From contig NZ_JAPVBI010000002.1 in NCBI RefSeq assembly GCF_026967925.1, positions 1-64,000 on the forward strand: a stretch of 64,000 nucleotides of DNA. Direction: 5' to 3'. A program made the position numbers and the translations under genes. Below the pieces are notes generated by a model. That model searched no databases, was not told where the DNA came from, and saw only the letters and a program-made list of their open reading frames with translations. The stretch comes from Modestobacter sp. VKM Ac-2985 (GTDB taxonomy: Bacteria > Actinomycetota > Actinomycetes > Mycobacteriales > Geodermatophilaceae). Shown piece by piece: positions 1 to 64,000 of this stretch; the first letter of the stretch is position 1; each line of letters starts with the position of its first letter.

Positions 1-196
1 CGTAGATGATTTGATCGCAGCTGAGACCGAGAGTTGGCACTCTCGTTCAATCAACCAAAGGAACCCAATCAGCATCCCGAAGGACACCGAAGGGGGATTT
101 GTTACTTGGCACTGACTTTCGGCACGCTGTTGAGTTCTCAAGGAGCGGACGCGCACGTTCCCCGACCAATTTCTTGGCCGTTCTTCGTGGCGGTGA
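1..196 (-). other. rRNA operon leader (16S gene just off the left edge)
   Basis: Read on the minus strand, this is the untranslated leader that precedes a 16S rRNA gene; the strand ends at position 1 with the bases that normally lie directly before the conserved 16S 5' end. The minus strand over 121-143 reads as the actinobacterial boxA-like antitermination element (core TGAGAACTCAACAGCGTGCC). A 7-bp hairpin with arms at 28-34 and 39-45 lies close to the 16S start and may take part in precursor processing. Base composition is clearly lower in GC than the flanking coding DNA. No credible protein gene is present here. Confidence 0.85.
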
Positions 197-201
197 TTTC
201 C

Positions 202-230
202 ACTTTACACCAAGTTCCGCAGCGGGTGAA
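202..230 (-). promoter_or_regulatory. Probable rRNA operon promoter
   Basis: On the minus strand a -35 box TTCACC (225-230) and a -10 box TAAAGT (202-207) are separated by exactly 17 nt, each matching 4 of 6 consensus bases. It faces the rRNA leader at 1-196, so the transcript would start near 195 and run off the left edge into 16S. Other rRNA promoters may lie further upstream in 231-390, where I saw no second clear pair. Confidence 0.6.
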
Positions 231-390
231 CCTCGGGGGTTCGTCCGGCGGTTTCCCAGGCCCTGCGGCCCGGTCCGTTCTCGCTTGGTGCATGGAGAAC
301 ACTACACGCCCTCAGAGGGGCTTTGCAGGGGGGTCCCCCGGCGGGGTCCTCGAACGGTCCGAATGTGCTGCTGAGCTGGGAGAACGGGGC

Positions 391-1020
391 TCAGGCCACC
401 CCGCGGGGGCGGAACTGGACGCTCACGCGGGGACCGACGGGCTTGGTCGTCTTCGGGATGCAGTGCTCCCAGGTGCGCTGGCAGGAACCGCCCATCACCA
501 CCAGATCGCCGTGCCCGAGGGTGAAGCGCCGGCTCTCGCCGCCACCCACCGGCCGCAGCAGGAGTGGCCGGGGAGAGCCGAACGAGACGATGGCGACCAT
601 CGTGTCCTCGGTGCGGCTGCGCCCGATGCGGTCGCCGTGCCAGGCGACGCTGTCGCGCCCGTCGCGGTACAGGCACATGCCCGCCGTCACGAACGGCTCG
701 CCCAGCTCCGGCCGGTAGTGGGCGTCGAGGGCCGCGCGGGCCTCGGCGAGCACAGCGTGCGGCAGCGCCTCCCCCGCCCCGTACCAACGCAGCAGTCGGG
801 GGACTGCCACCTCGCGGTCGTACATCTGCCGGCGGTCCTCCCGCCAGCCGATGTCGCCCAGCAGGACGTCGAGCACGCTGTCGGAGCCCTCGACCCAGCC
901 GGCGAGGTGGTCGACCCAGGCACCGCGGCTCAACAGGTGCCGGGAGACCCGCCCAGCGAGCGGGGTGAGCGCGACCTCGCCGGCGACGTCCCAGATGGAC
1001 GGCTGGTGTGCGAGCGACAT
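391..1020 (-). CDS. AlkB-like 2-oxoglutarate/Fe(II) dioxygenase
   Basis: A 209-residue protein of the AlkB family, which repairs alkylated nucleic-acid bases by oxidative demethylation in the cytoplasm. The iron-binding facial triad is visible as H128-x-D130 (in AWHGDRIG) and H186 (in WEHCIPK). The 2-oxoglutarate-binding Arg is probably R198 in the C-terminal strand GPRVSVQFRP. Length is normal for the bacterial AlkB-like group. The gene reads toward the left-edge rRNA promoter and is followed by about 160 nt before that promoter. A weak 6-bp hairpin near 1086-1101 separates it from the recQ-like gene upstream. Substrate (DNA, RNA or protein) cannot be told from sequence. Confidence 0.9.
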   Translation of the reverse strand: MSLAHQPSIWDVAGEVALTPLAGRVSRHLLSRGAWVDHLAGWVEGSDSVLDVLLGDIGWREDRRQMYDREVAVPRLLRWYGAGEALPHAVLAEARAALDAHYRPELGEPFVTAGMCLYRDGRDSVAWHGDRIGRSRTEDTMVAIVSFGSPRPLLLRPVGGGESRRFTLGHGDLVVMGGSCQRTWEHCIPKTTKPVGPRVSVQFRPRGVA

Positions 1021-1119
1021 GGAGGGAGGCTACTCCCGGTTTCGCACAGGTGTTCGAAAACCTGTGGACAACCGCCTCCTCGTCCTCCCTCGCCGGAGGG
1101 ATGAGGACGGGATGCTCCC

Positions 1120-3360
1120 TCAGGCGCTGAGCGCGAGCACGAACGGCAGGACGGAGCCGGCCCCTGCCAGCCGCAGCTCTCGGCCGGCGACGGTCATGGT
1201 CCAGCGCGAGTCGGCCAGGTCGTCGACGAGGAGGACCGGGGCATCGCCGAGCTCGGCCAGCCGGGCCCGGAGCTCCGGCCCGACCACGATGCGCTGCCAG
1301 ACCCCGGCCAGCCGGAAGGCGCTGTTGCCGCCCGGCCCGCCGGTGGGGCCGCCGTGGGCCAGGTCGAGGGCGCCCAGGTAGGGCAGCCGCCCCAGCTGTG
1401 CCAGCCCCTGGGCCACGCCCGTGACCAGGGCGGGCCGCCGGCGGGACGGCATGGCGACCACGCCGGCGGGGCGCTGCGCCCAGTCCCAGGCGCCGAGCAC
1501 CCGGGCGCAGGCCTTCAGCAGCTCTGCGTCCGGCGGTGCGTCGTTGGGCAGGCCGGGGCGCATGACCCGGTGGCTCACCTCGTAGGCGGCGTCTGGGTCC
1601 TCCTCGATCGAGGGCGCCTCGAGGTCCTCGGCCAGGGTGGCCACGCCACCGACCCCGTCGTCCCCCAGGAGGGTGCGCAGGCGCTGGCCCCACCCCAGGT
1701 CGGTCAGCCGGGCCACGGCCTGGCCGGTGGCGATCTGCTCACCCGGCGCGATCTTGCCCTTGACCTCGACCCCGAGCCGTTCGGCGCCGGTGGGCCACTG
1801 CGCCCGCGGCGGGAGCTCGACACCGGGCCGGTCCAGCCGGGCATCGGCCGCCTCGGCTGCGCCGGCCGGCACGTCGGTGGGGTACCAGGGGCCGGCGCAG
1901 ACGTCACAGCGCCCGCAGGGGCTGGCGGTCGGGTCGTCGAGGGCGGTCTGCAGGAAGGCCATCCGGCACTCCGCGGTGTCGACGGGCCGTGCGTAGGTGA
2001 GCATCGACCGCTGCTCGGCCTCCCGGGTCGCGGTGACCCGGGAGTACCGCTCGGCGTCGTAGACCCACGGCACGCCGGTGGAACGCCAGCCGCCCTGCAC
2101 CCGCTCCACCGCACCGTCGACGGCGAGCACCTTGAGCAGCAGCTCGAGCCGGGAGCGGCGCACGTCGGCCACTGTCTCCAGCCTCGCCACCGACCAGGCC
2201 CTGCCGTCGGCCATCGCGGTGAGGACGGCGGCTGCGTGGTCCTCCCGGGGCATGGAGGAGGTGGCGAACCACTGCCAGATCGCGATGTCCTCCGGGCCCG
2301 GGAGCAGCAGCACGTCGGCGTTGGCGACGGCGCGGCCGGCACGACCCACCTGCTGGTAGTAGCTGACCGGCGACGACGGCGCACCCAGGTGGACGACGAA
2401 GCCAAGGTCCGGCTTGTCGAACCCCATGCCCAGCGCGGAGGTGGCGACCAGGGCCTTCACCCGGTTCTCCCGCAGCGCCTCCTCGGCGTCCTTGCGGTCG
2501 GCGTCGTCCAGCCGCCCGGTGTAGGCGCGGACCTCGTGGCCGGCGTCGCGGAGCAGCGCCGCCGTCTCCTCGGCCGCGGCCACGGTGAGCGTGTAGACGA
2601 TCCCGCTGCCTGGCAGGTCGCCGATGTGCGCCGCCAGCCAGGCCAGCCGTGCGCGGTCGGTGTCCAGCCGCAGCACGCCCAGCCGCAGGGAGTCCCGGGC
2701 CAGCGGGCCGCGGACGGTGGTCACCTCGACACCGCCGGCGCCGAGCTGCTCGGCGACGTCGGCGACCACCCGCTCGTTGGCCGTGGCGGTCGTCGCGAGC
2801 ACCGGGGTGCCGGCGGGGAGCTGGCCGAGCAGGTCGCGGATGCGGCGGTAGTCGGGCCGGAAGTCGTGCCCCCAGTCGGAGACGCAGTGCGCCTCGTCCA
2901 CCACCAGCAGGCCGCAGCGCTCGACCAGGCTGGGCAGCTGCTCGTCACGGAAGCGTGGGTTGGTCAGCCGCTCGGGGGAGACCAGCAGGACGTCGACGTC
3001 GTCGGCGGCGAGCCGGGCGTTGATGTCGTCCCACTCGGTCACGTTGGAGCTGGAGATCTCCACGGCCTTGATCCCGGCGCGGGCGGCTGCGGCCACCTGG
3101 TCGCGCATCAGCGCGAGCAACGGGCTCACGAGCAGCGTCGGCCCGGCTCCGCGGCGGCGCAGCAGGGCGGTGGAGACGAAGTAGACGGCGGACTTCCCCC
3201 AGCCGGTGCGCTGCACGACCAGGGCGCGCTCGTGCCGCTCGACGAGCGCGGTGACGGCGGCGTCCTGACCCTCGCGGAAGACCGCGTCGGCGCGGCCGGT
3301 GAGCTCGCGCAGGACGCCGAGCGCCTCATCGGCCAGATCGGTCTCGACAGCGGTGCTCAT
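1120..3360 (-). CDS. RecQ-family DNA helicase with C-terminal phosphoribosyltransferase-like domain
   Basis: A 746-residue ATP-dependent 3'-5' DNA helicase of the RecQ group, expected in DNA repair and recombination. Motifs in order: Walker A TGWGKS (residues 52-57), DEAH box (155-158) followed by the RecQ-typical CVSDWGHDFRPDYRRI, motif VI YYQQVGRAGR, then the zinc-binding cysteines around CGRCDVC. After the zinc domain about 180 residues end in VLLVDDLADSRWT, the PRPP-loop signature of type I phosphoribosyltransferases. I know related actinobacterial RecQ proteins with this tail, but its role is unclear. The start at 3360 is chosen because the frame further upstream lacks family similarity and would run into the divergent PHP gene 79 nt away. 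Confidence 0.92.
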   Translation of the reverse strand: MSTAVETDLADEALGVLRELTGRADAVFREGQDAAVTALVERHERALVVQRTGWGKSAVYFVSTALLRRRGAGPTLLVSPLLALMRDQVAAAARAGIKAVEISSSNVTEWDDINARLAADDVDVLLVSPERLTNPRFRDEQLPSLVERCGLLVVDEAHCVSDWGHDFRPDYRRIRDLLGQLPAGTPVLATTATANERVVADVAEQLGAGGVEVTTVRGPLARDSLRLGVLRLDTDRARLAWLAAHIGDLPGSGIVYTLTVAAAEETAALLRDAGHEVRAYTGRLDDADRKDAEEALRENRVKALVATSALGMGFDKPDLGFVVHLGAPSSPVSYYQQVGRAGRAVANADVLLLPGPEDIAIWQWFATSSMPREDHAAAVLTAMADGRAWSVARLETVADVRRSRLELLLKVLAVDGAVERVQGGWRSTGVPWVYDAERYSRVTATREAEQRSMLTYARPVDTAECRMAFLQTALDDPTASPCGRCDVCAGPWYPTDVPAGAAEAADARLDRPGVELPPRAQWPTGAERLGVEVKGKIAPGEQIATGQAVARLTDLGWGQRLRTLLGDDGVGGVATLAEDLEAPSIEEDPDAAYEVSHRVMRPGLPNDAPPDAELLKACARVLGAWDWAQRPAGVVAMPSRRRPALVTGVAQGLAQLGRLPYLGALDLAHGGPTGGPGGNSAFRLAGVWQRIVVGPELRARLAELGDAPVLLVDDLADSRWTMTVAGRELRLAGAGSVLPFVLALSA

Positions 3361-3439
3361 GCCCCGACCGTAGGCGGCGACACCGACGACGGGGACCTGG
3401 GCGTGCGGTGGCTGTGGACGGACGGTTGGATGGGCGTCG

Positions 3440-4267
3440 ATGCTGCCCCCGGACAACCACGTGCACTCCGAGTTCTCCTGGGACACCGGCCCACGAGCGT
3501 CGCTGCTGCGTGCCTGCGAGCGGGCCGTGGAGATCGGTCTCCCGGCCATCGCCTTCACCGAGCACCTGGACTTCACCGTCTGGGACGCCGCCGACCGCGC
3601 CACCGCGCAAGGTCTCACCGATCGGCACCCGGCCAACCAGCTGCCGATCGACGTCGACCTCTACGCCGAGACCATCTGGGAGGCCCGGCAGCGCTTCCCG
3701 ACGCTGCGGGTGTGGTCCGGCGTCGAGGCCGGAGAACCACACCTGTTCGGGGCCAGTGTGGCTGCTCACCTGGGCGCCTCCCCGGTCGACCGGGTCCTCG
3801 GCTCCCTGCACTCGCTGCCGGTCGACGGCCGGCTGATGGGCGTCAACCGGCTGCTGCACGCCCCGGGCATCGACGTCATCGCCACGATGCGCCGGTACCT
3901 CACCGAGATGGTGGCGATGATCGAGAGCAGCGACGTCTTCCAGGTGCTGGCTCATTGCGACTACCCGCGGCGCTACTGGCCCGGCGGCCGCGAGCAGTAC
4001 CCGCAGGCGGTGTTCGAGGAGGAGTACCGGGCGGTGTTCCGGGCGCTGGCGGCCAGCGACCGGGCCCTCGAGGTGAACACCACCAGCCCGCTGTGGTCGG
4101 TGGAGCTGCTCCGCTGGTACCGCGAGGAGGGCGGCGACGCCGTCAGCTTCGGCAGCGACGGCCACCAACCGCACCTGGTCGGGCAGCGGTTCGACCTGGC
4201 GGTCGACGTCGTCGAGCAGGCCGGCTTCCGACCCGGACGGGACCGCTTCGACTTCTGGCGCCGCTGA
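3440..4267 (+). CDS. PHP-domain phosphatase (histidinol-phosphatase HisK-like)
   Basis: A 275-residue PHP-domain metallohydrolase. Metal-binding motifs appear in the expected order: H7-x-H9 (DNHVHSEFSWDT), E41-H42 (FTEHLD), a Glu/His pair in VEAGEPHLF, His in GSLHS, HCD in LAHCDYPRRYW, and the C-terminal SFGSDGHQP. This pattern fits the HisK-type histidinol-phosphate phosphatases and related uncharacterised PHP enzymes. It is not in a histidine operon, so histidinol phosphate as substrate is only a family-based guess. The gene is transcribed divergently from the RecQ-like gene. Confidence 0.85.
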   Translation: MLPPDNHVHSEFSWDTGPRASLLRACERAVEIGLPAIAFTEHLDFTVWDAADRATAQGLTDRHPANQLPIDVDLYAETIWEARQRFPTLRVWSGVEAGEPHLFGASVAAHLGASPVDRVLGSLHSLPVDGRLMGVNRLLHAPGIDVIATMRRYLTEMVAMIESSDVFQVLAHCDYPRRYWPGGREQYPQAVFEEEYRAVFRALAASDRALEVNTTSPLWSVELLRWYREEGGDAVSFGSDGHQPHLVGQRFDLAVDVVEQAGFRPGRDRFDFWRR

Positions 4268-4340
4268 GGCCGCCCACGGGACGACGAGGGGCCGAGAACG
4301 GTGGGTGTCGATCCGGTCGTGGACTGCCGATGAGGAGGGC

Positions 4341-4589
4341 GTGACCGCTCCGGCTGCCCTCGAGGCCCCGACCGACGGGGACGACCCCGTCCCCTTCGGC
4401 CCGCAGACCGTCGTCCAGGACGCGACGACCACCGGCCTCGCCGTCATCGCCCGACTGCACGACGAGGCCCTGGCGGCGATCGCCGCGCTGGCCGAGAGCT
4501 GGGACCAGCCGGCCGACCCCGTCCGGGTGCTCCGCACGGCCGAGCGGCCGGCGGTCGTCCTCCGGTCCGGGAGCGCAGCCGCCGCCTGA
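4341..4589 (+). CDS. Small Ala-rich protein, unknown function
   Basis: An 82-residue protein starting at GTG 4341, directly behind GAGGAGG (spacing is short). An alternative GTG start at 4305 in the same frame would add 12 residues. There is no signal peptide or membrane segment. The middle is an amphipathic helix containing the pattern IARLHDEALAAIAALAE. The same pattern recurs in the small protein at 22186-22527 (SIAGIHADGLAAVATIAE, 10 of 18 positions identical in an ungapped alignment), so the two are likely members of one small family. It ends just 6 nt before the operator/promoter of the carbamate kinase gene. I do not recognise a function. Confidence 0.55.
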   Translation: MTAPAALEAPTDGDDPVPFGPQTVVQDATTTGLAVIARLHDEALAAIAALAESWDQPADPVRVLRTAERPAVVLRSGSAAAA

Positions 4590-4595
4590 TCTGGC

Positions 4596-4633
4596 GGAAC
4601 TACTTCACCGCTAAGGCAGTTCCCCGCTAGGGT
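4596..4633 (+). promoter_or_regulatory. Operator plus promoter for a leaderless carbamate kinase transcript
   Basis: A 28-nt imperfect inverted repeat occupies 4596-4623: arm GGAACTACTTCA, spacer CCGC, arm TAAGGCAGTTCC (9 of 12 paired). It overlaps a -35 box TTCACC (4604-4609), followed after 18 nt by a -10 box TAGGGT (4628-4633). The ATG of the carbamate kinase gene is only 6 nt further on, so the mRNA would begin at or near the start codon with no Shine-Dalgarno sequence. The same architecture precedes fdrA (13515-13562) with 24 of 28 operator bases identical. This points to one regulator controlling both operons; its gene is not evident in the window. Confidence 0.7.
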
Positions 4634-4639
4634 CACGCA

Positions 4640-5608
4640 ATGGCCCTCCCCCGTCGTGTCGTCATCGCCCTCGGCGGCAACGCGATGACCGGCGCCGACG
4701 GCTCCGCCACGCCCCGCGCCCAGCGTGACGCCATCTCCGCGGCCGCCCAGCACATCGCCGCCGTCGTCGCCACCGGGGCCGAGGTGGTCCTCACGCACGG
4801 CAACGGCCCCCAGGTCGGCAACCTGCTGGTCAAGAACGAGCTGGCGGCGCACGTGGTCCCACCGGTCCCGCTGGACTGGAACGTCGCCCAGACCCAGGCG
4901 ACCATCGGCTTCACCCTCGCCGACGAGCTGGACGCCGCACTGGCCGCCCTCGGCTCCCCCCAGCGCACCGCTGCGCTGGTCACCCGCACCCTCGTCGACC
5001 CCGCCGACCCGGGGTTCGCGACGCCGTCCAAGCCGGTCGGCCGGTATCTGCCGCGCGACGAGGCGCAGCGCTTCATCGATCTCGGGCAGAACTGGGAGGA
5101 CCGCGGTGAGCGCGGCTGGCGGCGGGTGGTCGCCTCGCCGGAGCCGCTGTCGGTGGTCGACGTCCCGGCCATCTCGGCGCTCAGCGGGGCCGGGTTCGTG
5201 GTCGTCTGCGCCGGCGGGGGCGGCGTGCCCGTGGTCCCCGGCGCCGCGGACGGCGACGCGCTGATCGGTGTCGAGGCCGTCATCGACAAGGACCTCACCG
5301 CCGCCCTGCTCGCCCGGGAGCTGCGTGCGGACACGCTGGTCATCGCCACCGACGTCCCGCACGTGATGGTCGACTTCGGCGCTCCGTCGGCCCGCCCGCT
5401 GGCCCGGGTCACCGCCGCCGAGATGCGCGCCCACGCCGAGGCCGGCCAGTTCGCCCGCGGCAGCATGGGCCCCAAGGTCGAGGCTGCCCTCCGGTTCGTG
5501 ACCGACTCCGGGGACGGCCGTCAGGGCGCCCGCGCCGTCATCACCGCACTGCCCCACATCTCCGACGCCGTCGCCCGTGACGACGTCGGCACCGTCGTCA
5601 CCGCATAG
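4640..5608 (+). CDS. arcC: Carbamate kinase
   Basis: A 322-residue amino-acid-kinase-fold enzyme that transfers phosphate from carbamoyl phosphate to ADP, giving ATP plus carbamate (NH3 + CO2). Family signatures: VIALGGNAM near the N terminus, [31 protein letters not shown] and [12 protein letters not shown]. Length is typical. No arginine deiminase or catabolic ornithine carbamoyltransferase is nearby. Instead the gene sits 11 nt before a ring-opening amidohydrolase and shares an operator with fdrA. In allantoin-degrading bacteria such an isolated kinase works with FdrA/DUF1116, so its likely job here is ATP recovery from an N-heterocycle catabolite. It starts as an apparently leaderless mRNA. 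Confidence 0.95.
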
Positions 5609-5619
5609 AAGGAGAAGAC

Positions 5620-6723
5620 ATGCCCGCACCGATCGAGGTCCGCAAGGTCCCGCTGCACAACGTCAGCGACGCCTCCGAGCTGGCCAAGCTCATCGACGAC
5701 GGCGTCATGGAGGCCGACCGCATCATCGCCGTCATCGGCAAGACGGAGGGCAACGGCGGGGTCAACGACTACACCCGGATCATCGCCGACCGCGCGTTCC
5801 GCGAGGTGCTGATGGAGAAGGGCTCGCGCAGCAAGGAGCAGGTCGGGGAGATCCCGATCGTGTGGTCCGGCGGCACGGACGGGGTCATCAGCCCGCACGC
5901 CACGATCTTCGCCACGCTGCCCGAGGACTCGGTGGAGAAGACCGACGAGCCGCGGCTGACCGTCGGGTTCGCGATGAGCGAGGTGCTGCTGCCCGAGGAC
6001 ATCGGCCGGCTGACCATGGTGGAGAAGGTGGCCGAGGGGGTGCGCCGGGCGATGGCCGAGGCGGGCATCACCGACCCGGCCGACGTCCACTACGTGCAGA
6101 CCAAGACGCCGCTGCTGACCATCGAGACGATCCGCGAGGCCAAGTCCCGCGGACAGGAGACCTACTACGACGAGCCGCACGGCTCGATGGACCTCTCCAA
6201 CGGCACGACGGCGCTGGGCATCGCGCTGGCGCTCGGCGAGATCGAGATGCCGGAGCAGAAGCAGGTCATGCGCGACTTCGACCTGTTCAGCGCGGTCGCC
6301 TCCTGCTCCTCGGGCGTCGAGCTGGACCGGGCGCAGATCATCGTCGTCGGCAACGCCCGCGGCCACGGCGGCGACTACCGGATCGGTCACTCGGTGATGA
6401 CCGACGCCCTCGACCAGGACGGGATCTGGAACGCCATCCGGGACGCCGGCCTCGACCTGCCGGAGCGCCCGCACACCTCCGACCTGGGCGACGACCTGGT
6501 CAACGTCTTCCTCAAGTGCGAGGCCGACCCGACCGGCTACGTGCGCGGTCGGCGCAACGCGATGCTCGACGACTCCGACGTCTTCTGGCACCGGCAGATC
6601 AAGGCCACCGTCGGCGGCGTCGCCGCCTCGGTGACCGGCGACCCCGCGGTGTTCGTGTCGGTGGCCGCCGTGCACCAGGGTCCCTCCGGCGGCGGCCCGG
6701 TCGCCGCCATCGTCAAGGCCTGA
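5620..6723 (+). CDS. Ring-opening amidohydrolase (cyanuric acid hydrolase / barbiturase family)
   Basis: A 367-residue member of the AtzD/TrzD/barbiturase family, which hydrolyses the ring amide of cyanuric acid (to carboxybiuret) or of barbiturate (to ureidomalonate). The fold has three repeated units, each supplying a Lys-Ser pair. The Ser-containing turns are visible as [24 protein letters not shown] and [15 protein letters not shown]; the Lys-containing segments as [22 protein letters not shown] and RQIKATVGG. The gene has its own ribosome site (GAAGGAG) and is cotranscribed with carbamate kinase. No other s-triazine genes are present, while a molybdenum hydroxylase operon shares the operator, so barbiturate is the better guess. 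Sequence alone does not decide. Confidence 0.9.
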
Positions 6724-6728
6724 GCGAC

Positions 6729-6758
6729 GGCGCCGGCCGGGTCAGCCCGGCCGGCGCC
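6729..6758. terminator. Strong bidirectional hairpin between convergent genes
   Basis: A perfect 13-bp stem (6729-6741 with 6746-6758) with a TCAG loop lies between the stop codons of the amidohydrolase (plus) and the 2-oxoglutarate oxygenase (minus). There is no T-run, which is usual for high-GC actinobacterial terminators. Confidence 0.7.
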
Positions 6759-6759
6759 C

Positions 6760-7800
6760 TCAGCCGCGGGCGGCGAGCACGCGGGCGGCCTCCCGCTCGG
6801 CGGCGGTGTTGACCACCCCCGCCCGGGAGCCGCGGAGCTTGGCGGCGATGTGCTCACCGATCGTCACCGGCAGGTAGCGGGGCTCCTCGCCCCGCCCCAC
6901 ACAGCTCGGGAGCGGCGCGATCACCGCCTCGACGTCCCCGTCGTGGAAGAAGGCGGCCGACCTGCGCCGCTGGATGGTGCCGTCGACGACCGGTGGCGTG
7001 ACCCGGTGCAGCGTGGACGTCCACCGGTCGTTGGTCAGCCGGGCGGTGACGTCGCCCAGGTTGACGAGCAGGGCGCCGTCCGCGGGCAGCACGTCGTGCC
7101 AGCCGCCGTCCGCGTCGAGCACCTGCAGGCCGGCCACCTGGTCGGCCCAGAGCACGGTGACGATCCCGTAGTCGGTGTGCTCCCCCATCCCGGTCAGCTC
7201 GCCGTCCAGCCGGACCGTGCCCTCCGGCAGCGCGTAGTTGTTCATCCGCAGCACGTCCAGTGAGTGCCCGGTCAGGTCGGCGAAGAAGTCCGCCGGCAGC
7301 CCCAGGGCGTCGGCGAAGACGCGGGTGAGCACCCGGGCGACCCGGCCCGCCTCGCCGAACCACGCCTCGACGGCGGGCCGGAAGCCGGGGACGTCGGGCC
7401 AGGTGTTCTCCGCGTAGTCGGGCTGGGGCAGTCCGGGCGCGTGCGGGTAGCTGGCCTGCGAGGCGCCCACGTTGAACGCCTCGAAGAAGTCGTTCATCCG
7501 CGTCGCGGACTCCACCCCCAGGGACAGCGAGAGCGACTCGCTCTTCGGTGGGCTGTAGCCCCGGTTGACCTCCGGGGGCGTGCGCCAGGCCTGCTTGGCC
7601 TCCAGGGGCTGACCGAAGAAGCCGTCCATCGCTGCGGCCAGGCCTTCGGCCACCCGGCCGGGAACCCCGTGGCCGACGACCTGGATGAAGCCCACCGTGC
7701 AGCAGGCCTCGTCCATCGCCGCCGCCACGGCGGCCTGCTCCTGGACGGATCCGCCGAGCACGTACGGGGAGATGTCGACGACCGGGACGCTGAAGCTCAT
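6760..7800 (-). CDS. 2-oxoglutarate/Fe(II)-dependent oxygenase (isopenicillin N synthase-like)
   Basis: A 346-residue non-haem iron oxygenase of the DIOX_N/2OG-FeII_Oxy type. The N-terminal domain has the family's VPVVDISPY and VVGHGVP. The iron triad is H208-x-D210 (GEHTDYG) and H265 (STLHRV), and the co-substrate-binding R-x-S is at residues 279-281. Natural products, plant hormones and, in fungi, thymine (thymine 7-hydroxylase) are substrates in this superfamily. Its convergent neighbour is the barbiturase-like gene, so a pyrimidine substrate is possible but unproven. Start ATG at 7800 is chosen because the frame upstream has no family similarity. Confidence 0.88.
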   Translation of the reverse strand: MSFSVPVVDISPYVLGGSVQEQAAVAAAMDEACCTVGFIQVVGHGVPGRVAEGLAAAMDGFFGQPLEAKQAWRTPPEVNRGYSPPKSESLSLSLGVESATRMNDFFEAFNVGASQASYPHAPGLPQPDYAENTWPDVPGFRPAVEAWFGEAGRVARVLTRVFADALGLPADFFADLTGHSLDVLRMNNYALPEGTVRLDGELTGMGEHTDYGIVTVLWADQVAGLQVLDADGGWHDVLPADGALLVNLGDVTARLTNDRWTSTLHRVTPPVVDGTIQRRRSAAFFHDGDVEAVIAPLPSCVGRGEEPRYLPVTIGEHIAAKLRGSRAGVVNTAAEREAARVLAARG

Positions 7801-7842
7801 GCGCCGAGGGTGACCGGGCCGTGTTGCCCGGGCGTCACGGCA

Positions 7843-7875
7843 GGATCGCGTCCACGTGGCCCGCCGACGCGATCC
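7843..7875 (-). terminator. Hairpin downstream of the Ohr gene
   Basis: A perfect 10-bp stem (GGATCGCGTC at 7843-7852, GACGCGATCC at 7866-7875) with a 13-nt loop. It lies between the stop of the Ohr gene (minus) and the start of the oxygenase gene, where it can insulate the two minus-strand units. Confidence 0.55.
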
Positions 7876-7885
7876 TGGCGCTCCG

Positions 7886-8308
7886 TCAGGCGACCGTGGT
7901 CTCCAGGGTGACCGGGACGTTGCCGCGGGTGGCGTTGGAGTAGGGGCAGACCTGGTGCGCGGCCTCGACGAGCTGGTCCGCGGTCGCCTGGTCGACGCCG
8001 CCGAGCTCGACGTGCAGGGCGACCTCCAGACCGAAGCCACCGGCGTCGTTCGGCCCGATGCCGACCTCCGCGGTGACCCCGGCGTCACTGATCGGCGCCT
8101 TCTGCGTGCGGGCCACCATCTTCAGGGCGGACAGGAAGCACGCGGCGTAGCCGGCGGCGAACAGCTGCTCGGGGTTGGTGGCGCCGCCCTCGCCACCCAT
8201 CTCCTTCGGCGTGGCCAGGTCGAGGTCGATCAGACCGTCGGAGGAGCGGGTGTGGCCGTTGCGGCCGTCACCGGTGGCGGTGGCGACGGCGGTGTAGACG
8301 CTGGGCAT
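7886..8308 (-). CDS. ohr: Organic hydroperoxide resistance protein (Ohr)
   Basis: A 140-residue OsmC/Ohr-fold thiol peroxidase that reduces organic and lipid hydroperoxides. The two redox cysteines are C57 (AAGYAACFLSAL) and C121 in the Ohr-specific context CPYSNATRGN, which separates it from OsmC. Length is typical. The start ATG at 8308 is preceded by a GGAGG-type ribosome site. No OhrR-type MarR regulator is adjacent. The gene is divergent from the SpoIIE-type phosphatase gene, with 182 nt between. Confidence 0.93.
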   Translation of the reverse strand: MPSVYTAVATATGDGRNGHTRSSDGLIDLDLATPKEMGGEGGATNPEQLFAAGYAACFLSALKMVARTQKAPISDAGVTAEVGIGPNDAGGFGLEVALHVELGGVDQATADQLVEAAHQVCPYSNATRGNVPVTLETTVA

Positions 8309-8490
8309 GAGCGGTCCTCCAGGTGGTTGGGTGTACCACCCACTGTGCACCCAGCGGACCGGCCGCACGTCCGTCCCGAGGCCGATCTCGCTCACACTCC
8401 TCGGGTGCGTGGTCCTGACCAGTGGGTTCGCTACCTTGATCGCTGCGCCGGACCCGCGGGGGGAGACCGGACGGACGAGGAGCTGCAGCA

Positions 8491-9576
8491 GTGACCAGGT
8501 CGCAACGCCTGCAGCGGGCACTGCCCGCAGGGGTGCTGGCCGTCGTGACCGTGACCGACGTCGTCAGTGGGCCCGAGCAGGTGGTCCTCGGCCTGGTCGT
8601 CATGGCGCCGCTGCTGGCGGCGACGACGCTCGGCAGGCGGGGCACGGTGGGCTACGCCGTCCTGGCCCTCGTGCTGGCGGCGCTGCTGGGCGTCTACGAC
8701 CAGCAGTACACCGCGAGCACGCTGCTCCCCCAGGTCGTCCGGTTGCTGGCGGTGGCGGGCGGCGGCGTCCTGGCGGTGGGCGCCTGCAGCCTCCGGCTGC
8801 GCCGCGAGGCCCAACTGGCCCGGCTGAGCGCGCAGGCGGCGACCACCGAGGCGGCGCTGCAGACGGCCGAGGCGCTGCAGCTGAACCTGCTCGGGCCGCC
8901 GCCGCGGGTGGCGGGCCTGGAGTCGGCCGTGCGGTACCTGCCGGCCAGCCGGCACACCCAGGTGGGCGGCGACTGGTACGACGCGTTCCCCCTCCCGGAC
9001 GGGAGCACCATGCTGGTCATCGGGGACGTCGCCGGCCACGACGCGCCGGCGGCCGCCACCATGGCACAGGTCCGGGCGATGCTGCGGGCGATCGCCCAGC
9101 GCTCGACCGGCTCGCCGGCGGAGGTGCTGTGCGCCCTGGACGAGGTGCTCGCCGGTCTGGAGCTGCACACCCTGGTCACGGTGATCGTGGCGCAGGTCGA
9201 CGCACCGTCGTCCGCTGCGGGCACGCGGCGGTTCCGGTGGTCCAACGCGGGCCACCCGCCACCGGTGCTGGCGAGGGCCGGCGGCGAGGTCGGCCTGCTG
9301 GCGGCCGCCCCCGAGAGCCTGCTCGGCATCGCACCCGGCGTCCGGCGGACCGACCACACCCTGGAGCTGGGCGCCGGCGACACGCTGCTCTTCTACACCG
9401 ACGGGCTGGTCGAACGCCGCGGCGCACCGCTCGACGACGGGCTGACCTGGGTGGTCGGCGAGCTGACCAGGACCGGCCGGGAACCCCTCGACCGGCTCTG
9501 CGACGACCTGCTGGGCCAGCTCGGTGGGCGGGTCGACGACGACGTGGCCCTGCTCGCCGTCCGCGTCCCCGGCTGA
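8491..9576 (+). CDS. Membrane-anchored SpoIIE-type PP2C protein phosphatase
   Basis: A 361-residue protein. Residues roughly 10-95 hold several hydrophobic membrane segments, a short coiled linker follows, and the C-terminal ~230 residues form a PP2C-like Ser/Thr phosphatase of the RsbU/SpoIIE group. Metal-binding motifs: GGDWYDAFPL, VIGDVAGHD, and the C-terminal DDDVALLAVRVP; LLFYTDGLVE is also diagnostic. Such phosphatases dephosphorylate anti-anti-sigma factors in partner-switching stress or development pathways. No anti-sigma or STAS partner is in the window. Start GTG 8491 follows GGACGAGGAG. Confidence 0.9.
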   Translation: MTRSQRLQRALPAGVLAVVTVTDVVSGPEQVVLGLVVMAPLLAATTLGRRGTVGYAVLALVLAALLGVYDQQYTASTLLPQVVRLLAVAGGGVLAVGACSLRLRREAQLARLSAQAATTEAALQTAEALQLNLLGPPPRVAGLESAVRYLPASRHTQVGGDWYDAFPLPDGSTMLVIGDVAGHDAPAAATMAQVRAMLRAIAQRSTGSPAEVLCALDEVLAGLELHTLVTVIVAQVDAPSSAAGTRRFRWSNAGHPPPVLARAGGEVGLLAAAPESLLGIAPGVRRTDHTLELGAGDTLLFYTDGLVERRGAPLDDGLTWVVGELTRTGREPLDRLCDDLLGQLGGRVDDDVALLAVRVPG

Positions 9577-9594
9577 GCACGGGGCACCGGCGGG

Positions 9595-10290
9595 TCAGGC
9601 CGCGCGGCCGCGGCCCTCGGCCTTGACGTCGGCGGCGTAGCGGTCGACGTACTCGGCGCCGGACAGCCGCTGCAGCTCGGCCATGACCCGGTCGGTGACC
9701 TCCCGCAGCGCCGCGCCGTCGTCGGCCGGCCCCGGGTGGTCGGAGAAGTCCAGCGGTTCGCCGATCCGGACGACCACCCGGCCGGGCCGGGGCAGCCGGG
9801 CACCCGGGGGCATGAGCGCCCGGCTGCCGATCACGGCGATGGGCACGACCGGGGCCCCGGTGGACAGCGCCAGCCGGGCCACCCCCGTCTTGCCGCGGTG
9901 CAGCCGGCCGTCCGGCGACCGGGTGCCCTCCGGGTAGATGCCCAGCACCCCGCCGTCGGCGAGCACCTCCCGGCCGCGCCGCAGGGCGGCCTCGGCGGCC
10001 GTGGCCCCGCCGCGGTCCAGCGGGACCATGCCGATGCTCTCCAGCAGCAGGCGCATCGCCCGCCCGAGCAGCCCGGGGCGAGTGAAGTACTCGCTCTTGG
10101 CCAGGTAGGTCACCCGGCGGTGGCTGAGCACCGGGGGGAAGAACTGGTCCAGCGTGGAGGGGTGGTTGCCGGCGAGGATGACCGGCCCGGTGGCCGGGAG
10201 GTGGTCGGCCCCCTCGACCTGCGGCCGGAACAGGCCCAGGACCAGCGGACGCACGAGCGCGCGGACGACCGGGTATGCGTCCACGCTCAC
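9595..10290 (-). CDS. 1-acyl-sn-glycerol-3-phosphate acyltransferase family protein (PlsC-like)
   Basis: A 231-residue PlsC-type acyltransferase that transfers acyl groups to lysophosphatidic acid or a related acceptor at the membrane. The catalytic motif is NHPSTLDQ (N-H-x4-D), followed by YLAKSEYF and the substrate-binding IYPEGTRSPDG. The GTG start at 10290 overlaps the stop of the upstream metallothionein-like gene by 4 nt (GTGA), so the two are translationally coupled. A longer reading of the same frame extends through the neighbouring gene and is not credible. Confidence 0.88.
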   Translation of the reverse strand: MSVDAYPVVRALVRPLVLGLFRPQVEGADHLPATGPVILAGNHPSTLDQFFPPVLSHRRVTYLAKSEYFTRPGLLGRAMRLLLESIGMVPLDRGGATAAEAALRRGREVLADGGVLGIYPEGTRSPDGRLHRGKTGVARLALSTGAPVVPIAVIGSRALMPPGARLPRPGRVVVRIGEPLDFSDHPGPADDGAALREVTDRVMAELQRLSGAEYVDRYAADVKAEGRGRAA

Positions 10291-10550
10291 CGTTCGTCCG
10301 GTGCCCGGCCGGCATGGTCGACCAGCTGCTCGGCGCTGTCCTGCCCGTGCATCCGGGCGCAGGACGCACAGCAGAAGAAGACGCCGTCGGCCTCGACGCC
10401 GTGGCCGACCACCTTCACGCCGCAGTGCTCGCACACCGGCGCCAGGGCGTGGATGGCGCACTCGAAGCTGTCGAAGGTGTGCACCGCGCCGGCAGCGTGC
10501 ACCTCGAAGCTGAGCCGGTAGTCGTTCCCGCAGACCTCGCAGCTGGCCAT
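10287..10550 (-). CDS. Cys-rich metallothionein-like zinc protein
   Basis: An 87-residue protein with paired cysteines: CEVCGNDY at the N terminus, FECAIHALAPVCEHCG in the middle and FFCCASCARMHG near the end, plus several histidines. This matches small actinobacterial proteins commonly labelled prokaryotic metallothionein, presumably binding zinc or another soft metal in the cytoplasm. The ATG at 10550 follows GGAGGGTGGGGCC. Its stop overlaps the start of the acyltransferase gene. The link between a metal-binding protein and a lipid acyltransferase is unexplained. Confidence 0.75.
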   Translation of the reverse strand: MASCEVCGNDYRLSFEVHAAGAVHTFDSFECAIHALAPVCEHCGVKVVGHGVEADGVFFCCASCARMHGQDSAEQLVDHAGRAPDER

Positions 10551-10640
10551 GGCCCCACCCTCCGTCGTCGCGGCCGGTTCCGACCGCCGTCGGCGACTAC
10601 CCGCTGACCCGGGGAGGTGAACGAGCACCGTCCAGGCCCG

Positions 10641-12053
10641 TCAGGCCGCCCGGGACTCCTCGGCCAGCGCCGCCAGCGCCTGCTCGAAGCATGCCTGCGG
10701 CGGCTGCACCAGACCGGCACCGACCTGGCCCGTGCCGGCGACCCGGCCGGCCATGCCGGTGTTGATCTGCGGCAGCCAGCCGGTGCGGGCGACCTGGAGG
10801 ACGTCGATGCCGGTCGGGGAGCCGCGGAAGCCCATGATCGGGATCTGCATCGCCGGGTTCTCGGCCAGCGTCAGCTGGTACATCCGCTCGGTGGTCGCCA
10901 GCGCGTCGGGGACGGTGCCACCGACGAACCGGACGATCGCCGGTGCCGCGGCCATGGAGAACCCGCCGACGCCGTAGGCCTCCATGATCGCGGAGTCGCC
11001 GATGTCGGGGTTGGCGTCCTCGGGGCCGTAGTCGCCGAGGTAGAGACCGACCGGGGTGTTGGCCGGGGCGGTGAACCAGCGGTCCCGGGTACCGGCGGTC
11101 TGGATGCCGAACTCGGTGCCGTTGCGCGACAGCACGGTGACCATCGTCGAACCCGGGACGTCGCGGGCGGCGTCCATCGCCAGCTTCGCCGTGGGCATGC
11201 CGAGGTTCAGGTAGAAGTGTTCGTTGCCGCCGATGAAGCGCAGCACCTCGGCGATGTCCTGGGCCGGCGCGTCGACGCCGACGATGGACGGCGACAGCTC
11301 GCGCAGCGCCATCAGCGAGCCGGCGCGGTTGCGGTTGTGCCCCTCGTCGCCCATCTGCAGCATCTGGGCGAGGATCGCCTTGACGTCCAGCGGCTCCGGC
11401 CGGCTCCGGACGGCGCGCTGGAGCACCGGGCCGAGCACGTCGCGCATCCAGGCCAGCCGGGTGAGCACCTCGTCGTTGTAGGCGCCCATCCGCAGCACCT
11501 TGCCCAGGCCCTCGTTGAGGTTGCACCAGGCCTGCCCGCCGTTGGCCGGGTCCTCCAGACACCACATCCACATCGAGGGGCTGGTCACCCCGGCCATCGG
11601 GCCGACCGTGCGGTGGTGGTGGCAGGGGTCCAGCGCGATCTCCCCGGCGGCCAGGATCCGCTCGGCGTCGGCGACGTCGGTGGCCCAGCCCTCGAAGACG
11701 CAGGCGCCGATGAGCGCCCCGCGCATCGGGCCGGAGGCGGTCTCCCAGGTCAGCGGCGGTCCGGAGTGCAACAGCATCCGGTCAGGCAGGTCGAGGACCT
11801 CGCGGGCGGGCCGGACGTCGACCAGCAGCGAGCCGGCGGCGAGCACCCGCTCCACGGCGACCCGGTTGGCGGCCGCCCGGCGCGGGTCCAGCGCGAGCTG
11901 GGTGAGGTCGTCGGGGCTGCCGAAGCCCGGCGGGCGCCAGTCGACGTCGGTGACGCTCGCGCCCTGCTGCCGGAGCGCGGTGGAGAAGACCTCGACGCCG
12001 GCGGCGACGATGGACGGCGGGGCGGACAGCAGTCCGCCGAGGGGCTCACTCAT
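10641..12053 (-). CDS. DUF1116 protein (YlbE/AllG-like subunit of a carbamoyltransferase)
   Basis: A 470-residue protein of the DUF1116 family (E. coli YlbE, renamed AllG). There it acts with FdrA (AllF) and a third subunit (YlbF/AllH) as oxamate carbamoyltransferase, splitting oxalurate into oxamate and carbamoyl phosphate. Family-typical stretches: PLTWETASGPMRGALIGAC, a His-rich DPCHHHRTVGPMAGVTSPSM, DEGHNRNRAGS and NEHFYLNLGMPTAK. Its start overlaps the end of fdrA by 8 nt, so the pair is coupled. No obvious ylbF-like third gene is present. In this region the donor is more likely a barbiturate-derived ureide than oxalurate, because no allantoin genes are seen. Confidence 0.88.
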   Translation of the reverse strand: MSEPLGGLLSAPPSIVAAGVEVFSTALRQQGASVTDVDWRPPGFGSPDDLTQLALDPRRAAANRVAVERVLAAGSLLVDVRPAREVLDLPDRMLLHSGPPLTWETASGPMRGALIGACVFEGWATDVADAERILAAGEIALDPCHHHRTVGPMAGVTSPSMWMWCLEDPANGGQAWCNLNEGLGKVLRMGAYNDEVLTRLAWMRDVLGPVLQRAVRSRPEPLDVKAILAQMLQMGDEGHNRNRAGSLMALRELSPSIVGVDAPAQDIAEVLRFIGGNEHFYLNLGMPTAKLAMDAARDVPGSTMVTVLSRNGTEFGIQTAGTRDRWFTAPANTPVGLYLGDYGPEDANPDIGDSAIMEAYGVGGFSMAAAPAIVRFVGGTVPDALATTERMYQLTLAENPAMQIPIMGFRGSPTGIDVLQVARTGWLPQINTGMAGRVAGTGQVGAGLVQPPQACFEQALAALAEESRAA

Positions 12054-13515
12054 GGCCGTCTCCGATCAGGCTGAGGGCGTGGCGGGTGGCGGCGGCGTTG
12101 GAGGCGAAGACCGCGGCGCCGGCCTCGGCGAGGGCGTCGGCCTGCCGGGACCAGCACTGGGGGTCCGCCTCGGTGCCGACCAGCGCCACGACGGTGGGCA
12201 GGCCGGCCGACCGGATCGCCGGGACGAGGGCGGCGGCGGGGTCGGGGTCGGCGCCGTGGCCGAGGACGACGTCGATCAGCAGGACGGCGGGCTCTCCGCT
12301 CTCCGCCAGGCCGGCGATCGCCTCCAGCCGCAGCGTCGGGTCGATCATCGGGTGCGCGCGGCCCACGGTGAGCGCGTCGTCGCCGAAGTCGACGACCACG
12401 TGCCCGCGGGCGGCCAGGTCGGTGCCGAGGTCGAGCTCCGGACGCAGCGGGGTGTTGGAGCGGATGTCGCCCAGGGCCGGGGCGGCGATCAGCATCGTCT
12501 CGTCGGCGAGGGTGCCACCGGAGTAGAAGCCCTTGAGGACGGCGCCCGCGGGCACGGCGTCCGCGGTCCCGGGCCGGGAGGGCCACGCGGGGACGGCGAC
12601 GCCCAGGTCAGCGAGGAGCGCCTCCACTGCGGCGGTGAGGTCGGGCTGCTCCGGGCTGAGCGCGGCGGAGCGCACCGGGACCGACAGGCCGGCCGCCACC
12701 TCCTGCACCCGGGCGGCGACCGCGGGCGCCGGCGGCTTGGAGACCAGCAGCACCCGCTCGGTGGCCGGGTCGGCGTCCAGCGCGGCCAGCGCGTCGAGGG
12801 TGGCCAGCCCGCCGACGGCCTCGGAGAGGTCGCGACCGCCGACGCCGAGCACGTGCGAGACGCCGACGCCGGCCGCGTCGAGCAGGCAGCTGACCTGCTG
12901 GGCGCCGGTGCCCGACGCCGCGACCAGGCCCACCGGGCCACGCCGGACGACGTTGGCGAAGCCGAGGGCGAGGCCGGAGACGATCGCCGTCCCGCAGTCC
13001 GGGCCCATCACCAGCACGCCGGCGTCGTGCGCGGCCCGCTTGAGCGCGACCTCGTGCTCGACCGGCACCCCGTCGCTGAAGATCAGCACCGACCGGCCGG
13101 CGGCGATGGCGTCGGCGGCCTCCGCGACCGCGTACGGCCCGGGCACGCTGATGATCGCCAGCGCCGGGTCGTCCGCGCCGTCCAGGCCGGCGCCGATCGT
13201 GCGGGCCGGGATGGTCTGCGCCTCGCCCCGGTCGGCGCGGGCGGTGAGCGCGGCGTCGACGGCGGCGACCGCGGCGGCCAGCTCGGCGTCGTCGGTGGCG
13301 GTCAGCGCGATGAGCAGCTGGTCGGGCTTGGCCTCGCCGTCGGGCGCCAGGCCCATGCCGGCGGCGAGCTCGAGGTTCAGCGGCGTGGCCATCGCGACGA
13401 CGACGGTGTGCACGCCGGGGCGGTCACCGATCTCGCGACTGACCTGCATGAGCCGGACGGAGTCGGCGTAGACGCCGCTGCGCAGGGAGACGTGCCGGAC
13501 TGGACTGTCGCTCAC
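12046..13515 (-). CDS. fdrA: FdrA family protein (AllF-like carbamoyltransferase subunit)
   Basis: A 489-residue member of the FdrA family, which has the CoA-ligase/ATP-grasp-like fold of succinyl-CoA synthetase subunits. Seen: HVSLRSGVYADSVRLMQVS, MATPLNLELA, VMGPDCGTAI and LKGFYSGGTLADE, all FdrA-typical. In E. coli FdrA is a subunit of the oxamate carbamoyltransferase of allantoin degradation. The start GTG at 13515 fits a leaderless transcript from the TAGCGT box at 13524-13529. The longer frame upstream would cross the operator and is rejected. The gene is divergent from the molybdenum hydroxylase operon and coupled to the DUF1116 gene. Confidence 0.9.
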   Translation of the reverse strand: MSDSPVRHVSLRSGVYADSVRLMQVSREIGDRPGVHTVVVAMATPLNLELAAGMGLAPDGEAKPDQLLIALTATDDAELAAAVAAVDAALTARADRGEAQTIPARTIGAGLDGADDPALAIISVPGPYAVAEAADAIAAGRSVLIFSDGVPVEHEVALKRAAHDAGVLVMGPDCGTAIVSGLALGFANVVRRGPVGLVAASGTGAQQVSCLLDAAGVGVSHVLGVGGRDLSEAVGGLATLDALAALDADPATERVLLVSKPPAPAVAARVQEVAAGLSVPVRSAALSPEQPDLTAAVEALLADLGVAVPAWPSRPGTADAVPAGAVLKGFYSGGTLADETMLIAAPALGDIRSNTPLRPELDLGTDLAARGHVVVDFGDDALTVGRAHPMIDPTLRLEAIAGLAESGEPAVLLIDVVLGHGADPDPAAALVPAIRSAGLPTVVALVGTEADPQCWSRQADALAEAGAAVFASNAAATRHALSLIGDGHE

Positions 13516-13523
13516 CTGGCGGG

Positions 13524-13562
13524 ACGCTACCGGAGAAACTGTCTCAGCGGTGAGGTAGTTCC
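13524..13562 (-). promoter_or_regulatory. Operator plus promoter for leaderless fdrA mRNA
   Basis: On the minus strand a 28-nt inverted repeat (13535-13562) has arms GGAACTACCTCA and TGAGACAGTTTC with spacer CCGC. It overlaps a -35 box CTCACC and is followed, 19 nt after that box, by a -10 box TAGCGT (13524-13529). The GTG start of fdrA lies 8 nt beyond, so the transcript has essentially no leader. Operator and layout match the element before carbamate kinase at 4596 (24 of 28 bases identical). Confidence 0.7.
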
Positions 13563-13593
13563 AGGCCGCATTGCAGCGACGAAGATTTAGCGC

Positions 13594-13605
13594 TGAGGTA
13601 CTTCC
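13594..13605 (+). promoter_or_regulatory. Second operator half-site toward the molybdenum hydroxylase operon
   Basis: The 12 bases TGAGGTACTTCC match the plus-strand right arm of the 13535-13562 operator in 11 of 12 positions and are preceded by the same GCG-type spacer, but the partner arm is poorly conserved. It sits about 45 nt from the full site (arm to arm) and 75 nt before the coxM-like start, so it could be an auxiliary site for control of the divergent operon. I could not assign a clear promoter for that operon. Confidence 0.4.
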
Positions 13606-13679
13606 GTGTCCCCGGATCCGGTGACACAGTTGCGCCTTCCCCGATCCGTAGGCCCGCACTCGGAGGTGACCCGCACCCG

Positions 13680-14555
13680 GTGAAGCCCGCTCCGTTCAGC
13701 TATGCCGACCCGACCTCGGTCGAGGAGGCGCTCGACGTCCTGACCGCGGAGGGCGAGGGGGCGAAGGTGCTCGCCGGCGGGCAGTCGCTGCTCCCCCTGC
13801 TCTCGATGCGCCTGGCCGCGCCCACCACCCTGGTGGACATCAACCGGGTGCCCGGGCTCGACCAGATCTCCGCCGGCCCCGACGGGGTGCGCGTGGGTGC
13901 ACTGGTCCGGCACGCCCAGCTGCTCGCCTCGGCCGAGGCGGCCGGCGTCCAGCCCCTGCTCGGCCGGGCGACGGCGAACGTCGCACACCCGGCCATCCGC
14001 AACCGCGGGACGACGGTGGGCTCGATCGCGCACGCCGACCCCTCGGGTGAGATGACCGCGGTGCTGGCGCTGACGGACGGTTCCGTCACGGTCGCGACGC
14101 CCGACGGCCGCGAGACGGTCGGCTGGGCCGACTTCTTCCTCGGCCCGCTGGAGACCTCGGTGCACGGCCCGGCCGTCGTCCTGGACGCCTTCTTCCCCGC
14201 GCTCCCAGAGCGGTCGGGCACCGCGTTCGCCGAGATCTCGCGACGCAAGGGCGACTACGCCGTGTGCGGGGCCGGCGTGGTCGTCACGCTGGACGACGAC
14301 CGGCGGGTCAGCTCCGCCCGGGCCGCCTACCTCTCCGTCGGGCTGGTGCCCGAGGTGCACGACCTGACCGACGCCGTCGTCGGCCAGCCGGTCGACTCCG
14401 CGGACTGGGCTGCGGCCGGCGAACTGGCCCGCGGCAAGGTCGACCCGGACGGCGACCTGCACGCCAGCGCCGACTACCGGCGGCTGCTGGTCGCGACCCT
14501 CACCGCCCGCACGCTGGCCGACGCCGGCGCCGAAGCAGCCAGGAGGACCGCGTGA
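13680..14555 (+). CDS. Molybdenum hydroxylase FAD-binding subunit (CoxM/XdhB type)
   Basis: A 291-residue FAD subunit of the xanthine oxidase/CO dehydrogenase family; it passes electrons from the iron-sulfur subunit to the external acceptor. FAD-binding motifs are AGGQSLLPLLSMRL near residues 32-45 and TTVGSIAHADPSGEM around residues 115-130. The GTG start at 13680 follows CGGAGGTG. The gene is the first of four genes with 4-nt overlaps (M, S, L, then CoxG). It is divergent from fdrA across a shared operator region, which ties this hydroxylase to carbamoyl-transfer chemistry. Confidence 0.92.
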   Translation: MKPAPFSYADPTSVEEALDVLTAEGEGAKVLAGGQSLLPLLSMRLAAPTTLVDINRVPGLDQISAGPDGVRVGALVRHAQLLASAEAAGVQPLLGRATANVAHPAIRNRGTTVGSIAHADPSGEMTAVLALTDGSVTVATPDGRETVGWADFFLGPLETSVHGPAVVLDAFFPALPERSGTAFAEISRRKGDYAVCGAGVVVTLDDDRRVSSARAAYLSVGLVPEVHDLTDAVVGQPVDSADWAAAGELARGKVDPDGDLHASADYRRLLVATLTARTLADAGAEAARRTA

Positions 14556-15115
14556 CCGAGGTTCGTACCGAGCGGGCGATCTCCGTCGTCGTCAACGGTG
14601 TTCCACGTGAAGCCACGGTGCCGGTGCGCTGGCTGCTGTCCGATGCGCTACGGCACGGGTTCGGGCTGACCGGCACCCACGTGGGCTGCGAGCACGGCGT
14701 CTGCGGGGCCTGCACGGTGCTGGTCGACGGGCAGCCGACCCGCTCCTGCCTGGTGCTCGCCGTCCAGGTCGACGGCCGCGAGGTGACCACCGTGGAGGGC
14801 CTGTCCCGGTCGGACCACCAGGGCGGGCAGGTGCTGCACCCGATCCAGGAGGCGTTCCGGGAGTGCCACGCGCTGCAGTGCGGGTTCTGCACGCCGGGCT
14901 TCCTGACCACGATCGCGGCCGGCCTGGACGCCCGGGACCCGTCGGTGGAGATCACCGAGGAGGAGGTCGACGAGATGGTCGGCGGCAACCTGTGCCGCTG
15001 CACCGGCTACGCCAACATCAAGAAGGCCTGCCGGCACGCAGCAGCGACCATGCGCGAGGCTGCCACCCCGACAGAGATGGCCATCTCTGCCGGGGACGAG
15101 GAGGCAGGGCGGTGA
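14552..15115 (+). CDS. Molybdenum hydroxylase [2Fe-2S] subunit (CoxS/XdhC type)
   Basis: A 187-residue protein carrying the two [2Fe-2S] clusters of the enzyme. The plant-ferredoxin-type cluster ligands are C46, C51, C54 and C66 (GCEHGVCGAC, then RSCL); the second cluster uses C110, C113, C148 and C150 (QCGFCTPGF and CRCTGY). It is slightly longer than usual at both ends. The start GTG overlaps the upstream stop by 4 nt, and its stop overlaps the large-subunit start in the same way, so stoichiometric synthesis is expected. Confidence 0.93.
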   Translation: MTEVRTERAISVVVNGVPREATVPVRWLLSDALRHGFGLTGTHVGCEHGVCGACTVLVDGQPTRSCLVLAVQVDGREVTTVEGLSRSDHQGGQVLHPIQEAFRECHALQCGFCTPGFLTTIAAGLDARDPSVEITEEEVDEMVGGNLCRCTGYANIKKACRHAAATMREAATPTEMAISAGDEEAGR

Positions 15116-17529
15116 CGACCAAGTTGTTCGGGGAGCCGGTGCGCCGGCGGGAGGACGCCCGGCTGATCATCGGCCAGGGCCGCTACCTCGACGACATCGG
15201 CTCCGGCGCCTACGAGGCGGCGTTCGTCCGCAGCCCGTACGCGCACGCCCGGGTGCTGGACATCGACGTCAGCGCGGCGATGGACGTCGACGGCCTGCTG
15301 GCGATCTACACCTACGAGGACCTCACCGGCCCGATGGCCGAGCCGCTGCCGGTGCTGATCCCGCACCCGCAGCTCACCGCCCCGCGCACCGGCTACCCGC
15401 TGGTGAAGGACGTCGCCCAGCACGTGGGCGAGCCGATCGTGATGGTGGTCGCCACCGACCGGTACATCGCCGAGGACGCCGCCGGGCTGATCGAGGTCAG
15501 CTACGAGGAGCTGCCGGTCGTGGTGGGCGTCGACGCGGCCGAGGCCGCCGAGCGCACCGTGCACGACGACGTCCCGGACAACGTCGCCGCCCGGCACCAC
15601 CAGGAGACCGGCGACGTCGAGGCGGCGCTGGCCGCCAGTGCGCACACCCTGTCCTTCACCCAGTACTTCGAGCGCAGCGCCTCCATGCCGATGGAGGGCA
15701 AGGGCGTGCACGCCCGCTGGGACGACGCCGACTCCTCGCTGCGGGTCTACTCCTCCACCCAGGCCTCGACGTCGGTGCGCGCGGCGATCGCGGCCAAGCT
15801 CGAGCTGTCGATGGAGAAGGTCGAGGTCATCGCCCCCGACGTCGGCGGTGGGTTCGGCGTGAAGATCGTGCACCCGTGGCCGGAGGAGCTGCTCGTGCCG
15901 ATGGCCGCTCGGCTGCTGGGCCACGAGGTGAAGTGGACCGAGGACCGGCGCGAGCACTTCATCTCCAGCGCGCACGAGCGTCAGCAGCGGCAGGAGATCA
16001 CCGTCGGGTACGACGACGACGGGCGGATCGCGGCCCTCGACGTCCTCGTCTGGCACGACAACGGCGCGTACACGCCCTACGGGATCATCGTGCCGATCAA
16101 CACGGCGACCCAGCTCTGCGGGCCGTACGACATCCCGGTCTACCGGGCCCGGGTGAACAGCGTCTACACGAACACCGTCATCGTCACCCCGTACCGCGGG
16201 GCCGGGCGGCCGCAGGGCACGTTCGCGATGGAACGCACGATGGACCGGATCGCCCAGGCGCTCAGGATCGACCGCGCGCTGGTCCGGGAGCGGAACCTGA
16301 TCCAGCCCGACCAGTTCCCCTACGACTGGGGCCTGACGTTCCAGGACGGCCGGCCGCTGATCTACGACTCCGGCGACTACCCGGCGATGATGGCCAAGCT
16401 GAAGGTGCTGGTCGACTGGGACGGGTTCGCCGAGCGGCGAGCCGCGGCCGAGGCGCGCGGGAAGCTGCTGGGCATCGGGATGGCGCCCTACGTCGAGGGC
16501 ACCGGGCCGGGGCCGTACGAGGGCGCGCACGTGCAGGTGCTGGGCAGCGGCAAGGTGCTGGTCTCCACCGGGCTGACCTCGCAGGGCCAGGGGCACGAGA
16601 CGGTGTTCGCCCAGCTGGCGGCCGCGGAGCTCGGGGTCCCCATGGAGGACGTCGTGGTCACCACCGGCGACACCCGGCGCTTCGGGTACGCGGTCGGCAC
16701 GTTCGCCTCCCGGGCCGCGGTGGTGAGCGGCAACGCCGTCGCACTGGCGGCGCGCGGGGTGAAGGAGAAGGCGCTGCGGATCGCCGCCGAGGTGCTGGAG
16801 GCCGACCCGGCCGACCTGGAGATCGACGAGGGTCTGGTCCAGGTCAAGGGGACGCCGGGCGCCTCCATCCCGCTGCGCACGGTCGCCGTCCTGTCCAACC
16901 CGCTGCGGTACGCCTTCGACGAGGCGGCGCGGCAGGCGACCCAGTTCTCCGGGCCGGGCGACGACTCCAAGCCGCCGGTGGCGGTCGGGGACGCGCCGGG
17001 GCTGGAGCACACCGACTACTACTCCCCGCTGCGCTCGACCTTCGCCTCCGGTGCGCACGCCGTGGTGGTGGAGATCGACCCGGCGACCTGGGAGATCGCG
17101 ATCGAGCAGTACGCGGTGGTGCACGACTGCGGCACGATCATCAACCCGATGATCGTCGAGGGTCAGGTGCACGGCGGTGTCGCGCAGGGCGTGGGCGGGG
17201 CGCTGTACGAGCGAATGGCCTACGACCGCGACGGGCAGCTGACCAACGCCTCGTTCATGGACTTCCTGATGCCGTACGCCTCCGAGGTGCCCGACGTGGA
17301 CATCGACCACCAGTCGACGCCGTCGCCGCTGAACGAGCTGGGCATCAAGGGCGCCGGCGAGGCCGGCGTCATCCCCGGCTCGGCGGCGATCGCCTCGGCG
17401 ATCGAGGACGCGGTGGGACGGCGGATCGCGGCGATGCCGATCTCCCCCACCGAGCTGTACGACCTGGTGCGCTCGGACGCCGAGCGCGTGACCAACTCTT
17501 CTCCCCACGACTCTGGAGCGATGGCGTGA
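15112..17529 (+). CDS. Molybdenum hydroxylase catalytic subunit (CoxL/XdhA type)
   Basis: An 805-residue molybdopterin-cytosine-dinucleotide subunit. Seen: GGGFGVK, GLTSQGQGHETVF, and the active-site Glu in KGAGEAGVIPGS around residue 749. The motif that in true CO dehydrogenase reads AYxCSFR is here PYRGAGR (near residue 361), so this is not a form I CO dehydrogenase but a hydroxylase of form II or another heterocycle/aldehyde substrate. Given the divergent FdrA/DUF1116 genes and the barbiturase-like enzyme under the same operator, a uracil/thymine-type dehydrogenase that forms barbiturate is the leading guess. Confidence 0.92.
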   Translation: MTTKLFGEPVRRREDARLIIGQGRYLDDIGSGAYEAAFVRSPYAHARVLDIDVSAAMDVDGLLAIYTYEDLTGPMAEPLPVLIPHPQLTAPRTGYPLVKDVAQHVGEPIVMVVATDRYIAEDAAGLIEVSYEELPVVVGVDAAEAAERTVHDDVPDNVAARHHQETGDVEAALAASAHTLSFTQYFERSASMPMEGKGVHARWDDADSSLRVYSSTQASTSVRAAIAAKLELSMEKVEVIAPDVGGGFGVKIVHPWPEELLVPMAARLLGHEVKWTEDRREHFISSAHERQQRQEITVGYDDDGRIAALDVLVWHDNGAYTPYGIIVPINTATQLCGPYDIPVYRARVNSVYTNTVIVTPYRGAGRPQGTFAMERTMDRIAQALRIDRALVRERNLIQPDQFPYDWGLTFQDGRPLIYDSGDYPAMMAKLKVLVDWDGFAERRAAAEARGKLLGIGMAPYVEGTGPGPYEGAHVQVLGSGKVLVSTGLTSQGQGHETVFAQLAAAELGVPMEDVVVTTGDTRRFGYAVGTFASRAAVVSGNAVALAARGVKEKALRIAAEVLEADPADLEIDEGLVQVKGTPGASIPLRTVAVLSNPLRYAFDEAARQATQFSGPGDDSKPPVAVGDAPGLEHTDYYSPLRSTFASGAHAVVVEIDPATWEIAIEQYAVVHDCGTIINPMIVEGQVHGGVAQGVGGALYERMAYDRDGQLTNASFMDFLMPYASEVPDVDIDHQSTPSPLNELGIKGAGEAGVIPGSAAIASAIEDAVGRRIAAMPISPTELYDLVRSDAERVTNSSPHDSGAMA

Positions 17530-18185
17530 ACCTGGACGGCAGTGCGGTCCTCTCGGCGGCACCGGAGCAGGTCTGGGCGGTGATCACCGACCCGGCTGTG
17601 CTGGCGCGGACCATCCCGGGGTGTGAATCGCTGCAGCAGGTCGGCGAGGACAGCTACACGATCGTCGTCTCGGCCGGGGTGGGCGCGATCCGCGGGAAGT
17701 ACGCGGGCGAGGTGCGGTTGAGCGACCTGGCCTTCCCCTCCTCCTACGTCATGCACGCGTCCGGCTCCGGTGGGCCGGGGTCCGTGCGGGCCACCGTGCA
17801 GATCGAGCTCGTCCCCTCGGGTGAGGGCACAGAGCTGACCTACTCGGCGGACGCCGTGGTCGGTGGCGCGGTCGCGGGCGTGGGGCAGCGGATGATCACC
17901 GGCGTCGCGAAGAAGATGGCCGGGCAGTTCTTCTCCGCGATCGACAAAGAGCTGGTGGAGCCGAACGTGGTGGCCGAGGTGGTGGCCCTCCCGGTCACGC
18001 ACGACGGTTCCGCGGAACCGTCTGCTGCCACCCCCACTGCGCCGGTGACCTACGCCAAGACCCCGTCCGCGGAGGGTGGGTGGGTACCGACCGAGGCACG
18101 GCCCTTGCTGGTCGGCGCCGCTGGCGGCGGCCTGCTCACCCTGCTCGGCGTCTGGATCGGCTACCTCCTCGGCCGCCGCGGCTGA
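17526..18185 (+). CDS. CoxG-like SRPBCC protein with C-terminal membrane anchor
   Basis: A 219-residue protein. Residues 1-150 form an SRPBCC (START-like) domain typical of CoxG, seen as GSAVLSAAPEQVWAVITDP, RTIPGCESLQQVG and GVGQRMITGVAKKMAGQFF. A Pro/Ala-rich linker follows and then one hydrophobic helix at about residues 193-214. CoxG recruits CO dehydrogenase-type enzymes to the inner membrane, so this protein probably tethers the preceding hydroxylase so electrons enter the respiratory chain. Start GTG overlaps the upstream stop by 4 nt. The 3' end overlaps a gene remnant on the other strand. Confidence 0.88.
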   Translation: MNLDGSAVLSAAPEQVWAVITDPAVLARTIPGCESLQQVGEDSYTIVVSAGVGAIRGKYAGEVRLSDLAFPSSYVMHASGSGGPGSVRATVQIELVPSGEGTELTYSADAVVGGAVAGVGQRMITGVAKKMAGQFFSAIDKELVEPNVVAEVVALPVTHDGSAEPSAATPTAPVTYAKTPSAEGGWVPTEARPLLVGAAGGGLLTLLGVWIGYLLGRRG

Positions 18186-18426
18186 GCCTCGGCCAGGCCA
18201 CCGACCACAGCAGCACCCCGAAGGAGAAGCCGAAGAGCACGGGCTTGCGCCAGACGCTGCCACCCCAGGCGGCCCCGTCGACGGCCGCCACCAGGGCGAT
18301 GCCGCCGTGCACGGCCGAGGAGGCGAGCAGCAGCGCTCCCAGCAGGAGGAGGCTCCGCTGCGCGGAGGCCCGCGGCGCGAGTTCCTGCCGGGCGAGGCCG
18401 AGCACCGCTCGGGGGACCGACGTCAT
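18136..18426 (-). pseudogene. Remnant of a membrane-protein gene, truncated by the coxG-like gene
   Basis: A 96-residue open frame starting ATG 18426. Its N-terminal part has two hydrophobic segments and the stretch WRKPVLFGFSFGVLLWSVAW, which resembles the beginning of a family of roughly 300-residue actinobacterial membrane proteins of unknown function. After that the frame becomes an Arg/Gly-rich shadow of the coxG 3' end and stops. The rest of the protein is missing, so I read this as a broken gene left where the hydroxylase operon joined this locus. It could also be a short expressed protein. Confidence 0.45.
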
Positions 18427-18626
18427 GATCCTGACCGTAGGGACTCCCAGCCGCGCCGCCGTCCCCCTCGTGGGGCGCTCTCGACCACCCCCTAGGGGGT
18501 GGTTGGTCGCGGTGGGTCGGCCATCCCGAGGGGCGATGCGCAGGGAGACCACAGGTTGCGCACAGCCGGGCAGCCGACGCTGAGGGCAGCGGTCGGATCG
18601 CCTGACCGGAGTCGGAGGAGACCATC

Positions 18627-19241
18627 GTGCGCACGAAGCTGATCACCCTCACCACCGCCGGGCTGCTCGCCGTGGGTGGTGCCGCCGTCGCCGTCCCTGC
18701 CCTGGCCGACACGGACTCGGCCGACCCCGCCGCGGCGGGCTCCTCGCGGGCCGACCGGATCACAGAGGCGCTGGCCGGGCTGGTCGAGGACGGTTCGCTC
18801 ACCCAGGAGCAGGTCGACGAGGTGGCCACCACCCTCGACGCCGCCGACCTCGGTGGTCGACACGACGGCGGGCACGGCGGGTGGCACGGCGGGTGGCACG
18901 GCGGGTGGCACGGCAGCCTCGGCGACGGCGGTGGCCTCGAGACCGCGGCGACGGCCCTGGGCATGACGGAGGAGGACCTGCGGACGGCCCTGCAGGCCGA
19001 CGGCGCCACGCTCGCCTCGGTGGCCGAGGACCAGGGCGTGGCCGTGGACACCCTGGTCGACGCCCTGGTCGCGGCCGCCCAGGAGCGCGTCACCGAGGCC
19101 GTCGCCGACGGCGACCTGACCCAGGAGCAGGCCGACGAGCGCCTGGCCGACCTGGAGGCGTGGATCACCGAGCGGGTGGACGACGCCTGGGGCGACCGGT
19201 GGCAGCGGTGGACCGACAGCGGGGACGACGCCAGGGACTGA
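18627..19241 (+). CDS. Secreted His/Gly-rich repeat protein, unknown function
   Basis: A 204-residue protein starting GTG 18627 behind GGAGGAG. Residues 1-27 form a Sec signal peptide ending near VPALADT. The mature part has two short helical motifs of the form ITEALAGLVEDGSLTQEQVDEV and a second copy near the C terminus (VADGDLTQEQADERL). Between them lies a Gly/His/Trp tract with three GGWH repeats, plus an internal domain TEEDLRTALQADGATLASVA. Similar LTQEQAD-type secreted proteins are common in Actinobacteria without known function. The His-rich tract could bind metal. It stands alone between the hydroxylase region and a TetR gene. Confidence 0.75.
   Translation: MRTKLITLTTAGLLAVGGAAVAVPALADTDSADPAAAGSSRADRITEALAGLVEDGSLTQEQVDEVATTLDAADLGGRHDGGHGGWHGGWHGGWHGSLGDGGGLETAATALGMTEEDLRTALQADGATLASVAEDQGVAVDTLVDALVAAAQERVTEAVADGDLTQEQADERLADLEAWITERVDDAWGDRWQRWTDSGDDARD
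18876..18911 (+). repeat. Three tandem 12-bp repeats within a coding region
   Basis: The unit GGCGGGTGGCAC occurs three times without interruption and encodes the Gly-Gly-Trp-His repeats of the secreted protein. Perfect DNA identity of the copies suggests recent slippage expansion. Confidence 0.9.
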
Positions 19242-19262
19242 CCCCGCTGTCGGCGGTGCTCG

Positions 19263-19802
19263 TCAGCTGACGCGCAGCCCGTCGAGTGCGGTCTGCAGGA
19301 TCGGGCGGGAGTACTCGGGGTCGCCGTGTATCGCGCTCACGGCGATCACCATGTCGAGCACCTGCTCCAGCGACAGGTCGCCGCGGACCTCGCCGGCCTC
19401 CTGTGCGGCGGCGAGCAGTGGCCGGCCGGCGGCCAGCACCCGCTCCCGGCTCCGGTCCAGCACCGGGCCGGGGCCCTCGGCCTGGGCGAGCAGCTCGCCG
19501 GCGATCTCGTGCTTCTTGGCGAAGAAGCCCGCGAAGTGGTCGACCCACGAGAGGAAGCGGTCGCTGGGCGACCCGTCGACCGAGGCCGCGGCCGCGCAGA
19601 CGGCGTCGACCTGGTCGGTGTAGAGCGCCTCCAGCAGGTCCCGCCGTCCGGGGAAGTTGCGGTACAGCGTGGCCATCCCGACCCCGGCCCGGCGGGCGAC
19701 CTCGGCCATCGACAGCGGGGCGCCCGGCTCGGCGAACCCGGTTCGCGCGGCGGCGAGGATCCGCTCGCGGTTGCGCTCGGCGTCGGCACGTCTCGCAGGC
19801 AT
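19263..19802 (-). CDS. TetR-family transcriptional regulator
   Basis: A 179-residue repressor. The N-terminal helix-turn-helix covers about residues 10-55 (ERILAAARTGFAE, then LSMAEVARRAGVGMATLYRNFPGRRDLLEAL). The C-terminal ligand domain resembles the SbtR-like group. It is divergent from an aldo/keto reductase gene and two inverted-repeat operators lie between, so it most likely represses itself and that reductase. The inducer is unknown. Confidence 0.9.
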   Translation of the reverse strand: MPARRADAERNRERILAAARTGFAEPGAPLSMAEVARRAGVGMATLYRNFPGRRDLLEALYTDQVDAVCAAAASVDGSPSDRFLSWVDHFAGFFAKKHEIAGELLAQAEGPGPVLDRSRERVLAAGRPLLAAAQEAGEVRGDLSLEQVLDMVIAVSAIHGDPEYSRPILQTALDGLRVS

Positions 19803-19810
19803 GGCTCCCT

Positions 19811-19854
19811 AAGTGGAGAGGGTGTCCGGTACGGTAGGTGGACAGCCTGTCCAC
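19811..19854. promoter_or_regulatory. Two TetR-type operators between tetR and the aldo/keto reductase gene
   Basis: A perfect palindrome (arms GTGGACAG and CTGTCCAC, 1-nt centre) lies at 19838-19854. A degenerate copy with the same half-site phasing (GTGGAGAG, then GTGTCCGG) is at about 19813-19829, next to the TetR start codon. The spacing of about 25 nt fits two repressor dimers that shut down both divergent promoters. Confidence 0.6.
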
Positions 19855-19889
19855 TTCGGGCAGATCGTACCCACCGCGAGGAGCACACC

Positions 19890-20921
19890 GTGGAACAGCG
19901 ACCCCTGGGCCGGACCGGCATGTCCGTCAGCCAGCTCTGCCTCGGCGCCATGATGTTCGGCGCCGTCGGCAACCCCGACCACGACGAGGGCGTGCGGATC
20001 GTGCGCCGCGCGCTCGACGCCGGGATCACGTTCATCGACACCGCCGACGTCTACTCCGGTGGCGAGTCCGAGGAGGTCGTCGGCAAGGCGCTGGCCGGCG
20101 GCCGGCGCGACGCCGTCGTCCTCGCCACCAAGGTCGGCCTGCCGTTCGGCCAGGACGCCAACCAGCGCGGCATGTCGCGGCGTTGGATCACCCAGGCGGT
20201 GGAGAACTCGCTGCGCCGGCTGGGCACCGACTGGATCGACCTCTACCAGGTGCACCGCCTGGACCCGGCCACCGACGTCGACGAGGCGCTCGGCGCACTG
20301 TCGGACCTGGTGCACGCCGGCAAGATCCGGACCTTCGGCGCCTCGACGGTGCCGGCGTCGGAGATCGTCGAGGCACAGTGGACCGCCGAGCGCCGGGGCC
20401 GCGAGCGGTTCCGCACCGAGCAGCCGCCGTACTCGGTGCTCACCCGCGCCGTCGAGGCCGACGTCCTGCCCACAGCCCAGCGGTACGGGATGGGCGTGCT
20501 CAGCTACAGCCCGCTGGCCGGCGGCTGGCTGTCCGGCAAGTACCGGAAGGGCCAGGAGGTCAGCGGGCCGGGCTCGGTCGGCCGCGCCCAGCGGTTCCCC
20601 GGCGTCTACGACGCCGCGAACCCGGCCAACGCCGCCAAGCTCGACGCCGCCGACGCCCTGGGCGCGCTCGCCGACGAGGCCGGGCTGACGCTGGTGCAGC
20701 TGGCCATCGCGTTCGTCGTCCGGCACCCGGCGGTGACCTCGGCGATCGTCGGCCCGCGCACGATGGAGCACCTGGAGTCCTACCTGGCCGCCGACGGGGT
20801 CGAGCTCTCGGCCGACGTGCTCGACCGCATCGACGCGATCGTCCCGCCCGGCCACACGGTCAACGTCGGCGACAACATGTGGACGACGCCCGCCTTGGCC
20901 ACGGCGGCCCGCCGCCGGTAG
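19890..20921 (+). CDS. Aldo/keto reductase
   Basis: A 343-residue NADPH-dependent oxidoreductase with an (alpha/beta)8 barrel. The catalytic tetrad is visible: Asp and Tyr in FIDTADVYSGGESEE, Lys in VLATKVGLPFG, His in LYQVHRLDP. The C-terminal cofactor-binding part is AIVGPRTMEHLESYL. Such enzymes reduce aldehydes, ketones or quinones, or oxidise sugar alcohols; the substrate is unknown. Start GTG 19890 follows GCGAGGAGC. The TetR repressor next door and the operators between suggest induction by a small molecule. Confidence 0.92.
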   Translation: MEQRPLGRTGMSVSQLCLGAMMFGAVGNPDHDEGVRIVRRALDAGITFIDTADVYSGGESEEVVGKALAGGRRDAVVLATKVGLPFGQDANQRGMSRRWITQAVENSLRRLGTDWIDLYQVHRLDPATDVDEALGALSDLVHAGKIRTFGASTVPASEIVEAQWTAERRGRERFRTEQPPYSVLTRAVEADVLPTAQRYGMGVLSYSPLAGGWLSGKYRKGQEVSGPGSVGRAQRFPGVYDAANPANAAKLDAADALGALADEAGLTLVQLAIAFVVRHPAVTSAIVGPRTMEHLESYLAADGVELSADVLDRIDAIVPPGHTVNVGDNMWTTPALATAARRR

Positions 20922-20960
20922 CGGTCCTGCGGCCCGGACCGGCGGCCTCGCCGGCCCGGG

Positions 20961-21368
20961 TCAGTCGAGGACGGCGGTGACCTCGAGCTCGACCAGGAAG
21001 TCGGGGTCGAAGAGCACCGACACCCCGATCATGGAACCCGGGGCAGCGGGGGTGACGCCCAGCCGCGCCGCCGCCCGGGCCACCCCGTCGAGGAAGGCGG
21101 GCATCTTGTCCAGCGTCCAGTCGACGACGTAGAGGGTCAGCTTGGTGACGTCGGCGAAGGTGGCGCCGACCTCGGCCAGCGCAGTGCCCGCGTTGAGGTA
21201 GGCCTGCTCGACCTGGGCGGCGAAGTCGCCCACGCCCACCTTCTCCCCCGCGGCGTCGACGGCGACCTGGCCGGCGACGGACACCAGTCGCGAGCCGCTC
21301 GCCACCGAGACCTGGTGGTACATGTCGGTGGCCGGCAGCCCGCTCGGGTTGACCAGGGTGATCGCCAT
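20961..21368 (-). CDS. RidA/YjgF/YER057c family protein
   Basis: A 135-residue trimeric-barrel protein of the Rid family. It keeps the pattern SVASGSRLVSVAGQVAVDAAG near the N terminus and KLTLYVVDWTLDK. The C-terminal SVLFDPDFLVELEVTAVL corresponds to the usual region with the imine-hydrolysing Arg, which here appears replaced (FDPDFLVE in place of the common ARLPxxALVEIE pattern). It is therefore probably not a canonical RidA deaminase but one of the other Rid subgroups. It is divergent from a TetR gene with a palindromic operator. Confidence 0.85.
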   Translation of the reverse strand: MAITLVNPSGLPATDMYHQVSVASGSRLVSVAGQVAVDAAGEKVGVGDFAAQVEQAYLNAGTALAEVGATFADVTKLTLYVVDWTLDKMPAFLDGVARAAARLGVTPAAPGSMIGVSVLFDPDFLVELEVTAVLD

Positions 21369-21415
21369 GCTGGCTCCTCCTTCGAGCACACCCGGCCGTT
21401 CCGGGCTGCGCTGAA

Positions 21416-21430
21416 CATAGCATTGCTATG
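21416..21430. promoter_or_regulatory. TetR-type operator between the RidA and TetR genes
   Basis: A perfect palindrome (CATAGCA, one centre base, TGCTATG) lies in an AT-rich stretch 18 nt before the TetR start codon, in the 80-nt gap of a divergent pair. It is probably the autoregulatory site of the TetR protein at 21449. Confidence 0.6.
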
Positions 21431-21448
21431 CCATGTAGTCTTCCGGCC

Positions 21449-22087
21449 ATGGCCCGCCCGAAGGACCCGGCGGTCCGCACCCAGCTGATCGAGCGGGCCG
21501 CCGTCATGCTCCGGGCGCGCGAGCCGATCACCCTGCGCTCGCTGGTCGCCGGCACCGGCGTCTCGACGATGGCCGTCTACACGCACTTCCACGGCATGGA
21601 CGGCCTGTGGCAGGCGGTGCGCCAGGAGGGCTTCACCCGGCTGGGCGCCCGGCTGGCGAGCGTGGCGACGTCCGACGACCCGGTGCGCGACCTGACCGCG
21701 CTGGCCGCGGCCTACCTGGACAACGCGCTCACCCATCCCGACCTCTACCGGGTGATGTTCGACGCGAGCGTCGACCTGGAGGACCTCCCGGCCGCCGACG
21801 CCACCCTGGAGCACCTGGTCCAGGCCGCCGGCCGGGGCCGGGACGCCGGGCGCGTCCGCGCCGACGTCGTCCCGCTGGACCTGGCGATCCAGAGCTGGGC
21901 GATCGGCCACGGGCTGGTCTCCCTGGTCGCCACCGGTCCGCTGCCGCGCGAGGCCCTCGATCACGGCCCGCTGCTGCTCAGCGCGCTGTTCACCGCCTGC
22001 GGCGACGACCCCGAGCGCGCCCGCGCCTCGGTGGAACAGGGCTGGCACCGCCCGGCCCCGGACGACGAGGTCCCGCGCCCCGGCTGA
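21449..22087 (+). CDS. TetR-family transcriptional regulator
   Basis: A 212-residue repressor with a helix-turn-helix at about residues 8-50 (LRSLVAGTGVSTMAVYTHFHGMDGLWQAV) and a WHG-domain-like C terminus. The start MARPKDP at ATG 21449 is typical of the family; the upstream start in the same frame would place the operator inside the coding sequence. The likely target is the divergent RidA-like gene and itself. Confidence 0.9.
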   Translation: MARPKDPAVRTQLIERAAVMLRAREPITLRSLVAGTGVSTMAVYTHFHGMDGLWQAVRQEGFTRLGARLASVATSDDPVRDLTALAAAYLDNALTHPDLYRVMFDASVDLEDLPAADATLEHLVQAAGRGRDAGRVRADVVPLDLAIQSWAIGHGLVSLVATGPLPREALDHGPLLLSALFTACGDDPERARASVEQGWHRPAPDDEVPRPG

Positions 22088-22185
22088 CGTCCGTGGCGGG
22101 CGGGGTGCGCCGTCTCCGCCACTCGCTCGCAGATCCCGGTGACGAACCGGTTCCGACGGCGCACGAGGCTGCCGAGAACCCAGGC

Positions 22186-22527
22186 ATGAGCATCCACGCT
22201 GCTGCCGAGCGCGCCACCACGGACGCGCAGGCCATCGAGGAGATGGCCACCGCTGTCCTGGCGTCCATCGCAGGCATCCACGCCGATGGCCTGGCCGCCG
22301 TCGCCACCATCGCGGAGAACCCGGCTTCGGTCCGGATGCCCCTGCCCGAGGCCGCCCCGGTGGCCGAGCCGGTCCGGGCCGTGGAGCCCCCGGCAGCCGA
22401 GACCCCGGCGGCCGAGACCACGCCCGAGCCGGTCCAGGTCATCCGCGCGGCGCCGCCGCTCCCGCCCCGGGGCCGGCACCTGGCCGAGGCCCTCACCGAC
22501 CAGCTCCCCGCCCAGCACGCCGCCTGA
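22186..22527 (+). CDS. Small Ala/Pro-rich protein, paralogue of the 4341 protein
   Basis: A 113-residue protein starting ATG 22186. An N-terminal amphipathic helix contains SIAGIHADGLAAVATIAE, matching 10 of 18 positions of the helix in the 4341-4589 protein. The rest is a Pro/Ala/Glu-rich, probably disordered tail ending in RGRHLAEALTDQLPAQ. No signal peptide or membrane span is seen. Function is not recognised. It may be a small structural or granule-associated protein, but that is a guess. Confidence 0.6.
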   Translation: MSIHAAAERATTDAQAIEEMATAVLASIAGIHADGLAAVATIAENPASVRMPLPEAAPVAEPVRAVEPPAAETPAAETTPEPVQVIRAAPPLPPRGRHLAEALTDQLPAQHAA

Positions 22528-22538
22528 TCCGCACAGCG

Positions 22539-22589
22539 CTGTGCGCTGACCGTCGACCCCGCTGCGGAGGAGCGACGATCAGCGCACAG
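22539..22589. terminator. Bidirectional hairpin between convergent genes
   Basis: Arms of 17 nt (22539-22555 and 22573-22589) pair with a single G-T mismatch around a 17-nt loop. The hairpin lies between the stop of the small plus-strand protein and the stop of the minus-strand lipoprotein gene. Confidence 0.6.
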
Positions 22590-22608
22590 TGATCGGTCCA
22601 GCGATGGA

Positions 22609-23289
22609 TCAGCCGACGGTGACGTCGCCCGCCGGCACCTCGACGTGGTAGCCCAGGGCGGTCAGCGCGGCGGCCTGGTCGGCGGGCAGCGCCAGGCCCT
22701 CGACGAAGCCGTCGGCGTTCGGCACGACCTCACCGGTGAAGGAGACCAGGTCCCCCGGGGCGACGCTCACCGGGGACTCACCCGGCTCGACCAGCTGGAC
22801 CCAGATCCGGGACTGCTCGTTGCCGACCCAGAACCCCTCGTCGGTGGGGACGGCCAGCACCGGGACGAGGGTGGCCACAGCCGGGACGTCGGGCAGCTCG
22901 GCCAGCGCGGCCTGGGGGTCCACCTCGGCCAGCAGCGGCGGGATCGCCACGCCACCGGCCACGAACGACCCCGGCACGACGGCGGCCTCGGCCTCCCCGG
23001 CCCCGTCCTCGACAGCCCCGTCCTCCACAGCCCCGTCCTCGCCGGCCTCGTCCTCCACAGCCCCGAGGTCGTCCAGCACCCCGACGTTGGGCAGGGGCTC
23101 GGTGTCCTGCTCGAGGACCTCGGCCTCCTGGTTGTAGAGGTCGACCGCGGTGACGCCGTCCTCCTCCTCCACACCGCACCCGGTGAGCACCAGGGCGAGT
23201 GCGGCCGCTCCGGTGACCGGCACCGAGACCAGGCGGCTGCGCCGACCCGGACGGGCGGAGGACGAGCGGAACAGGGGGGAGGTGCGCAT
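22609..23289 (-). CDS. Secreted lipoprotein with acidic repeat linker
   Basis: A 226-residue lipoprotein. The signal ends in the lipobox LVLTGCG (acylated Cys near residue 38). A strongly acidic linker follows with GAVEDG-type repeats, then a C-terminal domain with VGNEQSRIWVQLVEPG and VAPGDLVSFTGEVV. That domain resembles the C-terminal domain of the protein at 52902-53513 (VGPEAGQTIMVRLEPF and VAEGDTVSFGGTLE), suggesting a shared small beta-barrel fold. No enzyme motif is seen. Start ATG at 23289 is preceded by GGTGAGGAG. Confidence 0.75.
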   Translation of the reverse strand: MRTSPLFRSSSARPGRRSRLVSVPVTGAAALALVLTGCGVEEEDGVTAVDLYNQEAEVLEQDTEPLPNVGVLDDLGAVEDEAGEDGAVEDGAVEDGAGEAEAAVVPGSFVAGGVAIPPLLAEVDPQAALAELPDVPAVATLVPVLAVPTDEGFWVGNEQSRIWVQLVEPGESPVSVAPGDLVSFTGEVVPNADGFVEGLALPADQAAALTALGYHVEVPAGDVTVG

Positions 23290-23565
23290 GACGGTCTCCT
23301 CACCAGGCCGTGCCGGCCCAGGATGTCGTGTGTCGGCCCGTGGCGATCGCCGCGCATGACGCAGGCGGCCCGCAACTCCGTGGTTGCCCACCGGATCGGC
23401 TCCTGCACGACGCCGGCCTGGACCGTCACCGGATCGATACCTCACACGCGGGCAGCGCCCCACCGCCCGGACGGCCGCGGGCGCCGGGTCACCGGCGCAT
23501 CAGGGGAAGGACGCCCGCCGGCGCCGGGACGCATCGCCCACGGCGCCGACGGGAGGGCCCGCGGC

Positions 23566-24648
23566 TCAGCTCTGGCTGAGCTGCAGGGTCGGGTAGTCGG
23601 TGTAGCCCTCGGCGCCGACGGCGTAGAAGGTCGCCGGGTTCGGCTCGTTCTCCGGGTGCTCGCCGGCCCAGCGAGCGACCAGGTCGGGGTTGGCGATGAC
23701 CGCGCGGCCGACCGCGACGGCGTCGGCGTGCGCGGCCTCGATCAGCTGCACCGCCTCGGCGCGGGTGGTCACGGTGCCGAAGCCGCTGTTGGCGACCAGC
23801 GGACCGCCGAACCGGCGACGCAGCTCCTGGACGAGGTCGCCGGCCGGCTCGGAGTGCAGCACCGACAGGTAGGCCAGGCCCAGCGGGCGGAGCGCGTCGA
23901 GCAGTGCGCCGTAGGTGGCCCGGACGTCGTCCGGGTCGGTCTCCAGCACGTCCTGGATGTTGTGCGCGGGGGAGATCCGCAGCCCGACCCGGCCTGCACC
24001 GATCGCCTCGGCGACCGCGGTGACGACCTCGACCACGAACCGGGCACGGTTCTCCGGGGAGCCGCCGTACACGTCGTCCCGCTGGTTGGACGCCGGGGAC
24101 AGGAACTCGTGCAGCAGGTAGCCGTTGGCGCCGTGCACCTCCACGCCGTCCAGGCCGGCGGCGATGGCGCGCTTCGACGCGGCGACGATGTCGGCCAGCG
24201 TGGCGCGCGCCTCCTCGGTGGTCAGCGCGTGCGGCACCGGGTAGGCCGCCTTGCCCTTCGGGGTGTGCGCCTCGCCCTGGATGGCGATGGCCGACGGCGC
24301 GACGATCCGGTCGGTGCCGGTGATGTCGGTGTGCGAGACCCGGCCACCGTGCATCACCTGCATCACGATCCGCCCGCCCCGGGCGTGCACCTCGTCGGCG
24401 ACCCGCCGCCAGCCGGCCTCCTGCTCGTCGTCGGTGATCCCGGGCTGGCCGGGGTAGGCGCGCGACTCGACGTTCGGGTAGGTGCCCTCGGTGATGATCA
24501 GGCCGACGTCGGCCCGCTGGGCGTAGTGCTCGATCACCAGGTCCCCGGGGACGCCGGCGGCACCGGACCGCATGCGGGTCAGCGGCGCCATGACGACGCG
24601 GTTGGCGAGCTCGAGGTCGCCGAGCGTGATGGGGGAGAACAAGTCCAT
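23566..24648 (-). CDS. Alkene reductase (Old Yellow Enzyme family)
   Basis: A 360-residue FMN-dependent ene-reductase. Family markers: LFSPITLGDLELANRVVMAP at the N terminus, HGANGYLLHEFLSPASNQR with the FMN/substrate-binding His and Asn, DVYGGSPENRARF, and the C-terminal VAVGRAVIANPDLVARW. Such enzymes reduce activated C=C bonds of enones, nitro compounds or maleimides with NADPH. Start ATG at 24648 matches the family's usual N terminus. It stands alone with no regulator beside it; the 276 nt on its 3' side before the lipoprotein gene show nothing I can name. Confidence 0.93.
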   Translation of the reverse strand: MDLFSPITLGDLELANRVVMAPLTRMRSGAAGVPGDLVIEHYAQRADVGLIITEGTYPNVESRAYPGQPGITDDEQEAGWRRVADEVHARGGRIVMQVMHGGRVSHTDITGTDRIVAPSAIAIQGEAHTPKGKAAYPVPHALTTEEARATLADIVAASKRAIAAGLDGVEVHGANGYLLHEFLSPASNQRDDVYGGSPENRARFVVEVVTAVAEAIGAGRVGLRISPAHNIQDVLETDPDDVRATYGALLDALRPLGLAYLSVLHSEPAGDLVQELRRRFGGPLVANSGFGTVTTRAEAVQLIEAAHADAVAVGRAVIANPDLVARWAGEHPENEPNPATFYAVGAEGYTDYPTLQLSQS

Positions 24649-24776
24649 GGTCGGTGGAAGGTCGTTGCCCCGGCGCACCATTCCAGTCGGACGCCGACTG
24701 CGGCGACCGTCACTCCGCGACGACACCCTGCCGATGAGCGACCTGGGAACTCGAGGGACGGAGCCCGGGAGGGGAC

Positions 24777-25205
24777 ATGGTCACCACATCGGTCGTGGGC
24801 CTCCTGGGGATTGGTGTCGTCGCCGGAGCGGTAGCCGCAGGGTGGCCGCGTCAGCAACTCCGCCGATCACGCATCCGCTGGGTTCTCTTGTTGAATTGCA
24901 TCGGCGTCGTCGCGGCCATCGCGTCAGTAGCTCTCGGCGCACTGCTCGTCTTCGGAATCCGAGAACACCAGCTCATCGAGGCAACCGGTGCCGCGACGCT
25001 GTGCGCTGGTGCGGTGGTCCAATTCCTCCAGATTGCGGAGGACATGACGGAGCGCTGGGCTGAGCGGTTCAGTCTCGTCGGGTGGGGACTCGTGCTAGTC
25101 GGTTCTGGCGTCGCACTGTTCGCCATACTGCTCAAACCGGCTCCGACAGCGACCTGCACAGTGAGTTCGCCCCAGGTTGTTTGCGCGGTGACATTCGGCG
25201 ACTGA
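24777..25205 (+). CDS. Four-helix membrane protein of atypical base composition
   Basis: A 142-residue protein starting ATG 24777 after GGGAGGGG. Hydrophobic segments lie at about residues 5-22, 34-60, 70-88 and 97-120, so it is probably a four-span inner-membrane protein with a Cys pair at the C terminus (TCTVSS, VVCAV). I recognise no family. Codon choice is looser than in the neighbours, with codons such as TTG, AAT, GTT, TTT and CTA, which suggests a recently acquired gene. It is flanked by a strong terminator on its 3' side. Confidence 0.6.
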   Translation: MVTTSVVGLLGIGVVAGAVAAGWPRQQLRRSRIRWVLLLNCIGVVAAIASVALGALLVFGIREHQLIEATGAATLCAGAVVQFLQIAEDMTERWAERFSLVGWGLVLVGSGVALFAILLKPAPTATCTVSSPQVVCAVTFGD

Positions 25206-25231
25206 CTCCTCCGTCGTGGTGACCGGCGCCG

Positions 25232-25283
25232 AGTGACAGCTGAGCGGGCTTCCCCGGGCACGAGAGCCCGCTCAGCTGTCACT
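25232..25283. terminator. Strong bidirectional terminator
   Basis: A perfect 19-bp stem (25232-25250 with 25265-25283) with a 14-nt loop lies between the convergent membrane-protein gene and the MFS gene. It is one of the longest perfect hairpins in the window. Confidence 0.75.
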
Positions 25284-25312
25284 GGGCGAAGGCGCCTCCC
25301 CCTGCCGGTCGG

Positions 25313-26503
25313 TCAGTCGCTGTGCCGGGCGCCGACCACGGCCACCGCGAGCAGGCCGCCGAGCAGCCAGAACGCGGCGGAGACCCCGGCCGCCCCGGCG
25401 AGCAGTCCGGCCGCCGCCGGGGTGCCGACCAGCCCGACCCGGTTGCCCACCAGCCGCAGCGCCAGCGCGGTGCCGCGAGCGTCGTCCGGCACGGCCCGGA
25501 TGATCAACGTCATCAGCAGCGGCTGACCCACGCCCAGCAGGAAACCGATCAGCGCGAGCAGTGCACCCAGCACCCAGACGTTGCCCGTGGCCGGCAGGAA
25601 CGCCACGGCGATCCCCGAGCCGACGGTGCTCAGCACCACGAGCCGGGCCCGGCCGACCCGGACCAGCATCCGCTGCACCAGCACCCGGGAGGCCACGGTC
25701 GCGCCGGCCCGGACGCTGAGCAGCACCCCGACCACCGCCGGGGAGATGCCGCGGTCCTCCCCGAGCAGCGGCAGGTAGGCGGTCAGCAGGTCGACCGCCG
25801 CGGCCAGCACCAGGCTGGCGAAGATCCCGGAGCGCACCGGCGGCCGGCCGAGCAGCCGGAAGGCCGACGTCCGACCGGTCGGCCGGGCCGCGGCCGCCGG
25901 GAACCGCCGTCCGGCGGCGAGCCACCAGGACGCCGGCAGGGCGAGGGCACCCAGCGCGGCCGACAGCACAAGGGCGCGGGCCGTGCCGGTCGACAGCTCC
26001 CCCGGCGCGGTGGCCAGCACGGCACCGGCGAGCGCCGGCCCGACGAGCTGACCGGCGGAGACGACCGCGGTGAACAGCCCGAACCCGGAGTCCAGCCGGT
26101 CGCCGGGCAGCCGGGCGACGACGTTCTCCCCGCCGACGATGCAGCCGAGGTTGCCCAGCCCGAGCACCACGTTGCCGAGTGCCAGCGCCCGCAGCGAGCC
26201 ACTGGTCGCCAGCAGCACGCAGCCGACGACCAGCAGCGCCACCCCGCTGACCAGGATCGGTTCCGGGCGCCAGCGGTCGGCGGCCCGGCCGAGCGGCAGC
26301 GCCACCACCATCGGCAGCAGCGCGAACGCCGCCGTCAGCAGGCCGATCTCGGTGGCCCCGGCGCCCAGGTCGATCGCCCGGTACGCGGAGACCGGCCGGG
26401 CGACCGCGATGGCCGCCTGGATCAGGGCCATCACGCCCAGCAGCTGGAACAGCCAGCGCGGCGAGCGCCCAGGAGTGGACGCCGCGGCGCCGGACGTCGA
26501 CAC
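25313..26503 (-). CDS. MFS transporter
   Basis: A 396-residue major facilitator with about 12 membrane helices. The loop between helices 2 and 3 reads LPLGRAADRWRPEP, the diagnostic MFS motif A position (G-x-x-x-D-R). The architecture fits a drug or metabolite exporter. The GTG start at 26503 is chosen because GGGGAG lies 7-8 nt before it; an ATG at 26557 would add 18 residues and has no clear ribosome site. The gene is a single unit and no regulator is adjacent. Confidence 0.85.
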   Translation of the reverse strand: MSTSGAAASTPGRSPRWLFQLLGVMALIQAAIAVARPVSAYRAIDLGAGATEIGLLTAAFALLPMVVALPLGRAADRWRPEPILVSGVALLVVGCVLLATSGSLRALALGNVVLGLGNLGCIVGGENVVARLPGDRLDSGFGLFTAVVSAGQLVGPALAGAVLATAPGELSTGTARALVLSAALGALALPASWWLAAGRRFPAAAARPTGRTSAFRLLGRPPVRSGIFASLVLAAAVDLLTAYLPLLGEDRGISPAVVGVLLSVRAGATVASRVLVQRMLVRVGRARLVVLSTVGSGIAVAFLPATGNVWVLGALLALIGFLLGVGQPLLMTLIIRAVPDDARGTALALRLVGNRVGLVGTPAAAGLLAGAAGVSAAFWLLGGLLAVAVVGARHSD

Positions 26504-26639
26504 CCCTGGACTCCCCGTCTGTGCAGGCGGCCCCGTCCCGGTGCGCGCCCTGAGCATCAGCCACCCGATGCCGGACTCCGCTCCGACCTCCGTGGCCCCG
26601 TGACCAGGGCCTGCCCTCAGCTCGAGGACGGGCCTTCCC

Positions 26640-27749
<1,110 letters not shown>

Positions 27750-27801
27750 GGGGAGCTCCCTCGCTCGTCCGCTGTCGCGCCTGTGACTGCCGTCACCGTA
27801 C

Positions 27802-27816
27802 GGCAAGCGCTTTCCG
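27802..27816. promoter_or_regulatory. LacI-type operator before the sugar ABC ATPase
   Basis: GGCAAGCGCTTTCCG with the palindromic core AAGCGCTT, 53 nt upstream of the ATPase start. It matches the two operators at 37839 and 37934 in 11 of 15 positions and probably binds the LacI regulator encoded at 40277. Confidence 0.65.
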
Positions 27817-27850
27817 CGATCAATGGTGGGTCGTGCAGGTCGATGGCTGC

Positions 27851-28942
27851 TCAGCCGTCCAGCGACTCCATCCGGTCGGTGGCGAAGACCAGCCCGTGGC
27901 CGGGCGCCGTCTGCGCCCGGAGCACGCCGTCGGCGATGGTCACCCCGCTGGGCTCGGCCAGCGCGCCGAGTGCGGCGAACGAGGCGTCCTCGACGTCCTC
28001 GACCATGGTGGCCAGCGGCAGGCACATCGCCAGCTGCCCGGATACGTCGGGCAGCAGGTGCGGGGCGACCGGCACGCTCGCCGCAGCCGCCAGCTGGGCG
28101 ATCCGCAGGAACGGGGTGATCCCGCCGACCCGCACCACGTTGGGCTGGACGACGTCCGCGGCCCCGGAGGCGAGCAGCGCCCGGTACTGGAACGTGGTGT
28201 AGACGTTCTCCCCCACCGCGATCGGCACCCCCAGCCCGGCGTCGTGCAGCCGGCCCAGCGCCGGCAGGTCGTCGGCGACCAGCGGCTCCTCCACCCAGTA
28301 CAGGTCGAAGGGGGCCAGCGCCCGGACCGCGCGCAGCGCCGTCGGCAGGTCCCAGCGCTGGTTCGCGTCGACCATCAGCCGCCGGTGCGGCCCGAGCGCC
28401 GCCCGGACGGCGGCCACCCGCTCGACGTCCTCGGCCAGGTCGGGCCGGCCCACCTTGATCTTCACCGCGGTGCACCCGTCGGCGACCCAGCGCTCGGTCT
28501 GCGCGACCAGCTCCTCGAGGGAGTAGTGGAAGTTGACCCCGCTGCCGTAGACGGCGACCGAGTCGCGCCGGCGGCCCAGGTGGTCGACCAGGCTCTGCCC
28601 GGCCGCCTTCGCCGACAGGTCCCACAACGCGGTGTCGACGGCGGCGATCGCCATCGTGGTCAGCCCGCCGCCCCCGGCCTCGTGCAGGTGCCACCACAGC
28701 CGGTCCCAGACGACGCCGGGCTCCACCGGCCCGCCCACGACCACCGGGGCGACGTCGTGGTCGACCAGCGCCTGCAGCGCCCGGGCCCCGATCGACGGCG
28801 TCCAGCTGAAGCCGGTGCCGGTGCGCCCGTCGCTGGTCTCCAGCTCGGTGACCAGCAGGTGCAGCGCCGGCACGTCGGCGCCCCACGGCCGGGCCAGCGG
28901 CAGCCGGAACAGCCGGCTGGACAGCCGGGCGACGGTGCTCAT
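27851..28942 (-). CDS. Enolase-superfamily enzyme (mandelate racemase / muconate lactonizing type)
   Basis: A 363-residue enzyme with the MR/MLE fold: a capping domain followed by a barrel. Catalytic residues are the K161-x-K163 pair (VKIKVG), metal ligands D192 (with N194), E218 and E245, and H295 (VAPHLLPD) as a likely second base. In this superfamily the pattern is found in sugar-acid dehydratases and epimerases acting on carboxylates. Given the pectate lyase and uptake system in the regulon, an acid-sugar dehydratase is plausible but not shown. It is the last gene of a chain of overlapping genes that begins at 34421. Confidence 0.88.
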   Translation of the reverse strand: MSTVARLSSRLFRLPLARPWGADVPALHLLVTELETSDGRTGTGFSWTPSIGARALQALVDHDVAPVVVGGPVEPGVVWDRLWWHLHEAGGGGLTTMAIAAVDTALWDLSAKAAGQSLVDHLGRRRDSVAVYGSGVNFHYSLEELVAQTERWVADGCTAVKIKVGRPDLAEDVERVAAVRAALGPHRRLMVDANQRWDLPTALRAVRALAPFDLYWVEEPLVADDLPALGRLHDAGLGVPIAVGENVYTTFQYRALLASGAADVVQPNVVRVGGITPFLRIAQLAAAASVPVAPHLLPDVSGQLAMCLPLATMVEDVEDASFAALGALAEPSGVTIADGVLRAQTAPGHGLVFATDRMESLDG

Positions 28943-29823
28943 CGCAGCTCCGTCCGCCAGCTGCGGGACGCCGTCCAGCCCAGCAGCCGCTCCGCCTTGG
29001 CGCTGCTGAAGGCCGGGCTGGTGCCGGTGAGCCCGGCGGCCAGCTCGGGGGCCACCCCGGAGAACTCGGGCAGCAGCTCGGCCAGCGGCGCGTCCGCCAG
29101 CGCGTCCTGGGCGCCGACGAAGTACACCTCGCCGTTGGGCACCTCGCCGGCCTTGCCCAGCAGGGTGTCCAGGAAGTCCGCGCAGTCCCGGGCGTCGACG
29201 TAGTTGAACAGCGTGACCCCGCCGTACCGGGGGTCGGCGATCCGCTCGCGCACCGTGTGCCCCTGCTGGGTCGGCGCGCCGGCCCACTCCTCCGGCGCGA
29301 TGACGAAGCACGGCCGGAACGCCGCCAGCCGCACCCGGTCGCCGTGCTGGGCGGCGAACATCCGCATGGTCTGCTCGGCGGCCAGCTTGGACAGCCCGTA
29401 GGCGTTCCACGGCCGCGGCGGATGGGCCTCGTCCAGCGGCAGGTACTGCGGCGCCCAACCGGCCGGGCTGCCGTAGCCCATCACCGTGGGGCTGCTCGCG
29501 GTCACCACGGTGCCGACGCCGAGGTCGACCGCCGCCTGCAGCACGTTGTAGGCCAGCGCGGTGTTGGTGGCGTGGATGACGGACTCGGGCCGGCTGAACG
29601 GGACCGCGATCGCCGCCAGGTGGACGACGGCGTCCGGGCGGTACCGGGCCATCACCCCGTAGGCCTGGCCGAGGTCGGTCAGGTCGGCCGGGAACGTGTC
29701 GGCGGCCTTCTCCAGTGGCGCGGCGGTGACGTCGACCGAGACCACCTCGTGCCCGGCGTCGGCCAGCCCGTCGACGACGCTGCGGCCCAGCCGGCCGGCG
29801 CCCCCGGTGACCAGCACCCTCAT
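28939..29823 (-). CDS. NAD(P)-dependent epimerase/dehydrogenase (extended SDR)
   Basis: A 294-residue extended short-chain dehydrogenase. The Rossmann motif TGGAGRLG is at residues 6-13, and the catalytic set is S111 (TASSPTV), Y142 and K146 (YGLSK). Uronate dehydrogenases and UDP-sugar epimerases share this architecture. In a regulon with pectate lyase and an MR-type dehydratase, oxidation of a uronate is one possibility, but the sequence is not close enough for me to claim it. Starts and stops overlap both neighbours by 4 nt. Confidence 0.88.
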   Translation of the reverse strand: MRVLVTGGAGRLGRSVVDGLADAGHEVVSVDVTAAPLEKAADTFPADLTDLGQAYGVMARYRPDAVVHLAAIAVPFSRPESVIHATNTALAYNVLQAAVDLGVGTVVTASSPTVMGYGSPAGWAPQYLPLDEAHPPRPWNAYGLSKLAAEQTMRMFAAQHGDRVRLAAFRPCFVIAPEEWAGAPTQQGHTVRERIADPRYGGVTLFNYVDARDCADFLDTLLGKAGEVPNGEVYFVGAQDALADAPLAELLPEFSGVAPELAAGLTGTSPAFSSAKAERLLGWTASRSWRTELR

Positions 29824-30671
29824 GCCGGCACCACGTCGGGGACGACGACGTCCAGGTACCGCCGCTTCACCGTCTCGACCACCTCGGCCTTGGGCTGGGC
29901 CCAGACGTCGGCGTTGAAGATCTCCACCTCGACGTCCCCGGTCCACCCCGCCGCCTCGACCGCGGCGACGAACGGCGGGAAGTCGATCACGCCGTCGCCC
30001 ATGTAGCCGCGGGCCATCAGCGCGTCGGCCGGGATCGGCATGAGGAAGTCGCAGACCTGGAAGGAGGCGATCCGGTCACCGGCCCGGGCGATCGACCGCC
30101 AGACCTCCGGGTCCCACCAGAGGTGGAAGGTGTCGACGACGACGCCGACCTGCGCCGACGGGAAGGGCGCCGCGAGGTCGAGGGCCTGGCCGAGGGTGGA
30201 GAGCACGGCCCGGTCGGCGCAGTACATCGGGTGCAGCGCCTCCAGGGACAGCCGCACCCCGCGCTCGCCGGCGTAGGGGGCGAGCTCGGCCAGCGCCTCG
30301 GCCACCCGCTCGCGGGCGCCGGCGAGGTCGCGGGAGCCGGCGGGGAGCCCGCCGACCACCATGACCAGCGACTCGGCGCCCAGCGTGGCGGTCTCGTCGA
30401 TCGCCCGCCGGTTGTCCTCGACCGCCGCGGCCCGGGCGGCCGGGTCGGTCGCGGTGAGGAACCCGCCGCGGCAGTGCGAGGTGACCCGCAGCCCGGCGTC
30501 CCGGATCAGCTTGGCGGAGCGCTCCAGGCCGTACTCGGCGACCGGCTCGCGCCAGGTGCCGAGCGCGGACAGCCCGGCCGCGGCCACGCCGTCGACGAAG
30601 TCGGGCATCGGCCAGCCCTCGACCGTCTTGTGGTTGATCGACAGGCGGTCCAGCCGGGGGTCGACGCTCAC
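29820..30671 (-). CDS. Sugar phosphate isomerase/epimerase-like TIM barrel
   Basis: A 283-residue protein of the AP-endonuclease-2 / xylose-isomerase-like TIM-barrel family. Probable metal ligands: Glu in LSLEALHPMY, Asp and His in VVVDTFHLWWD, and the C-terminal Glu in DVEVEIFN. Members epimerise or isomerise keto-sugars, inosose or hydroxypyruvate, and many work next to Gfo/Idh oxidoreductases on 3-keto-sugars, as would fit here. Start GTG 30671 overlaps the stop of the DUF993 gene. Confidence 0.88.
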   Translation of the reverse strand: MSVDPRLDRLSINHKTVEGWPMPDFVDGVAAAGLSALGTWREPVAEYGLERSAKLIRDAGLRVTSHCRGGFLTATDPAARAAAVEDNRRAIDETATLGAESLVMVVGGLPAGSRDLAGARERVAEALAELAPYAGERGVRLSLEALHPMYCADRAVLSTLGQALDLAAPFPSAQVGVVVDTFHLWWDPEVWRSIARAGDRIASFQVCDFLMPIPADALMARGYMGDGVIDFPPFVAAVEAAGWTGDVEVEIFNADVWAQPKAEVVETVKRRYLDVVVPDVVPA

Positions 30672-31828
30672 TGGGCCACCCCGACGGTCTGCAGGTAGGT
30701 GCGCATCCGGCCCGCGGCGAGCTCCGGGTCGGGCAGCAGCCCGGCGGCGTCGGCGAGCCGGAACACCTCGGCCAGGTGCACCGGGCTGCGCGAGCTCTCC
30801 AGCCCGCCGACCATCCGGAAGCCCGGCTGGTGGCCCGCCAACCAGGCCAGGAAGACGATCCCGGTCTTGTAGTAGTACGTGGGCGCGCCGAACAGGTGCC
30901 GGGACAGCGCCACGGTCGGCTCGAGCAGCCGGTCGTAGGTGGCCAGGTCACCACGGTCGAGTGCCTGCAGGGCGGTGGAGGCGGCCGGGGCGATGGCGTC
31001 GAAGATGCCCAGCAGGGCGTGCGAGTAGGACTCGCCGTCCCCGCGCACCAGCGTCGGGTAGTTGAAGTCGTCGCCGGTGTAGAGCCGGACGCCGTCGGGC
31101 AGCCGGCGGCGCATGTCCACCTCGTGCGCCTCGTCGAGCATCGAGACCTTGATGCCGTCGACCTTGGCGCTGTGGTCGGCGATCACCTGGAGCACCGTGT
31201 CGGTGGCCTCGGTGAGCTGCGCCGAGCCCCAGTAGCCGGCCAGCGCCGGGTCGAACATGGGGCCGAGCCAGTGCAGGACAACCGGCCGGGACACCTGCTC
31301 GAGCAGCCGGGCGTAGACCTTGGCGTAGTCCTCGGCGCTGCGGGCCACCCGGGCCAGTTGCCGGCTGGCCATGATGATCACGTTGGCGCCGGCGCCCTCG
31401 ACCACCTCGATCTGCTCGAGGTAGGCGGCCAGCACCTCGTCGGTGCTGGCCAGCTCGGCCGGCGCCTGGTCGGTGCCCGCCCCGCAGGCCAGCAGCCCGC
31501 CGCAGGCCCGGGCCTCGGCGGCCGAGCGGCGGATCAGCTCGGCCGTGGTGCTCCACGGCATGCCCATGCCGCGCTGGGCGGTGTCCATCGCGTCGGCGAC
31601 GCCCAGGCCGTAGGACCACAGGTGCCGGCGGAAGGCGAGGGTCGCCTCCCAGTCGACGTCCACCGGCGCGCCGGGGGTGTTGTCGCCCAACGGGTCGGCG
31701 ACCACGTGCGCCGCGGCGTAGGCGGTGCGGCTGGTCAGCGGTCCGTCGGGGCGGGTGAAGGCGCCGGGCTCGCCGAGCTGGTGCTCGGCGAGCGTGCCGT
31801 CGGTGCGGGGCAGGCGGATCGCCGTCAC
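30668..31828 (-). CDS. DUF993 family protein (dihydrodipicolinate synthase-like aldolase)
   Basis: A 386-residue protein of the DUF993 group, distantly related to DHDPS/N-acetylneuraminate lyase barrels. The Lys expected to form a Schiff base is probably the one in VDGIKVSMLDEAHE. Other recognisable parts are GMGMPWSTTAELIRRS and GAPTYYYKTGIVFLAWLAGH. No member's reaction is known to me; an aldol or retro-aldol step on a keto-sugar acid is the structural guess. It is embedded in a coupled operon with two Gfo/Idh oxidoreductases and an isomerase. Start GTG 31828 overlaps the upstream stop by 4 nt. Confidence 0.8.
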   Translation of the reverse strand: MTAIRLPRTDGTLAEHQLGEPGAFTRPDGPLTSRTAYAAAHVVADPLGDNTPGAPVDVDWEATLAFRRHLWSYGLGVADAMDTAQRGMGMPWSTTAELIRRSAAEARACGGLLACGAGTDQAPAELASTDEVLAAYLEQIEVVEGAGANVIIMASRQLARVARSAEDYAKVYARLLEQVSRPVVLHWLGPMFDPALAGYWGSAQLTEATDTVLQVIADHSAKVDGIKVSMLDEAHEVDMRRRLPDGVRLYTGDDFNYPTLVRGDGESYSHALLGIFDAIAPAASTALQALDRGDLATYDRLLEPTVALSRHLFGAPTYYYKTGIVFLAWLAGHQPGFRMVGGLESSRSPVHLAEVFRLADAAGLLPDPELAAGRMRTYLQTVGVAQ

Positions 31829-33006
31829 ACCGTCACCTCGGGGATCTCGATCCGGCGGCCCTCGGCCGAGGACTGCAGGCCCAGCTCGGCGACCTGCACG
31901 CCGCGGGCACCGGCGAGGAAGTCGTAGGGGTGCGGGGCGTCCTCGAGCACGTGCCGGAGGAACTGCTCCCACTGCGCCCGGAAGCCGTTGTCCAGGTCGG
32001 CGTTGTCCGGCACGACCTGCCACTGGTCCCGGAACGGCTCGGTGACCGGGAGGTCGGGGTTCCAGACCGGCTTGGGGGTGGTGGCCCGGTGCTGGACCTT
32101 GCACTCGCGCAGCCCGGCGACGGCACTGCCCTCGGTGCCGTCGACCTGGAACTCGACCAGCTCGTCCCGGTAGACCCGCACCGCCCAGGAGGAGTTGATC
32201 TGCGCGATCACGCCGCCGGGCAGCTCGAAGATGCCGTAGGCGGCGTCGTCGGCGGTGGCCGGGTAGGACTGCCCGTGCTCGTCGATCCGGGTCGGGATGT
32301 GCGTGACCGCCTTGGCGGTGACCGCCTCCGGCCGGCCGAAGAGGTTCTCCAGCACGTAGGACCAGTGGCAGAACATGTCGACGACGATCCCGCCGCCGTC
32401 CTCCTTGCGGTAGTTCCAGCTGGGCCGCTGGGCCTCCTGCCAGTCGCCCTCGAACACCCAGTAGCCGAACTCGCCGCGCACCGACAGGATCTCGCCGAAG
32501 AAGCCACCGTCGATCAGCCGCTTCAGCTTGACCAGGCCGGGCAGGTAGAGCTTGTCGTGGACGACGCCGTTCTTGACGCCCGCCTCGGCGGCCAGCCGGG
32601 CCAGCTCCAGAGCGCCCTCGAGCGACTCCGCGGTCGGCTTCTCGGTGTAGATGTGCTTGCCGGCGGTGATCGCGGCCTTGATCGACTTCTCCCGCGCCTG
32701 GGTCACCTGCGCGTCGAAGTAGATCGGCGCGGAGTCGTCCCGCAGCGCCTCGTCGAGGTCGGTCGTCCACCGCTCGATGCCGTGCTGGGCGGCGAGCTCG
32801 GCCAGCTTGCGCTCGTTGCGGCCGACCAGGATCGGCTCGGGGACGACCCGGCTGCCGTCGGCGAGCAGGAGGCCACCGGCGTCCCGGATCGCGAGGATGG
32901 ACCGGACCAGGTGCTGGCGGTAGCCCATCCGGCCGGTGACGCCGTTCATGATGATGCCGATCGAGCTGGACACGGTTCTTGCCTCCGAAGCGGGTGAGGG
33001 GGTCAT
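31825..33006 (-). CDS. Gfo/Idh/MocA family oxidoreductase 1
   Basis: A 393-residue NAD(P)-dependent sugar oxidoreductase. After a short Ser-rich N terminus the Rossmann strand begins SIGIIMNGVTGRMGYRQH; the conserved catalytic EKP appears in HIYTEKPTAES. The C-terminal alpha/beta domain includes VVDMFCHWSYVLEN, with a likely catalytic His. Such enzymes oxidise a hydroxyl of a sugar or inositol. It is one of three family members in the regulon and lies between the second family member and DUF993, with 4-nt overlaps on both sides. Confidence 0.9.
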   Translation of the reverse strand: MTPSPASEARTVSSSIGIIMNGVTGRMGYRQHLVRSILAIRDAGGLLLADGSRVVPEPILVGRNERKLAELAAQHGIERWTTDLDEALRDDSAPIYFDAQVTQAREKSIKAAITAGKHIYTEKPTAESLEGALELARLAAEAGVKNGVVHDKLYLPGLVKLKRLIDGGFFGEILSVRGEFGYWVFEGDWQEAQRPSWNYRKEDGGGIVVDMFCHWSYVLENLFGRPEAVTAKAVTHIPTRIDEHGQSYPATADDAAYGIFELPGGVIAQINSSWAVRVYRDELVEFQVDGTEGSAVAGLRECKVQHRATTPKPVWNPDLPVTEPFRDQWQVVPDNADLDNGFRAQWEQFLRHVLEDAPHPYDFLAGARGVQVAELGLQSSAEGRRIEIPEVTV

Positions 33007-34421
33007 CGGGTGCTCCCGGCGGGAGCGGCTGCGGCCTGGGGCCGCAGCGGGATGCCGAAGTCGGCCAGGTGGACGACCTGGCCGGTGGTCAGTGCCTGGT
33101 TGGCGGCCGCGCCGACGAGCACGCTGCGGACGCCGTCGAGCCAGCCGGCTGCCTGGCCCAGCGGGTCGGGCCGGGTGCCGGGGCGGAAGAGGTCGTCCAG
33201 CAGCACGGCGTCGCCACCGCCGTGGGCGCCGGCCCCCTCGGGGACCGGGATCCGCTGGGCGGTCTCCCAGCGGCGCTGCAGCACCAGCTCGGTGCCCTCG
33301 GTGCGGGCACCGGACGCCGCCGCGACCTCCTCCGGCGTGGCGCTGGGGTCGACGGCGACGCCGAACCCGCCGATGACGTCGTCCGCGGCCACCACCGCCG
33401 CCCGCTCGACCACCGACAGCTCGATCCGGCCCTCGGTGCCGTTGATGCTCACCCGGTAGCCCTCCCAGGGGCCGTGGGCGTTGAGCGAGTAGCTGAGCAT
33501 CGGGCCGCCGGCGTAGCGGAGCAGCAGCGCCATGTTGTCCTCGATGGTGATGCCCGGGGAGAACACGTCCTGGTCGCGGATGTAGCCGTCCTCGGCCTCC
33601 GCCTCCAGGTAGAGCTGGCGCAGCCGGTCGTTGCCGGCCAGGTCGAGGGCGAACGGGTCGCGGTGGGCGTCCGGGGCGCCGTGGCTGCGCGCCGGGCGGT
33701 CGCCCAGACCGCGCTCCTTCGCGTTGGCGTCGCCGTAGAAGCGCAGGTCACCCAGGGCGAAGACGGTCTCCGGGACCGCATCGACCCACCAGTTGACCAG
33801 GTCGAAGTGGTGGGTGGCCTTGTGCACGAACAGGCCGCCGGACAGCGACTTGTCCCGGTGCCAGCGGCGGAAGTAGTCGGCGCCGTGGACGGAGTCCAGC
33901 ACCCACTCGAAGTGCACCGAGGTGACCGCACCGATGACGCCCTCGGCGATGAGCCGGCGGACCTCGGCGTTCCGCGGCGAGTACCGGTAGTTGAAGGTGA
34001 CGACGAGGTCGCGGCCGCTGTCGGCGACGGCATCGGCGATCGTGCGGCAGCCCGCGGCGTCGACGGTGAGCGGCTTCTCGGTGATCACGTCGTACCCGGC
34101 ACGCAGCGCCCGGGAGACGTGCTCGGCGTGCGTGTGGTCGACGCTGGCGACGATGACGGTGTCCGGCCGCTCGCGCTCGAGCATCGTGTCGAGGTCCTCG
34201 GGCACGTAGGCCGGGAGTGGGGCCGCGTCGGGGTGGGCGGCGGCGAACTGGCGCTGGTGGTAGGCCATCCGCGTGCGGTTGGGGTCGCAGAGGGCGACCA
34301 GCCGACCGACGTCGGCGTGGCTGCCCAGCAGCGCGGCGACGTACATCTCGGCGCGGTGGCCGGTGCCGACGATCGCGTAGCGACGTGGCGCCGGGGCTCC
34401 GGACGGGTCGGTGGTGGTCAC
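33003..34421 (-). CDS. Gfo/Idh/MocA family oxidoreductase 2
   Basis: A 472-residue oxidoreductase, longer than the usual 350-400. The Rossmann motif is YAIVGTGHRAEMY near residues 15-27, the catalytic EKP is in VITEKPLTVD, and HKATHHFDLVNWW contributes the active-site histidines. An insertion in the C-terminal half (residues about 255-300) explains the extra length. It is the first catabolic gene after the binding-protein gene and its downstream hairpin. Start GTG 34421 follows GAGAGGGAGAC. Confidence 0.9.
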   Translation of the reverse strand: MTTTDPSGAPAPRRYAIVGTGHRAEMYVAALLGSHADVGRLVALCDPNRTRMAYHQRQFAAAHPDAAPLPAYVPEDLDTMLERERPDTVIVASVDHTHAEHVSRALRAGYDVITEKPLTVDAAGCRTIADAVADSGRDLVVTFNYRYSPRNAEVRRLIAEGVIGAVTSVHFEWVLDSVHGADYFRRWHRDKSLSGGLFVHKATHHFDLVNWWVDAVPETVFALGDLRFYGDANAKERGLGDRPARSHGAPDAHRDPFALDLAGNDRLRQLYLEAEAEDGYIRDQDVFSPGITIEDNMALLLRYAGGPMLSYSLNAHGPWEGYRVSINGTEGRIELSVVERAAVVAADDVIGGFGVAVDPSATPEEVAAASGARTEGTELVLQRRWETAQRIPVPEGAGAHGGGDAVLLDDLFRPGTRPDPLGQAAGWLDGVRSVLVGAAANQALTTGQVVHLADFGIPLRPQAAAAPAGSTR

Positions 34422-34461
34422 GTCTCCCTCTCGACTGTTCGGCAGGTGGTCCGGGGACCGG

Positions 34462-34498
34462 GGCCAGGGGGCGGCCGATGACCGGCCGCCCCCTGGCC
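34462..34498 (-). terminator. Intra-operon hairpin after the sugar-binding protein gene
   Basis: A perfect 15-bp stem (34462-34476 with 34484-34498) begins 5 nt after the stop codon of the binding-protein gene and precedes the first Gfo/Idh gene by 41 nt. Such hairpins after binding-protein genes often stabilise the upstream mRNA or cause partial termination, giving more binding protein than enzymes. Confidence 0.6.
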
Positions 34499-34503
34499 GG
34501 GGG

Positions 34504-35862
34504 TCACGCGATGGCCGACTCGACCTCGGTGATGAACTGCTCGGCGGCGTCCTCCACCGAGATCTGGTCGAACAGGATCTGCTCGGTGTAGCGCTGCAGG
34601 ATCGCCTGCACCTCACCGGCGCCCTGCGGGGGCAGCGCCGGCGGCTCCTGCAGGCTCGGGGTGATCTCCTCGACGAAGGCCACCGCGGCCTGGCCGGCGG
34701 GGTCCAGGGTCGGGGCGATCTGGTCGCGCAGCTCGGTGTTCACCGGCAGCCCGCGGTCGGCCTTGACGATGTTCACCGCCTCCTCGGAGTTGATCAGCCA
34801 GTCGAGGAGCATGGCCGCCTCCTGCGGGCTCTCGCAGTCGCTGCTGATCGCCCAGAACATGGCCGGCTTCAGGTACATGCCGGTCTCCCCGTCACCCTCC
34901 GTGGTGGGGAACGGGAGGAACTGCAGCTCGGTGCCGGCCCCGGCGGTCAACGCCGGCAGCTCGTTGGTCCACCAGAAGCCGGAGGCCCCGGCGCCGGTGG
35001 CGACCAGCGCCTGGTCGACCCCGCCGTTGAACACCTCGACGGTGGTCGACGGCGGCGGCTCGGCCCCGGTGGTCGAGGCCTCCTTCTCGATCGCCCACCA
35101 GTCGGCCAGGGTCTCCGCGGTGAAGCCGATCTCGCCGTTCTCGTCGAACAGCGCCTCACCCTGCTCGCGGGCGTAGACCTCGAAGTTGGTGTCCCCACCG
35201 TTGAGGCCCATCGCCTGCATCCCGTACACCTGGCCACCGGTGGCCTGGGTGACCTGGGCGGCGGTGTCGACCATCTCGTCCCAGGTCCAGGACTCGCCGT
35301 CGGGCACCTCCACCCCGGCGGCGGCGTAGGCCGCGGGGTCGATGACGACGGAGAAGGCGTTCACGCCGGTGGGGATGGCGTAGGTGGCGTCCTCGACCGT
35401 GCCGGTCTCGGCGACGTTCTGGTCGAGGTTGCTGGTGTCGATCGTGCCGTCCTCGATGTACGGGGTGAGGTCCAGCAGCGCCCCACGGTCGGCGTACTCC
35501 CGGACGTACCGGGTGTCCTGCTGCATCAGGCAGGGCGCGTCACCGCCGGCGGTGCTGGTGGCCAGCCGGTCCCAGTAGTCGGCGAAGCCGGTGAAGTCGC
35601 CCTCGACCGTGACGCCCTCGTTCTCCGACTCGTAGAGGTCGATCAGCTCCTGGGTGGCGGCGTGCCGGGTGTCGCTGCCCCACCACGACATCCGCATGGT
35701 GACCGGCCCGTCGTCGCGGGTCGTGCCCCCGTCGGCGGCTGCGCCGCCTCCGTCGTCGCCACCGCAGGCCGCGGTGGTCAGCAGCAGTCCGAGGACGCCG
35801 CCGGTGACGCCGATGCGGGTGGGCCAGGGCGTACGCGCCCCATTGCTCCGGTTCGTGTGCAC
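34504..35862 (-). CDS. Sugar ABC transporter substrate-binding lipoprotein
   Basis: A 452-residue solute-binding protein of the MalE/UgpB type. The signal ends in a lipobox TTAACGG (acylated Cys near residue 33), followed by a Gly/Asp-rich linker. The mature part contains the family pattern VTMRMSWWGSDTRHAATQEL and, in the second lobe, ALVATGAGASGFWWTNELP. The GTG start at 35862 follows a strong AAGGAGGT. It is cotranscribed with two permeases upstream. The ligand is probably an oligosaccharide, perhaps a pectin fragment. Confidence 0.92.
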   Translation of the reverse strand: MHTNRSNGARTPWPTRIGVTGGVLGLLLTTAACGGDDGGGAAADGGTTRDDGPVTMRMSWWGSDTRHAATQELIDLYESENEGVTVEGDFTGFADYWDRLATSTAGGDAPCLMQQDTRYVREYADRGALLDLTPYIEDGTIDTSNLDQNVAETGTVEDATYAIPTGVNAFSVVIDPAAYAAAGVEVPDGESWTWDEMVDTAAQVTQATGGQVYGMQAMGLNGGDTNFEVYAREQGEALFDENGEIGFTAETLADWWAIEKEASTTGAEPPPSTTVEVFNGGVDQALVATGAGASGFWWTNELPALTAGAGTELQFLPFPTTEGDGETGMYLKPAMFWAISSDCESPQEAAMLLDWLINSEEAVNIVKADRGLPVNTELRDQIAPTLDPAGQAAVAFVEEITPSLQEPPALPPQGAGEVQAILQRYTEQILFDQISVEDAAEQFITEVESAIA

Positions 35863-35918
35863 GTTCCTTACCTCCTTGTAAGTGCTGCGTGAGATGTCGG
35901 GTGAGGTGCCGGGTGTCG

Positions 35919-36809
35919 TCACTTGAGACCCGTGGTGGCGATGCCTCGGACGAGATAGCGCTGGCCCGCGAGGAAGAAGCCGAAGACCGGCGCCAGGGCG
36001 ACGATCGACATGGCGAAGACGGGACCCCACGGCGTCTGGCTCGTCGCGTCGACGAACGTCCGCAGGGCGACCGGGACGGTGTACATCTCCGGGTCGGTCA
36101 GGAAGATCAGCTGGCTGAAGAAGTCGTTCCAGGTCCAGATGAAGGTGAAGATCGCCGTGGTGGCCAGGGCCGGCACCGACAGCGGGATCACGATCCGCCA
36201 GAAGATGGCGAAGTGCCCGCAGCCGTCGATCCGGGCGGCCTCGTCCAGTTCCAGCGGGATGCCCCGGATGAACTGCACCATCAGGAAGATGAAGAAGCCG
36301 TCGGTGGCCAGCAGCTTCGGCACGATCAACGGCCAGTAGGTGTTGATCCAGTCGAGCTCGGCGAACAGGATGTACTGCGGCACGATCACCACGTGGATCG
36401 GCAGCATCATCGTCCCGAGCATCACCGCGAACCAGAACTTCTTGAACCTGAAGTCGAGCCGTGCGAACGCATAGGCCGCCGCGGAACAGGCCAGCAGGTT
36501 GCCGATGATCGAGCCGACGACGATGACCAGCGAGTTCCAGATGTAGTGGCCGAAGTCCCGGGGCAGCGCCGTCCAGCCGTCGGGGTAGTTCTCCGTGGTG
36601 ACCCGCTCGGGGATCAAGCCGGTCTGGCTGAAGATGTCCTCGGTGAACTTGAACGAGCTGGAGAGCATCCACAGCAGCGGGTAGAGCATGAGCAGCGCGC
36701 CCAGGATGAGCACGATGTGCGCCAGCCAGCGCGGCCGCTGCTTCTTCTTCCGGTCGGGCAGCTTCTCCGTGGCAGCCACAGGGGGGGCCACGGTCAGGTC
36801 AGTCGCCAT
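35919..36809 (-). CDS. Carbohydrate ABC transporter permease (MalG type)
   Basis: A 296-residue inner-membrane permease with six predicted helices. The EAA loop that contacts the ATPase reads LDEAARIDGCGHFAIFWRIV. The N terminus is cytoplasmic and Lys/Arg-rich. Its start overlaps the end of the MalF-type gene by 11 nt, so the two permeases are cotranslated. Substrate is shared with the binding protein at 34504. Confidence 0.95.
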   Translation of the reverse strand: MATDLTVAPPVAATEKLPDRKKKQRPRWLAHIVLILGALLMLYPLLWMLSSSFKFTEDIFSQTGLIPERVTTENYPDGWTALPRDFGHYIWNSLVIVVGSIIGNLLACSAAAYAFARLDFRFKKFWFAVMLGTMMLPIHVVIVPQYILFAELDWINTYWPLIVPKLLATDGFFIFLMVQFIRGIPLELDEAARIDGCGHFAIFWRIVIPLSVPALATTAIFTFIWTWNDFFSQLIFLTDPEMYTVPVALRTFVDATSQTPWGPVFAMSIVALAPVFGFFLAGQRYLVRGIATTGLK

Positions 36810-37764
36810 AGAACACCCAGTACTTCGCTGCGATGAAGTTGATCGCGGTCAGCCCACCGACGATGAGCAGCAGGAACCAGGCCAGCGCCGAGGCGTAGCC
36901 CATGTCGAAGTTGCCGAAGCCGCGCTGGTAGAGGTAGAGCGTGTAGAAGAGCGTCGAGTCCGCCGGGCCACCCGTGCCGCCGCTGACGATGAACGCCTGC
37001 GTGAACGTCTGGAACGCGTTGATGGTCTGCAGCACGAGGTTGAAGAAGATGATCGGCGAGAGCAGCGGCAGCGTGACCTGCACGAACTGCCGGACCTTCC
37101 CCGCGCCGTCCAGGGACGCCGCCTCGTAGTACATCGTCGGGATCTGCCGGAGCCCGGCCAGGAAGATGACCATCGGGGCGCCGAACGTCCAGACGTTCAG
37201 GATGATCAGCGTGCCGAGGGCGTAGTCGGGGTCGGAGACCCAGCCGGGCGGGTTCTCGAACCCCACGAACCGGAGCACCTGGTTGAGCAGCCCGTCGGAG
37301 CCGAAGATCTGCCGCCACAGGATGGCGATCGCGACGCTGCCGCCGATCAGCGAGGGCAGGTAGTAGATCGACCGGTAGAGGGCCAGGCCGCGGAGGCCGC
37401 GGTCCAGGATCATCGCCAGGAACAGTGCGAACGCCAGCTGGATCGGCACCGAGACGACGACGTAGATGAACGTGACCTTCAGCGACTGGTAGAACCGCGG
37501 GTCGTCGAACATCCGCTGGAAGTTGTCCAGCCCGATCCACTCCGGCGCGCCGATGAGGCTGTAGTCGGTGAAGGACAGGTAGGCGGAGGCGGCGATGGGC
37601 CCGGCGGTGATGAACAGCAGGCCGGCGAACCACGGGGCCAGGAACAGGTAGGGCGTGAGCCAGCCGGACCTCCGTCTCCGTGCACGGGAGGCAGCGCGGC
37701 TCGCGCCCCCGGGAGCCTCGCCGTGCGAGCGTTCGCGCGGCGGGACGTCGAGCGTTGACGACAC
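36799..37764 (-). CDS. Carbohydrate ABC transporter permease (MalF type)
   Basis: A 321-residue inner-membrane permease with six predicted helices (first near WLTPYLFLAPWFAGLLF). The EAA loop is YYEAASLDGAGKVRQFVQVT. It is the first gene of the importer/catabolic operon that runs from 37764 down to 27851. The GTG start at 37764 is preceded by AGAGGTGAG. A LacI-type operator lies 75 nt upstream. Confidence 0.95.
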   Translation of the reverse strand: MSSTLDVPPRERSHGEAPGGASRAASRARRRRSGWLTPYLFLAPWFAGLLFITAGPIAASAYLSFTDYSLIGAPEWIGLDNFQRMFDDPRFYQSLKVTFIYVVVSVPIQLAFALFLAMILDRGLRGLALYRSIYYLPSLIGGSVAIAILWRQIFGSDGLLNQVLRFVGFENPPGWVSDPDYALGTLIILNVWTFGAPMVIFLAGLRQIPTMYYEAASLDGAGKVRQFVQVTLPLLSPIIFFNLVLQTINAFQTFTQAFIVSGGTGGPADSTLFYTLYLYQRGFGNFDMGYASALAWFLLLIVGGLTAINFIAAKYWVFYGD

Positions 37765-37838
37765 GGGCTCTCACCTCTCTGTGCAGCTCGTCGGACCTCG
37801 TCGTCCGGTGCGTCTGGTGTGCAGCAGGTCACATGCTC

Positions 37839-37853
37839 GGTAAGCGCTTTCTA
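37839..37853. promoter_or_regulatory. LacI-type operator for the importer/catabolic operon
   Basis: GGTAAGCGCTTTCTA with palindromic core AAGCGCTT, in the 414-nt divergent gap 37765-38178 and nearer the minus-strand operon. The same 15-mer occurs exactly at 37934-37948. Confidence 0.7.
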
Positions 37854-37933
37854 GACCCTCGTCCGGGACCCTGTCAACGCTCGGCGAGGGAGCCCTGACC
37901 ACCCGGCTGGAGCTGTGCGCTGCCTCACAACTG

Positions 37934-37948
37934 GGTAAGCGCTTTCTA
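37934..37948. promoter_or_regulatory. LacI-type operator facing the divergent operon
   Basis: A second exact copy of GGTAAGCGCTTTCTA, 95 nt from the first (nine helical turns) and on the side of the plus-strand operon. The spacing would allow DNA looping or separate control of the two promoters. The rest of the 414-nt gap shows nothing else that I can name. Confidence 0.7.
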
Positions 37949-38178
37949 CTCGGGACGGCTCCACGATGTCAACGAGTCGACTCGGACCGGCCGGTCACGA
38001 AAGCGCAACGACGCCTCGTGCGCGGCTCTGACCAGGTTCTTCGCCCTCGTCGCCGAGGTCGGCGACCGGCGGGACCGGGCGCACCCCCCGGCAAGGGCTT
38101 TCCCAGACACGCCGGTCTGGTTACGCTCGGCCCCCGTCGGCGACCGCGCCGGCGCCTGGCTCGATCAAGGGGGATCAC

Positions 38179-39360
38179 GTGCCAGAACTGTCCGAGCTCC
38201 CCGGCCGGGTGGTGCTCGTCGGCGCCCACGGCCACGGTCGCTGGCACCTGCAGAACCTCCGCCGACTGGCCGCGGTCGGCGACGCCCAGCTGGTCGGGAT
38301 CTGCGACCCGCGGCCGCTGGACGACGAGCTGCGCGCACTGGCCGGCGACGTCCCCGTCGCCGCGTCGCTGGCGGAGCTGCTCGCCGCGACCAGCCCCGAC
38401 GTCACCGTCATCTGCACGCCGATCCACACGCACACCGACCTGGCGCTCACCGCGGCCCGATCCGGCAGCGCCGTGCTCCTGGAGAAGCCCCCCACCCCGA
38501 CGTTGGCCGAGTTCGACCGGCTGGTCGAGGGGATCGAGGCCACCGGCGCGGCCTGCCAGATCGGCTTCCAGAGCCTGGGCTCGGCGGCCATCGGCCGGGT
38601 GCGCGACCTGGTGGAGGAGGGCGCGATCGGCACGGTGCGGGGCATCGGCGGCGCCTGCGCGTGGGTCCGGGACGCGTCCTACTACGGCCGGGCGAGCTGG
38701 GCCGGGCGACGCAGCGTCGACGGGGTGCCGGTCGTCGACGGCGCCCTGACCAACCCCTTCGCGCACGCCGTGGCGACCGCCCTGGCGCTGACCGGGGCCA
38801 CGCACGCCGGCTCGCTGGAGTCGGTCGAGGTGGAGCTCTACCGGGCCAACCCGATCGAGGCCGACGACACCTCCTGCCTGCGCATCCGCACCGCTGACGG
38901 GCAGGTGGTGGTCGTCGCCGCCACGCTGGCCGCGGAGCACCCCCGCGACCCGGTGCTCGTCGTGCACGGCAGCGCCGGGCGGATCACGCTGTCCTACAAG
39001 ACCGGCGAGGTGCGGCTGCAGAGCGACGGCGTCGACGAGACGACGACGCACACCGGCACCGACCTGCTCGAGGACCTGCTGGCCCACCTGCGCGACCGCA
39101 CCCGGCCGCTGCTCGTCCCGCCCGCAGCGACGCGCTCCTTCATGGAGGTCGTGGAGGCGGTGCGCTGCGCCCCGGACCCGGCGGAGATCCCGGCCGGGCA
39201 CCGGCGGGCCGAGGGCGAGGGCGCCACCGCCCACCAGGTCGTACCCGGCGTCGACGCGCTGGTCGACCGGGCCGCCGAGGAGCTGCGGCTGTTCTCCGAG
39301 CTCGGCGCCCCCTGGGCCCGTTCACCGGCGGTGCGGCAGCCGGCCGCCGTGGGGAGCTGA
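38179..39360 (+). CDS. Gfo/Idh/MocA family oxidoreductase 3
   Basis: A 393-residue NAD(P)-dependent sugar oxidoreductase with Rossmann motif VVLVGAHGHGRWHL at residues 10-23 and catalytic EKP in LLEKPPTPT. The C-terminal domain is shorter in conserved motifs than its two relatives at 31825 and 33003, and the last 50 residues are extra. It heads the plus-strand operon under the 37934 operator and lies 2 nt before the DUF6807 gene, a pairing seen in glycoside oxidation loci. Start is GTG 38179. Confidence 0.88.
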   Translation: MPELSELPGRVVLVGAHGHGRWHLQNLRRLAAVGDAQLVGICDPRPLDDELRALAGDVPVAASLAELLAATSPDVTVICTPIHTHTDLALTAARSGSAVLLEKPPTPTLAEFDRLVEGIEATGAACQIGFQSLGSAAIGRVRDLVEEGAIGTVRGIGGACAWVRDASYYGRASWAGRRSVDGVPVVDGALTNPFAHAVATALALTGATHAGSLESVEVELYRANPIEADDTSCLRIRTADGQVVVVAATLAAEHPRDPVLVVHGSAGRITLSYKTGEVRLQSDGVDETTTHTGTDLLEDLLAHLRDRTRPLLVPPAATRSFMEVVEAVRCAPDPAEIPAGHRRAEGEGATAHQVVPGVDALVDRAAEELRLFSELGAPWARSPAVRQPAAVGS

Positions 39361-39362
39361 CC

Positions 39363-40280
39363 GTGGCCCTCAAGACCCTGCACCAGGGCCATGTCCCGGA
39401 CGAGCCGTCGCCGGCCGGCAGTGCGCTTGCCTCGCTCACCGTGGCCGGCACCGTCGTCGCCACCTGCTGGGACGGCGCCGGACTGCCCGGCGTGCTCGCC
39501 CCCCGGCCGTTCCTGCACCCGGTCACCACCCTGAGCGGCGTCCCGGTCACCGACGCCCAGCCCGACGACCACCGCTGGCACCTCGGCGTCTCGGTCACCC
39601 TGCAGGACGTCGGCGGGGCGAACGTCTGGGGCGGCCGCACCTACCTGCGGGACCAGGGCTACACCTGGCGGGCCGACCACGGACGCCAGGTGCACACCGG
39701 CTGGGCGGCACAGGCACCCGACGGCTTCCGGGAGACCCTCGACTGGCAGGGGCCGGACGGGCGCACGCTGCTCACCGAGGAACGCACCGTGCGGGCGGCC
39801 CGGGCCACCCTCCCCGGCGCCTGGAGCCTGGAGCTCACCACCACCCTGCGCAACGCCACCGACGCCCCGCTGGGGCTGGGCAGCCCCGCGACCAACGGGC
39901 GCAGCGGCGCCGGCTACGGCGGGCTGTTCTGGCGGTTCCCACCGGTCTCCGGCGCCCGCGTGTGGAGCCCGGACGCCGAGGGCGAGGAGGCCGTGCACGG
40001 CTCGAACGCGGCCTGGGTGGCCTTCGCCGCCACCGGCCCGGCGCCGTTCACCGTGGCCCTGGCCGGTGCCGACGAGGCCACCCGGGCCGATCCCTGGTTC
40101 GTCCGCGTCGACGACTACCCCGGGCTGGGCTCCCAGCTGGCCGCCGAGCACCCGGTGCGACTGGCCGCCGGGGAGGCGACGACCCGCAGCTTCCGGGCCC
40201 TGGTGGCCGACGGGACGCCGGGCACCGCGGCCATCGGGGATGCGCTCGCGACGACGCCGGGCCAGGGTGGGTCGCGATGA
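39363..40280 (+). CDS. DUF6807 (PmoA-like) protein
   Basis: A 305-residue beta-sandwich protein of the DUF6807 family, sometimes annotated PmoA-like for no functional reason. Typical stretch: DDHRWHLGVSVTLQDVG, with His residues that could bind a sugar or metal, and YGGLFWRFP. Members occur beside Gfo/Idh oxidoreductases and sugar regulators in Actinobacteria. Function is unknown. Starts 2 nt after the oxidoreductase stop and overlaps the LacI start by 4 nt. Confidence 0.8.
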   Translation: MALKTLHQGHVPDEPSPAGSALASLTVAGTVVATCWDGAGLPGVLAPRPFLHPVTTLSGVPVTDAQPDDHRWHLGVSVTLQDVGGANVWGGRTYLRDQGYTWRADHGRQVHTGWAAQAPDGFRETLDWQGPDGRTLLTEERTVRAARATLPGAWSLELTTTLRNATDAPLGLGSPATNGRSGAGYGGLFWRFPPVSGARVWSPDAEGEEAVHGSNAAWVAFAATGPAPFTVALAGADEATRADPWFVRVDDYPGLGSQLAAEHPVRLAAGEATTRSFRALVADGTPGTAAIGDALATTPGQGGSR

Positions 40281-41374
40281 CCACTGCTCGGGAGAGCCCG
40301 ACCGGCCGTCGCACCGAGCAGGACGGGGCTGCCGGCCCCCTCGCCGTCCGCCGGAACGGCCCCGTGCTGCTCGCCGAGGTCGCCGCGCACGCCGGCGTCT
40401 CGCTGGCCACCGCCTCCCGGGTGCTCAGCGGCAGCCGCTCGGTCGGTGAACCGCACCGCGGCCGGGTCCTGGCCGCTGCCCAGGAGCTGCGGTACACGCC
40501 CAACGCGCAGGCCCAGGCGGTGGCCCGTGGCGCCAGCAACGTGGTCGGCCTGATCATCCACGACGTCCTGGACCCGTACTTCTCCAGCATCGCCGGCGGG
40601 GTGATGCGGCAGGTGGAGGAGCGCGAGCTCGTGGTCTTCCTGGCCAGCACGCACAGCGACGTCGACCGCGAGCTGGAGTTCGTGCAGACGATGCGCTCCC
40701 ACCGGGTGCGGGCGCTGATCATCTGCGGCAGCCGCACCACCGACCGGGTGCACAACGAGCGCCTGGCCCACGAGCTGGAGGGTTACGCGGCGGCCGGCGG
40801 TCAGGCCGCGGTGATCAGCCAGGACCGGCTGGGCACGCACGCCGTGGTGCCGCAGAACCGCTCCGGTGCCCGCGCCCTGGCCCGGGAGCTGTGCCGGCTG
40901 GGCCACCGCCGCTTCGCGGTGCTCGCCGGCCCCCGCGGGCTGCTGACCTCCCGCGACCGCCTGATCGGCTTCCGGGAGGGGCTGACCGCCGAGGGCGTCG
41001 ACGTCGCCGACCTCCAGGTGCTGCACGGGGAGTTCACCCGGGAGGGCGGGGAGAGCCTGGCCGCCGAGCTGATCGCCGCGGGACCGCTGCCGACCTGTGT
41101 CTTCGCGGTCAACGACGTGATGGCGCTCGGCGCACTGGCCGCCTTCCGGTCCGCCGGCGTGCGGGTGCCCGAGGACGTCTCGCTGGCCGGCTTCGACGAC
41201 ATCGCCCCGCTGCGCGACGTCGTCCCCTCGCTCACCTCGGTGCACCTCCCACTGGAGGAGATGGGCGCCCGCGCGGCCCAGCTGGCACTGGACACCGGAC
41301 CCCAGACCACGAGCCAGGCCGTCAAGGTCCGCGCCGAGGTGGTGCTGCGGGACAGCACCCGCCGGCTCGCCTGA
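40277..41374 (+). CDS. LacI-family transcriptional regulator
   Basis: A 365-residue repressor. The helix-turn-helix and hinge helix cover about residues 30-85 (LLAEVAAHAGVSLATASRVL, then LRYTPNAQAQAVARG), and the rest is a periplasmic-binding-protein-like sugar sensor (VFAVNDVMALGALAAF, GFDDIAPLRDVVPSLTSV). It most likely binds the AAGCGCTT-core sites at 27802, 37839 and 37934, and the related site at 43893. It lies inside the plus-strand operon, so it is autoregulated. Confidence 0.93.
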   Translation: MTTARESPTGRRTEQDGAAGPLAVRRNGPVLLAEVAAHAGVSLATASRVLSGSRSVGEPHRGRVLAAAQELRYTPNAQAQAVARGASNVVGLIIHDVLDPYFSSIAGGVMRQVEERELVVFLASTHSDVDRELEFVQTMRSHRVRALIICGSRTTDRVHNERLAHELEGYAAAGGQAAVISQDRLGTHAVVPQNRSGARALARELCRLGHRRFAVLAGPRGLLTSRDRLIGFREGLTAEGVDVADLQVLHGEFTREGGESLAAELIAAGPLPTCVFAVNDVMALGALAAFRSAGVRVPEDVSLAGFDDIAPLRDVVPSLTSVHLPLEEMGARAAQLALDTGPQTTSQAVKVRAEVVLRDSTRRLA

Positions 41375-41393
41375 ACCACCACCGGAGGACACC

Positions 41394-42485
41394 GTGCACC
41401 ACCACCTGGACCGACCGTCGGCCGCCGATCGGGCGGTCAAGCGCGAACGCGTGCTCGACCTGCTGCGCCGGACCGGGCAGGAGCGGCTGGTGCTCACCTC
41501 GGTGGGCTCGCTGTCCTGGTACCTGGACGGCGCCCGGCCGGCCGTCAAGCTGTCCGCCGAGGACGGGGTGATCGCCGTCGTGGTCGACGCCTCCGGGGAC
41601 ACCGTGTTCGTGCCGAACAACGAGGCCGACCGGCTCGCCGCCGAGGAGCTGCCCAGCGACGTCCGGGTGCAGGTGACCGACTGGTGGGCCCCGCTGCTGG
41701 GACCCGACCTGGCCCCGGGCACCCCGGGCGTGCTGACCGAGGCCGACCCGGTCGCCGCTGAGGGGCTGCGGGCCGCCCGGGCCGGCCTGCTCCCGGTCGA
41801 GACCGAGCGGTACCGCCGGCTCGGCCGGGACGCCGCCGAGGCGCTGACCGCGACCGCTCTGTCGCTGGAGCCCCGGACGGCCGAGCGCGAGGCGGCGGCC
41901 CGACTCGGCGGTGAGCTGATCGCCCGCGGGGCCGAGCCGTTCGTCGTCCTGGTCGCCGGGGAGGCGCGGCTGCCCTTCCGGCACGCGCTGCCCACCGACG
42001 GGGTGCTCGGCCGGCGGGTGATGCTCGTCGTGTGTGCGCGGCGGCACGGCCTGATCGCGAACGCGACGCGCTGGGTGGCCCTCGCCCCGCCGACCGCGGC
42101 CGAGGCTGACGCCGACGCCCGGATCCGGGCGGTGGAGACGGCGTTCCTGGCCGCGTCCACCCCCGGGCGGTCGCTCGGCGAGGTCTTCGCCGCCGGTGCG
42201 AGCGCCTACGCCGACCAGGGCTTCCCGGCCGACGAGTGGACCCGGCACCACCAGGGCGGCCCGACCGGCTACTGGGGGCGTGACCCGGTCGCCACCCCGG
42301 ACAGCGCGGTGCGGCTGGTGGCCGGGCAGGCCCTGGCCTGGAACCCGTCCGCCCCCGGGGTGAAGATCGAGGACACCCTGCTGCTGGGCGAGGGCGGCCT
42401 GGAGGTGCTCACCACCGACGGCCTGTGGCCGACCACCCGCGACGAGCTGGGGCTCCTGCGCCCCGACGTCCTGGTCCGCCCGTGA
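41394..42485 (+). CDS. M24 (pita-bread) family peptidase-like protein
   Basis: A 363-residue protein with the creatinase/aminopeptidase P two-domain layout: an N-terminal domain to about residue 130, then a pita-bread fold. The motif HHQGGPTGYW matches the conserved His region, and KIEDTLLLGEGG the C-terminal Glu region. The two Asp metal ligands normally found between are not recognisable, so it may be a metal-free or altered member. Its job in a sugar regulon is unclear. Start GTG 41394 follows CGGAGGAC. It ends at a strong terminator. Confidence 0.75.
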   Translation: MHHHLDRPSAADRAVKRERVLDLLRRTGQERLVLTSVGSLSWYLDGARPAVKLSAEDGVIAVVVDASGDTVFVPNNEADRLAAEELPSDVRVQVTDWWAPLLGPDLAPGTPGVLTEADPVAAEGLRAARAGLLPVETERYRRLGRDAAEALTATALSLEPRTAEREAAARLGGELIARGAEPFVVLVAGEARLPFRHALPTDGVLGRRVMLVVCARRHGLIANATRWVALAPPTAAEADADARIRAVETAFLAASTPGRSLGEVFAAGASAYADQGFPADEWTRHHQGGPTGYWGRDPVATPDSAVRLVAGQALAWNPSAPGVKIEDTLLLGEGGLEVLTTDGLWPTTRDELGLLRPDVLVRP

Positions 42486-42486
42486 C

Positions 42487-42523
42487 GGCCGCCCTCCCCG
42501 CCGGTTCGGCGGGGAGGGCGGCC
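42487..42523. terminator. Bidirectional terminator between convergent operons
   Basis: A perfect 17-bp stem (42487-42503 with 42507-42523) with a 3-nt loop directly after the M24-like gene stop and before the end of the convergent pectate lyase gene. Confidence 0.8.
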
Positions 42524-42527
42524 CCGC

Positions 42528-43868
42528 TCAGCGGAGGCGGCCGGAGCCGGCCTTGACCCGCACCAGCGCGGGCACCGCGGGGGTCGGGTCGATCCGCTCC
42601 ACGAAGGTGGGCGTCCAGCTCACCGTCGTCGGGATGTCGGGGTCGTTCGCGGCGTTGTGGGCCTCGACCAGGCTGGTCCGGCGCGGCCAGGAGCGGCCGC
42701 TGCTGACCAGCGTCCCCGACTCGTCCACGCCCGTGCCGTCGAGCGCGTCACCGCGCCAGTCCTCGATGAAGGACGCCGGGTCGACGCCCGGGGCCAGCTG
42801 GACGAAGTTGTTGTCGGCGACGATCTCCGCCTCCACGCCGACGCCCCAGCTGTACTGGTAGGTCTCCGGGTCCGAGACGACGTACCAGTTGTTGTAGACG
42901 TGCACGTCGCCGTAGCGCACCCGGGGCGCCCGCTGGCCGATGTCCTCCCACAGGTTGTGGTGGAAGGTGATCCGCAGCCGGCCGCGGTCGGCGACCCGGC
43001 TGTTGGAGGAGCCGACGAGGTTGGTCTTGTCGTGGTCGCGGAACTCGTTCCAGGAGACGGTGACCAGGTCGGTGGAGTTGGTGATGTCCAGCAGGCCGTC
43101 GTGCACCTCGAACTTCTGGCCGTACACGGTGGGCAGCGCCTCCGGGGGGTTCTGCCCGTCGTCGAAGGTGTTGTGGTCGACCCAGACGTGCGTGGACTCG
43201 GCGAGCCAGAGGTTGTCGTAGGCGGCGTTCCAGGCGCCGGCGTCGCCGTCGGTCGGGTCCCAGGCGGTGAAGCAGTCGTAGGCGTCGGACAGCCGGAGGT
43301 TGCGGATGATCACGTCGTCCGAGCCGCGCACGGTGAGCGCGGCGCCGACGATGCCGGCGTCCCGGCCGACGCCGACGATGGTGACGTTGGAGCCGACGTA
43401 CTGGCGCACCTGGGCCTCCTGCACGTCCGCGGACGCCGCCCGGGCGTCCTCCAGCGGGCCGGTGGGCTCGGCCTCGGTGCCCCAGACCTCGGGCGCGTAG
43501 GCCGCGATGTAGTCGGCCATGTCGAAGCCCTCGACCTCGTAGGCCGCGCAGTCCACGGCGCCGTCGGCGGTGCGCAGCTGGGCGTCCAGGACGCCGTGGA
43601 CGTGGACGACCCGCGGCGTGGTGTCCCCCCGCGCCGCGTCGCCACCGAGGGCTGCGCGGAACTCCTCCCAGGTGCGGACGTGGAACACGTTCTCCGGGGC
43701 GGCGGTGGAGCCGCCGGTGGTGCCCCCCTCGGCGGCGGCCCAGCCGTCCTGCGGGCCGAGCACCTGCCGGCCGACGTCCTTGCCGTGCGCGGCGGCAGCG
43801 GTGGGGGCGAGCGTGACGGCCAGTGCTCCGGCCGCGGTCACGATCAGCGTGCGACGCAGTGCGCGCAT
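42528..43868 (-). CDS. Secreted pectate lyase (PL1-like)
   Basis: A 446-residue secreted right-handed beta-helix enzyme that cleaves polygalacturonate by beta-elimination. Residues 1-28 form a signal peptide ending near APTAAAA. Catalytic/Ca-binding region: WVDHNTFDDGQN, WNEFRDHDKTNLVGSSNS and ITFHHNLWEDIGQRAPRVRYG, which holds the catalytic Arg and the family's H-H-N. The start ATG at 43868 is preceded by TTGGAGTG. A LacI-type operator lies 25 nt before the start, so the lyase is probably induced together with the importer. This links the regulon to pectin. Confidence 0.92.
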   Translation of the reverse strand: MRALRRTLIVTAAGALAVTLAPTAAAAHGKDVGRQVLGPQDGWAAAEGGTTGGSTAAPENVFHVRTWEEFRAALGGDAARGDTTPRVVHVHGVLDAQLRTADGAVDCAAYEVEGFDMADYIAAYAPEVWGTEAEPTGPLEDARAASADVQEAQVRQYVGSNVTIVGVGRDAGIVGAALTVRGSDDVIIRNLRLSDAYDCFTAWDPTDGDAGAWNAAYDNLWLAESTHVWVDHNTFDDGQNPPEALPTVYGQKFEVHDGLLDITNSTDLVTVSWNEFRDHDKTNLVGSSNSRVADRGRLRITFHHNLWEDIGQRAPRVRYGDVHVYNNWYVVSDPETYQYSWGVGVEAEIVADNNFVQLAPGVDPASFIEDWRGDALDGTGVDESGTLVSSGRSWPRRTSLVEAHNAANDPDIPTTVSWTPTFVERIDPTPAVPALVRVKAGSGRLR

Positions 43869-43892
43869 GTCACTCCAAGATCTCGAAGGCGG

Positions 43893-43910
43893 TGGGAAAG
43901 CGGTTTCCCA
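43893..43910. promoter_or_regulatory. LacI-type operator before the pectate lyase gene
   Basis: An inverted repeat TGGGAAA, four bases, TTTCCCA immediately upstream of the lyase. It resembles the other LacI sites of the regulon (AAGCG centre, TTTCC flank) but with a GCGG centre. It may bind the same LacI protein with different affinity. Confidence 0.55.
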
Positions 43911-44010
43911 CGTGAGGCGCGTCACGTTAACGGCGCTCTCGAAACGGTGTCAAGACGTCCGAGACGACTCGCCCGCTGTCCCGCCGGCCACCTCGGCGTG
44001 TCCGGCCGGG

Positions 44011-45321
44011 TCACATCCCGGAGACGAGGCCCCGCAGGTCCGCGGCCATCCGGGCGGCCTCCCGGGAGGCCCCGGTGATCGCCTCCTGGGCCTGCGCCGA
44101 CGAGGCGTTCTGCTCCTCGACCGCGGCCGCGATCGTCGTCTGGGCGTCGACGACGCCCCGGATGACCTCTTGCACGCCGTTCAGCGCAGCCCCGGCTGCG
44201 GCGACGTCGCCGCGAACGGCGTCGACCACCCGCCGGATCCGCTCGGTGGCCTGCGCGGTCTCCGTGGCGAGGTCCTTGACCTCCCCGGCGACGACGGCGA
44301 AGCCCTTGCCCGACTCACCGGCGCGCGCCGACTCGATCGTGGCGTTGAGGGCCAGCAGGTTCGTCTGGTCGGCGATGCTGGAGATGCTGCCGGCGATCTG
44401 GTCGATCTCGGCCATGGTGCCGGCCAGGCGCTCGACCGTGGCGGCGCTGTCCCGGGACTGGAGGCTGGCCTGGTTGGCCGTCGACGTCGCCTGGCACGCG
44501 GCCGCGGCGATCTCCCCGATCGCCTCCCGCAGCCCGACCATGACCTCGGTCGCCACCCCGACGTTCGCGTCGAGCCGCTGCCCGGCGCCGAGCAGCCCCG
44601 CCAGCTGGTCCTGCTGGGCGGCCGCGCGGTCGGCGCGCTCCCGGAGCCGGTCCGCTGCCTCCTCCGCCACCCGGGCCCGTTCCTCGGCCAGTTCCTCCTG
44701 GGCCGCCACCTGGGCGGCCAGCTGCTCCTCGGCGAGCTGCTGCTGGGCCTGCCGGGCCCGCTCGGCCTGCTCGGCGAACTTCCAGCCGTAGGCCAGGAAC
44801 GTCGCCTCGGCCAGCAGGAACACCGCGTGCAGCAGGGCGAAGAGCACCGGGTCGGCCTGGGCCTCGGCGGTGGAGAAGACCGACATGGGCATGGCCAGGC
44901 TCATCACCGCGTGGTGCACGGCGACGAAGACGACGGCGAGCAGGAACGGCACCCAGGCCTGGTACAGGGCGACCAGGGCCAGGACGACGTAGAACCAGAT
45001 GTGCAGGTCGGTGAGGCCGCCGCCGACGTGCACGAGGACGTCGGCGCCGATCATCAGGCCGACGGCGATCGCGCTGGACCGGGCGACCTGGCCGCTCAGC
45101 ACCTGACCCGACAGCAACAGCACGACCAGCACGGCCAGCTGACCCCACAGCAGCCACCCACCGACGCCCCGGACCAGCCCGAGTCCGGCCAGCACGGGGA
45201 CGTGCGCGGCGAGCACCAGGGAGATCACCCGGTGGCGGGCCGCGAAGCTCGCCTCGTCCAACCGGACACCGCGCGGCAGGAACGGGACGCGCGCAGGGAC
45301 TCCGGTCGACGTCGTCGTCAT
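44011..45321 (-). CDS. Methyl-accepting chemotaxis protein
   Basis: A 436-residue chemoreceptor. The N-terminal ~175 residues hold about six hydrophobic segments and no large periplasmic sensor domain. A coiled coil (Ala/Glu/Gln-rich, residues about 180-240) follows without a clear HAMP. The signalling hairpin tip is [20 protein letters not shown], highly conserved. The His in the membrane part ([18 protein letters not shown]) might bind a cofactor. No che or flagellar genes are in the window. It is probably a membrane-embedded sensor, perhaps for energy or lipid state. Confidence 0.93.
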
Positions 45322-45401
45322 GCCCAGCTATCGGCACGGATGGTGCGCGATCAAGTCGGCCGCCGTGAGTTCTCCGGGGTGCAGCGGGGCACGGTCTGCC
45401 G

Positions 45402-45854
45402 ATGACCTCCCGCGAGCAGACCGACCGTCGTCCCCATCGGCTGCGCGAGGTGCTCGCGACCCGCCGGGGGTACGTGCTCGCCTGGTGGGGCTTCACCGCG
45501 ACCTTCGCGCTGCTGCGGCTGATCACCTGGCTGATCCGCGAGGACGTCGCGCTGCTGGGCGACGTCGCCGTCGGCGGCACGCACCTGCACCACCACCTCT
45601 GGGGCATCCTGCTGCTCGCCCTCGTCGGCGGGGTCGCGCTGGGCGACCGCTCCCCCCGGGTGCGGGCAGGGCTGGGCCTGTTCTTCGGCATCGGGCTGGC
45701 GCTGGTGGTCGACGAGGCGGCGCTGCTGATCCAGCTGGAGGACGTCTACTGGGACACCTTCGGCTGGGTCAGCGTGGGGCTCGCGCTGCTGGTCATCGGC
45801 GTCGCGGGGAGCGTCCTGGCGATGACGGAGGCGCCGCGCGAGCCGGGGCGCTGA
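45402..45854 (+). CDS. Small membrane protein with HLHHHLWG motif
   Basis: A 150-residue protein with four predicted helices, near residues 27-45, 63-80, 87-108 and 118-138. Between helices 1 and 2 lies GTHLHHHLWG and, in helix 3, VVDEAALL. The cluster of His near the membrane and the acidic DEA segment suggest metal or haem binding, but I recognise no characterised family. It ends immediately before the convergent phosphatase gene (no gap). Confidence 0.7.
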   Translation: MTSREQTDRRPHRLREVLATRRGYVLAWWGFTATFALLRLITWLIREDVALLGDVAVGGTHLHHHLWGILLLALVGGVALGDRSPRVRAGLGLFFGIGLALVVDEAALLIQLEDVYWDTFGWVSVGLALLVIGVAGSVLAMTEAPREPGR

Positions 45855-47261
45855 TCAGCCGGCCGACACCACGAACGGCACCTCCACGACCTCGTCGCCC
45901 GGCGACAGCGCCGTCATCGGCTGCAGCCGTCCGTCCTCGGCGATGCCGCTGAACGGCGTCACGACCAGCCGGTCGCCGTCGATCTCGGCGAGCAGGACGT
46001 GGGACTGCGCCGCCCAGGCGACGGTGCCGGCCCCGGCGAACTCCGTGGGCGGGTCGTCGCGCAGCTGCCCACCGGCGCCGGAGAGGAAGTAGTCGATGCC
46101 GTCGACCCGGGACAGCTGGAAGTTGTGCTCGTGTCCGGCGAAGGCGGCCCGGACACCGGCCCGGCGGAACCGCGGGACCAGCTCGCGCACCATCGAGTCG
46201 GTGTTCGGATGGTGCGGCCCCGCGCAGTAGGTGGGGTGGTGGGAGAACGGGAGCCGCCAGGTCGGCCCACCGTGGTCGTCGGCGGGCAGCGCCCGGTCCA
46301 ACCAGGCCTGGTGTCGCGGGTTCTGGAAGAAGTGCTCGGTGGGCAGCGGATCGGCCAGCGAGGTGTCGATGCACACGAACTCCACGTCGGCGCCGTACCG
46401 GAACCGGTAGAACATGCCCGGGTCGATCGACGCCCGCTCACCGGCCGACTCGGGCGTGAAACGCAGGTCGGTGTGGAAGTTGTCGCGGACCTGCTCGCGG
46501 TCGTCGCTGGACTCGCTGTCGCTGGTGTCGTGGTTGCCGACCGTCGGGTACACCGGCACCCGGGCCAGCAGGTACCGGTAGGGCTGGTAGAAGCTGGAGA
46601 ACCAGTCGGCGTCTGCGACGCCGGTGCCGGTGCTCACCCGGCCGCTCTCGCCCTGGTAGACGTTGTCGCCGGTGGAGAGCACCAGCCGGATCCCGCGGTC
46701 GTCGGCCAGCCGGTCGAGCACCGCGGCGACCCGCCGTTGCCGGCGGCCCTCCTCGGAGTCCACCACGACCCCGACGCCGTAGTCGCCCAGGACGGCGAAG
46801 GACAGCGGAGCCCGGACGTCGGGTGCCGGGTGCGTCCGGAAGGTCAGGTCGTAGCCCCGCCCGGCCGGCCGCAGGTCGAGCCCGCCGCGGGACACCGGAC
46901 CCCAGTCCCACCGCTCGCCGTCGGCCCAGGGCCGGCCGTCGACGGTGATCCGGTAGCGGTAGCGGGTGTCCGGGCGCAGACCACCGACCCACGCGTGGTT
47001 CCGCTCCCCGGTGACCGCCCGGCCGACCGTCCCACCCTCGTCGTCGAGCACCTCCACGACCGCCTCGCCGTAGGACCGGGAGCGGGCTCCGATGCTGCCG
47101 GTCCGGCCCTCGTCCACCGCGTCCAGCTGCTCGTCGTCGACCAGCCGCCAGCGCGCGCCGCCGTCCGGGCGCCGGAACCAGAAGCCGCCCCAGGCGATCA
47201 GGGCCCGGTCGGGGCCGACGTCGACGAGGTGGACGTAGGGCTCGAAGCGCGTCTCGGTCAT
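45855..47261 (-). CDS. Purple-acid-phosphatase-like metallophosphoesterase
   Basis: A 468-residue calcineurin-type phosphoesterase with an N-terminal fibronectin-like domain (to about residue 140). Metal-binding motifs: LGDYG, LSTGDNVY, VGNHD, FSHHPTY and AGHEHNFQ, all in order. No signal peptide is seen, so it may be cytoplasmic or exported by another route. Substrates are phosphomonoesters or phosphodiesters. Its plus-strand neighbour ends directly against its stop codon. Confidence 0.9.
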   Translation of the reverse strand: MTETRFEPYVHLVDVGPDRALIAWGGFWFRRPDGGARWRLVDDEQLDAVDEGRTGSIGARSRSYGEAVVEVLDDEGGTVGRAVTGERNHAWVGGLRPDTRYRYRITVDGRPWADGERWDWGPVSRGGLDLRPAGRGYDLTFRTHPAPDVRAPLSFAVLGDYGVGVVVDSEEGRRQRRVAAVLDRLADDRGIRLVLSTGDNVYQGESGRVSTGTGVADADWFSSFYQPYRYLLARVPVYPTVGNHDTSDSESSDDREQVRDNFHTDLRFTPESAGERASIDPGMFYRFRYGADVEFVCIDTSLADPLPTEHFFQNPRHQAWLDRALPADDHGGPTWRLPFSHHPTYCAGPHHPNTDSMVRELVPRFRRAGVRAAFAGHEHNFQLSRVDGIDYFLSGAGGQLRDDPPTEFAGAGTVAWAAQSHVLLAEIDGDRLVVTPFSGIAEDGRLQPMTALSPGDEVVEVPFVVSAG

Positions 47262-47290
47262 CGCCGTCCCCTACCCGGTGCCCTGCGGCT

Positions 47291-49138
47291 TCAGGCGACC
47301 AGGACGGCGTCCCGTTCGGCTGCGCCGGCGAGCTCTGCGTAGCGGCCACCCAGCGCCAGCAGCTCCTCGTGCGTGCCCTGCTCCACCACCCGGCCCTGCG
47401 CGAGCACCGCGATCAGGTCGGCGTCGCGCACCGTGGACAGCCGGTGGGCGATGGTGATCGTCGTCCGGCCGCGGCTGGCCTCGTCCAGGGCCGTCTGGAC
47501 GGCGCGCTCGGTGGTGTTGTCCAGCGCGCTGGTCGCCTCGTCGAGCACCAGCACCCGGGGGTCGCGGAGCAGCGTGCGGGCGATCGCCAGCCGCTGCTTC
47601 TCCCCGCCGGAGAACCGGTGGCCACGGGCGCCGACGACGGTCTCGTAGCCGGCCGGCAGCGCGGCGATGACGTCGTGCACCTGCGCCCGGCGGGCGGCGT
47701 CGACCATCTCGGCGTCGGTGGCGTCGGGCTTGGCGTGCCGCAGGTTGTCGGCGATCGTGCCGTGCAGCAGGTAGGTCTCCTGCGCCACGACGCCGACCAC
47801 CTGGGCCAGGTCGGCCAGGGCCACGTCCCGCACGTCGACGCCGTCGATCGTGACCCGCCCGGACGTGGGGTCGTTGAGCCGGGCGACCAGCGAGGCCAGC
47901 GTGCTCTTGCCCGACCCGGTCTCCCCCACCAGCGCCAGGGTCGCCCCGGCGGGCACGGTCAGGTCGACGCCGTCCAGCGCGTCGCGGGCGCCGTCGGGGT
48001 AGCGGAACCCGACGGCGGAGAACCGCACCTCGCCGCGCACCGTCCGCGGGTCGAGCGGCACCGGGTGGGCCGGGTCGTCGATGTCGACCGGCAGGTCCAG
48101 GTACTCGAAGACGCGGCTGAACAGCGCCATCGAGGCGGTCAGCGAGACGCCGATGTCCAGCAGTCCCATCAGCGGGCGGAACAGCGCCCCCTGCAGCGCG
48201 GTGAACGCGACCAGCGTGCCGATGGTCATCCCGCCCGACGTCGCCGGCAGCCCGGCGATCAGGTAGATCAGCGCCGGGATGCCGGCGAACACGATGCTCA
48301 TCGTCGCCATCCGCCAGCGACCGGCCAGCTGCGAACGCACCTCCAGCCCGACCAGGACGTCGGAGGTGCCGGCGAACCGCCGGGACTGGGCCGGGCCCGC
48401 GCCGAGGGTCTTGCCCAGCAGCACCCCGCTGACGCTGAGCCCCTCCTCGACCTGGGAGTGCATGTCCGCCAGGGACCGTTGGCGCTCGGCGGTGATCTCC
48501 CGGCGCATCCGGGCCACCCGCCGGGTCAGCCAGACGGCCGGCGGCAGGACGACGAGGGACAGCAGTGACAACCGCCAGCTCAGCACGGCCATGGCGACGA
48601 CGGTGCCGATCACCGTGGTGGCGTTGGCGGCGAAGGAGGTGGCGGTGGTGGTGACCACCGACTGCATGCCGCCGATGTCGTTGGTGAGCCGGGACTGGAC
48701 CTCGCCGCCCTTGGTGCGGGTGAAGAAGCCGAGCGACTGGCGCTGCAGGTGGGTGAAGACCGACGTGCGGAGCCCGTGCATGACGTGCTGGCCGACGGTG
48801 GTGGACAGCCAGGTCTGCAGCACCCCGAGGACGGCGGTCACCGCCGCGACGGCGACCATGCCGGCGACCGCCCAGCCCAGCAGCGGCACGTCCTGCTCCG
48901 GGATCGCCTCGTCGATGACCAGCCGGATGAGGAACGGCGTGGCGAGCGCGATGGCGGAGCTGGTCACGATGAGCGCGACCACGACCGCGAGCTGTCGACG
49001 GTGGGGCCGGAAGAGCCGGGCCACGCGGCGCCAGCTCACGGGAGCGCGCTCCAGCTGCGCGCGGTCGGCCGGGTCGGGCCGGCCGCCGGAGCGCCCGCCG
49101 CCCCGGCCGGGGTTCATGGTGTCGTCGATGGCGAGCAC
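47291..49138 (-). CDS. ABC exporter, fused permease/ATPase
   Basis: A 615-residue half-transporter. Six helices span about residues 45-335 (LAVVVALIVTSSAIALATPF first). The ATPase domain has Walker A GETGSGKST, signature FSGGEKQRLAIARTLL, Walker B VLVLDEATSALD and switch AHRLSTV. It is expected to export drugs or lipids as a dimer. GTG 49138 is chosen as start; an ATG at 49117 is also possible. A divergent MarR gene and an operator lie upstream, so the exporter is probably induced by its substrate. Confidence 0.93.
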   Translation of the reverse strand: MLAIDDTMNPGRGGGRSGGRPDPADRAQLERAPVSWRRVARLFRPHRRQLAVVVALIVTSSAIALATPFLIRLVIDEAIPEQDVPLLGWAVAGMVAVAAVTAVLGVLQTWLSTTVGQHVMHGLRTSVFTHLQRQSLGFFTRTKGGEVQSRLTNDIGGMQSVVTTTATSFAANATTVIGTVVAMAVLSWRLSLLSLVVLPPAVWLTRRVARMRREITAERQRSLADMHSQVEEGLSVSGVLLGKTLGAGPAQSRRFAGTSDVLVGLEVRSQLAGRWRMATMSIVFAGIPALIYLIAGLPATSGGMTIGTLVAFTALQGALFRPLMGLLDIGVSLTASMALFSRVFEYLDLPVDIDDPAHPVPLDPRTVRGEVRFSAVGFRYPDGARDALDGVDLTVPAGATLALVGETGSGKSTLASLVARLNDPTSGRVTIDGVDVRDVALADLAQVVGVVAQETYLLHGTIADNLRHAKPDATDAEMVDAARRAQVHDVIAALPAGYETVVGARGHRFSGGEKQRLAIARTLLRDPRVLVLDEATSALDNTTERAVQTALDEASRGRTTITIAHRLSTVRDADLIAVLAQGRVVEQGTHEELLALGGRYAELAGAAERDAVLVA

Positions 49139-49151
49139 CCCTCTCTGCTTT

Positions 49152-49184
49152 CCTGAGGTTACCTCACCGTGTGGCAACCTCAGG
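49152..49184. promoter_or_regulatory. MarR-type operator between exporter and regulator
   Basis: An inverted repeat with 9-bp arms (CCTGAGGTT at 49152-49160, AACCTCAGG at 49176-49184). The left arm is also part of a smaller palindrome GAGGTTACCTC at 49155-49165. It fills the 67-nt gap of the divergent pair and would cover both promoters. Confidence 0.65.
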
Positions 49185-49205
49185 GGTGCCGCTACTGTTC
49201 CCGCC

Positions 49206-49622
49206 ATGGGGAACGGCGGCACGGCGACGCTCGGCGACCTGCTCATGCGGGTCGCCCGCACGCTGCGCCGCCGGTTCATCGCCACGCTCGCCCCCTGGGA
49301 CCTCTCGCCGCACCAGGCCCGGGCGCTCCGGGTGGTCTGCTCGCGCGACGGCGTCCGGCTCTCCGAGCTGGCCGAGGCCCTGCGCATCGCCCCGCGCTCG
49401 GCGACCGAGGTGGCCGACGGGCTGCAGGAGCGGGACCTGGTCGAGCGCACCGCCGACCCCGCGGACCGGCGGGCGGTGCGGCTGACCCCGACCGAGGCCG
49501 GCCGCCGGGTGCAGCGCGAGGTGGACGACGCCCGGGCTGCGGACTCCCACGAGCTGTTCGCCCGCCTGTCGGCCGCAGACCGCGCCGAGCTCGAACGGAT
49601 ACTGCGTCAGCTCACCGACTGA
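49206..49622 (+). CDS. MarR-family transcriptional regulator
   Basis: A 138-residue winged-helix repressor. Recognition helix region: LSELAEALRIAPRSATEVADGL (residues about 50-71), followed by the wing DLVERTADPADRRAVRLTPT, which is a classic MarR signature. It is divergent from the ABC exporter and likely represses it. Start ATG 49206 is chosen because the upstream frame would cover the operator. Confidence 0.92.
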   Translation: MGNGGTATLGDLLMRVARTLRRRFIATLAPWDLSPHQARALRVVCSRDGVRLSELAEALRIAPRSATEVADGLQERDLVERTADPADRRAVRLTPTEAGRRVQREVDDARAADSHELFARLSAADRAELERILRQLTD

Positions 49623-49648
49623 GCGACCGGCCGCCCTCGGTCGGAGGG

Positions 49649-50521
49649 TCAGTCCGCCGGTCGCAGCTCGAAGAACACGACCTCCGGCGGGGCGTTGATC
49701 CGCACCGGCACCACGCTGAACCCGAGGCCACAGGTCACGAAGAGCGCGTTGCCCTCGGCCCCGTGACCGGCCTCCGCCCACCCGTCGGCGACCACCGCCT
49801 CCTCCTCGGTGAGGCCGAGCCAGCTGCGGTGCGGAGTACCCGGGAGGGCGAACTGCCCGCAGTGGGTGTGCCCGGCCACGGTGAGCGGCGCGCTGCCCGG
49901 CGGCATCTCCGGGAAGGCCGTCGGGTTGTGCATCAGCACCACGCGCGGCGCCTCTGCCGGGAGCCCGCTCAGCGCCTGGTCGACGTCGACCAGGCCGGGT
50001 CGGGCGGGCCCGACGCCGACGACGTGGAGGGGGTCGTCCCCCGTGCCGGGCACCGGCACCGACTCGTTGAGCAGCACCGGGACCCCGGCGCCCTCCAGCG
50101 CGGCGGTCAGCTCCTCAGCGGCGTCGCTCTCGTAGTCGTGGTTGCCGAGGACGGCGTAGGTGGGGATGCCGGAGTCCAGCAGCGGGCTCAGCAGGTCCAT
50201 CGCCGCCGCCACCTCCGGCTCGACGTCCGGGCCGGCGTGGTAGACGAAGTCCCCGCCCAGCAGGACGAGGTCGGGGTCCTCCTCCACCACCCGCTCGACG
50301 GCGCGCTCGACCATCCCCGTGTTGGCCCACCACATGCCGATCTGCATGTCGGCGAGCAGGGCGACCTCCAGCCCGGCCGACTCCGCGGGCAGCCGGGGGA
50401 GCTCGACCGCGTACCGGTCCTCGTCGAGGACCAACCGCGGCTCGATGAGGACGCCGTAGCCGAGGAGCAGGACGAGGGCCGCGAGCAGGGCCACCCCGCC
50501 ACGGACGAACCAGCGCCGCAT
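49649..50521 (-). CDS. Membrane-anchored metallophosphoesterase
   Basis: A 290-residue calcineurin-type phosphoesterase with one N-terminal membrane anchor (residues about 7-25). Metal motifs: LLADMQIG (the first Asp), LLGGDFVYHAG, VLGNHDYES, LMHNPTAF and GHTHCGQ. This set fits the YkuE/UDP-diacylglucosamine hydrolase-like membrane group. The ATG shares one base with the stop of the upstream PAP2 gene (TGATG), so translation is coupled. Both are phosphatases, suggesting a shared lipid or polyprenyl-phosphate pathway. Confidence 0.9.
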   Translation of the reverse strand: MRRWFVRGGVALLAALVLLLGYGVLIEPRLVLDEDRYAVELPRLPAESAGLEVALLADMQIGMWWANTGMVERAVERVVEEDPDLVLLGGDFVYHAGPDVEPEVAAAMDLLSPLLDSGIPTYAVLGNHDYESDAAEELTAALEGAGVPVLLNESVPVPGTGDDPLHVVGVGPARPGLVDVDQALSGLPAEAPRVVLMHNPTAFPEMPPGSAPLTVAGHTHCGQFALPGTPHRSWLGLTEEEAVVADGWAEAGHGAEGNALFVTCGLGFSVVPVRINAPPEVVFFELRPAD

Positions 50522-52005
50522 CACCGGCTCGCCATGCCCGCGCCCGTGGCGGGATGCCGGACGCCCTGCCCGGATCCGAGCCGGAAGGCCCAGGCGCAGG
50601 CCAGGACCCACACGGTGCCCAGCAGCAGCCCAGCGAGGACGTCGGTCGGGAAGTGGGCCGCGACGTAGATCCGCGTGATGCCGATCGCCGGTGCGAGCAG
50701 CACCGGCACGGCGAGCACGGCCCACCGCCAGCGGCTGACCCGGTAGCCGATCACCAGCGCGGCCAGGCCGCCGTAGAGGGCGACGGCCATCCCCGAGTGG
50801 CCCGACGGCCAGCTGGCGCCGGCCGGCAACCCCTCGGTCAGGTCGACGACGTCGGGCCGCACCCGGCCGACCGCCAGGCCGACGAGGAAGTAGATGACCA
50901 CCTCGCCGAGGATCGTGACCAGGACGAAGGCGACGGGGCGCCAGCTGCCCACCCAGGCCAGTGACAGGACCGCCAGGGTGAGCCCGACCGCGATGACCGC
51001 CCGGGTGCCGGACAACATCCCCACCGCGTCGGCCACCGTGGTGAGCGTCTCGGTGCGCTGGTCGACGAACCAGACGGTGATGCTCTGGTCGAGCCGGCCG
51101 AGAGCGGTGTCCCGCAGCACGCGGGTGACCAGCAGCCCGAGCCCTACTAGCACGGCGTACAACGCCGCCGCCGCACCGACCAGCTGCAGGACCGTCGTCC
51201 GTCCGGCGGGGAGCACCGCCTGGTGGGTGGGGGCCGGACGGGGCATCTCCGCGGGGTCGACCTCCAGCGGGTCCAGCGGCTCGTCGGTGTACTCGTGCCG
51301 GTCGTGCTGCCAGCCGCGGAAGGCCGCCGTCATGATCGCCAGCCAGGCCGCTCCGAGTGCCCAGCCGGCCAGCACGTCGGACACGAAGTGCACGCCGAGG
51401 GCCAGCCGGGTGAAACCGATCGCGAACACCAAGAGCGCGAACAGCGCGATCAGCCATGGGCGCACCCGGCGGCTGACCACCGGCAGCAGCACCAGCAGCA
51501 GCACCCCCCAGGTCACCACGGCGGTCATCGCGTGACCGCTGGGGAAGCTCTGGTTGGCGGGGGTGTCGACCACCGGGTTCAGCACCACGGGGCGGGCCCG
51601 GTCGGCCACGTACTTGGTGAGCAGGATGAGGACGGGCAGGCCCATCCCGGTGACTGCGACGTAGGCGGCCATCCGCCGGTGCCGGCGGATGAGCAGGAAG
51701 AGCGTCGCGAGCACCGTCACCAGCACCGAGGCGCCGGTGCCCCCGAGGTCGGTCACGCCGCGCAGGATGCTCACCGTCACCGACGAGCCGCTGACCGCCT
51801 CGTTGAGGTCCGCCGCCACGTCCCCGTCGAGGGATGCCAGCGGCGACCAGCTCTGCTGCACCAGCAGCCACAGCGCCAGGAAGGGCACGGCGCCGACGAG
51901 CAGGGCCACCAGCCCCAGGACCGCACGGCCGCTGAACCGGCCGGCTGCCCGCGACTGTTCCTGGTCGGGCGGTGACTGGGTCGAGGTGGGGAGGGGCCGA
52001 CTCAT
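50521..52005 (-). CDS. Tandem PAP2 phosphatase membrane protein
   Basis: A 494-residue membrane protein made of two PAP2 (phosphatidic acid phosphatase/haloperoxidase) domains. The first has KYVADRARP, FPSGHAMT and TRLALGVHFVSDVLAG, the complete active-site set. The second has GLAVGRVRP, WPSGHSGMA and TRIYVAAHFPTDVLAG; here the first-motif Lys is replaced by Gly. A hydrophilic linker of about 50 residues separates them. Typical PAP2 proteins are 200-250 residues, so this is a fusion or duplication. Probable substrate: a lipid or undecaprenyl phosphate. It is coupled to the metallophosphoesterase gene. Confidence 0.9.
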   Translation of the reverse strand: MSRPLPTSTQSPPDQEQSRAAGRFSGRAVLGLVALLVGAVPFLALWLLVQQSWSPLASLDGDVAADLNEAVSGSSVTVSILRGVTDLGGTGASVLVTVLATLFLLIRRHRRMAAYVAVTGMGLPVLILLTKYVADRARPVVLNPVVDTPANQSFPSGHAMTAVVTWGVLLLVLLPVVSRRVRPWLIALFALLVFAIGFTRLALGVHFVSDVLAGWALGAAWLAIMTAAFRGWQHDRHEYTDEPLDPLEVDPAEMPRPAPTHQAVLPAGRTTVLQLVGAAAALYAVLVGLGLLVTRVLRDTALGRLDQSITVWFVDQRTETLTTVADAVGMLSGTRAVIAVGLTLAVLSLAWVGSWRPVAFVLVTILGEVVIYFLVGLAVGRVRPDVVDLTEGLPAGASWPSGHSGMAVALYGGLAALVIGYRVSRWRWAVLAVPVLLAPAIGITRIYVAAHFPTDVLAGLLLGTVWVLACAWAFRLGSGQGVRHPATGAGMASR

Positions 52006-52139
52006 GGGACTCCCGCTACCCAGCTCGGCCCGGAACACCGGTCATCGTTGCGACACCGTGACCTGCGGCGCATGCCTACCCCCCGGGGCGCCGGGTACGG
52101 GCCGTCCGATCCCTGCTCGCCGAGAGAACGGACTGGCTC

Positions 52140-52793
52140 ATGACCTCCCACCTTCCTCGCCACCGGCGGTGGCCGGGCGTCGCGCTCGCCGTCGCCGCAC
52201 CGCTGCTCCTCGTCACCGGCTGCGGCGACACGGAGGACTCCCCGAGCCTGCAGGACGACGAAGGTGAGGTCGTCGACGACGAGGGTGCCGAGATCGTCGG
52301 CGGACCGGACTCCCCCGTGGTCAGCATCAACGAGGACGTCGAGCTCGTCGGCATCGAGCTCGCCTACCCGGTCGACGGTCTCTACGAGGTCGGCGAGGAG
52401 GTGCCCCTCTACGCCGCCCTGACGAACACCGGCACCGAGCCGGTCACCCTGGTGGACGTCACCGGCCCCGACTTCGAGGAAGCGGTCAGCACCGGCGGGA
52501 GCGCCGAGGACAGCGACGCCCTCGAGATCGTCGTCGCCCAGAACGACAACACCTACATCGGCGCCGAGGGCTCCCCCTCGATCGTCCTGGTCGGCCTGCA
52601 GACCGAACTGCGCTCGTCCCAGTCGATCCCGGTCACCTTCGTGTTCGAGGAGGCCGGCGAGATCACCGTCGAGGTGCCGGTGTCCGCGGACGACAGCGAG
52701 CCGTTCGAGGGGTTCAGCTTCCCCGACCCGGACGAGGACCCGACCGACGACACCGGGTTCCCCGACCCGGTCGAGGAGACCACCGACGAGTGA
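52140..52793 (+). CDS. Secreted lipoprotein (LpqE-like)
   Basis: A 217-residue lipoprotein; lipobox LLLVTGCG places the acylated Cys at about residue 28. The mature part has an acidic linker and a beta-sandwich domain with VPLYAALTNTGTEPVTLVDV and IPVTFVFEEAGEITVEVPV. This pattern resembles the mycobacterial LpqE / PCuAC-like fold, without the Met/His copper motif. The C terminus is acidic and Thr/Pro-rich. Function unknown. Confidence 0.75.
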   Translation: MTSHLPRHRRWPGVALAVAAPLLLVTGCGDTEDSPSLQDDEGEVVDDEGAEIVGGPDSPVVSINEDVELVGIELAYPVDGLYEVGEEVPLYAALTNTGTEPVTLVDVTGPDFEEAVSTGGSAEDSDALEIVVAQNDNTYIGAEGSPSIVLVGLQTELRSSQSIPVTFVFEEAGEITVEVPVSADDSEPFEGFSFPDPDEDPTDDTGFPDPVEETTDE

Positions 52794-52901
52794 CCGGCCG
52801 GATTGCGATCCGGTCACGTTCCACCGACTGATGCGCCGCACGGCCTTCCCCGGGCACCCCAGTGAGCGCACATCCGTCACCGACCTGGAGGACACCTACC
52901 G

Positions 52902-53513
52902 ATGACCGACCCACGCACGAGCGGCGCCACCGTCGCCGCCGCGAAGAAGCGGCCCATCTGGCCATGGCTCCTGCTGGCCGCCCTGATCGCTGCGCTCGTC
53001 ATCTGGTGGCTGATCGCCGAGTTCGCCGGTGACGACGACGACCTGGACGTCGGCGCCGACACGGGCGCCGTGGTCGAGGAGACGACCACCGAGACCGAGA
53101 CGGAGGTGACCGGGACCGAGACCGAGACGCCGGCGGCAGCGTCCGAGATCGGGCTGGGTGCCGTGCTCATCGGCGACCTCGACGTCCTGTCCCCGGACGT
53201 CGACCTGAGCGCCAGCGTGGGGGAGCCCGTCCAGGCGAACACCGTCGAGGTGCAGGCGGTCGTCGCCGACGAGGCGTTCTTCGTCGGCCCGGAGGCCGGC
53301 CAGACGATCATGGTCCGGCTGGAGCCCTTCAGCGGCACGGAGGGCACGGAGTCCCCGTTCGAGGTCGCCGAGGGCGACACGGTGAGCTTCGGCGGGACCC
53401 TCGAGCAGATCGACGAGGAGTTCCTCTCCAGCCTGCAGCTCTACACGCCTGCTGACGAGCTGGAGACCGGCGACTACTACGTCCAGGCGTCGGAGATCAC
53501 CCTCGTGGAGTGA
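52902..53513 (+). CDS. Membrane-anchored protein with C-terminal beta domain
   Basis: A 203-residue protein with one N-terminal membrane segment (residues about 18-42, WPWLLLAALIAALVIWWLIA), an acidic and Thr/Glu-rich linker, and an extracytoplasmic domain. The domain pattern VGPEAGQTIMVRLEPF then VAEGDTVSFGGTLE resembles the C-terminal domain of the 22609 lipoprotein. No catalytic motif is seen. It is 108 nt after the LpqE-like gene, followed by a strong terminator. Start ATG 52902 follows CTGGAGGA. Confidence 0.75.
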   Translation: MTDPRTSGATVAAAKKRPIWPWLLLAALIAALVIWWLIAEFAGDDDDLDVGADTGAVVEETTTETETEVTGTETETPAAASEIGLGAVLIGDLDVLSPDVDLSASVGEPVQANTVEVQAVVADEAFFVGPEAGQTIMVRLEPFSGTEGTESPFEVAEGDTVSFGGTLEQIDEEFLSSLQLYTPADELETGDYYVQASEITLVE

Positions 53514-53528
53514 TCCCACGCTGGACCC

Positions 53529-53577
53529 ACGACGGCGTCCCCGGCCCGCAGCTGCTGCGGTCCGGGGACGCCGTCGT
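53529..53577 (+). terminator. Strong hairpin terminator
   Basis: A perfect 16-bp stem (53529-53544 with 53562-53577) whose 17-nt loop contains a further 6-bp inverted repeat (CCGCAG, CTGCGG), located 16 nt after the stop of the 52902 gene. Confidence 0.75.
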
Positions 53578-53627
53578 CTGTCGGACGCCCTCTGACCATC
53601 GCACCGCTCCCACGGAAGGCCACCGTC

Positions 53628-54691
53628 GTGCCTGACGCCCTGAACTCCCCCGGCCGCCGCCGCCCTGGACGCCGCACACGTCGCCGGATGAGCGCACGCG
53701 ACCACGGGGTGGCCGCCGCCGCGCTGGCCTCGGCCGGCCTGGTCGCCGCGGTCGTAGCCCGCCGGGCAGAGGCCCGCCGGCTGGCCCGCCGGACGACGGG
53801 GTCGTCACCGTCCGTCCGGACCGACGACGGGATCCGGCTGCACGTGGAGGTCGCCGAGGAGGTCCCCGCGCCGACGGTCGTCCTCGTGCACGGCATCGGC
53901 GCAGACGCCACGATGTTCGACCCGCAGTGGACGGCGCTGCGTGGCCGGGCACGCGTGGTCCGCTACGACCAGCGTGGGCACGGGGCCAGCGGCTGGGCGG
54001 GCGGGCGGGCCGCGACGGTGGCCCGACTGGGCCGCGACCTCGGCCAGGTGGTCGACCAGCTGGACGGCGACGGGCCGGTCGTGGTGGTCGGGCACTCGAT
54101 GGGCGGCATGGCCGTGCTCGCGCTGGCCGCCCAGCGGCCGGAGCTGTTCGGCTCCCGGATCCGCGGTGCCGCGCTCCTGAGCACCCGAGCCGCGCCGCTC
54201 ACCGGCGCAGAACGGGCCGACAACCGGGTCACCGCCCGGGCCTGGACCGGACTGTCCGCCGGCGCTGCGTGGTCGCTGTGGCTGGCGGCTCCGCTGGCCG
54301 GCACGCTCCGACCGTTCCGCACCCGGCCCGGGCGCCGGGTGCTGCGCCGGCAGCTCTTCGCCGGGGACCCGCCCGCGGGCGCGGCGCAGGCGACGTACCG
54401 GATGTGGGCGCAGACCCCGGTGGGTGTCCTGTCTGCCTACCTGCGGAGCCTGGCGACCTACGACCAGCGATCGCGGTCCTGCGCGCCGTGCCGGTCCTCG
54501 TCCTGGCCGGGACGCACGACCGCACCATCCCCGCCCACTCCGCGCGTCGGATGTCGGCGCAGATCGGCGAGCAGGCCGAGCTGGTCATGGTGGACGGCGC
54601 CGGGCACATGGTGAACACCACCCACCCCGACGCCGTGGACGCGGCCCTGGACGACCTGCTGGACCGGTCCCAGGCCGCAACCGGCGGCTGA
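53628..54691 (+). pseudogene. Alpha/beta hydrolase with a frameshift
   Basis: An alpha/beta-hydrolase coding region split over two frames. The first frame (start GTG 53628) carries a twin-Arg-rich N terminus, the oxyanion HGIGADATMF, and the nucleophile Ser in VVGHSMGGMAV. Between about 54459 and 54475 the similarity moves to another frame, which continues with VPVLVLAGTHDRTIP (acid Asp) and VMVDGAGHMVNTTHP (catalytic His) up to the stop at 54689-54691. The change needs one inserted base to restore the frame, so one base seems to be missing. The first frame alone would end at 54614 without acid or His. It may be a real mutation, a sequencing error, or (less likely) recoding. Confidence 0.75.
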
Positions 54692-54705
54692 CCCCCGGCC
54701 GCCGG
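54681..54705. terminator. Hairpin between convergent genes
   Basis: An 8-bp GC stem (54681-54688 with 54698-54705) spans the stop codon of the hydrolase and abuts the stop of the molybdopterin enzyme gene on the other strand. Confidence 0.5.
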
Positions 54706-56277
54706 TCAGCCTTCGACGACGACCTCGATCACCGGGTAGCCGGTCGCACCGTCGGGCGCCACCGGCAGCTGCTCGTCGGTCTGCAGCTCCCCGAGCCCGT
54801 CGGTGGCCCGGGCGGCGATCACGTGCACGCCAGGCGTCGCGTCCCAGGGCAGGTACCACTGCCGCCAGCAGTCGACGTCGAGCCGCTCCGCCAGCTCGGC
54901 CTGCTGCCACGGCCCGTCGTCGATGCGCACCTCCACGCCCTCGATCCCCCGGGTGGGCGCCCAGGCGACCCCGGCGATCGGCTGCCGGCCGGCGGGCACG
55001 GTGCCCCCGAGCCGGGGGACGTCGATCCGCGACGCCGTCTTGATCGGTCCCTCCTTGGCCCAGCCGCGCGGGATCCAGTAGCCGTCGACGTCCCAGTCGG
55101 TCAGCTCGATGGCGGACAGCCACTTGGTGGCCGAGACGTAGCCGTACAGCCCCGGGACGACCAGCCGGGCGGGGAAGCCGTGCTCGGTCGGCAGCGGCTC
55201 GCCGTTCATCCCGACCGCCACCATCGCCTCCTCCACGTCCAGCGCGGTGAGCGTGGGGAAGCCGGCGGTGAACCCGTCGACCGAGCGGCCGAGCAGCTGG
55301 GTGGCGCCCGCCTGCACGCCGGCGCGCTCGAGCAGCGCGCGCAGCGGCACGCCCTGCCACCGGGCGTTGCCGACCAGGTCCCCACCGACCTCGTTGGAGA
55401 CGCAGGTCAGCGTGATGTCCGCCTCGATCTGCGGCATCGCCATCAGCTCGTCGTAGGTGATGGTGAACGGCTCGTCCACCATGCCCCGGATCTCCAGCTG
55501 CCAGTCGGCCGGGTCGATGATGGGCACCCGGAGCGCGGTGTCGATCCGGTAGAACTCGTCGTTGGGGACGAACAGCGGCGTGAGACCAGGGACCTCCAGG
55601 TCGGCGCCCGGGGGTACCGGCCCGGCCGGCCGCACCGGCACCGGCAGCCGGATCGCCGCCCGCAGCTCGGTCAGCCGTTCCCGCCCACCCAGGAACCAGG
55701 CGCCCACACCGCCGGCCACCGCCACCGAGGCGGCGCCGGCGGCCAGCAGGAGGAAGCTGCGGCGGTCCGTCGTCGAGGAGCCGTCGGCCGGCGGCTCCTC
55801 GGCCGCCGCAGCCAGCAGGCGGTACAGGACGGCGACCCCGACCGCGGCGCCCAGCGCGCCGGTCAGCACGGTGGGCACGGGCGAGGCGTCCGGCGCGGCG
55901 AGGCCGGCAGCGACACCGAGCGCGGTGATCAGCACGAACGCCACCGCACCCAGCAGGAACCGGCGCCGCGCCAGCCGACCCGTCGCGGCGCCCAGCAGGG
56001 CGGCGACCAGCGCGATGCAGGCCAGCAGCACCGGCTTGTCGTTGGTGCCCAGCGCGGCGATCGCCGCGCGCTCCAACCAACCGGGCACGCTGTCGATGAC
56101 GGTGTCCCCCACCGAGATCACCAGCGACGGCACGGCGCCGACGGCGCTGGCGACCAGTTCGACCACGGCGATGCCCGTGGCCGCGGCCAGCAGCCCGGAC
56201 AGCGCCGCACGGTCGGCCGTCACCCGCTGCGCCGCGTGGTCGTCCCGCGATCGCTCGACCAGTCGTGGCTCGCCCAT
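54706..56277 (-). CDS. Membrane-anchored sulfite-oxidase-family molybdoenzyme
   Basis: A 523-residue protein. The N-terminal ~155 residues hold about five membrane helices. A twin-Arg-like segment DRRSFLLLAAGAASVAVAGG lies at residues 171-190, and the catalytic domain starts near 230. The molybdenum-ligand Cys is C292 in TLTCVSNEVGGD. The C-terminal dimerisation domain has the typical VAWAPTRGIEGVEVRIDDG. Related membrane-fused oxidoreductases occur across Actinobacteria; the substrate (sulfite, sulfoxide or other) is unknown. ATG 56277 is chosen because upstream residues are non-homologous. Confidence 0.9.
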   Translation of the reverse strand: MGEPRLVERSRDDHAAQRVTADRAALSGLLAAATGIAVVELVASAVGAVPSLVISVGDTVIDSVPGWLERAAIAALGTNDKPVLLACIALVAALLGAATGRLARRRFLLGAVAFVLITALGVAAGLAAPDASPVPTVLTGALGAAVGVAVLYRLLAAAAEEPPADGSSTTDRRSFLLLAAGAASVAVAGGVGAWFLGGRERLTELRAAIRLPVPVRPAGPVPPGADLEVPGLTPLFVPNDEFYRIDTALRVPIIDPADWQLEIRGMVDEPFTITYDELMAMPQIEADITLTCVSNEVGGDLVGNARWQGVPLRALLERAGVQAGATQLLGRSVDGFTAGFPTLTALDVEEAMVAVGMNGEPLPTEHGFPARLVVPGLYGYVSATKWLSAIELTDWDVDGYWIPRGWAKEGPIKTASRIDVPRLGGTVPAGRQPIAGVAWAPTRGIEGVEVRIDDGPWQQAELAERLDVDCWRQWYLPWDATPGVHVIAARATDGLGELQTDEQLPVAPDGATGYPVIEVVVEG

Positions 56278-56417
56278 GCACCCAGCTTCGCCCGGCGCGG
56301 TCGGTGCCACACGCGGAGCCGGGGAACCGACGCCGGATCGTCACGCACAGGTGAACCGGATCGACGGACACGGCGGGAGGACTCGACCGATCGGCCTCCG
56401 TGCTCCACGATCAGCCG

Positions 56418-57254
56418 ATGACAGAGTCGTCATCCGCCGTCCTGGCCGGCTGGGCCCCCGAGCCCTTCACCAACGCCGGCATCACCCACACCCTGTACAC
56501 GCGCGGCTCCGGGCCGGGCGTGGTGCTGCTGCCCGAGGTACCGGGCCTGACGCCGGAGGTGCTGGGCCTCGCCGACCACCTGGTCGGCGCCGGCTTCACC
56601 GTCACCGTCGTGGAGCTGTTCGGTGACCCGGGCCGGCCGATGAGCCCCGGGTACGCGGCACGCAGCTTCGCCGGGGCCTGCATCAGCCGGGAGTTCCGCG
56701 CCTTCGCCAAGCGGGCCGACCGGCCGGTGGCCGAGTACGTCCGCGCCGTGGCCCGTCGGGTGCACGACCGGGTGGGCGGGCCGGGCGTCGGGGTCATCGG
56801 CATGTGCTTCAGCGGGGGCTTCGCGCTGGCCTCCGCCGCCGAGCCGGCCGTGCTCGCGCCCGTCGCCAGCCAACCGTCGACGCCGCTGCCCCTCACCCCG
56901 GGGCGCCGCCGCGACGTGGGCATGTCCGACCGGGAACGCGAGGCCGTCCAGCGACGGGTCACGAGCGAGGGCCTGTGCCTGATGGGCCTGCGGTTCAGCG
57001 AGGACGCCGCCTCCCCCAGCGACCGCTTCCGGGCCCTGCGCGCGGCGTTCGGCGACAGCTGGCTGCCGGTGTCGCTGAACAACCGGCCGGGCAACGACGC
57101 CGGCATCGGCCAGCGCGAGCACCAGGTGCTGACCAGCCGGGACGTCGAGACCCCTGGCCACCCGACCCACGAGGCACGCGAGCAGGTGGTGGCCTTCCTG
57201 CGGGACCGGCTGGCCACCCAGCCGGCTGACCGGGTCGGCGCCGGGACGAACTGA
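56418..57254 (+). CDS. Dienelactone hydrolase family protein
   Basis: A 278-residue alpha/beta hydrolase of the dienelactone hydrolase type. The nucleophile is Cys130 in VIGMCFSGGFAL, as in true dienelactone hydrolases; E40 (LLPEVPG) is the conserved helper Glu, and the catalytic His is probably in PGHPTHEARE. Dienelactone hydrolases act in chlorocatechol breakdown, but relatives hydrolyse many lactones and esters, and no aromatic pathway is nearby. Start ATG 56418. Confidence 0.88.
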   Translation: MTESSSAVLAGWAPEPFTNAGITHTLYTRGSGPGVVLLPEVPGLTPEVLGLADHLVGAGFTVTVVELFGDPGRPMSPGYAARSFAGACISREFRAFAKRADRPVAEYVRAVARRVHDRVGGPGVGVIGMCFSGGFALASAAEPAVLAPVASQPSTPLPLTPGRRRDVGMSDREREAVQRRVTSEGLCLMGLRFSEDAASPSDRFRALRAAFGDSWLPVSLNNRPGNDAGIGQREHQVLTSRDVETPGHPTHEAREQVVAFLRDRLATQPADRVGAGTN

Positions 57255-57272
57255 CGACAGGCCCGGCCGGTC

Positions 57273-57647
57273 CTACTCCGGGAGGTGGAGGCAGAACGGG
57301 TGGCCGGCCGGGTCCAGCAGCACCCGCACGTCGGCCTGCGGCTGGAACTCCGCGACGGTCGCACCCAGGGAACAGGCGAACTGCACCGCGGCGTCCAGGT
57401 CGTCGACGGCGATGTCCAGGTGCGCCTGCATCCGCGGGTCCCCGGGGCCGGCCGGCCAGACCGGGGGCACGTGGTCGGCCTCCAGCTGGAACGACAGACC
57501 CGGACCGCCCGGGCGCAGCGTGGCCCACTCGGGGTCGTCGGCGGCGATCGGCCAGCCGAGCAGCGTCGCGTAGAAGCGCGCCAGCCCGCGCGGGTCCGGG
57601 GTGTCGAGCACGGTGGCGGTCAACGTCATCCGCGGTCGGTCGGGCAC
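57273..57647 (-). CDS. VOC-superfamily (glyoxalase-like) protein
   Basis: A 124-residue vicinal-oxygen-chelate protein with two beta-alpha-beta-beta-beta units: the first from TATVLDTPDPRGLARFYATLLGW, the second from QAHLDIAVDDLDAAVQFACSLGA to the C-terminal DPAGHPFCLHLPE. Metal-type residues are present only in part (His in the second unit and the final Glu). Substrate unknown; proteins of this size are often annotated as glyoxalase/bleomycin-resistance-like. Confidence 0.85.
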   Translation of the reverse strand: MPDRPRMTLTATVLDTPDPRGLARFYATLLGWPIAADDPEWATLRPGGPGLSFQLEADHVPPVWPAGPGDPRMQAHLDIAVDDLDAAVQFACSLGATVAEFQPQADVRVLLDPAGHPFCLHLPE

Positions 57648-57709
57648 GGCAGCCTCCTCGGGGTCGATCGGTCCAGCTCACCAGGGCGGCGGCCCGCCAT
57701 CACGAGCAC

Positions 57710-57739
57710 GAGGCCCCCTCCCGTTCGGGAGGGGGCCTC
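57710..57739. terminator. Strong terminator hairpin
   Basis: A perfect 13-bp stem (57710-57722 with 57727-57739) with a GTTC tetraloop, directly after the beta-helix gene (minus) stop. Confidence 0.8.
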
Positions 57740-57753
57740 GCACGGTGCGCTCG

Positions 57754-59031
57754 TCAGCGGGCGCAGATGCCCGCCGGGTCGCTCACCCGGCAGTTGTTGC
57801 CCCGGAAGGTGATCCCCGGGCCCGCCTCCTGCAGCAGCGTGTTCGGGATCGGCCGGGTCACCCAGATGTCGACCGGCTGGTTGTCCAGGATCCGGTTCGA
57901 CGTGACCTCGATGTTCTCCACGAGCCCCGGCCCCTCGACGCCCGGCGGCAGGGTGCCCGGCGGCGGGGCGAAGCTGACCAGCGTCAGCCCACCGGCCGGG
58001 TAGTTGACCGGCTCCGCACCGGCCGGGACGACCGGACGGTTGCCCTTGATCAGGTTGCCGACGACCCGCACCGAGTCCGCGTTGGTGATCGACATCCCGA
58101 CCCCGGAGACCAGCTGCTCGCCGCCGCGCCCGGCGATGCAGTACCGGTTGTTGGCGATCGAGGCGTTGCCCTTGATCGTGAAGTCACCGCCCTGGACCTG
58201 CCGGGTGTTGTCCGGGACCTCGGTGACCGCGTCGTCGAAGAAGAGCACGCCGACGCAGTTGCCGGTCACCTTGTTGGCGACGATGGAGCCGCCGCGCGAC
58301 TCGCGGACGAAGATGCCGAGGTTGAAGCCCTCGACGTAGTTGGCGGTGACCCGGGCGTTCGCACCGTCGGAGTCGCCGATCCCGATCCCGGCGGTGCCGG
58401 AGAACCAGGGAGCGCCCCGGTCGACGCCCTTCTCGACGTTGCCGGCGATCGTGATGTCGGTGGACGCCGAGGCGAGCACGCCGTACCGCTCGTGGCCGAT
58501 GCCGGAGGTGGCCTTGACGGTGAAGCCGTGGGCCTGCCAGCCGAGGATCCCGCTGGCCGGGTGGTTGCGGGTGCCCAGCTTGGCGACACTGACCGGGCTG
58601 TCCGGGTTGAGGAAGAAGATCCCGGAGACGTCGTCGGCGAGGGTGCCGGGGTCGCCCTCGGCGTCCGTGGCCTCGTGCGCCTCCCAGCAGGCGTTGGGCG
58701 CGACCTCCGGCAGCGGTGCGCCCTGGCCCCACTCCGGCCAGGTGATCAGCGTGGTGTTGGGGCCGGCCCCGACGATCGTGAGGCCCTTGCCCTCGACGCA
58801 GACGGCCTCCTGGTAGGTGCCGGCCGCGATCTTGATGGTGTCCCCGGAGGACGCCCGGTCGACCGCCGCCTGGATCGACTCGCCAGGCCGCACCACGAGG
58901 GTGCTGGGGCCGCCCGCGGCGGCGGTTCCCACGGGCAGGGCTCCGATGGTCAGTGCCGCCGCCAGGACGATCGTCCGGCCGCGGGTCTGCCAGCTGGTCC
59001 GGTCTGCCCTGGCTGTGCTGGTGCTTCTCAT
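57754..59031 (-). CDS. Secreted right-handed beta-helix protein
   Basis: A 425-residue exported protein. A signal peptide covers about residues 1-40 (ALTIGALPVGTAAAG). The mature part begins with STLVVRPGESIQAAVDRASS, the typical start of a pectin-lyase-like/NosD beta-helix, followed by repeated strands with Asn turns (ITIAGNVEKG, SIVANKVTGNCVGVLFF, VRVVGNLIKGNRP, IEVTSNRILDNQP). Four Cys may form disulfides. No catalytic set identifies a lyase. The ATG at 59031 follows AGGAGGGCGAGA. It could bind or cleave an extracellular polysaccharide. Confidence 0.85.
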   Translation of the reverse strand: MRSTSTARADRTSWQTRGRTIVLAAALTIGALPVGTAAAGGPSTLVVRPGESIQAAVDRASSGDTIKIAAGTYQEAVCVEGKGLTIVGAGPNTTLITWPEWGQGAPLPEVAPNACWEAHEATDAEGDPGTLADDVSGIFFLNPDSPVSVAKLGTRNHPASGILGWQAHGFTVKATSGIGHERYGVLASASTDITIAGNVEKGVDRGAPWFSGTAGIGIGDSDGANARVTANYVEGFNLGIFVRESRGGSIVANKVTGNCVGVLFFDDAVTEVPDNTRQVQGGDFTIKGNASIANNRYCIAGRGGEQLVSGVGMSITNADSVRVVGNLIKGNRPVVPAGAEPVNYPAGGLTLVSFAPPPGTLPPGVEGPGLVENIEVTSNRILDNQPVDIWVTRPIPNTLLQEAGPGITFRGNNCRVSDPAGICAR

Positions 59032-59366
59032 TCTCGCCCTCCTGGAAGGAACCGCACTGGTGAGCCGCGCCGGTGCGGCGCCCACTCCGACGTCCCGGTC
59101 CCGCATCGGTCCCGAGGCGAGGACAACCATCGATGACGCACCGCACCGCGCCCAGACGCCGCGGGTCGACAACTCCCACCCACCCGAGGTGGCACATCCC
59201 GACCGGCGGCGGAGTCGACCCCCGACCGAGGTCGTGTCCCGGACGCGTCCCGGGTCGTAGGCCTTGGTTGTGGCGCGCACCCCAGGTCTGCCGCCCGCCG
59301 AGGGATTTGCGGATCGACCCCGGGTCGCCGTCGACAGCGGGCAGGCGCTGGGAGCACAGTCCCGCC
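59032..59366. other. Intergenic region between divergent genes
   Basis: 335 nt separating the beta-helix gene (minus) from the ABC ATPase gene (plus). It must contain both promoters, but I could not identify a clear -35/-10 pair, repeat or operator. Both strands are open over long stretches, which reflects high GC rather than a gene. Confidence 0.5.
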
Positions 59367-60380
59367 ATGCCCCCAGCGCAGGCCGTCGGTGTGCGGCCAC
59401 CCGTCGAGCCCCGCCCCGCTGACGAGGTGGTGGTGATCGCCGGCCTGACGAAGCGCTACGGGTCGCGCACCGTCGTCGACGACCTCTCCCTCACCGTGCG
59501 CCGCGGGGAGGTGTACGGCTTCCTCGGCCCCAACGGGGCGGGCAAGACGACCACCCTGCGCGCCCTCCTCGGACTGGTGCGCCCGACCAGCGGGACGGCG
59601 TTGGTGCTGGGCCGGCCGGCCGGGGCGGCGTCGTCCGGCGTCGGCGCGCTGATCGAGGGCCCCGGCTTCTACCCGTACCTCTCCGGCCGGGAGAACCTCC
59701 GGGTGCTGGCCCGCTACGCCGGGGCACCCGCCGGTCGGGTCGACACCGTGCTGAGGACGGTCGACCTGACCGACCGTGCCCGCGACCGCTACAGCACCTA
59801 CTCCCTGGGCATGAAGCAGCGGCTGGGCGTCGCCTCGGCGCTGCTCAAGGACCCGGAGCTCGTCGTCCTGGACGAACCGACGAACGGGCTGGACCCCGCG
59901 GGCATCTCCGACATGCGGGCCCTGCTCCGCCGGCTCTCCGCCGACGGCCACACCGTGCTGCTGTCCAGCCACCTCCTCGGGGAGGTCGAGCAGGTGTGCG
60001 ACCGGGTGGCGGTGATCTCCTCGGGCCGGCTGGTCGTCGAGAGCAGCGTCGGTGAGCTCCTCGGTCTCCATCGCCTGGTGATCGAGGCCGAGCCCCTGGA
60101 CGAGGCCGCGGCGATCACCACCCGGCTGCTCGGCCCGGAACGGGTCTCCGTCGTCGGCGGGGCCGTGCACGCCCAGGCCGGGCCGGAGGACGCCGCCCGG
60201 ATCAACCGGGCGCTGGTGCTGGCCGACGTCGAGGTGTCCGGGCTCCGCCAGGAGGCGCAGACCCTCGAGGCGGTGTTCCTGGAGATGACCGGGTCGGAAC
60301 TGGTCGCCGCCGGCCCCGATCCGGACGGTCCTCCGGCGCAGCGGACCGGGCGGCTGTCCCGGAGAGGAGCGGAGCGGTGA
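59367..60380 (+). CDS. ABC transporter ATPase (ABC-2 / antibiotic-type export)
   Basis: A 337-residue ATPase of the ABC-2 type. Motifs: Walker A GPNGAGKTTT at about residues 54-63, Q-loop GPGFYPYLSGREN, signature YSLGMKQRLGVASALL, Walker B LVVLDEPTNGLDP, switch SSHLLGEVEQ. The C-terminal part is the short accessory domain found in bacitracin/lantibiotic-type exporters. It overlaps the permease gene by 4 nt. ATG 59367 is chosen because the upstream frame lacks similarity. Confidence 0.92.
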   Translation: MPPAQAVGVRPPVEPRPADEVVVIAGLTKRYGSRTVVDDLSLTVRRGEVYGFLGPNGAGKTTTLRALLGLVRPTSGTALVLGRPAGAASSGVGALIEGPGFYPYLSGRENLRVLARYAGAPAGRVDTVLRTVDLTDRARDRYSTYSLGMKQRLGVASALLKDPELVVLDEPTNGLDPAGISDMRALLRRLSADGHTVLLSSHLLGEVEQVCDRVAVISSGRLVVESSVGELLGLHRLVIEAEPLDEAAAITTRLLGPERVSVVGGAVHAQAGPEDAARINRALVLADVEVSGLRQEAQTLEAVFLEMTGSELVAAGPDPDGPPAQRTGRLSRRGAER

Positions 60381-61333
60381 GCACGACGACGGAGACCGAG
60401 GGCACCGGGAGCGGGACGCCGGAGCCTGCGGGGCCCGCCCGCGGGACGGCCGAGGCCGGGCGGCGCACGGAGCCGACGGGCCGGACGGCGGGGTCGCTCG
60501 GGGCCATGACCGGGGCCGAGCTGACCAAGCTGCTGCGGCGACCGGCGACCTGGGTGCTGGTCGGGCTCTGGCCCGCGCTGCAACTGGTGTTCAGCACGGT
60601 CATCCCCTTCGTCAGCTACCAGCGCGGCGCCACCTTCGAGGGACTCCCGCCGGAGGCCGTCCTGGCGAGCATGCTGCCCGACCAGCTGGTGCTGAACTCG
60701 CTCTCCGGGCTGCCGCTGTTCGGCGGGGCGCTCCTGCTGACCCTCGGTGCCCTGCTGGCCGGCAGCGAGTACGGCTGGGGCACCCTGAAGACGCTGCTCG
60801 GTCAGGGCCCCCGCCGACTCCAGGTGCTGGCGGCCCAGCTGCTGGCCCTGCTCGTCGTGCTGGCCGTGGCCGTCCTGGTGAGCTTCGGGCTGACCGCCCT
60901 GGCGAGCGGGGCGATCGCCGCCGGTGAGTCGGCCACCGCCGACTGGCCGACCGTCGGCCGGTTGCTGCGGGGACTCGGCGGCGGCCTGCTGATCGCGGCC
61001 ACCTGGGGGTCGCTGGGACTGCTGCTCGGGCACGCGCTCCGCAGCACTGCCCTGCCGATCGCGCTGGGGCTGGTCTGGGTGCTGGCCGTGGAGAACCTGA
61101 TCGTGAACGTCGCCGCGCCGCTGCTCGGGGCCTTCGACACCGCCCAGGCCGCGTTGCCCGGGGTCAACGCGGGTTCGCTGGTCGCCGCACTCGCCGGGGA
61201 CGGCGCGACCCTCCGCACACCCGGGGTGGCGGCGATCGTCGACGGGGCCCAGGCCGCCGGGGTGCTGGCCGGGTTCCTCGTGCTGTTCACCGTGCTGACC
61301 GCACTGCTGCTGACCCGGCGGGACGTCGTCTGA
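60377..61333 (+). CDS. ABC-2 transporter permease
   Basis: A 318-residue membrane subunit. A Pro/Gly/Thr-rich cytoplasmic N terminus of about 40 residues precedes MTGAELTKLLRRPATWVLVGLW, the usual ABC-2 start, and six helices follow, with GSEYGWGTLKTLLGQGPRR as the cytoplasmic loop. With the ATPase it forms an export pump, likely for a peptide, drug or lipid. A long terminator begins in its stop codon. Confidence 0.9.
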   Translation: MSTTTETEGTGSGTPEPAGPARGTAEAGRRTEPTGRTAGSLGAMTGAELTKLLRRPATWVLVGLWPALQLVFSTVIPFVSYQRGATFEGLPPEAVLASMLPDQLVLNSLSGLPLFGGALLLTLGALLAGSEYGWGTLKTLLGQGPRRLQVLAAQLLALLVVLAVAVLVSFGLTALASGAIAAGESATADWPTVGRLLRGLGGGLLIAATWGSLGLLLGHALRSTALPIALGLVWVLAVENLIVNVAAPLLGAFDTAQAALPGVNAGSLVAALAGDGATLRTPGVAAIVDGAQAAGVLAGFLVLFTVLTALLLTRRDVV

Positions 61334-61385
61334 GCACGGGACCTGCCCTCCTCCCGTGCGCGGGGGGAGGGCAGGTCCCGTGCTC
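61332..61385. terminator. Very long bidirectional terminator
   Basis: A perfect 20-bp stem (61332-61351 with 61366-61385) that extends inward by about four more pairs. It spans part of the stop codon of the permease gene and part of the stop codon of the convergent regulator gene. Confidence 0.8.
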
Positions 61386-62199
61386 AGGCGGCCGGGGCGT
61401 GGTCCCGGTTGACCAGGATGGCCAGCTGCGTCCGGGTCCGGACGTCGAGCCGGCGCATCACCGCCGTCAGGTGGCTCTTCACCGTCGCCGAGCTGAGGAA
61501 CAACCGCCCGGCGATCTCCTCGTTGCTCAGCCCCTGCGCCACGAGCTCGGCCACCTCCCGCTGACGCTCGGTCAGCCGGTCGAGGGCCCGGGCCACCGCG
61601 GTGGGCCGCGGCACCTCCCCGGTCAGCTGCCGCACGAGCTGACTGGTCACGGCGGCGTCGAGGGCGGGCTCCTGGCGAGCGAGCGCGCGCACCGCCTCGA
61701 CCAGCCGCTGCGCGGCTGCGCGGCGCGGCAGGAAGCCGCGGACCCCGCACTGCAGGACGTCCATCAGGCTGGTCCGGCTCCCGCCGTTCGCCTCGGCGAG
61801 CACGAGCACACCGATCCCGCGCTGGCACAGCTCGCGGAGCACCGGCAGCGCGGCGCTGCCCACCAGGCTCTGCCGGACGACGACGACCCGGCTCCCGGGG
61901 CCGTCAGCGGCCGCCAGCACCTCCGCCAGGTCAGCGGTCTCGGCGACGACCGCGATGTCGGGCTGCGCCTCGAAGACCGTGCGGAGCCCGAGGCGGAAGA
62001 CCTCCTGGTCCTCGCAGAGCAGCACCCGCACCAGGGGCCGGGGCGGTCGATGCGCACAGGGCCGGAGGTCGGAGCGGGGCGGTGCGGGAGCCGGCCCGAG
62101 CGCCACGTCGTGCAGCAGGGCCCGGGCGCTCGGCGGCTCGGCCGGGCGGAGGCGTGCATCGGCGTGCCCCGGATCGGCCCCTGGTTCGGCGAGGTTCAT
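61384..62199 (-). CDS. LuxR/NarL-family regulator with degenerate receiver domain
   Basis: A 271-residue regulator. A disordered N terminus of about 55 residues precedes a receiver-like domain (RVLLCEDQEVFRLGLRTVF) and a C-terminal LuxR helix-turn-helix (LTERQREVAELVAQGLSNEE, then SSATVKSHLTAVMRRL). The acidic pocket E-D is present, but the phospho-acceptor Asp position reads VVVVRQSLVGS, so phosphorylation as usual is not possible. No sensor kinase is adjacent. ATG 62199 follows GGGGGAG. It is next to a similar regulator at 62336. Confidence 0.88.
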   Translation of the reverse strand: MNLAEPGADPGHADARLRPAEPPSARALLHDVALGPAPAPPRSDLRPCAHRPPRPLVRVLLCEDQEVFRLGLRTVFEAQPDIAVVAETADLAEVLAAADGPGSRVVVVRQSLVGSAALPVLRELCQRGIGVLVLAEANGGSRTSLMDVLQCGVRGFLPRRAAAQRLVEAVRALARQEPALDAAVTSQLVRQLTGEVPRPTAVARALDRLTERQREVAELVAQGLSNEEIAGRLFLSSATVKSHLTAVMRRLDVRTRTQLAILVNRDHAPAA

Positions 62200-62335
62200 G
62201 CGGACTCCCCCTGTTGCTGCCGCAACGAGCGCCCCCTGACCTCCCCGACGAGTCGGCGGGAGCTGCGGTGACAGAACGGTAACGGACAATTGAGTGCTCG
62301 TGTCGATTTCTGTCCACGGAACTCACAGCCCGCGC

Positions 62336-63046
62336 TCAGGCCTGTAGGTCGCCGGCCGTGCGGTGGAAGTGGATCGCCAGCTGGGTGCGGTCGCGCAGCC
62401 CCAGCCGACGCAGCGCCACGGTGATGTGCCCCTTGACGGTCGCCCGGCTGACCTCGAGCCGCTCGGCGATCTCCGCGTTCGTCAGGCCCTCGGCGACCAG
62501 CCGGGACACGGCCATCTGCCGCCCGGTCAGCGCCCCGACGGACGACGCCCGCGAACCGTCGGCGTGCCGCGGGGCGTCGTCGAGCCGGTGCAGCAGCTCA
62601 CCGGTGGCGGCCGCGTCCAGCACGACCTCGCCCTGGGCGACCGCACGCACCCCGTCGACGAGGCGCTGCGGGCTGACCGTGGTGTGCACGTAGCCGCACG
62701 CACCGGCCTGCAACGCGTCGACCAGGTCGCCGCCCGACCCGGGCTCACCCAGCAGGATCACCCGCACCCCCAGGCCGCTCAACGACCGCACGAGCTCGGC
62801 CACGACCGGCCCCCACGCACCCAGCCCGACCACGGTGACGTCGGGCCGGAGCCGGGCGGCGAGGGCCAGCGCATCGACCGCCGAGCCGGCGTCGGCCACC
62901 ACGCGCAGGTCCGTCGCCCGGAGCAGCACCGCGCGCAGCCCCTGCCGCAGCACCTCGTGGTCGTCGCAGATCAGCACCCGGAAGGGGACGCCATCGCTCC
63001 CGGACAGCACCTCCTGTGCCGTGCCTGCGAACGAGTCGCCGGTCAT
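62336..63046 (-). CDS. LuxR/NarL-family regulator with degenerate receiver domain (second copy)
   Basis: A 236-residue relative of the 61384 protein. The receiver begins FRVLICDDHEVLRQGLRAVL with the acidic pair intact; the acceptor region is PDVTVVGLGAWGP, where Asp is replaced by Gly. The HTH is LTGRQMAVSRLVAEGLTNAE then SRATVKGHITVALRRL. The two proteins lie in the same orientation 136 nt apart, share the C-terminal layout including RDRTQLAIHF/RTRTQLAILV, and probably arose by duplication. Likely targets could be the ABC transporter or the polyketide genes nearby, but no binding site was found. Confidence 0.88.
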   Translation of the reverse strand: MTGDSFAGTAQEVLSGSDGVPFRVLICDDHEVLRQGLRAVLLRATDLRVVADAGSAVDALALAARLRPDVTVVGLGAWGPVVAELVRSLSGLGVRVILLGEPGSGGDLVDALQAGACGYVHTTVSPQRLVDGVRAVAQGEVVLDAAATGELLHRLDDAPRHADGSRASSVGALTGRQMAVSRLVAEGLTNAEIAERLEVSRATVKGHITVALRRLGLRDRTQLAIHFHRTAGDLQA

Positions 63047-63421
63047 CCCTGTCAACTCCGCTCGTGACGGGCGGGAGTGGTCGCCTGGACACCACCGGTC
63101 TCGGAAGTTAGGGGATGACGCACGGTGAGCGCCACCGCCTTGGGCGCGTCCGGGCCGAATGCCCCGCCGGTTCATACCCGGGTCGTGGTCCCTGCGCTCC
63201 GGGGCGCGCTCCGTGCCTGCTCCGGGCGGCGGGGGTGACCGACGGCGGGTGGGCCACCCCGCGCGTCCGGCGGGCACCGGCGCCCTCCCTCCGGACGAGG
63301 TGCCCCCCCTCCCCCACCCCGGGACGCGCCTCCGGAACCGCCCGTCCGGCCGATGCCCGAGCACCCGCCGCCGCCCTAGCGTTCGTCTCGTTCGTCCGGT
63401 CCCGACGCCGTAGGAGCAACC
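63047..63421. other. Intergenic region before the polyketide cluster
   Basis: 375 nt between the second LuxR-type regulator (minus) and the TcmI-like gene (plus). It holds a ribosome site for the latter (TAGGAGC just before GTG 63422) and presumably divergent promoters, but no clear -35/-10 pair, repeat or small gene that I would support. Confidence 0.5.
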
Positions 63422-63748
63422 GTGCACGAGACGATGATCATCGCGAAGATGGACCCGGCCGACGCCGACGACGTGGCCGCCGTCTTCGGGCGCTACGACG
63501 CGACGTCGATGCCGCACGAGATCGGGGTGCGACACCGGTCGCTCTTCCAGTTCCACGGTCTCTACGTGCACCTGATCGGCTTCGACCGCCCCCCGGCGGA
63601 CTCGATGCAGGTCGCCCAGTCGCTGCCGGCCTTCCGCGCCGTGAGCGAGGACCTGAAGCCCTACATCGAGGCGTACAGCCCCACCTGGCGCTCACCGCAG
63701 GACGCGATGGCCCGCCGCTTCTACCACTGGACGTCCTCGCCCGAGTGA
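63422..63748 (+). CDS. TcmI-family polyketide cyclase
   Basis: A 108-residue protein of the TcmI/WhiE-ORFVII dimeric alpha-beta-barrel cyclase family, which folds aromatic polyketide chains in type II polyketide pathways (tetracenomycin, spore pigments). Recognisable parts: MIIAKMDPADADDVAAVFGRYDATSMPHEIGVRHRSL (first 45 residues) and FHGLYVHLIGF. Start GTG 63422 follows TAGGAGC. It is followed 32 nt later by an acetyl-CoA carboxylase-type gene, which fits the start of an aromatic polyketide cluster. Confidence 0.9.
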   Translation: MHETMIIAKMDPADADDVAAVFGRYDATSMPHEIGVRHRSLFQFHGLYVHLIGFDRPPADSMQVAQSLPAFRAVSEDLKPYIEAYSPTWRSPQDAMARRFYHWTSSPE

Positions 63749-63780
63749 GGCGAGCGGCAGCACACGGTTGAGAGGCCGAC

Positions 63781-64000
63781 ATGACACGTTCCTCGATGAC
63801 CACGCCCGGGGTGCCCGCACCCCGGGTACCGGCGGACTGGACCTCCTGCCCCGCCTGCGGGTGGCTGCTGTACCGCAAGCGCCTCGAGCGTGAGCTGCAC
63901 GTCTGCCCGGAGTGCGACGCGCACCTCCGGCTCGGCGCCCGGGCTCGCATCGACCAGCTCGTCGACCCCGGCAGCTTCACCGAGACGGTGTTCCCGCAGC
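63781..64000 (+). CDS. Acetyl-CoA carboxylase carboxyltransferase (AccD-like), partial
   Basis: The first 73 residues of a gene that runs off the right edge. After a short N terminus the AccD-type zinc ribbon is seen: C-x2-C in SCPACGWLLY and C-x2-C in HVCPECDAH, followed by RLGARARIDQLVDPGSF, the usual start of the beta subunit. In spore-pigment-like type II polyketide clusters such a carboxylase supplies malonyl-CoA. It could be a fused AccD-AccA; the window does not show it. Confidence 0.85.
   Translation, partial: MTRSSMTTPGVPAPRVPADWTSCPACGWLLYRKRLERELHVCPECDAHLRLGARARIDQLVDPGSFTETVFPQ

Follow-up and report, generated by a model that had tools for sequence, protein, structure and literature searches.

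An actinobacterial barbiturase locus predicted to couple pyrimidine catabolism to carbamoyl phosphate and ATP formation

Introduction

What is the role of a carbamate kinase (CK) encoded directly upstream of a barbiturase? The question is raised by positions 1 to 64,000 of contig NZ_JAPVBI010000002.1 of Modestobacter sp. VKM Ac-2985 (GCF_026967925.1), hereafter the window. A first-pass annotation had combined a CK, a ring-opening amidohydrolase, DUF1116, FdrA, a CoxMSL-type molybdenum hydroxylase and CoxG into one scheme, and every one of these genes was found as an open frame. Collectively, our comparative analysis makes it probable that the core genes of an energy-conserving route for oxidative pyrimidine breakdown lie at this locus, a route that is likely a new variation on the known oxidative one.

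Results

The locus is composed of the following features.

4596-4623, no strand: palindromic 28-bp operator, copy 1, its centre about 30 bp 5′ of the CK start
4640-5608, plus strand: carbamate kinase (PF00696), function predicted from its family
5620-6723, plus strand: predicted barbiturase, an AtzD/TrzD-family amidohydrolase, from Bar-type residues and closest structure
6760-10628: frames between the operons (2OG oxygenase, OsmC-like, PP2C-like, PlsC-like, 113-aa ORF)
10641-12053, minus strand: AllG (DUF1116, PF06545), subunit of a predicted ureidomalonate carbamoyltransferase
about 12046-13515, minus strand: FdrA/AllF, subunit of the same predicted carbamoyltransferase; start codon uncertain, frame open to 13659
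13535-13562, no strand: operator, copy 2, its centre about 34 bp 5′ of FdrA and 131 bp 5′ of CoxM
13578-13605, no strand: third, degenerate element resembling the operator, towards CoxM, with 9 mismatches, the limit of the scan
13680-14555, plus strand: CoxM-like FAD subunit of the molybdenum hydroxylase
14552-15115, plus strand: CoxS-like 2Fe-2S subunit, putative GTG start
15112-17529, plus strand: CoxL-like molybdopterin subunit (PYRGAGR, GAGEAG), candidate uracil/thymine dehydrogenase
about 17526-18185, plus strand: CoxG-like protein, putative start

All frames at 6760-10628, including the 2OG oxygenase, were considered as pathway members and left out of the conserved set because many loci that otherwise share the gene order do not have them; family searches covered the 2OG oxygenase and the 113-aa ORF, and the OsmC-like, PP2C-like and PlsC-like frames were named by eye. 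Rfam returned no match within the 64,000-nt window.

The shared operator, which had been proposed to tie the two operons together, proved to be real. It matches the window twice and none of 100 shuffles, and at up to 3 mismatches the operator-related pattern occurs at two sites only in the 4.7-Mb genome, both before the two operons, with no match for the reversed-pattern control. Among 19 loci of the family (L047-L065), and at a limit of 9 mismatches in 28 that is loose enough to include some background matches, CK has an operator no more than 150 bp upstream in 15 loci and FdrA has one at such a distance in 10 of the 19; elements resembling the third, degenerate one are present in two loci (L048, L050). 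At the same limit, the 21 loci from outside the family (L066-L086) hold two matches, neither of them before CK or FdrA, and no operator with up to 9 mismatches was found at the AllH, PucR and NCS2 genes of L004 and L005.

The amidohydrolase matches PF09663 (491 bits) and TIGR02714 (574 bits), and the first-pass reading of it as a barbiturase was borne out at the level of single residues. The published Bar signature (AtzD numbering; group VI of Peat) is Asn195, His321, Lys325, Val345 and Ser/Ala346, and the window protein has Asn, His, Lys, Val and Ala at these positions, that is, all five Bar-type residues and none of the five of the cyanuric acid hydrolase signature (Arg195, Thr321, Arg325, Gly345, Gly346). 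Its best structure match is the barbiturase 5hwe in the PDB (633 bits), with six other matches at 332 bits or less. Together these data support a barbiturase that would open the ring to ureidomalonate. The cyanuric acid amidohydrolase equivalog model NF052395 nevertheless scores 474 bits on this protein against a cut-off of 360, and this NCBIfam model would thus appear to give it the wrong name, cyanuric acid hydrolase.

A comparable naming problem may concern the molybdenum hydroxylase. The window CoxL carries PYRGAGR, close to the AYRGAGR of form II CO dehydrogenase, lacks the form I motif (A/S)YRCS(F/L)R and is labelled CO dehydrogenase by the NCBI model NF040766, whereas its linkage points to a pyrimidine hydroxylase. 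PYRGAGR is present in all 38 distinct CoxL proteins of the fetched loci (at least 600 aligned amino acids, 50% identity) and GxGE(A/G)G in 33 of them. In one publication, the activity of form II enzymes is termed unresolved (PMC13240472).

CK passes NF009007 (281.6 bits, cut-off 266) and falls under the cut-off of TIGR00746 (322.6 bits, 358.25), AllG matches PF06545 with 314 bits, and FdrA reaches 393.8 bits with NF004760, under the cut-off of 433, and 235.5 bits with the FdrA structure 3dmy in the PDB. The permease scores best with RutG and uracil permease models, under their cut-offs, and PucR-type regulators accompany the pathway genes.

From these parts we propose the following sequence of reactions. 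The CoxMSL-type hydroxylase, with CoxG, would oxidize uracil, and probably thymine too, to barbiturate or 5-methylbarbiturate, and barbiturase, as its active-site residues suggest, would open the barbiturate ring to ureidomalonate. FdrA-AllG, beside which AllH appears in most genomes outside the family, may then convert ureidomalonate and phosphate to malonamate and carbamoyl phosphate, a prediction based on gene linkage, phylogeny and chemistry; this phosphorolysis would be the counterpart of the conversion of oxalurate to oxamate and carbamoyl phosphate. Judging from its family, CK would use carbamoyl phosphate and ADP to form ATP, NH3 and CO2. A putative amidase would hydrolyse malonamate to malonate, which a class III CoA-transferase and a carboxyltransferase-type enzyme may lead into central metabolism. 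Malonate-branch genes lie inside the cluster in several relatives; in the Modestobacter genome, CoA-transferase and carboxyltransferase candidates are found elsewhere, outside the cluster, and an amidase belonging to the cluster amidase subfamily is located on contig 2 at 325 kb.

We found CK directly upstream of barbiturase, with a gap of 15-153 bp, in 74 of the 80 named loci. The six loci without CK are the four rhodococcal ones, which have no FdrA either, L100 (Modestobacter muralis) and L137. A CK beside barbiturase in most loci but not in rhodococci is what one would predict for a supply of carbamoyl phosphate that comes from barbiturate. There are also genomes that count against our best explanation: three of the same genus (G182, G225 and G391, the last apparently the genome of L100) have barbiturase, permease, Cox and HyuA(B) together, with CK not nearby and AllG nowhere in the genome. 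HyuA(B) is kept with barbiturase in some Modestobacter, and clusters of Cox, HyuAB, FdrA and AllG without a barbiturase exist.

Co-occurrence of these families was found at the level of the order and, as clusters, across the phylum. In 397 genomes of the order, with AllG counted at 280 bits or more, AllG and PF09663 are found together in 91, AllG only in 4, PF09663 only in 12 and neither in 290; 31 of these 91 genomes belong to other families and are spread over 15 genera. When 36 of the 80 named-locus genomes, a set that overlaps the 397, were searched whole, AllG was absent from all four rhodococci and matched in 29 of the 32 others, at 280 bits or more in 26. A phylum-wide set of 296 genomes contains 14 with both, from 21 AllG-high genomes and 18 with PF09663 (these counts and the order genome lists were compiled by hand). 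For 9 of the 14 the clusters were fetched, in 11 stretches: FdrA, AllG, AllH and barbiturase are present in 9/9, CK in 8/9 (not L250) and Cox genes in 8/9, the exception being L248, in which the cluster ends at the contig end. Taken together, comparative genomics supports the pathway put forward at first pass.

Phylogeny provides a further view of this linkage. In a tree of 46 AllG rows, the AllG of barbiturase genomes form one group of 30 rows (96/91), in which 11 positions are invariant and differ in all four outgroup rows compared; at position 436, for instance, the group has Gly and the four outgroup sequences have His. This tree left out rows from L007-L026 and most of L087-L125, and its only AllG-high genomes without PF09663 were G007 and G095; the clean group is thus partly a matter of sampling, because few such genomes were included. 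In an enlarged tree with 16 more rows the group grows to 41 (SH-aLRT 87), 39 from barbiturase genomes and 2 not, with E. coli AllG outside it; four genomes (G486, G585, G606, G467) form a separate AllG group of their own. The two exceptions, G050 and G147, have no PF09663 match, and AllG of the barbiturase group in such genomes counts against our best explanation. In G050 an amidase comes after AllG.

The first-pass annotation had also mentioned a third subunit beside FdrA and DUF1116 in the known oxalurate-splitting enzyme. An AllH homologue (PF11392) does exist in this organism, but it is located on another contig and the family shows an odd distribution. In the G149 and G478 clusters of relatives AllH is adjacent. 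The protein is nested among cluster AllH (91/93, long branches). Only three of 96 family genomes lack AllH, whereas all 14 AllG-less ones of that sample are among the 93 that have it, and an AllH-PucR pair lies beside hisG in 4/4 AllG-less family genomes fetched. A strictly co-inherited third subunit is accordingly not borne out within the family, and since relatives without AllG retain AllH, its assignment as third subunit in the window pathway is not a clear one.

Discussion

The predicted pathway can be compared with two known systems. Earlier work gives malonate and urea as the end products of the oxidative pyrimidine pathway of Rhodococcus (PMC3758960). The window barbiturase shares 80% identity with that of R. 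erythropolis NBRC 15567, and the rhodococcal barbiturase locus includes an NCS2 permease, a CoA-transferase, a carboxyltransferase, PucR regulators and CoxMSLG; in contrast, the four rhodococcal loci lack AllG along with CK and FdrA, and the window pathway is predicted to cut by phosphorolysis and so to yield ATP. With E. coli AllFGH and AllK, the window has in common the AllF, AllG and carbamate kinase families and, on chemical grounds, probably the type of bond that is cut, the terminal carbamoyl of an N-acylurea. The differences are that the predicted substrate is one CH2 longer, that the window AllG falls in another tree group, and that the genes stand with barbiturase and not with allantoin genes. 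In the literature searched we found no paper with both barbiturase and carbamate kinase, and none among the matches listed linked barbiturase to FdrA/AllG or to carbamoyl phosphate.

If the proposed pathway is correct, it would offer oxidative pyrimidine catabolism a second possible ending, one that yields ATP where the known one is hydrolytic, would give the recently identified AllFGH carbamoyltransferase family a second substrate and would provide a concrete candidate gene for uracil/thymine dehydrogenase. Some actinobacterial annotations as form II CO dehydrogenase and as cyanuric acid hydrolase are then likely to be pyrimidine enzymes, and such likely misannotations affect the counts of CO oxidation and triazine breakdown in soil genomes. 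We lean, by a small margin over doubt, towards a broader hypothesis: a pyrimidine route widespread in Actinomycetota and absent from the papers searched, in which a new ureidomalonate carbamoyltransferase acts by phosphorolysis and yields one ATP per ring, in which uracil/thymine dehydrogenase is the initial enzyme and carries the label form II CO dehydrogenase in current annotation, and in which other ring compounds are handled with this carbamoyltransferase fold too, as the barbiturase-less Cox-HyuAB-FdrA-AllG clusters suggest.

Alternatively, ureidomalonate may be split hydrolytically to malonate and urea by the amidase or HyuAB, with FdrA-AllG-CK acting on another ureido compound within the same regulon. 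Ureidomalonase is found in Rhodococcus, although the literature consulted gave no sequence for it, and rhodococci have an amidase directly after barbiturase (in L131 at 11233-12726) and no AllG, while some Modestobacter have HyuA(B) instead. The first-pass annotation had seen no ureidomalonase; the cluster-subfamily amidase elsewhere in the genome could instead be one. In G379 an amidase of this subfamily also adjoins a second barbiturase that has no CK with it, and the window's own genome has a urease. We nonetheless consider hydrolysis improbable: CK stands directly 5′ of barbiturase in most loci and is missing in rhodococci, which fits carbamoyl phosphate made from barbiturate, the amidases after rhodococcal barbiturases form a separate clade (4 rows, 100/100), and in L066 and L194 an amidase directly follows FdrA-AllG, which fits a malonamidase.

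FdrA-AllG and CK may also process oxalurate from purine and allantoin breakdown as in E. coli, with only a regulator in common with barbiturase. E. coli AllFGH is a demonstrated oxamate carbamoyltransferase (PMC11326118), and PucR-type regulators stand beside the genes. No allantoinase or allantoate genes had been seen at first pass; this is true of the window but not of the genome, which has an allantoinase on contig 1 (TIGR03178, 564.9 bits, cut-off 357.85) and on contig 3 a protein that passes the allantoate amidohydrolase subfamily model NF006771 (411.5, cut-off 399) and stays under the AllC model TIGR03176 (354.1, 597.75). Contig 1 also encodes allantoicase and urease, both in the purine locus, and the allantoicase/urease route bypasses oxalurate. 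For ureidoglycolate dehydrogenase AllD, the oxalurate-making step in E. coli, the whole genome gave no match to the one E. coli protein used as query. The missing AllD match and the type of purine locus disfavour the oxalurate route, and AllG tends to be found where barbiturase is and falls in a different tree group from its E. coli counterpart, so that we regard oxalurate as a distinctly unlikely substrate compared with ureidomalonate.

Finally, a cyanuric acid hydrolase whose product, 1-carboxybiuret, FdrA-AllG would convert to allophanate and carbamoyl phosphate is very improbable and was rejected because the active-site residues are Bar-type and the closest structure is a barbiturase, despite the NF052395 score, the parallel chemistry that may be drawn and the allFGH and carbamate kinase genes that adjoin triuret/biuret genes in nitrifier genomes according to one study (PMC12625717). 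The RTRGG-type PF09663 loci L191 and L192, moreover, come from genomes without an AllG match (G021 and G254, respectively). G234, a genome of the same genus as these two, has an AllG of lower class.

A predicted pathway with carbamoyl transfer

The first-pass annotation had read this locus as a barbiturate pathway with carbamoyl transfer, an interpretation that comparative evidence supports. CoxMSL would convert uracil to barbiturate and probably thymine to 5-methylbarbiturate (step 1), a barbiturase would open the ring to ureidomalonate (step 2), FdrA-AllG would release malonamate and carbamoyl phosphate (step 3), carbamate kinase (CK) would make ATP (step 4), and an amidase, a CoA-transferase and a carboxyltransferase would handle malonamate and malonate (step 5). 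We infer steps 1, 3, 4 and 5 from family and linkage, and the predicted step 2 rests on active-site residues. No paper proposing this pathway was found in a literature search, most subscription journals being outside its reach.

The locus and its palindromic element

The genes named in that annotation (CK, an AtzD/TrzD-family amidohydrolase, AllG (DUF1116), FdrA, CoxM, CoxS, CoxL and CoxG) were all located by reading frames and family searches, in a window that spans positions 1-64000 of contig 2 in a 4.7 Mb genome and has about 73% GC. The operator that they were said to share was likewise recovered as a 28-bp palindromic element with two matches in the window and none in 100 shuffles.

4596-4623, 28-bp palindromic element, in front of CK
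6760-7800, minus strand, 2OG-Fe(II) oxygenase (DIOX_N and 2OG-FeII_Oxy), convergent with the barbiturase gene
13535-13562, 28-bp palindromic element, between FdrA and CoxM

A related pattern with at most 3 mismatches occurs at these two places alone in the whole genome, and the element (at most 9 of 28 mismatches) stands upstream of CK in 15 of 19 Geodermatophilaceae loci and upstream of FdrA in 10, so that an element common to the family links both operons. Because PucR genes flank these genes in other genomes, PucR-type regulators are candidates for binding this operator. The oxygenase gene is present in only part of the family loci (for example L049, L058, L059, L090 and L093). Just past the window (L006 1-10687; contig 2, 64.0-74.7 kb) lie a carboxyltransferase-like frame and, by eye, frames resembling ketosynthases, acyl carrier protein and biotin carboxylase, which may together form a cluster for an aromatic polyketide.

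Identity of the amidohydrolase

The window amidohydrolase scores 474 against NCBIfam NF052395 (cyanuric acid amidohydrolase, cut-off 360), and automatic annotation would therefore mislead. Among solved structures its top match is Barbiturase 5hwe (633 bits), the six others reaching at most 332 bits. At the five discriminating positions described by Peat et al. 2013 (PMC3758960), AtzD has Arg, Thr, Arg, Gly and Gly, and Bar has Asn, His, Lys, Val and either Ser or Ala; the window protein (5620-6723) carries Asn, His, Lys, Val and Ala. Judged by these residues, the predicted enzyme is a barbiturase; a cyanuric acid hydrolase, despite NF052395, is made very unlikely by the Bar-type residues together with 5hwe as best structure match. 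Read in the same way, the 148 fetched loci that matched (loci and not genomes, as some genomes contribute several) gave NHKV followed by A or S in 138, NHKVG in 5, RTRGG in 2 (L191, L192), SMKSG and IHKVA in one each, and one unreadable. Since both window proteins look like pyrimidine enzymes, the above-cut-off matches of NF052395 to the barbiturase and of NF040766 (aerobic CO dehydrogenase large subunit) to CoxL (15112-17529) are likely over-annotation.

AllG and the barbiturase family occur together

Among 397 genomes of the order Mycobacteriales, AllG was found in 109 and the amidohydrolase family PF09663 in 103. If only AllG matches of at least 280 bits (the high class) are counted, 91 genomes have both, 4 AllG only (G007, G050, G095, G147), 12 PF09663 only and 290 neither. 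More telling than an association test on these genomes, which ignores kinship, is that 31 of the 91 belong to families other than the window's, spread over 15 genera, and that AllG is present in 60 of the 63 PF09663 genomes within it. Across the phylum (296 genomes), PF09663 was found in 18, high-class AllG in 21 and both in 14; G007, G467, G482, G486, G517, G585 and G606 have high-class AllG without PF09663, and G021, G630, G640 and G641 the reverse.

We examined neighbourhoods by tblastn with reference proteins on named barbiturase loci, taking the best 80 of 543 confirmed; the closest belong to two Modestobacter strains (barbiturase 98% identical). CK is present in 74 of these 80, always 15-153 bp from the barbiturase gene, followed by FdrA (at least 40% identity; 33), AllG (33), permease (32), CoA-transferase (28), CoxM (24), HyuB (19), CoxL (16) and amidase (at least 45%; 9), all lower bounds because many loci stop at contig ends. 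Among the genes of this set outside the family are HyuA-HyuB, a class III CoA-transferase, an amidase, a fused carboxyltransferase and an NCS2 permease that scores best against the RutG and uracil permease models, under the cut-off in either case. For the phylum genomes with both genes, clusters of 9 of the 14 were fetched (leaving out the present genome, G536, G537, G547 and G716). All nine hold AllG, FdrA, AllH (the third AllFGH subunit) and barbiturase, eight hold CK (none in L250), and eight hold Cox genes (none in L248, which starts at a contig end). The L249 cluster runs over about 15 kb in the order amidase-like (36%), CoxG, CoxL, CoxS, CoxM, NmrA-like, AllG, FdrA, AllH, CK, permease (only weakly similar), barbiturase and PucR (divergent).

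Comparison with rhodococci

CCM2595 and JCM3132 are two designations of a single Rhodococcus erythropolis strain (PMC3961730). The barbiturase of JCM3132 is included in the phylogeny of PMC3758960, where the oxidative pathway is given as ending in malonate and urea via ureidomalonase. Four rhodococcal loci, three from Rhodococcus (R. erythropolis NBRC 15567 among them) and one from Rhodococcoides fascians, have an amidase gene after barbiturase, with CoA-transferase, carboxyltransferase, permease and PucR genes nearby and Cox genes in three of the four stretches. CK, FdrA and AllG gave no tblastn match in any of these stretches, whereas the window has all three, and AllG is absent from all four genomes by whole-genome search.

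That search covered the genomes of 36 of the best 80 of 543 loci, several of them also among the 397. AllG matched in 29 of the 32 non-rhodococcal barbiturase genomes, 26 times at 280 bits or more; in G404 and G405 it is cut by contig ends, and G430 has the lower-scoring class only. AllG-less are G408 and G432 (metagenome-assembled, 2.6 and 2.4 Mb; loci with CK) and Modestobacter muralis (G431, L100; without CK). Locus L137 has no CK near its barbiturase, yet AllG is in the genome. From the locus and 36-genome searches, a CK gene next to barbiturase mostly coincides with the presence of AllG in the genome, and the four rhodococci have neither. A second barbiturase-family gene in G379 (L195; contig 1, 4.38 Mb), with carboxyltransferase and amidase and no CK in the stretch, resembles the rhodococcal arrangement; elsewhere in G379, AllG lies about 5 kb from a different PF09663 gene.

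Predicted carbamoyl transfer and downstream steps

Ureidomalonate is oxalurate with one additional CH2, so that an AllFGH-type cut would give malonamate; from the compounds, FdrA-AllG may cleave ureidomalonate as oxalurate is cleaved. Escherichia coli AllFGH converts oxalurate to oxamate and carbamoyl phosphate (PMC11326118). A 46-row AllG tree unites 30 rows from barbiturase genomes (96/91), and a comparison of these 30 with four outgroup rows shows 11 positions that are invariant in the former and different in the latter. Adding 16 rows, which are not in that comparison, enlarges the group to 41 (SH-aLRT 87), with 39 from barbiturase genomes and with G050 and G147, which lack a PF09663 match, inside. 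Outside fall AllG of E. coli, the FdrA-linked AllG of G007, of G095 and of G115 (its second copy), G517, and a further group made up of G486, G585, G606 and G467; sister groups are unsure because deep branches are long. Lower-scoring AllG genes in L174, L181 and L179 have no FdrA match among called frames. They adjoin either glutamine-synthetase-like and NCS1 permease genes, joined in L181 by peptidase C26, or genes for E1 dehydrogenase/transketolase and PLP enzymes.

In L066 and L194 the gene right after FdrA-AllG encodes an amidase. The amidase of that subfamily in the present genome (contig 2, 325 kb) is a candidate malonamidase, although a close relative also adjoins the second barbiturase of G379, which has no CK in its stretch. 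CoA-transferase and carboxyltransferase relatives (63-64% identical) are adjacent on contig 1 at 661-664 kb. HyuA-HyuB (70 and 78%), hydantoinase/oxoprolinase genes of the kind recurring in barbiturase clusters of other genomes, lie on contig 2 at 75.4-79.3 kb (L213 3377-7323).

The possible third subunit AllH

AllH was not found in the window; one copy sits at 1.828 Mb of contig 1, its neighbours being hisG (named by eye) and the genes for a PucR regulator and an NCS2 permease.

L001/L005 1049-2044, minus strand, AllH-PucR pair next to hisG

Of 150 genomes of the order, 30 from outside the family have AllH, and 28 of these carry it within 3 kb of AllG (27 high class). G017 has AllG, FdrA, AllH, PucR, NCS2, Cox, HyuAB, CoA-transferase, CK and barbiturase between c54 and the hisG-like c55, whereas AllH-PucR-NCS2 of the present genome lie on the opposite side of that hisG-like gene. 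As both flank the same gene, this suggests that AllH stayed at its ancestral site while the remaining cluster moved. Family AllH sequences are nested, on long branches, among cluster AllH sequences (91/93). They occur in 93 of 96 family genomes, including all 14 sampled members without AllG, and AllH-PucR (L259-L262) stays beside hisG in all four AllG-less family genomes fetched, with no NCS2 match there. This retention argues against a simple subunit role.

Molybdenum enzyme and HyuAB variants

CoxL has PYRGAGR, without the form I motif, as do all 38 distinct CoxL proteins in fetched loci (at least 600 aligned residues, 50% identity). The activity of form II CoxL is described as unresolved (PMC13240472). 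Because CoxL is linked to barbiturase genes, in R. erythropolis too, uracil/thymine hydroxylase is our best guess for the predicted function of CoxMSL. Three genomes of the window's own genus (G182, G225, G391) have barbiturase-permease-CoxMSLG-HyuA. HyuB was seen in two of these stretches and CK in none, and the three genomes lack AllG; G227 has Cox-HyuAB-barbiturase-amidase in a genome without AllG. Loci L255-L257 have Cox-HyuAB-FdrA-AllG in genomes without a PF09663 match (G606, G486, G585), their AllG belonging to the separate group. From these variants, HyuAB may serve as an alternative hydrolase or have another ring as its substrate, and L255-L257 possibly harvest carbamoyl groups by the same logic from a different ring.

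Purine genes elsewhere in the genome

The earlier remark that no allantoin genes are seen holds within the window and fails for the genome. Contig 1 carries a purine/urea cluster (2.4-13.2 kb) with urease genes, allantoinase and allantoicase above curated cut-offs, and an XDH-type molybdenum enzyme. A contig 3 protein scores above the allantoate amidohydrolase subfamily cut-off and below that of the AllC equivalog. E. coli AllD, the one query protein used, had no match in the genome, and oxalurate is on that account not an expected intermediate. In the stretch fetched around the purine/urea cluster (L209, to 14.7 kb), an ORF at 13335 is guanine deaminase-like by eye.
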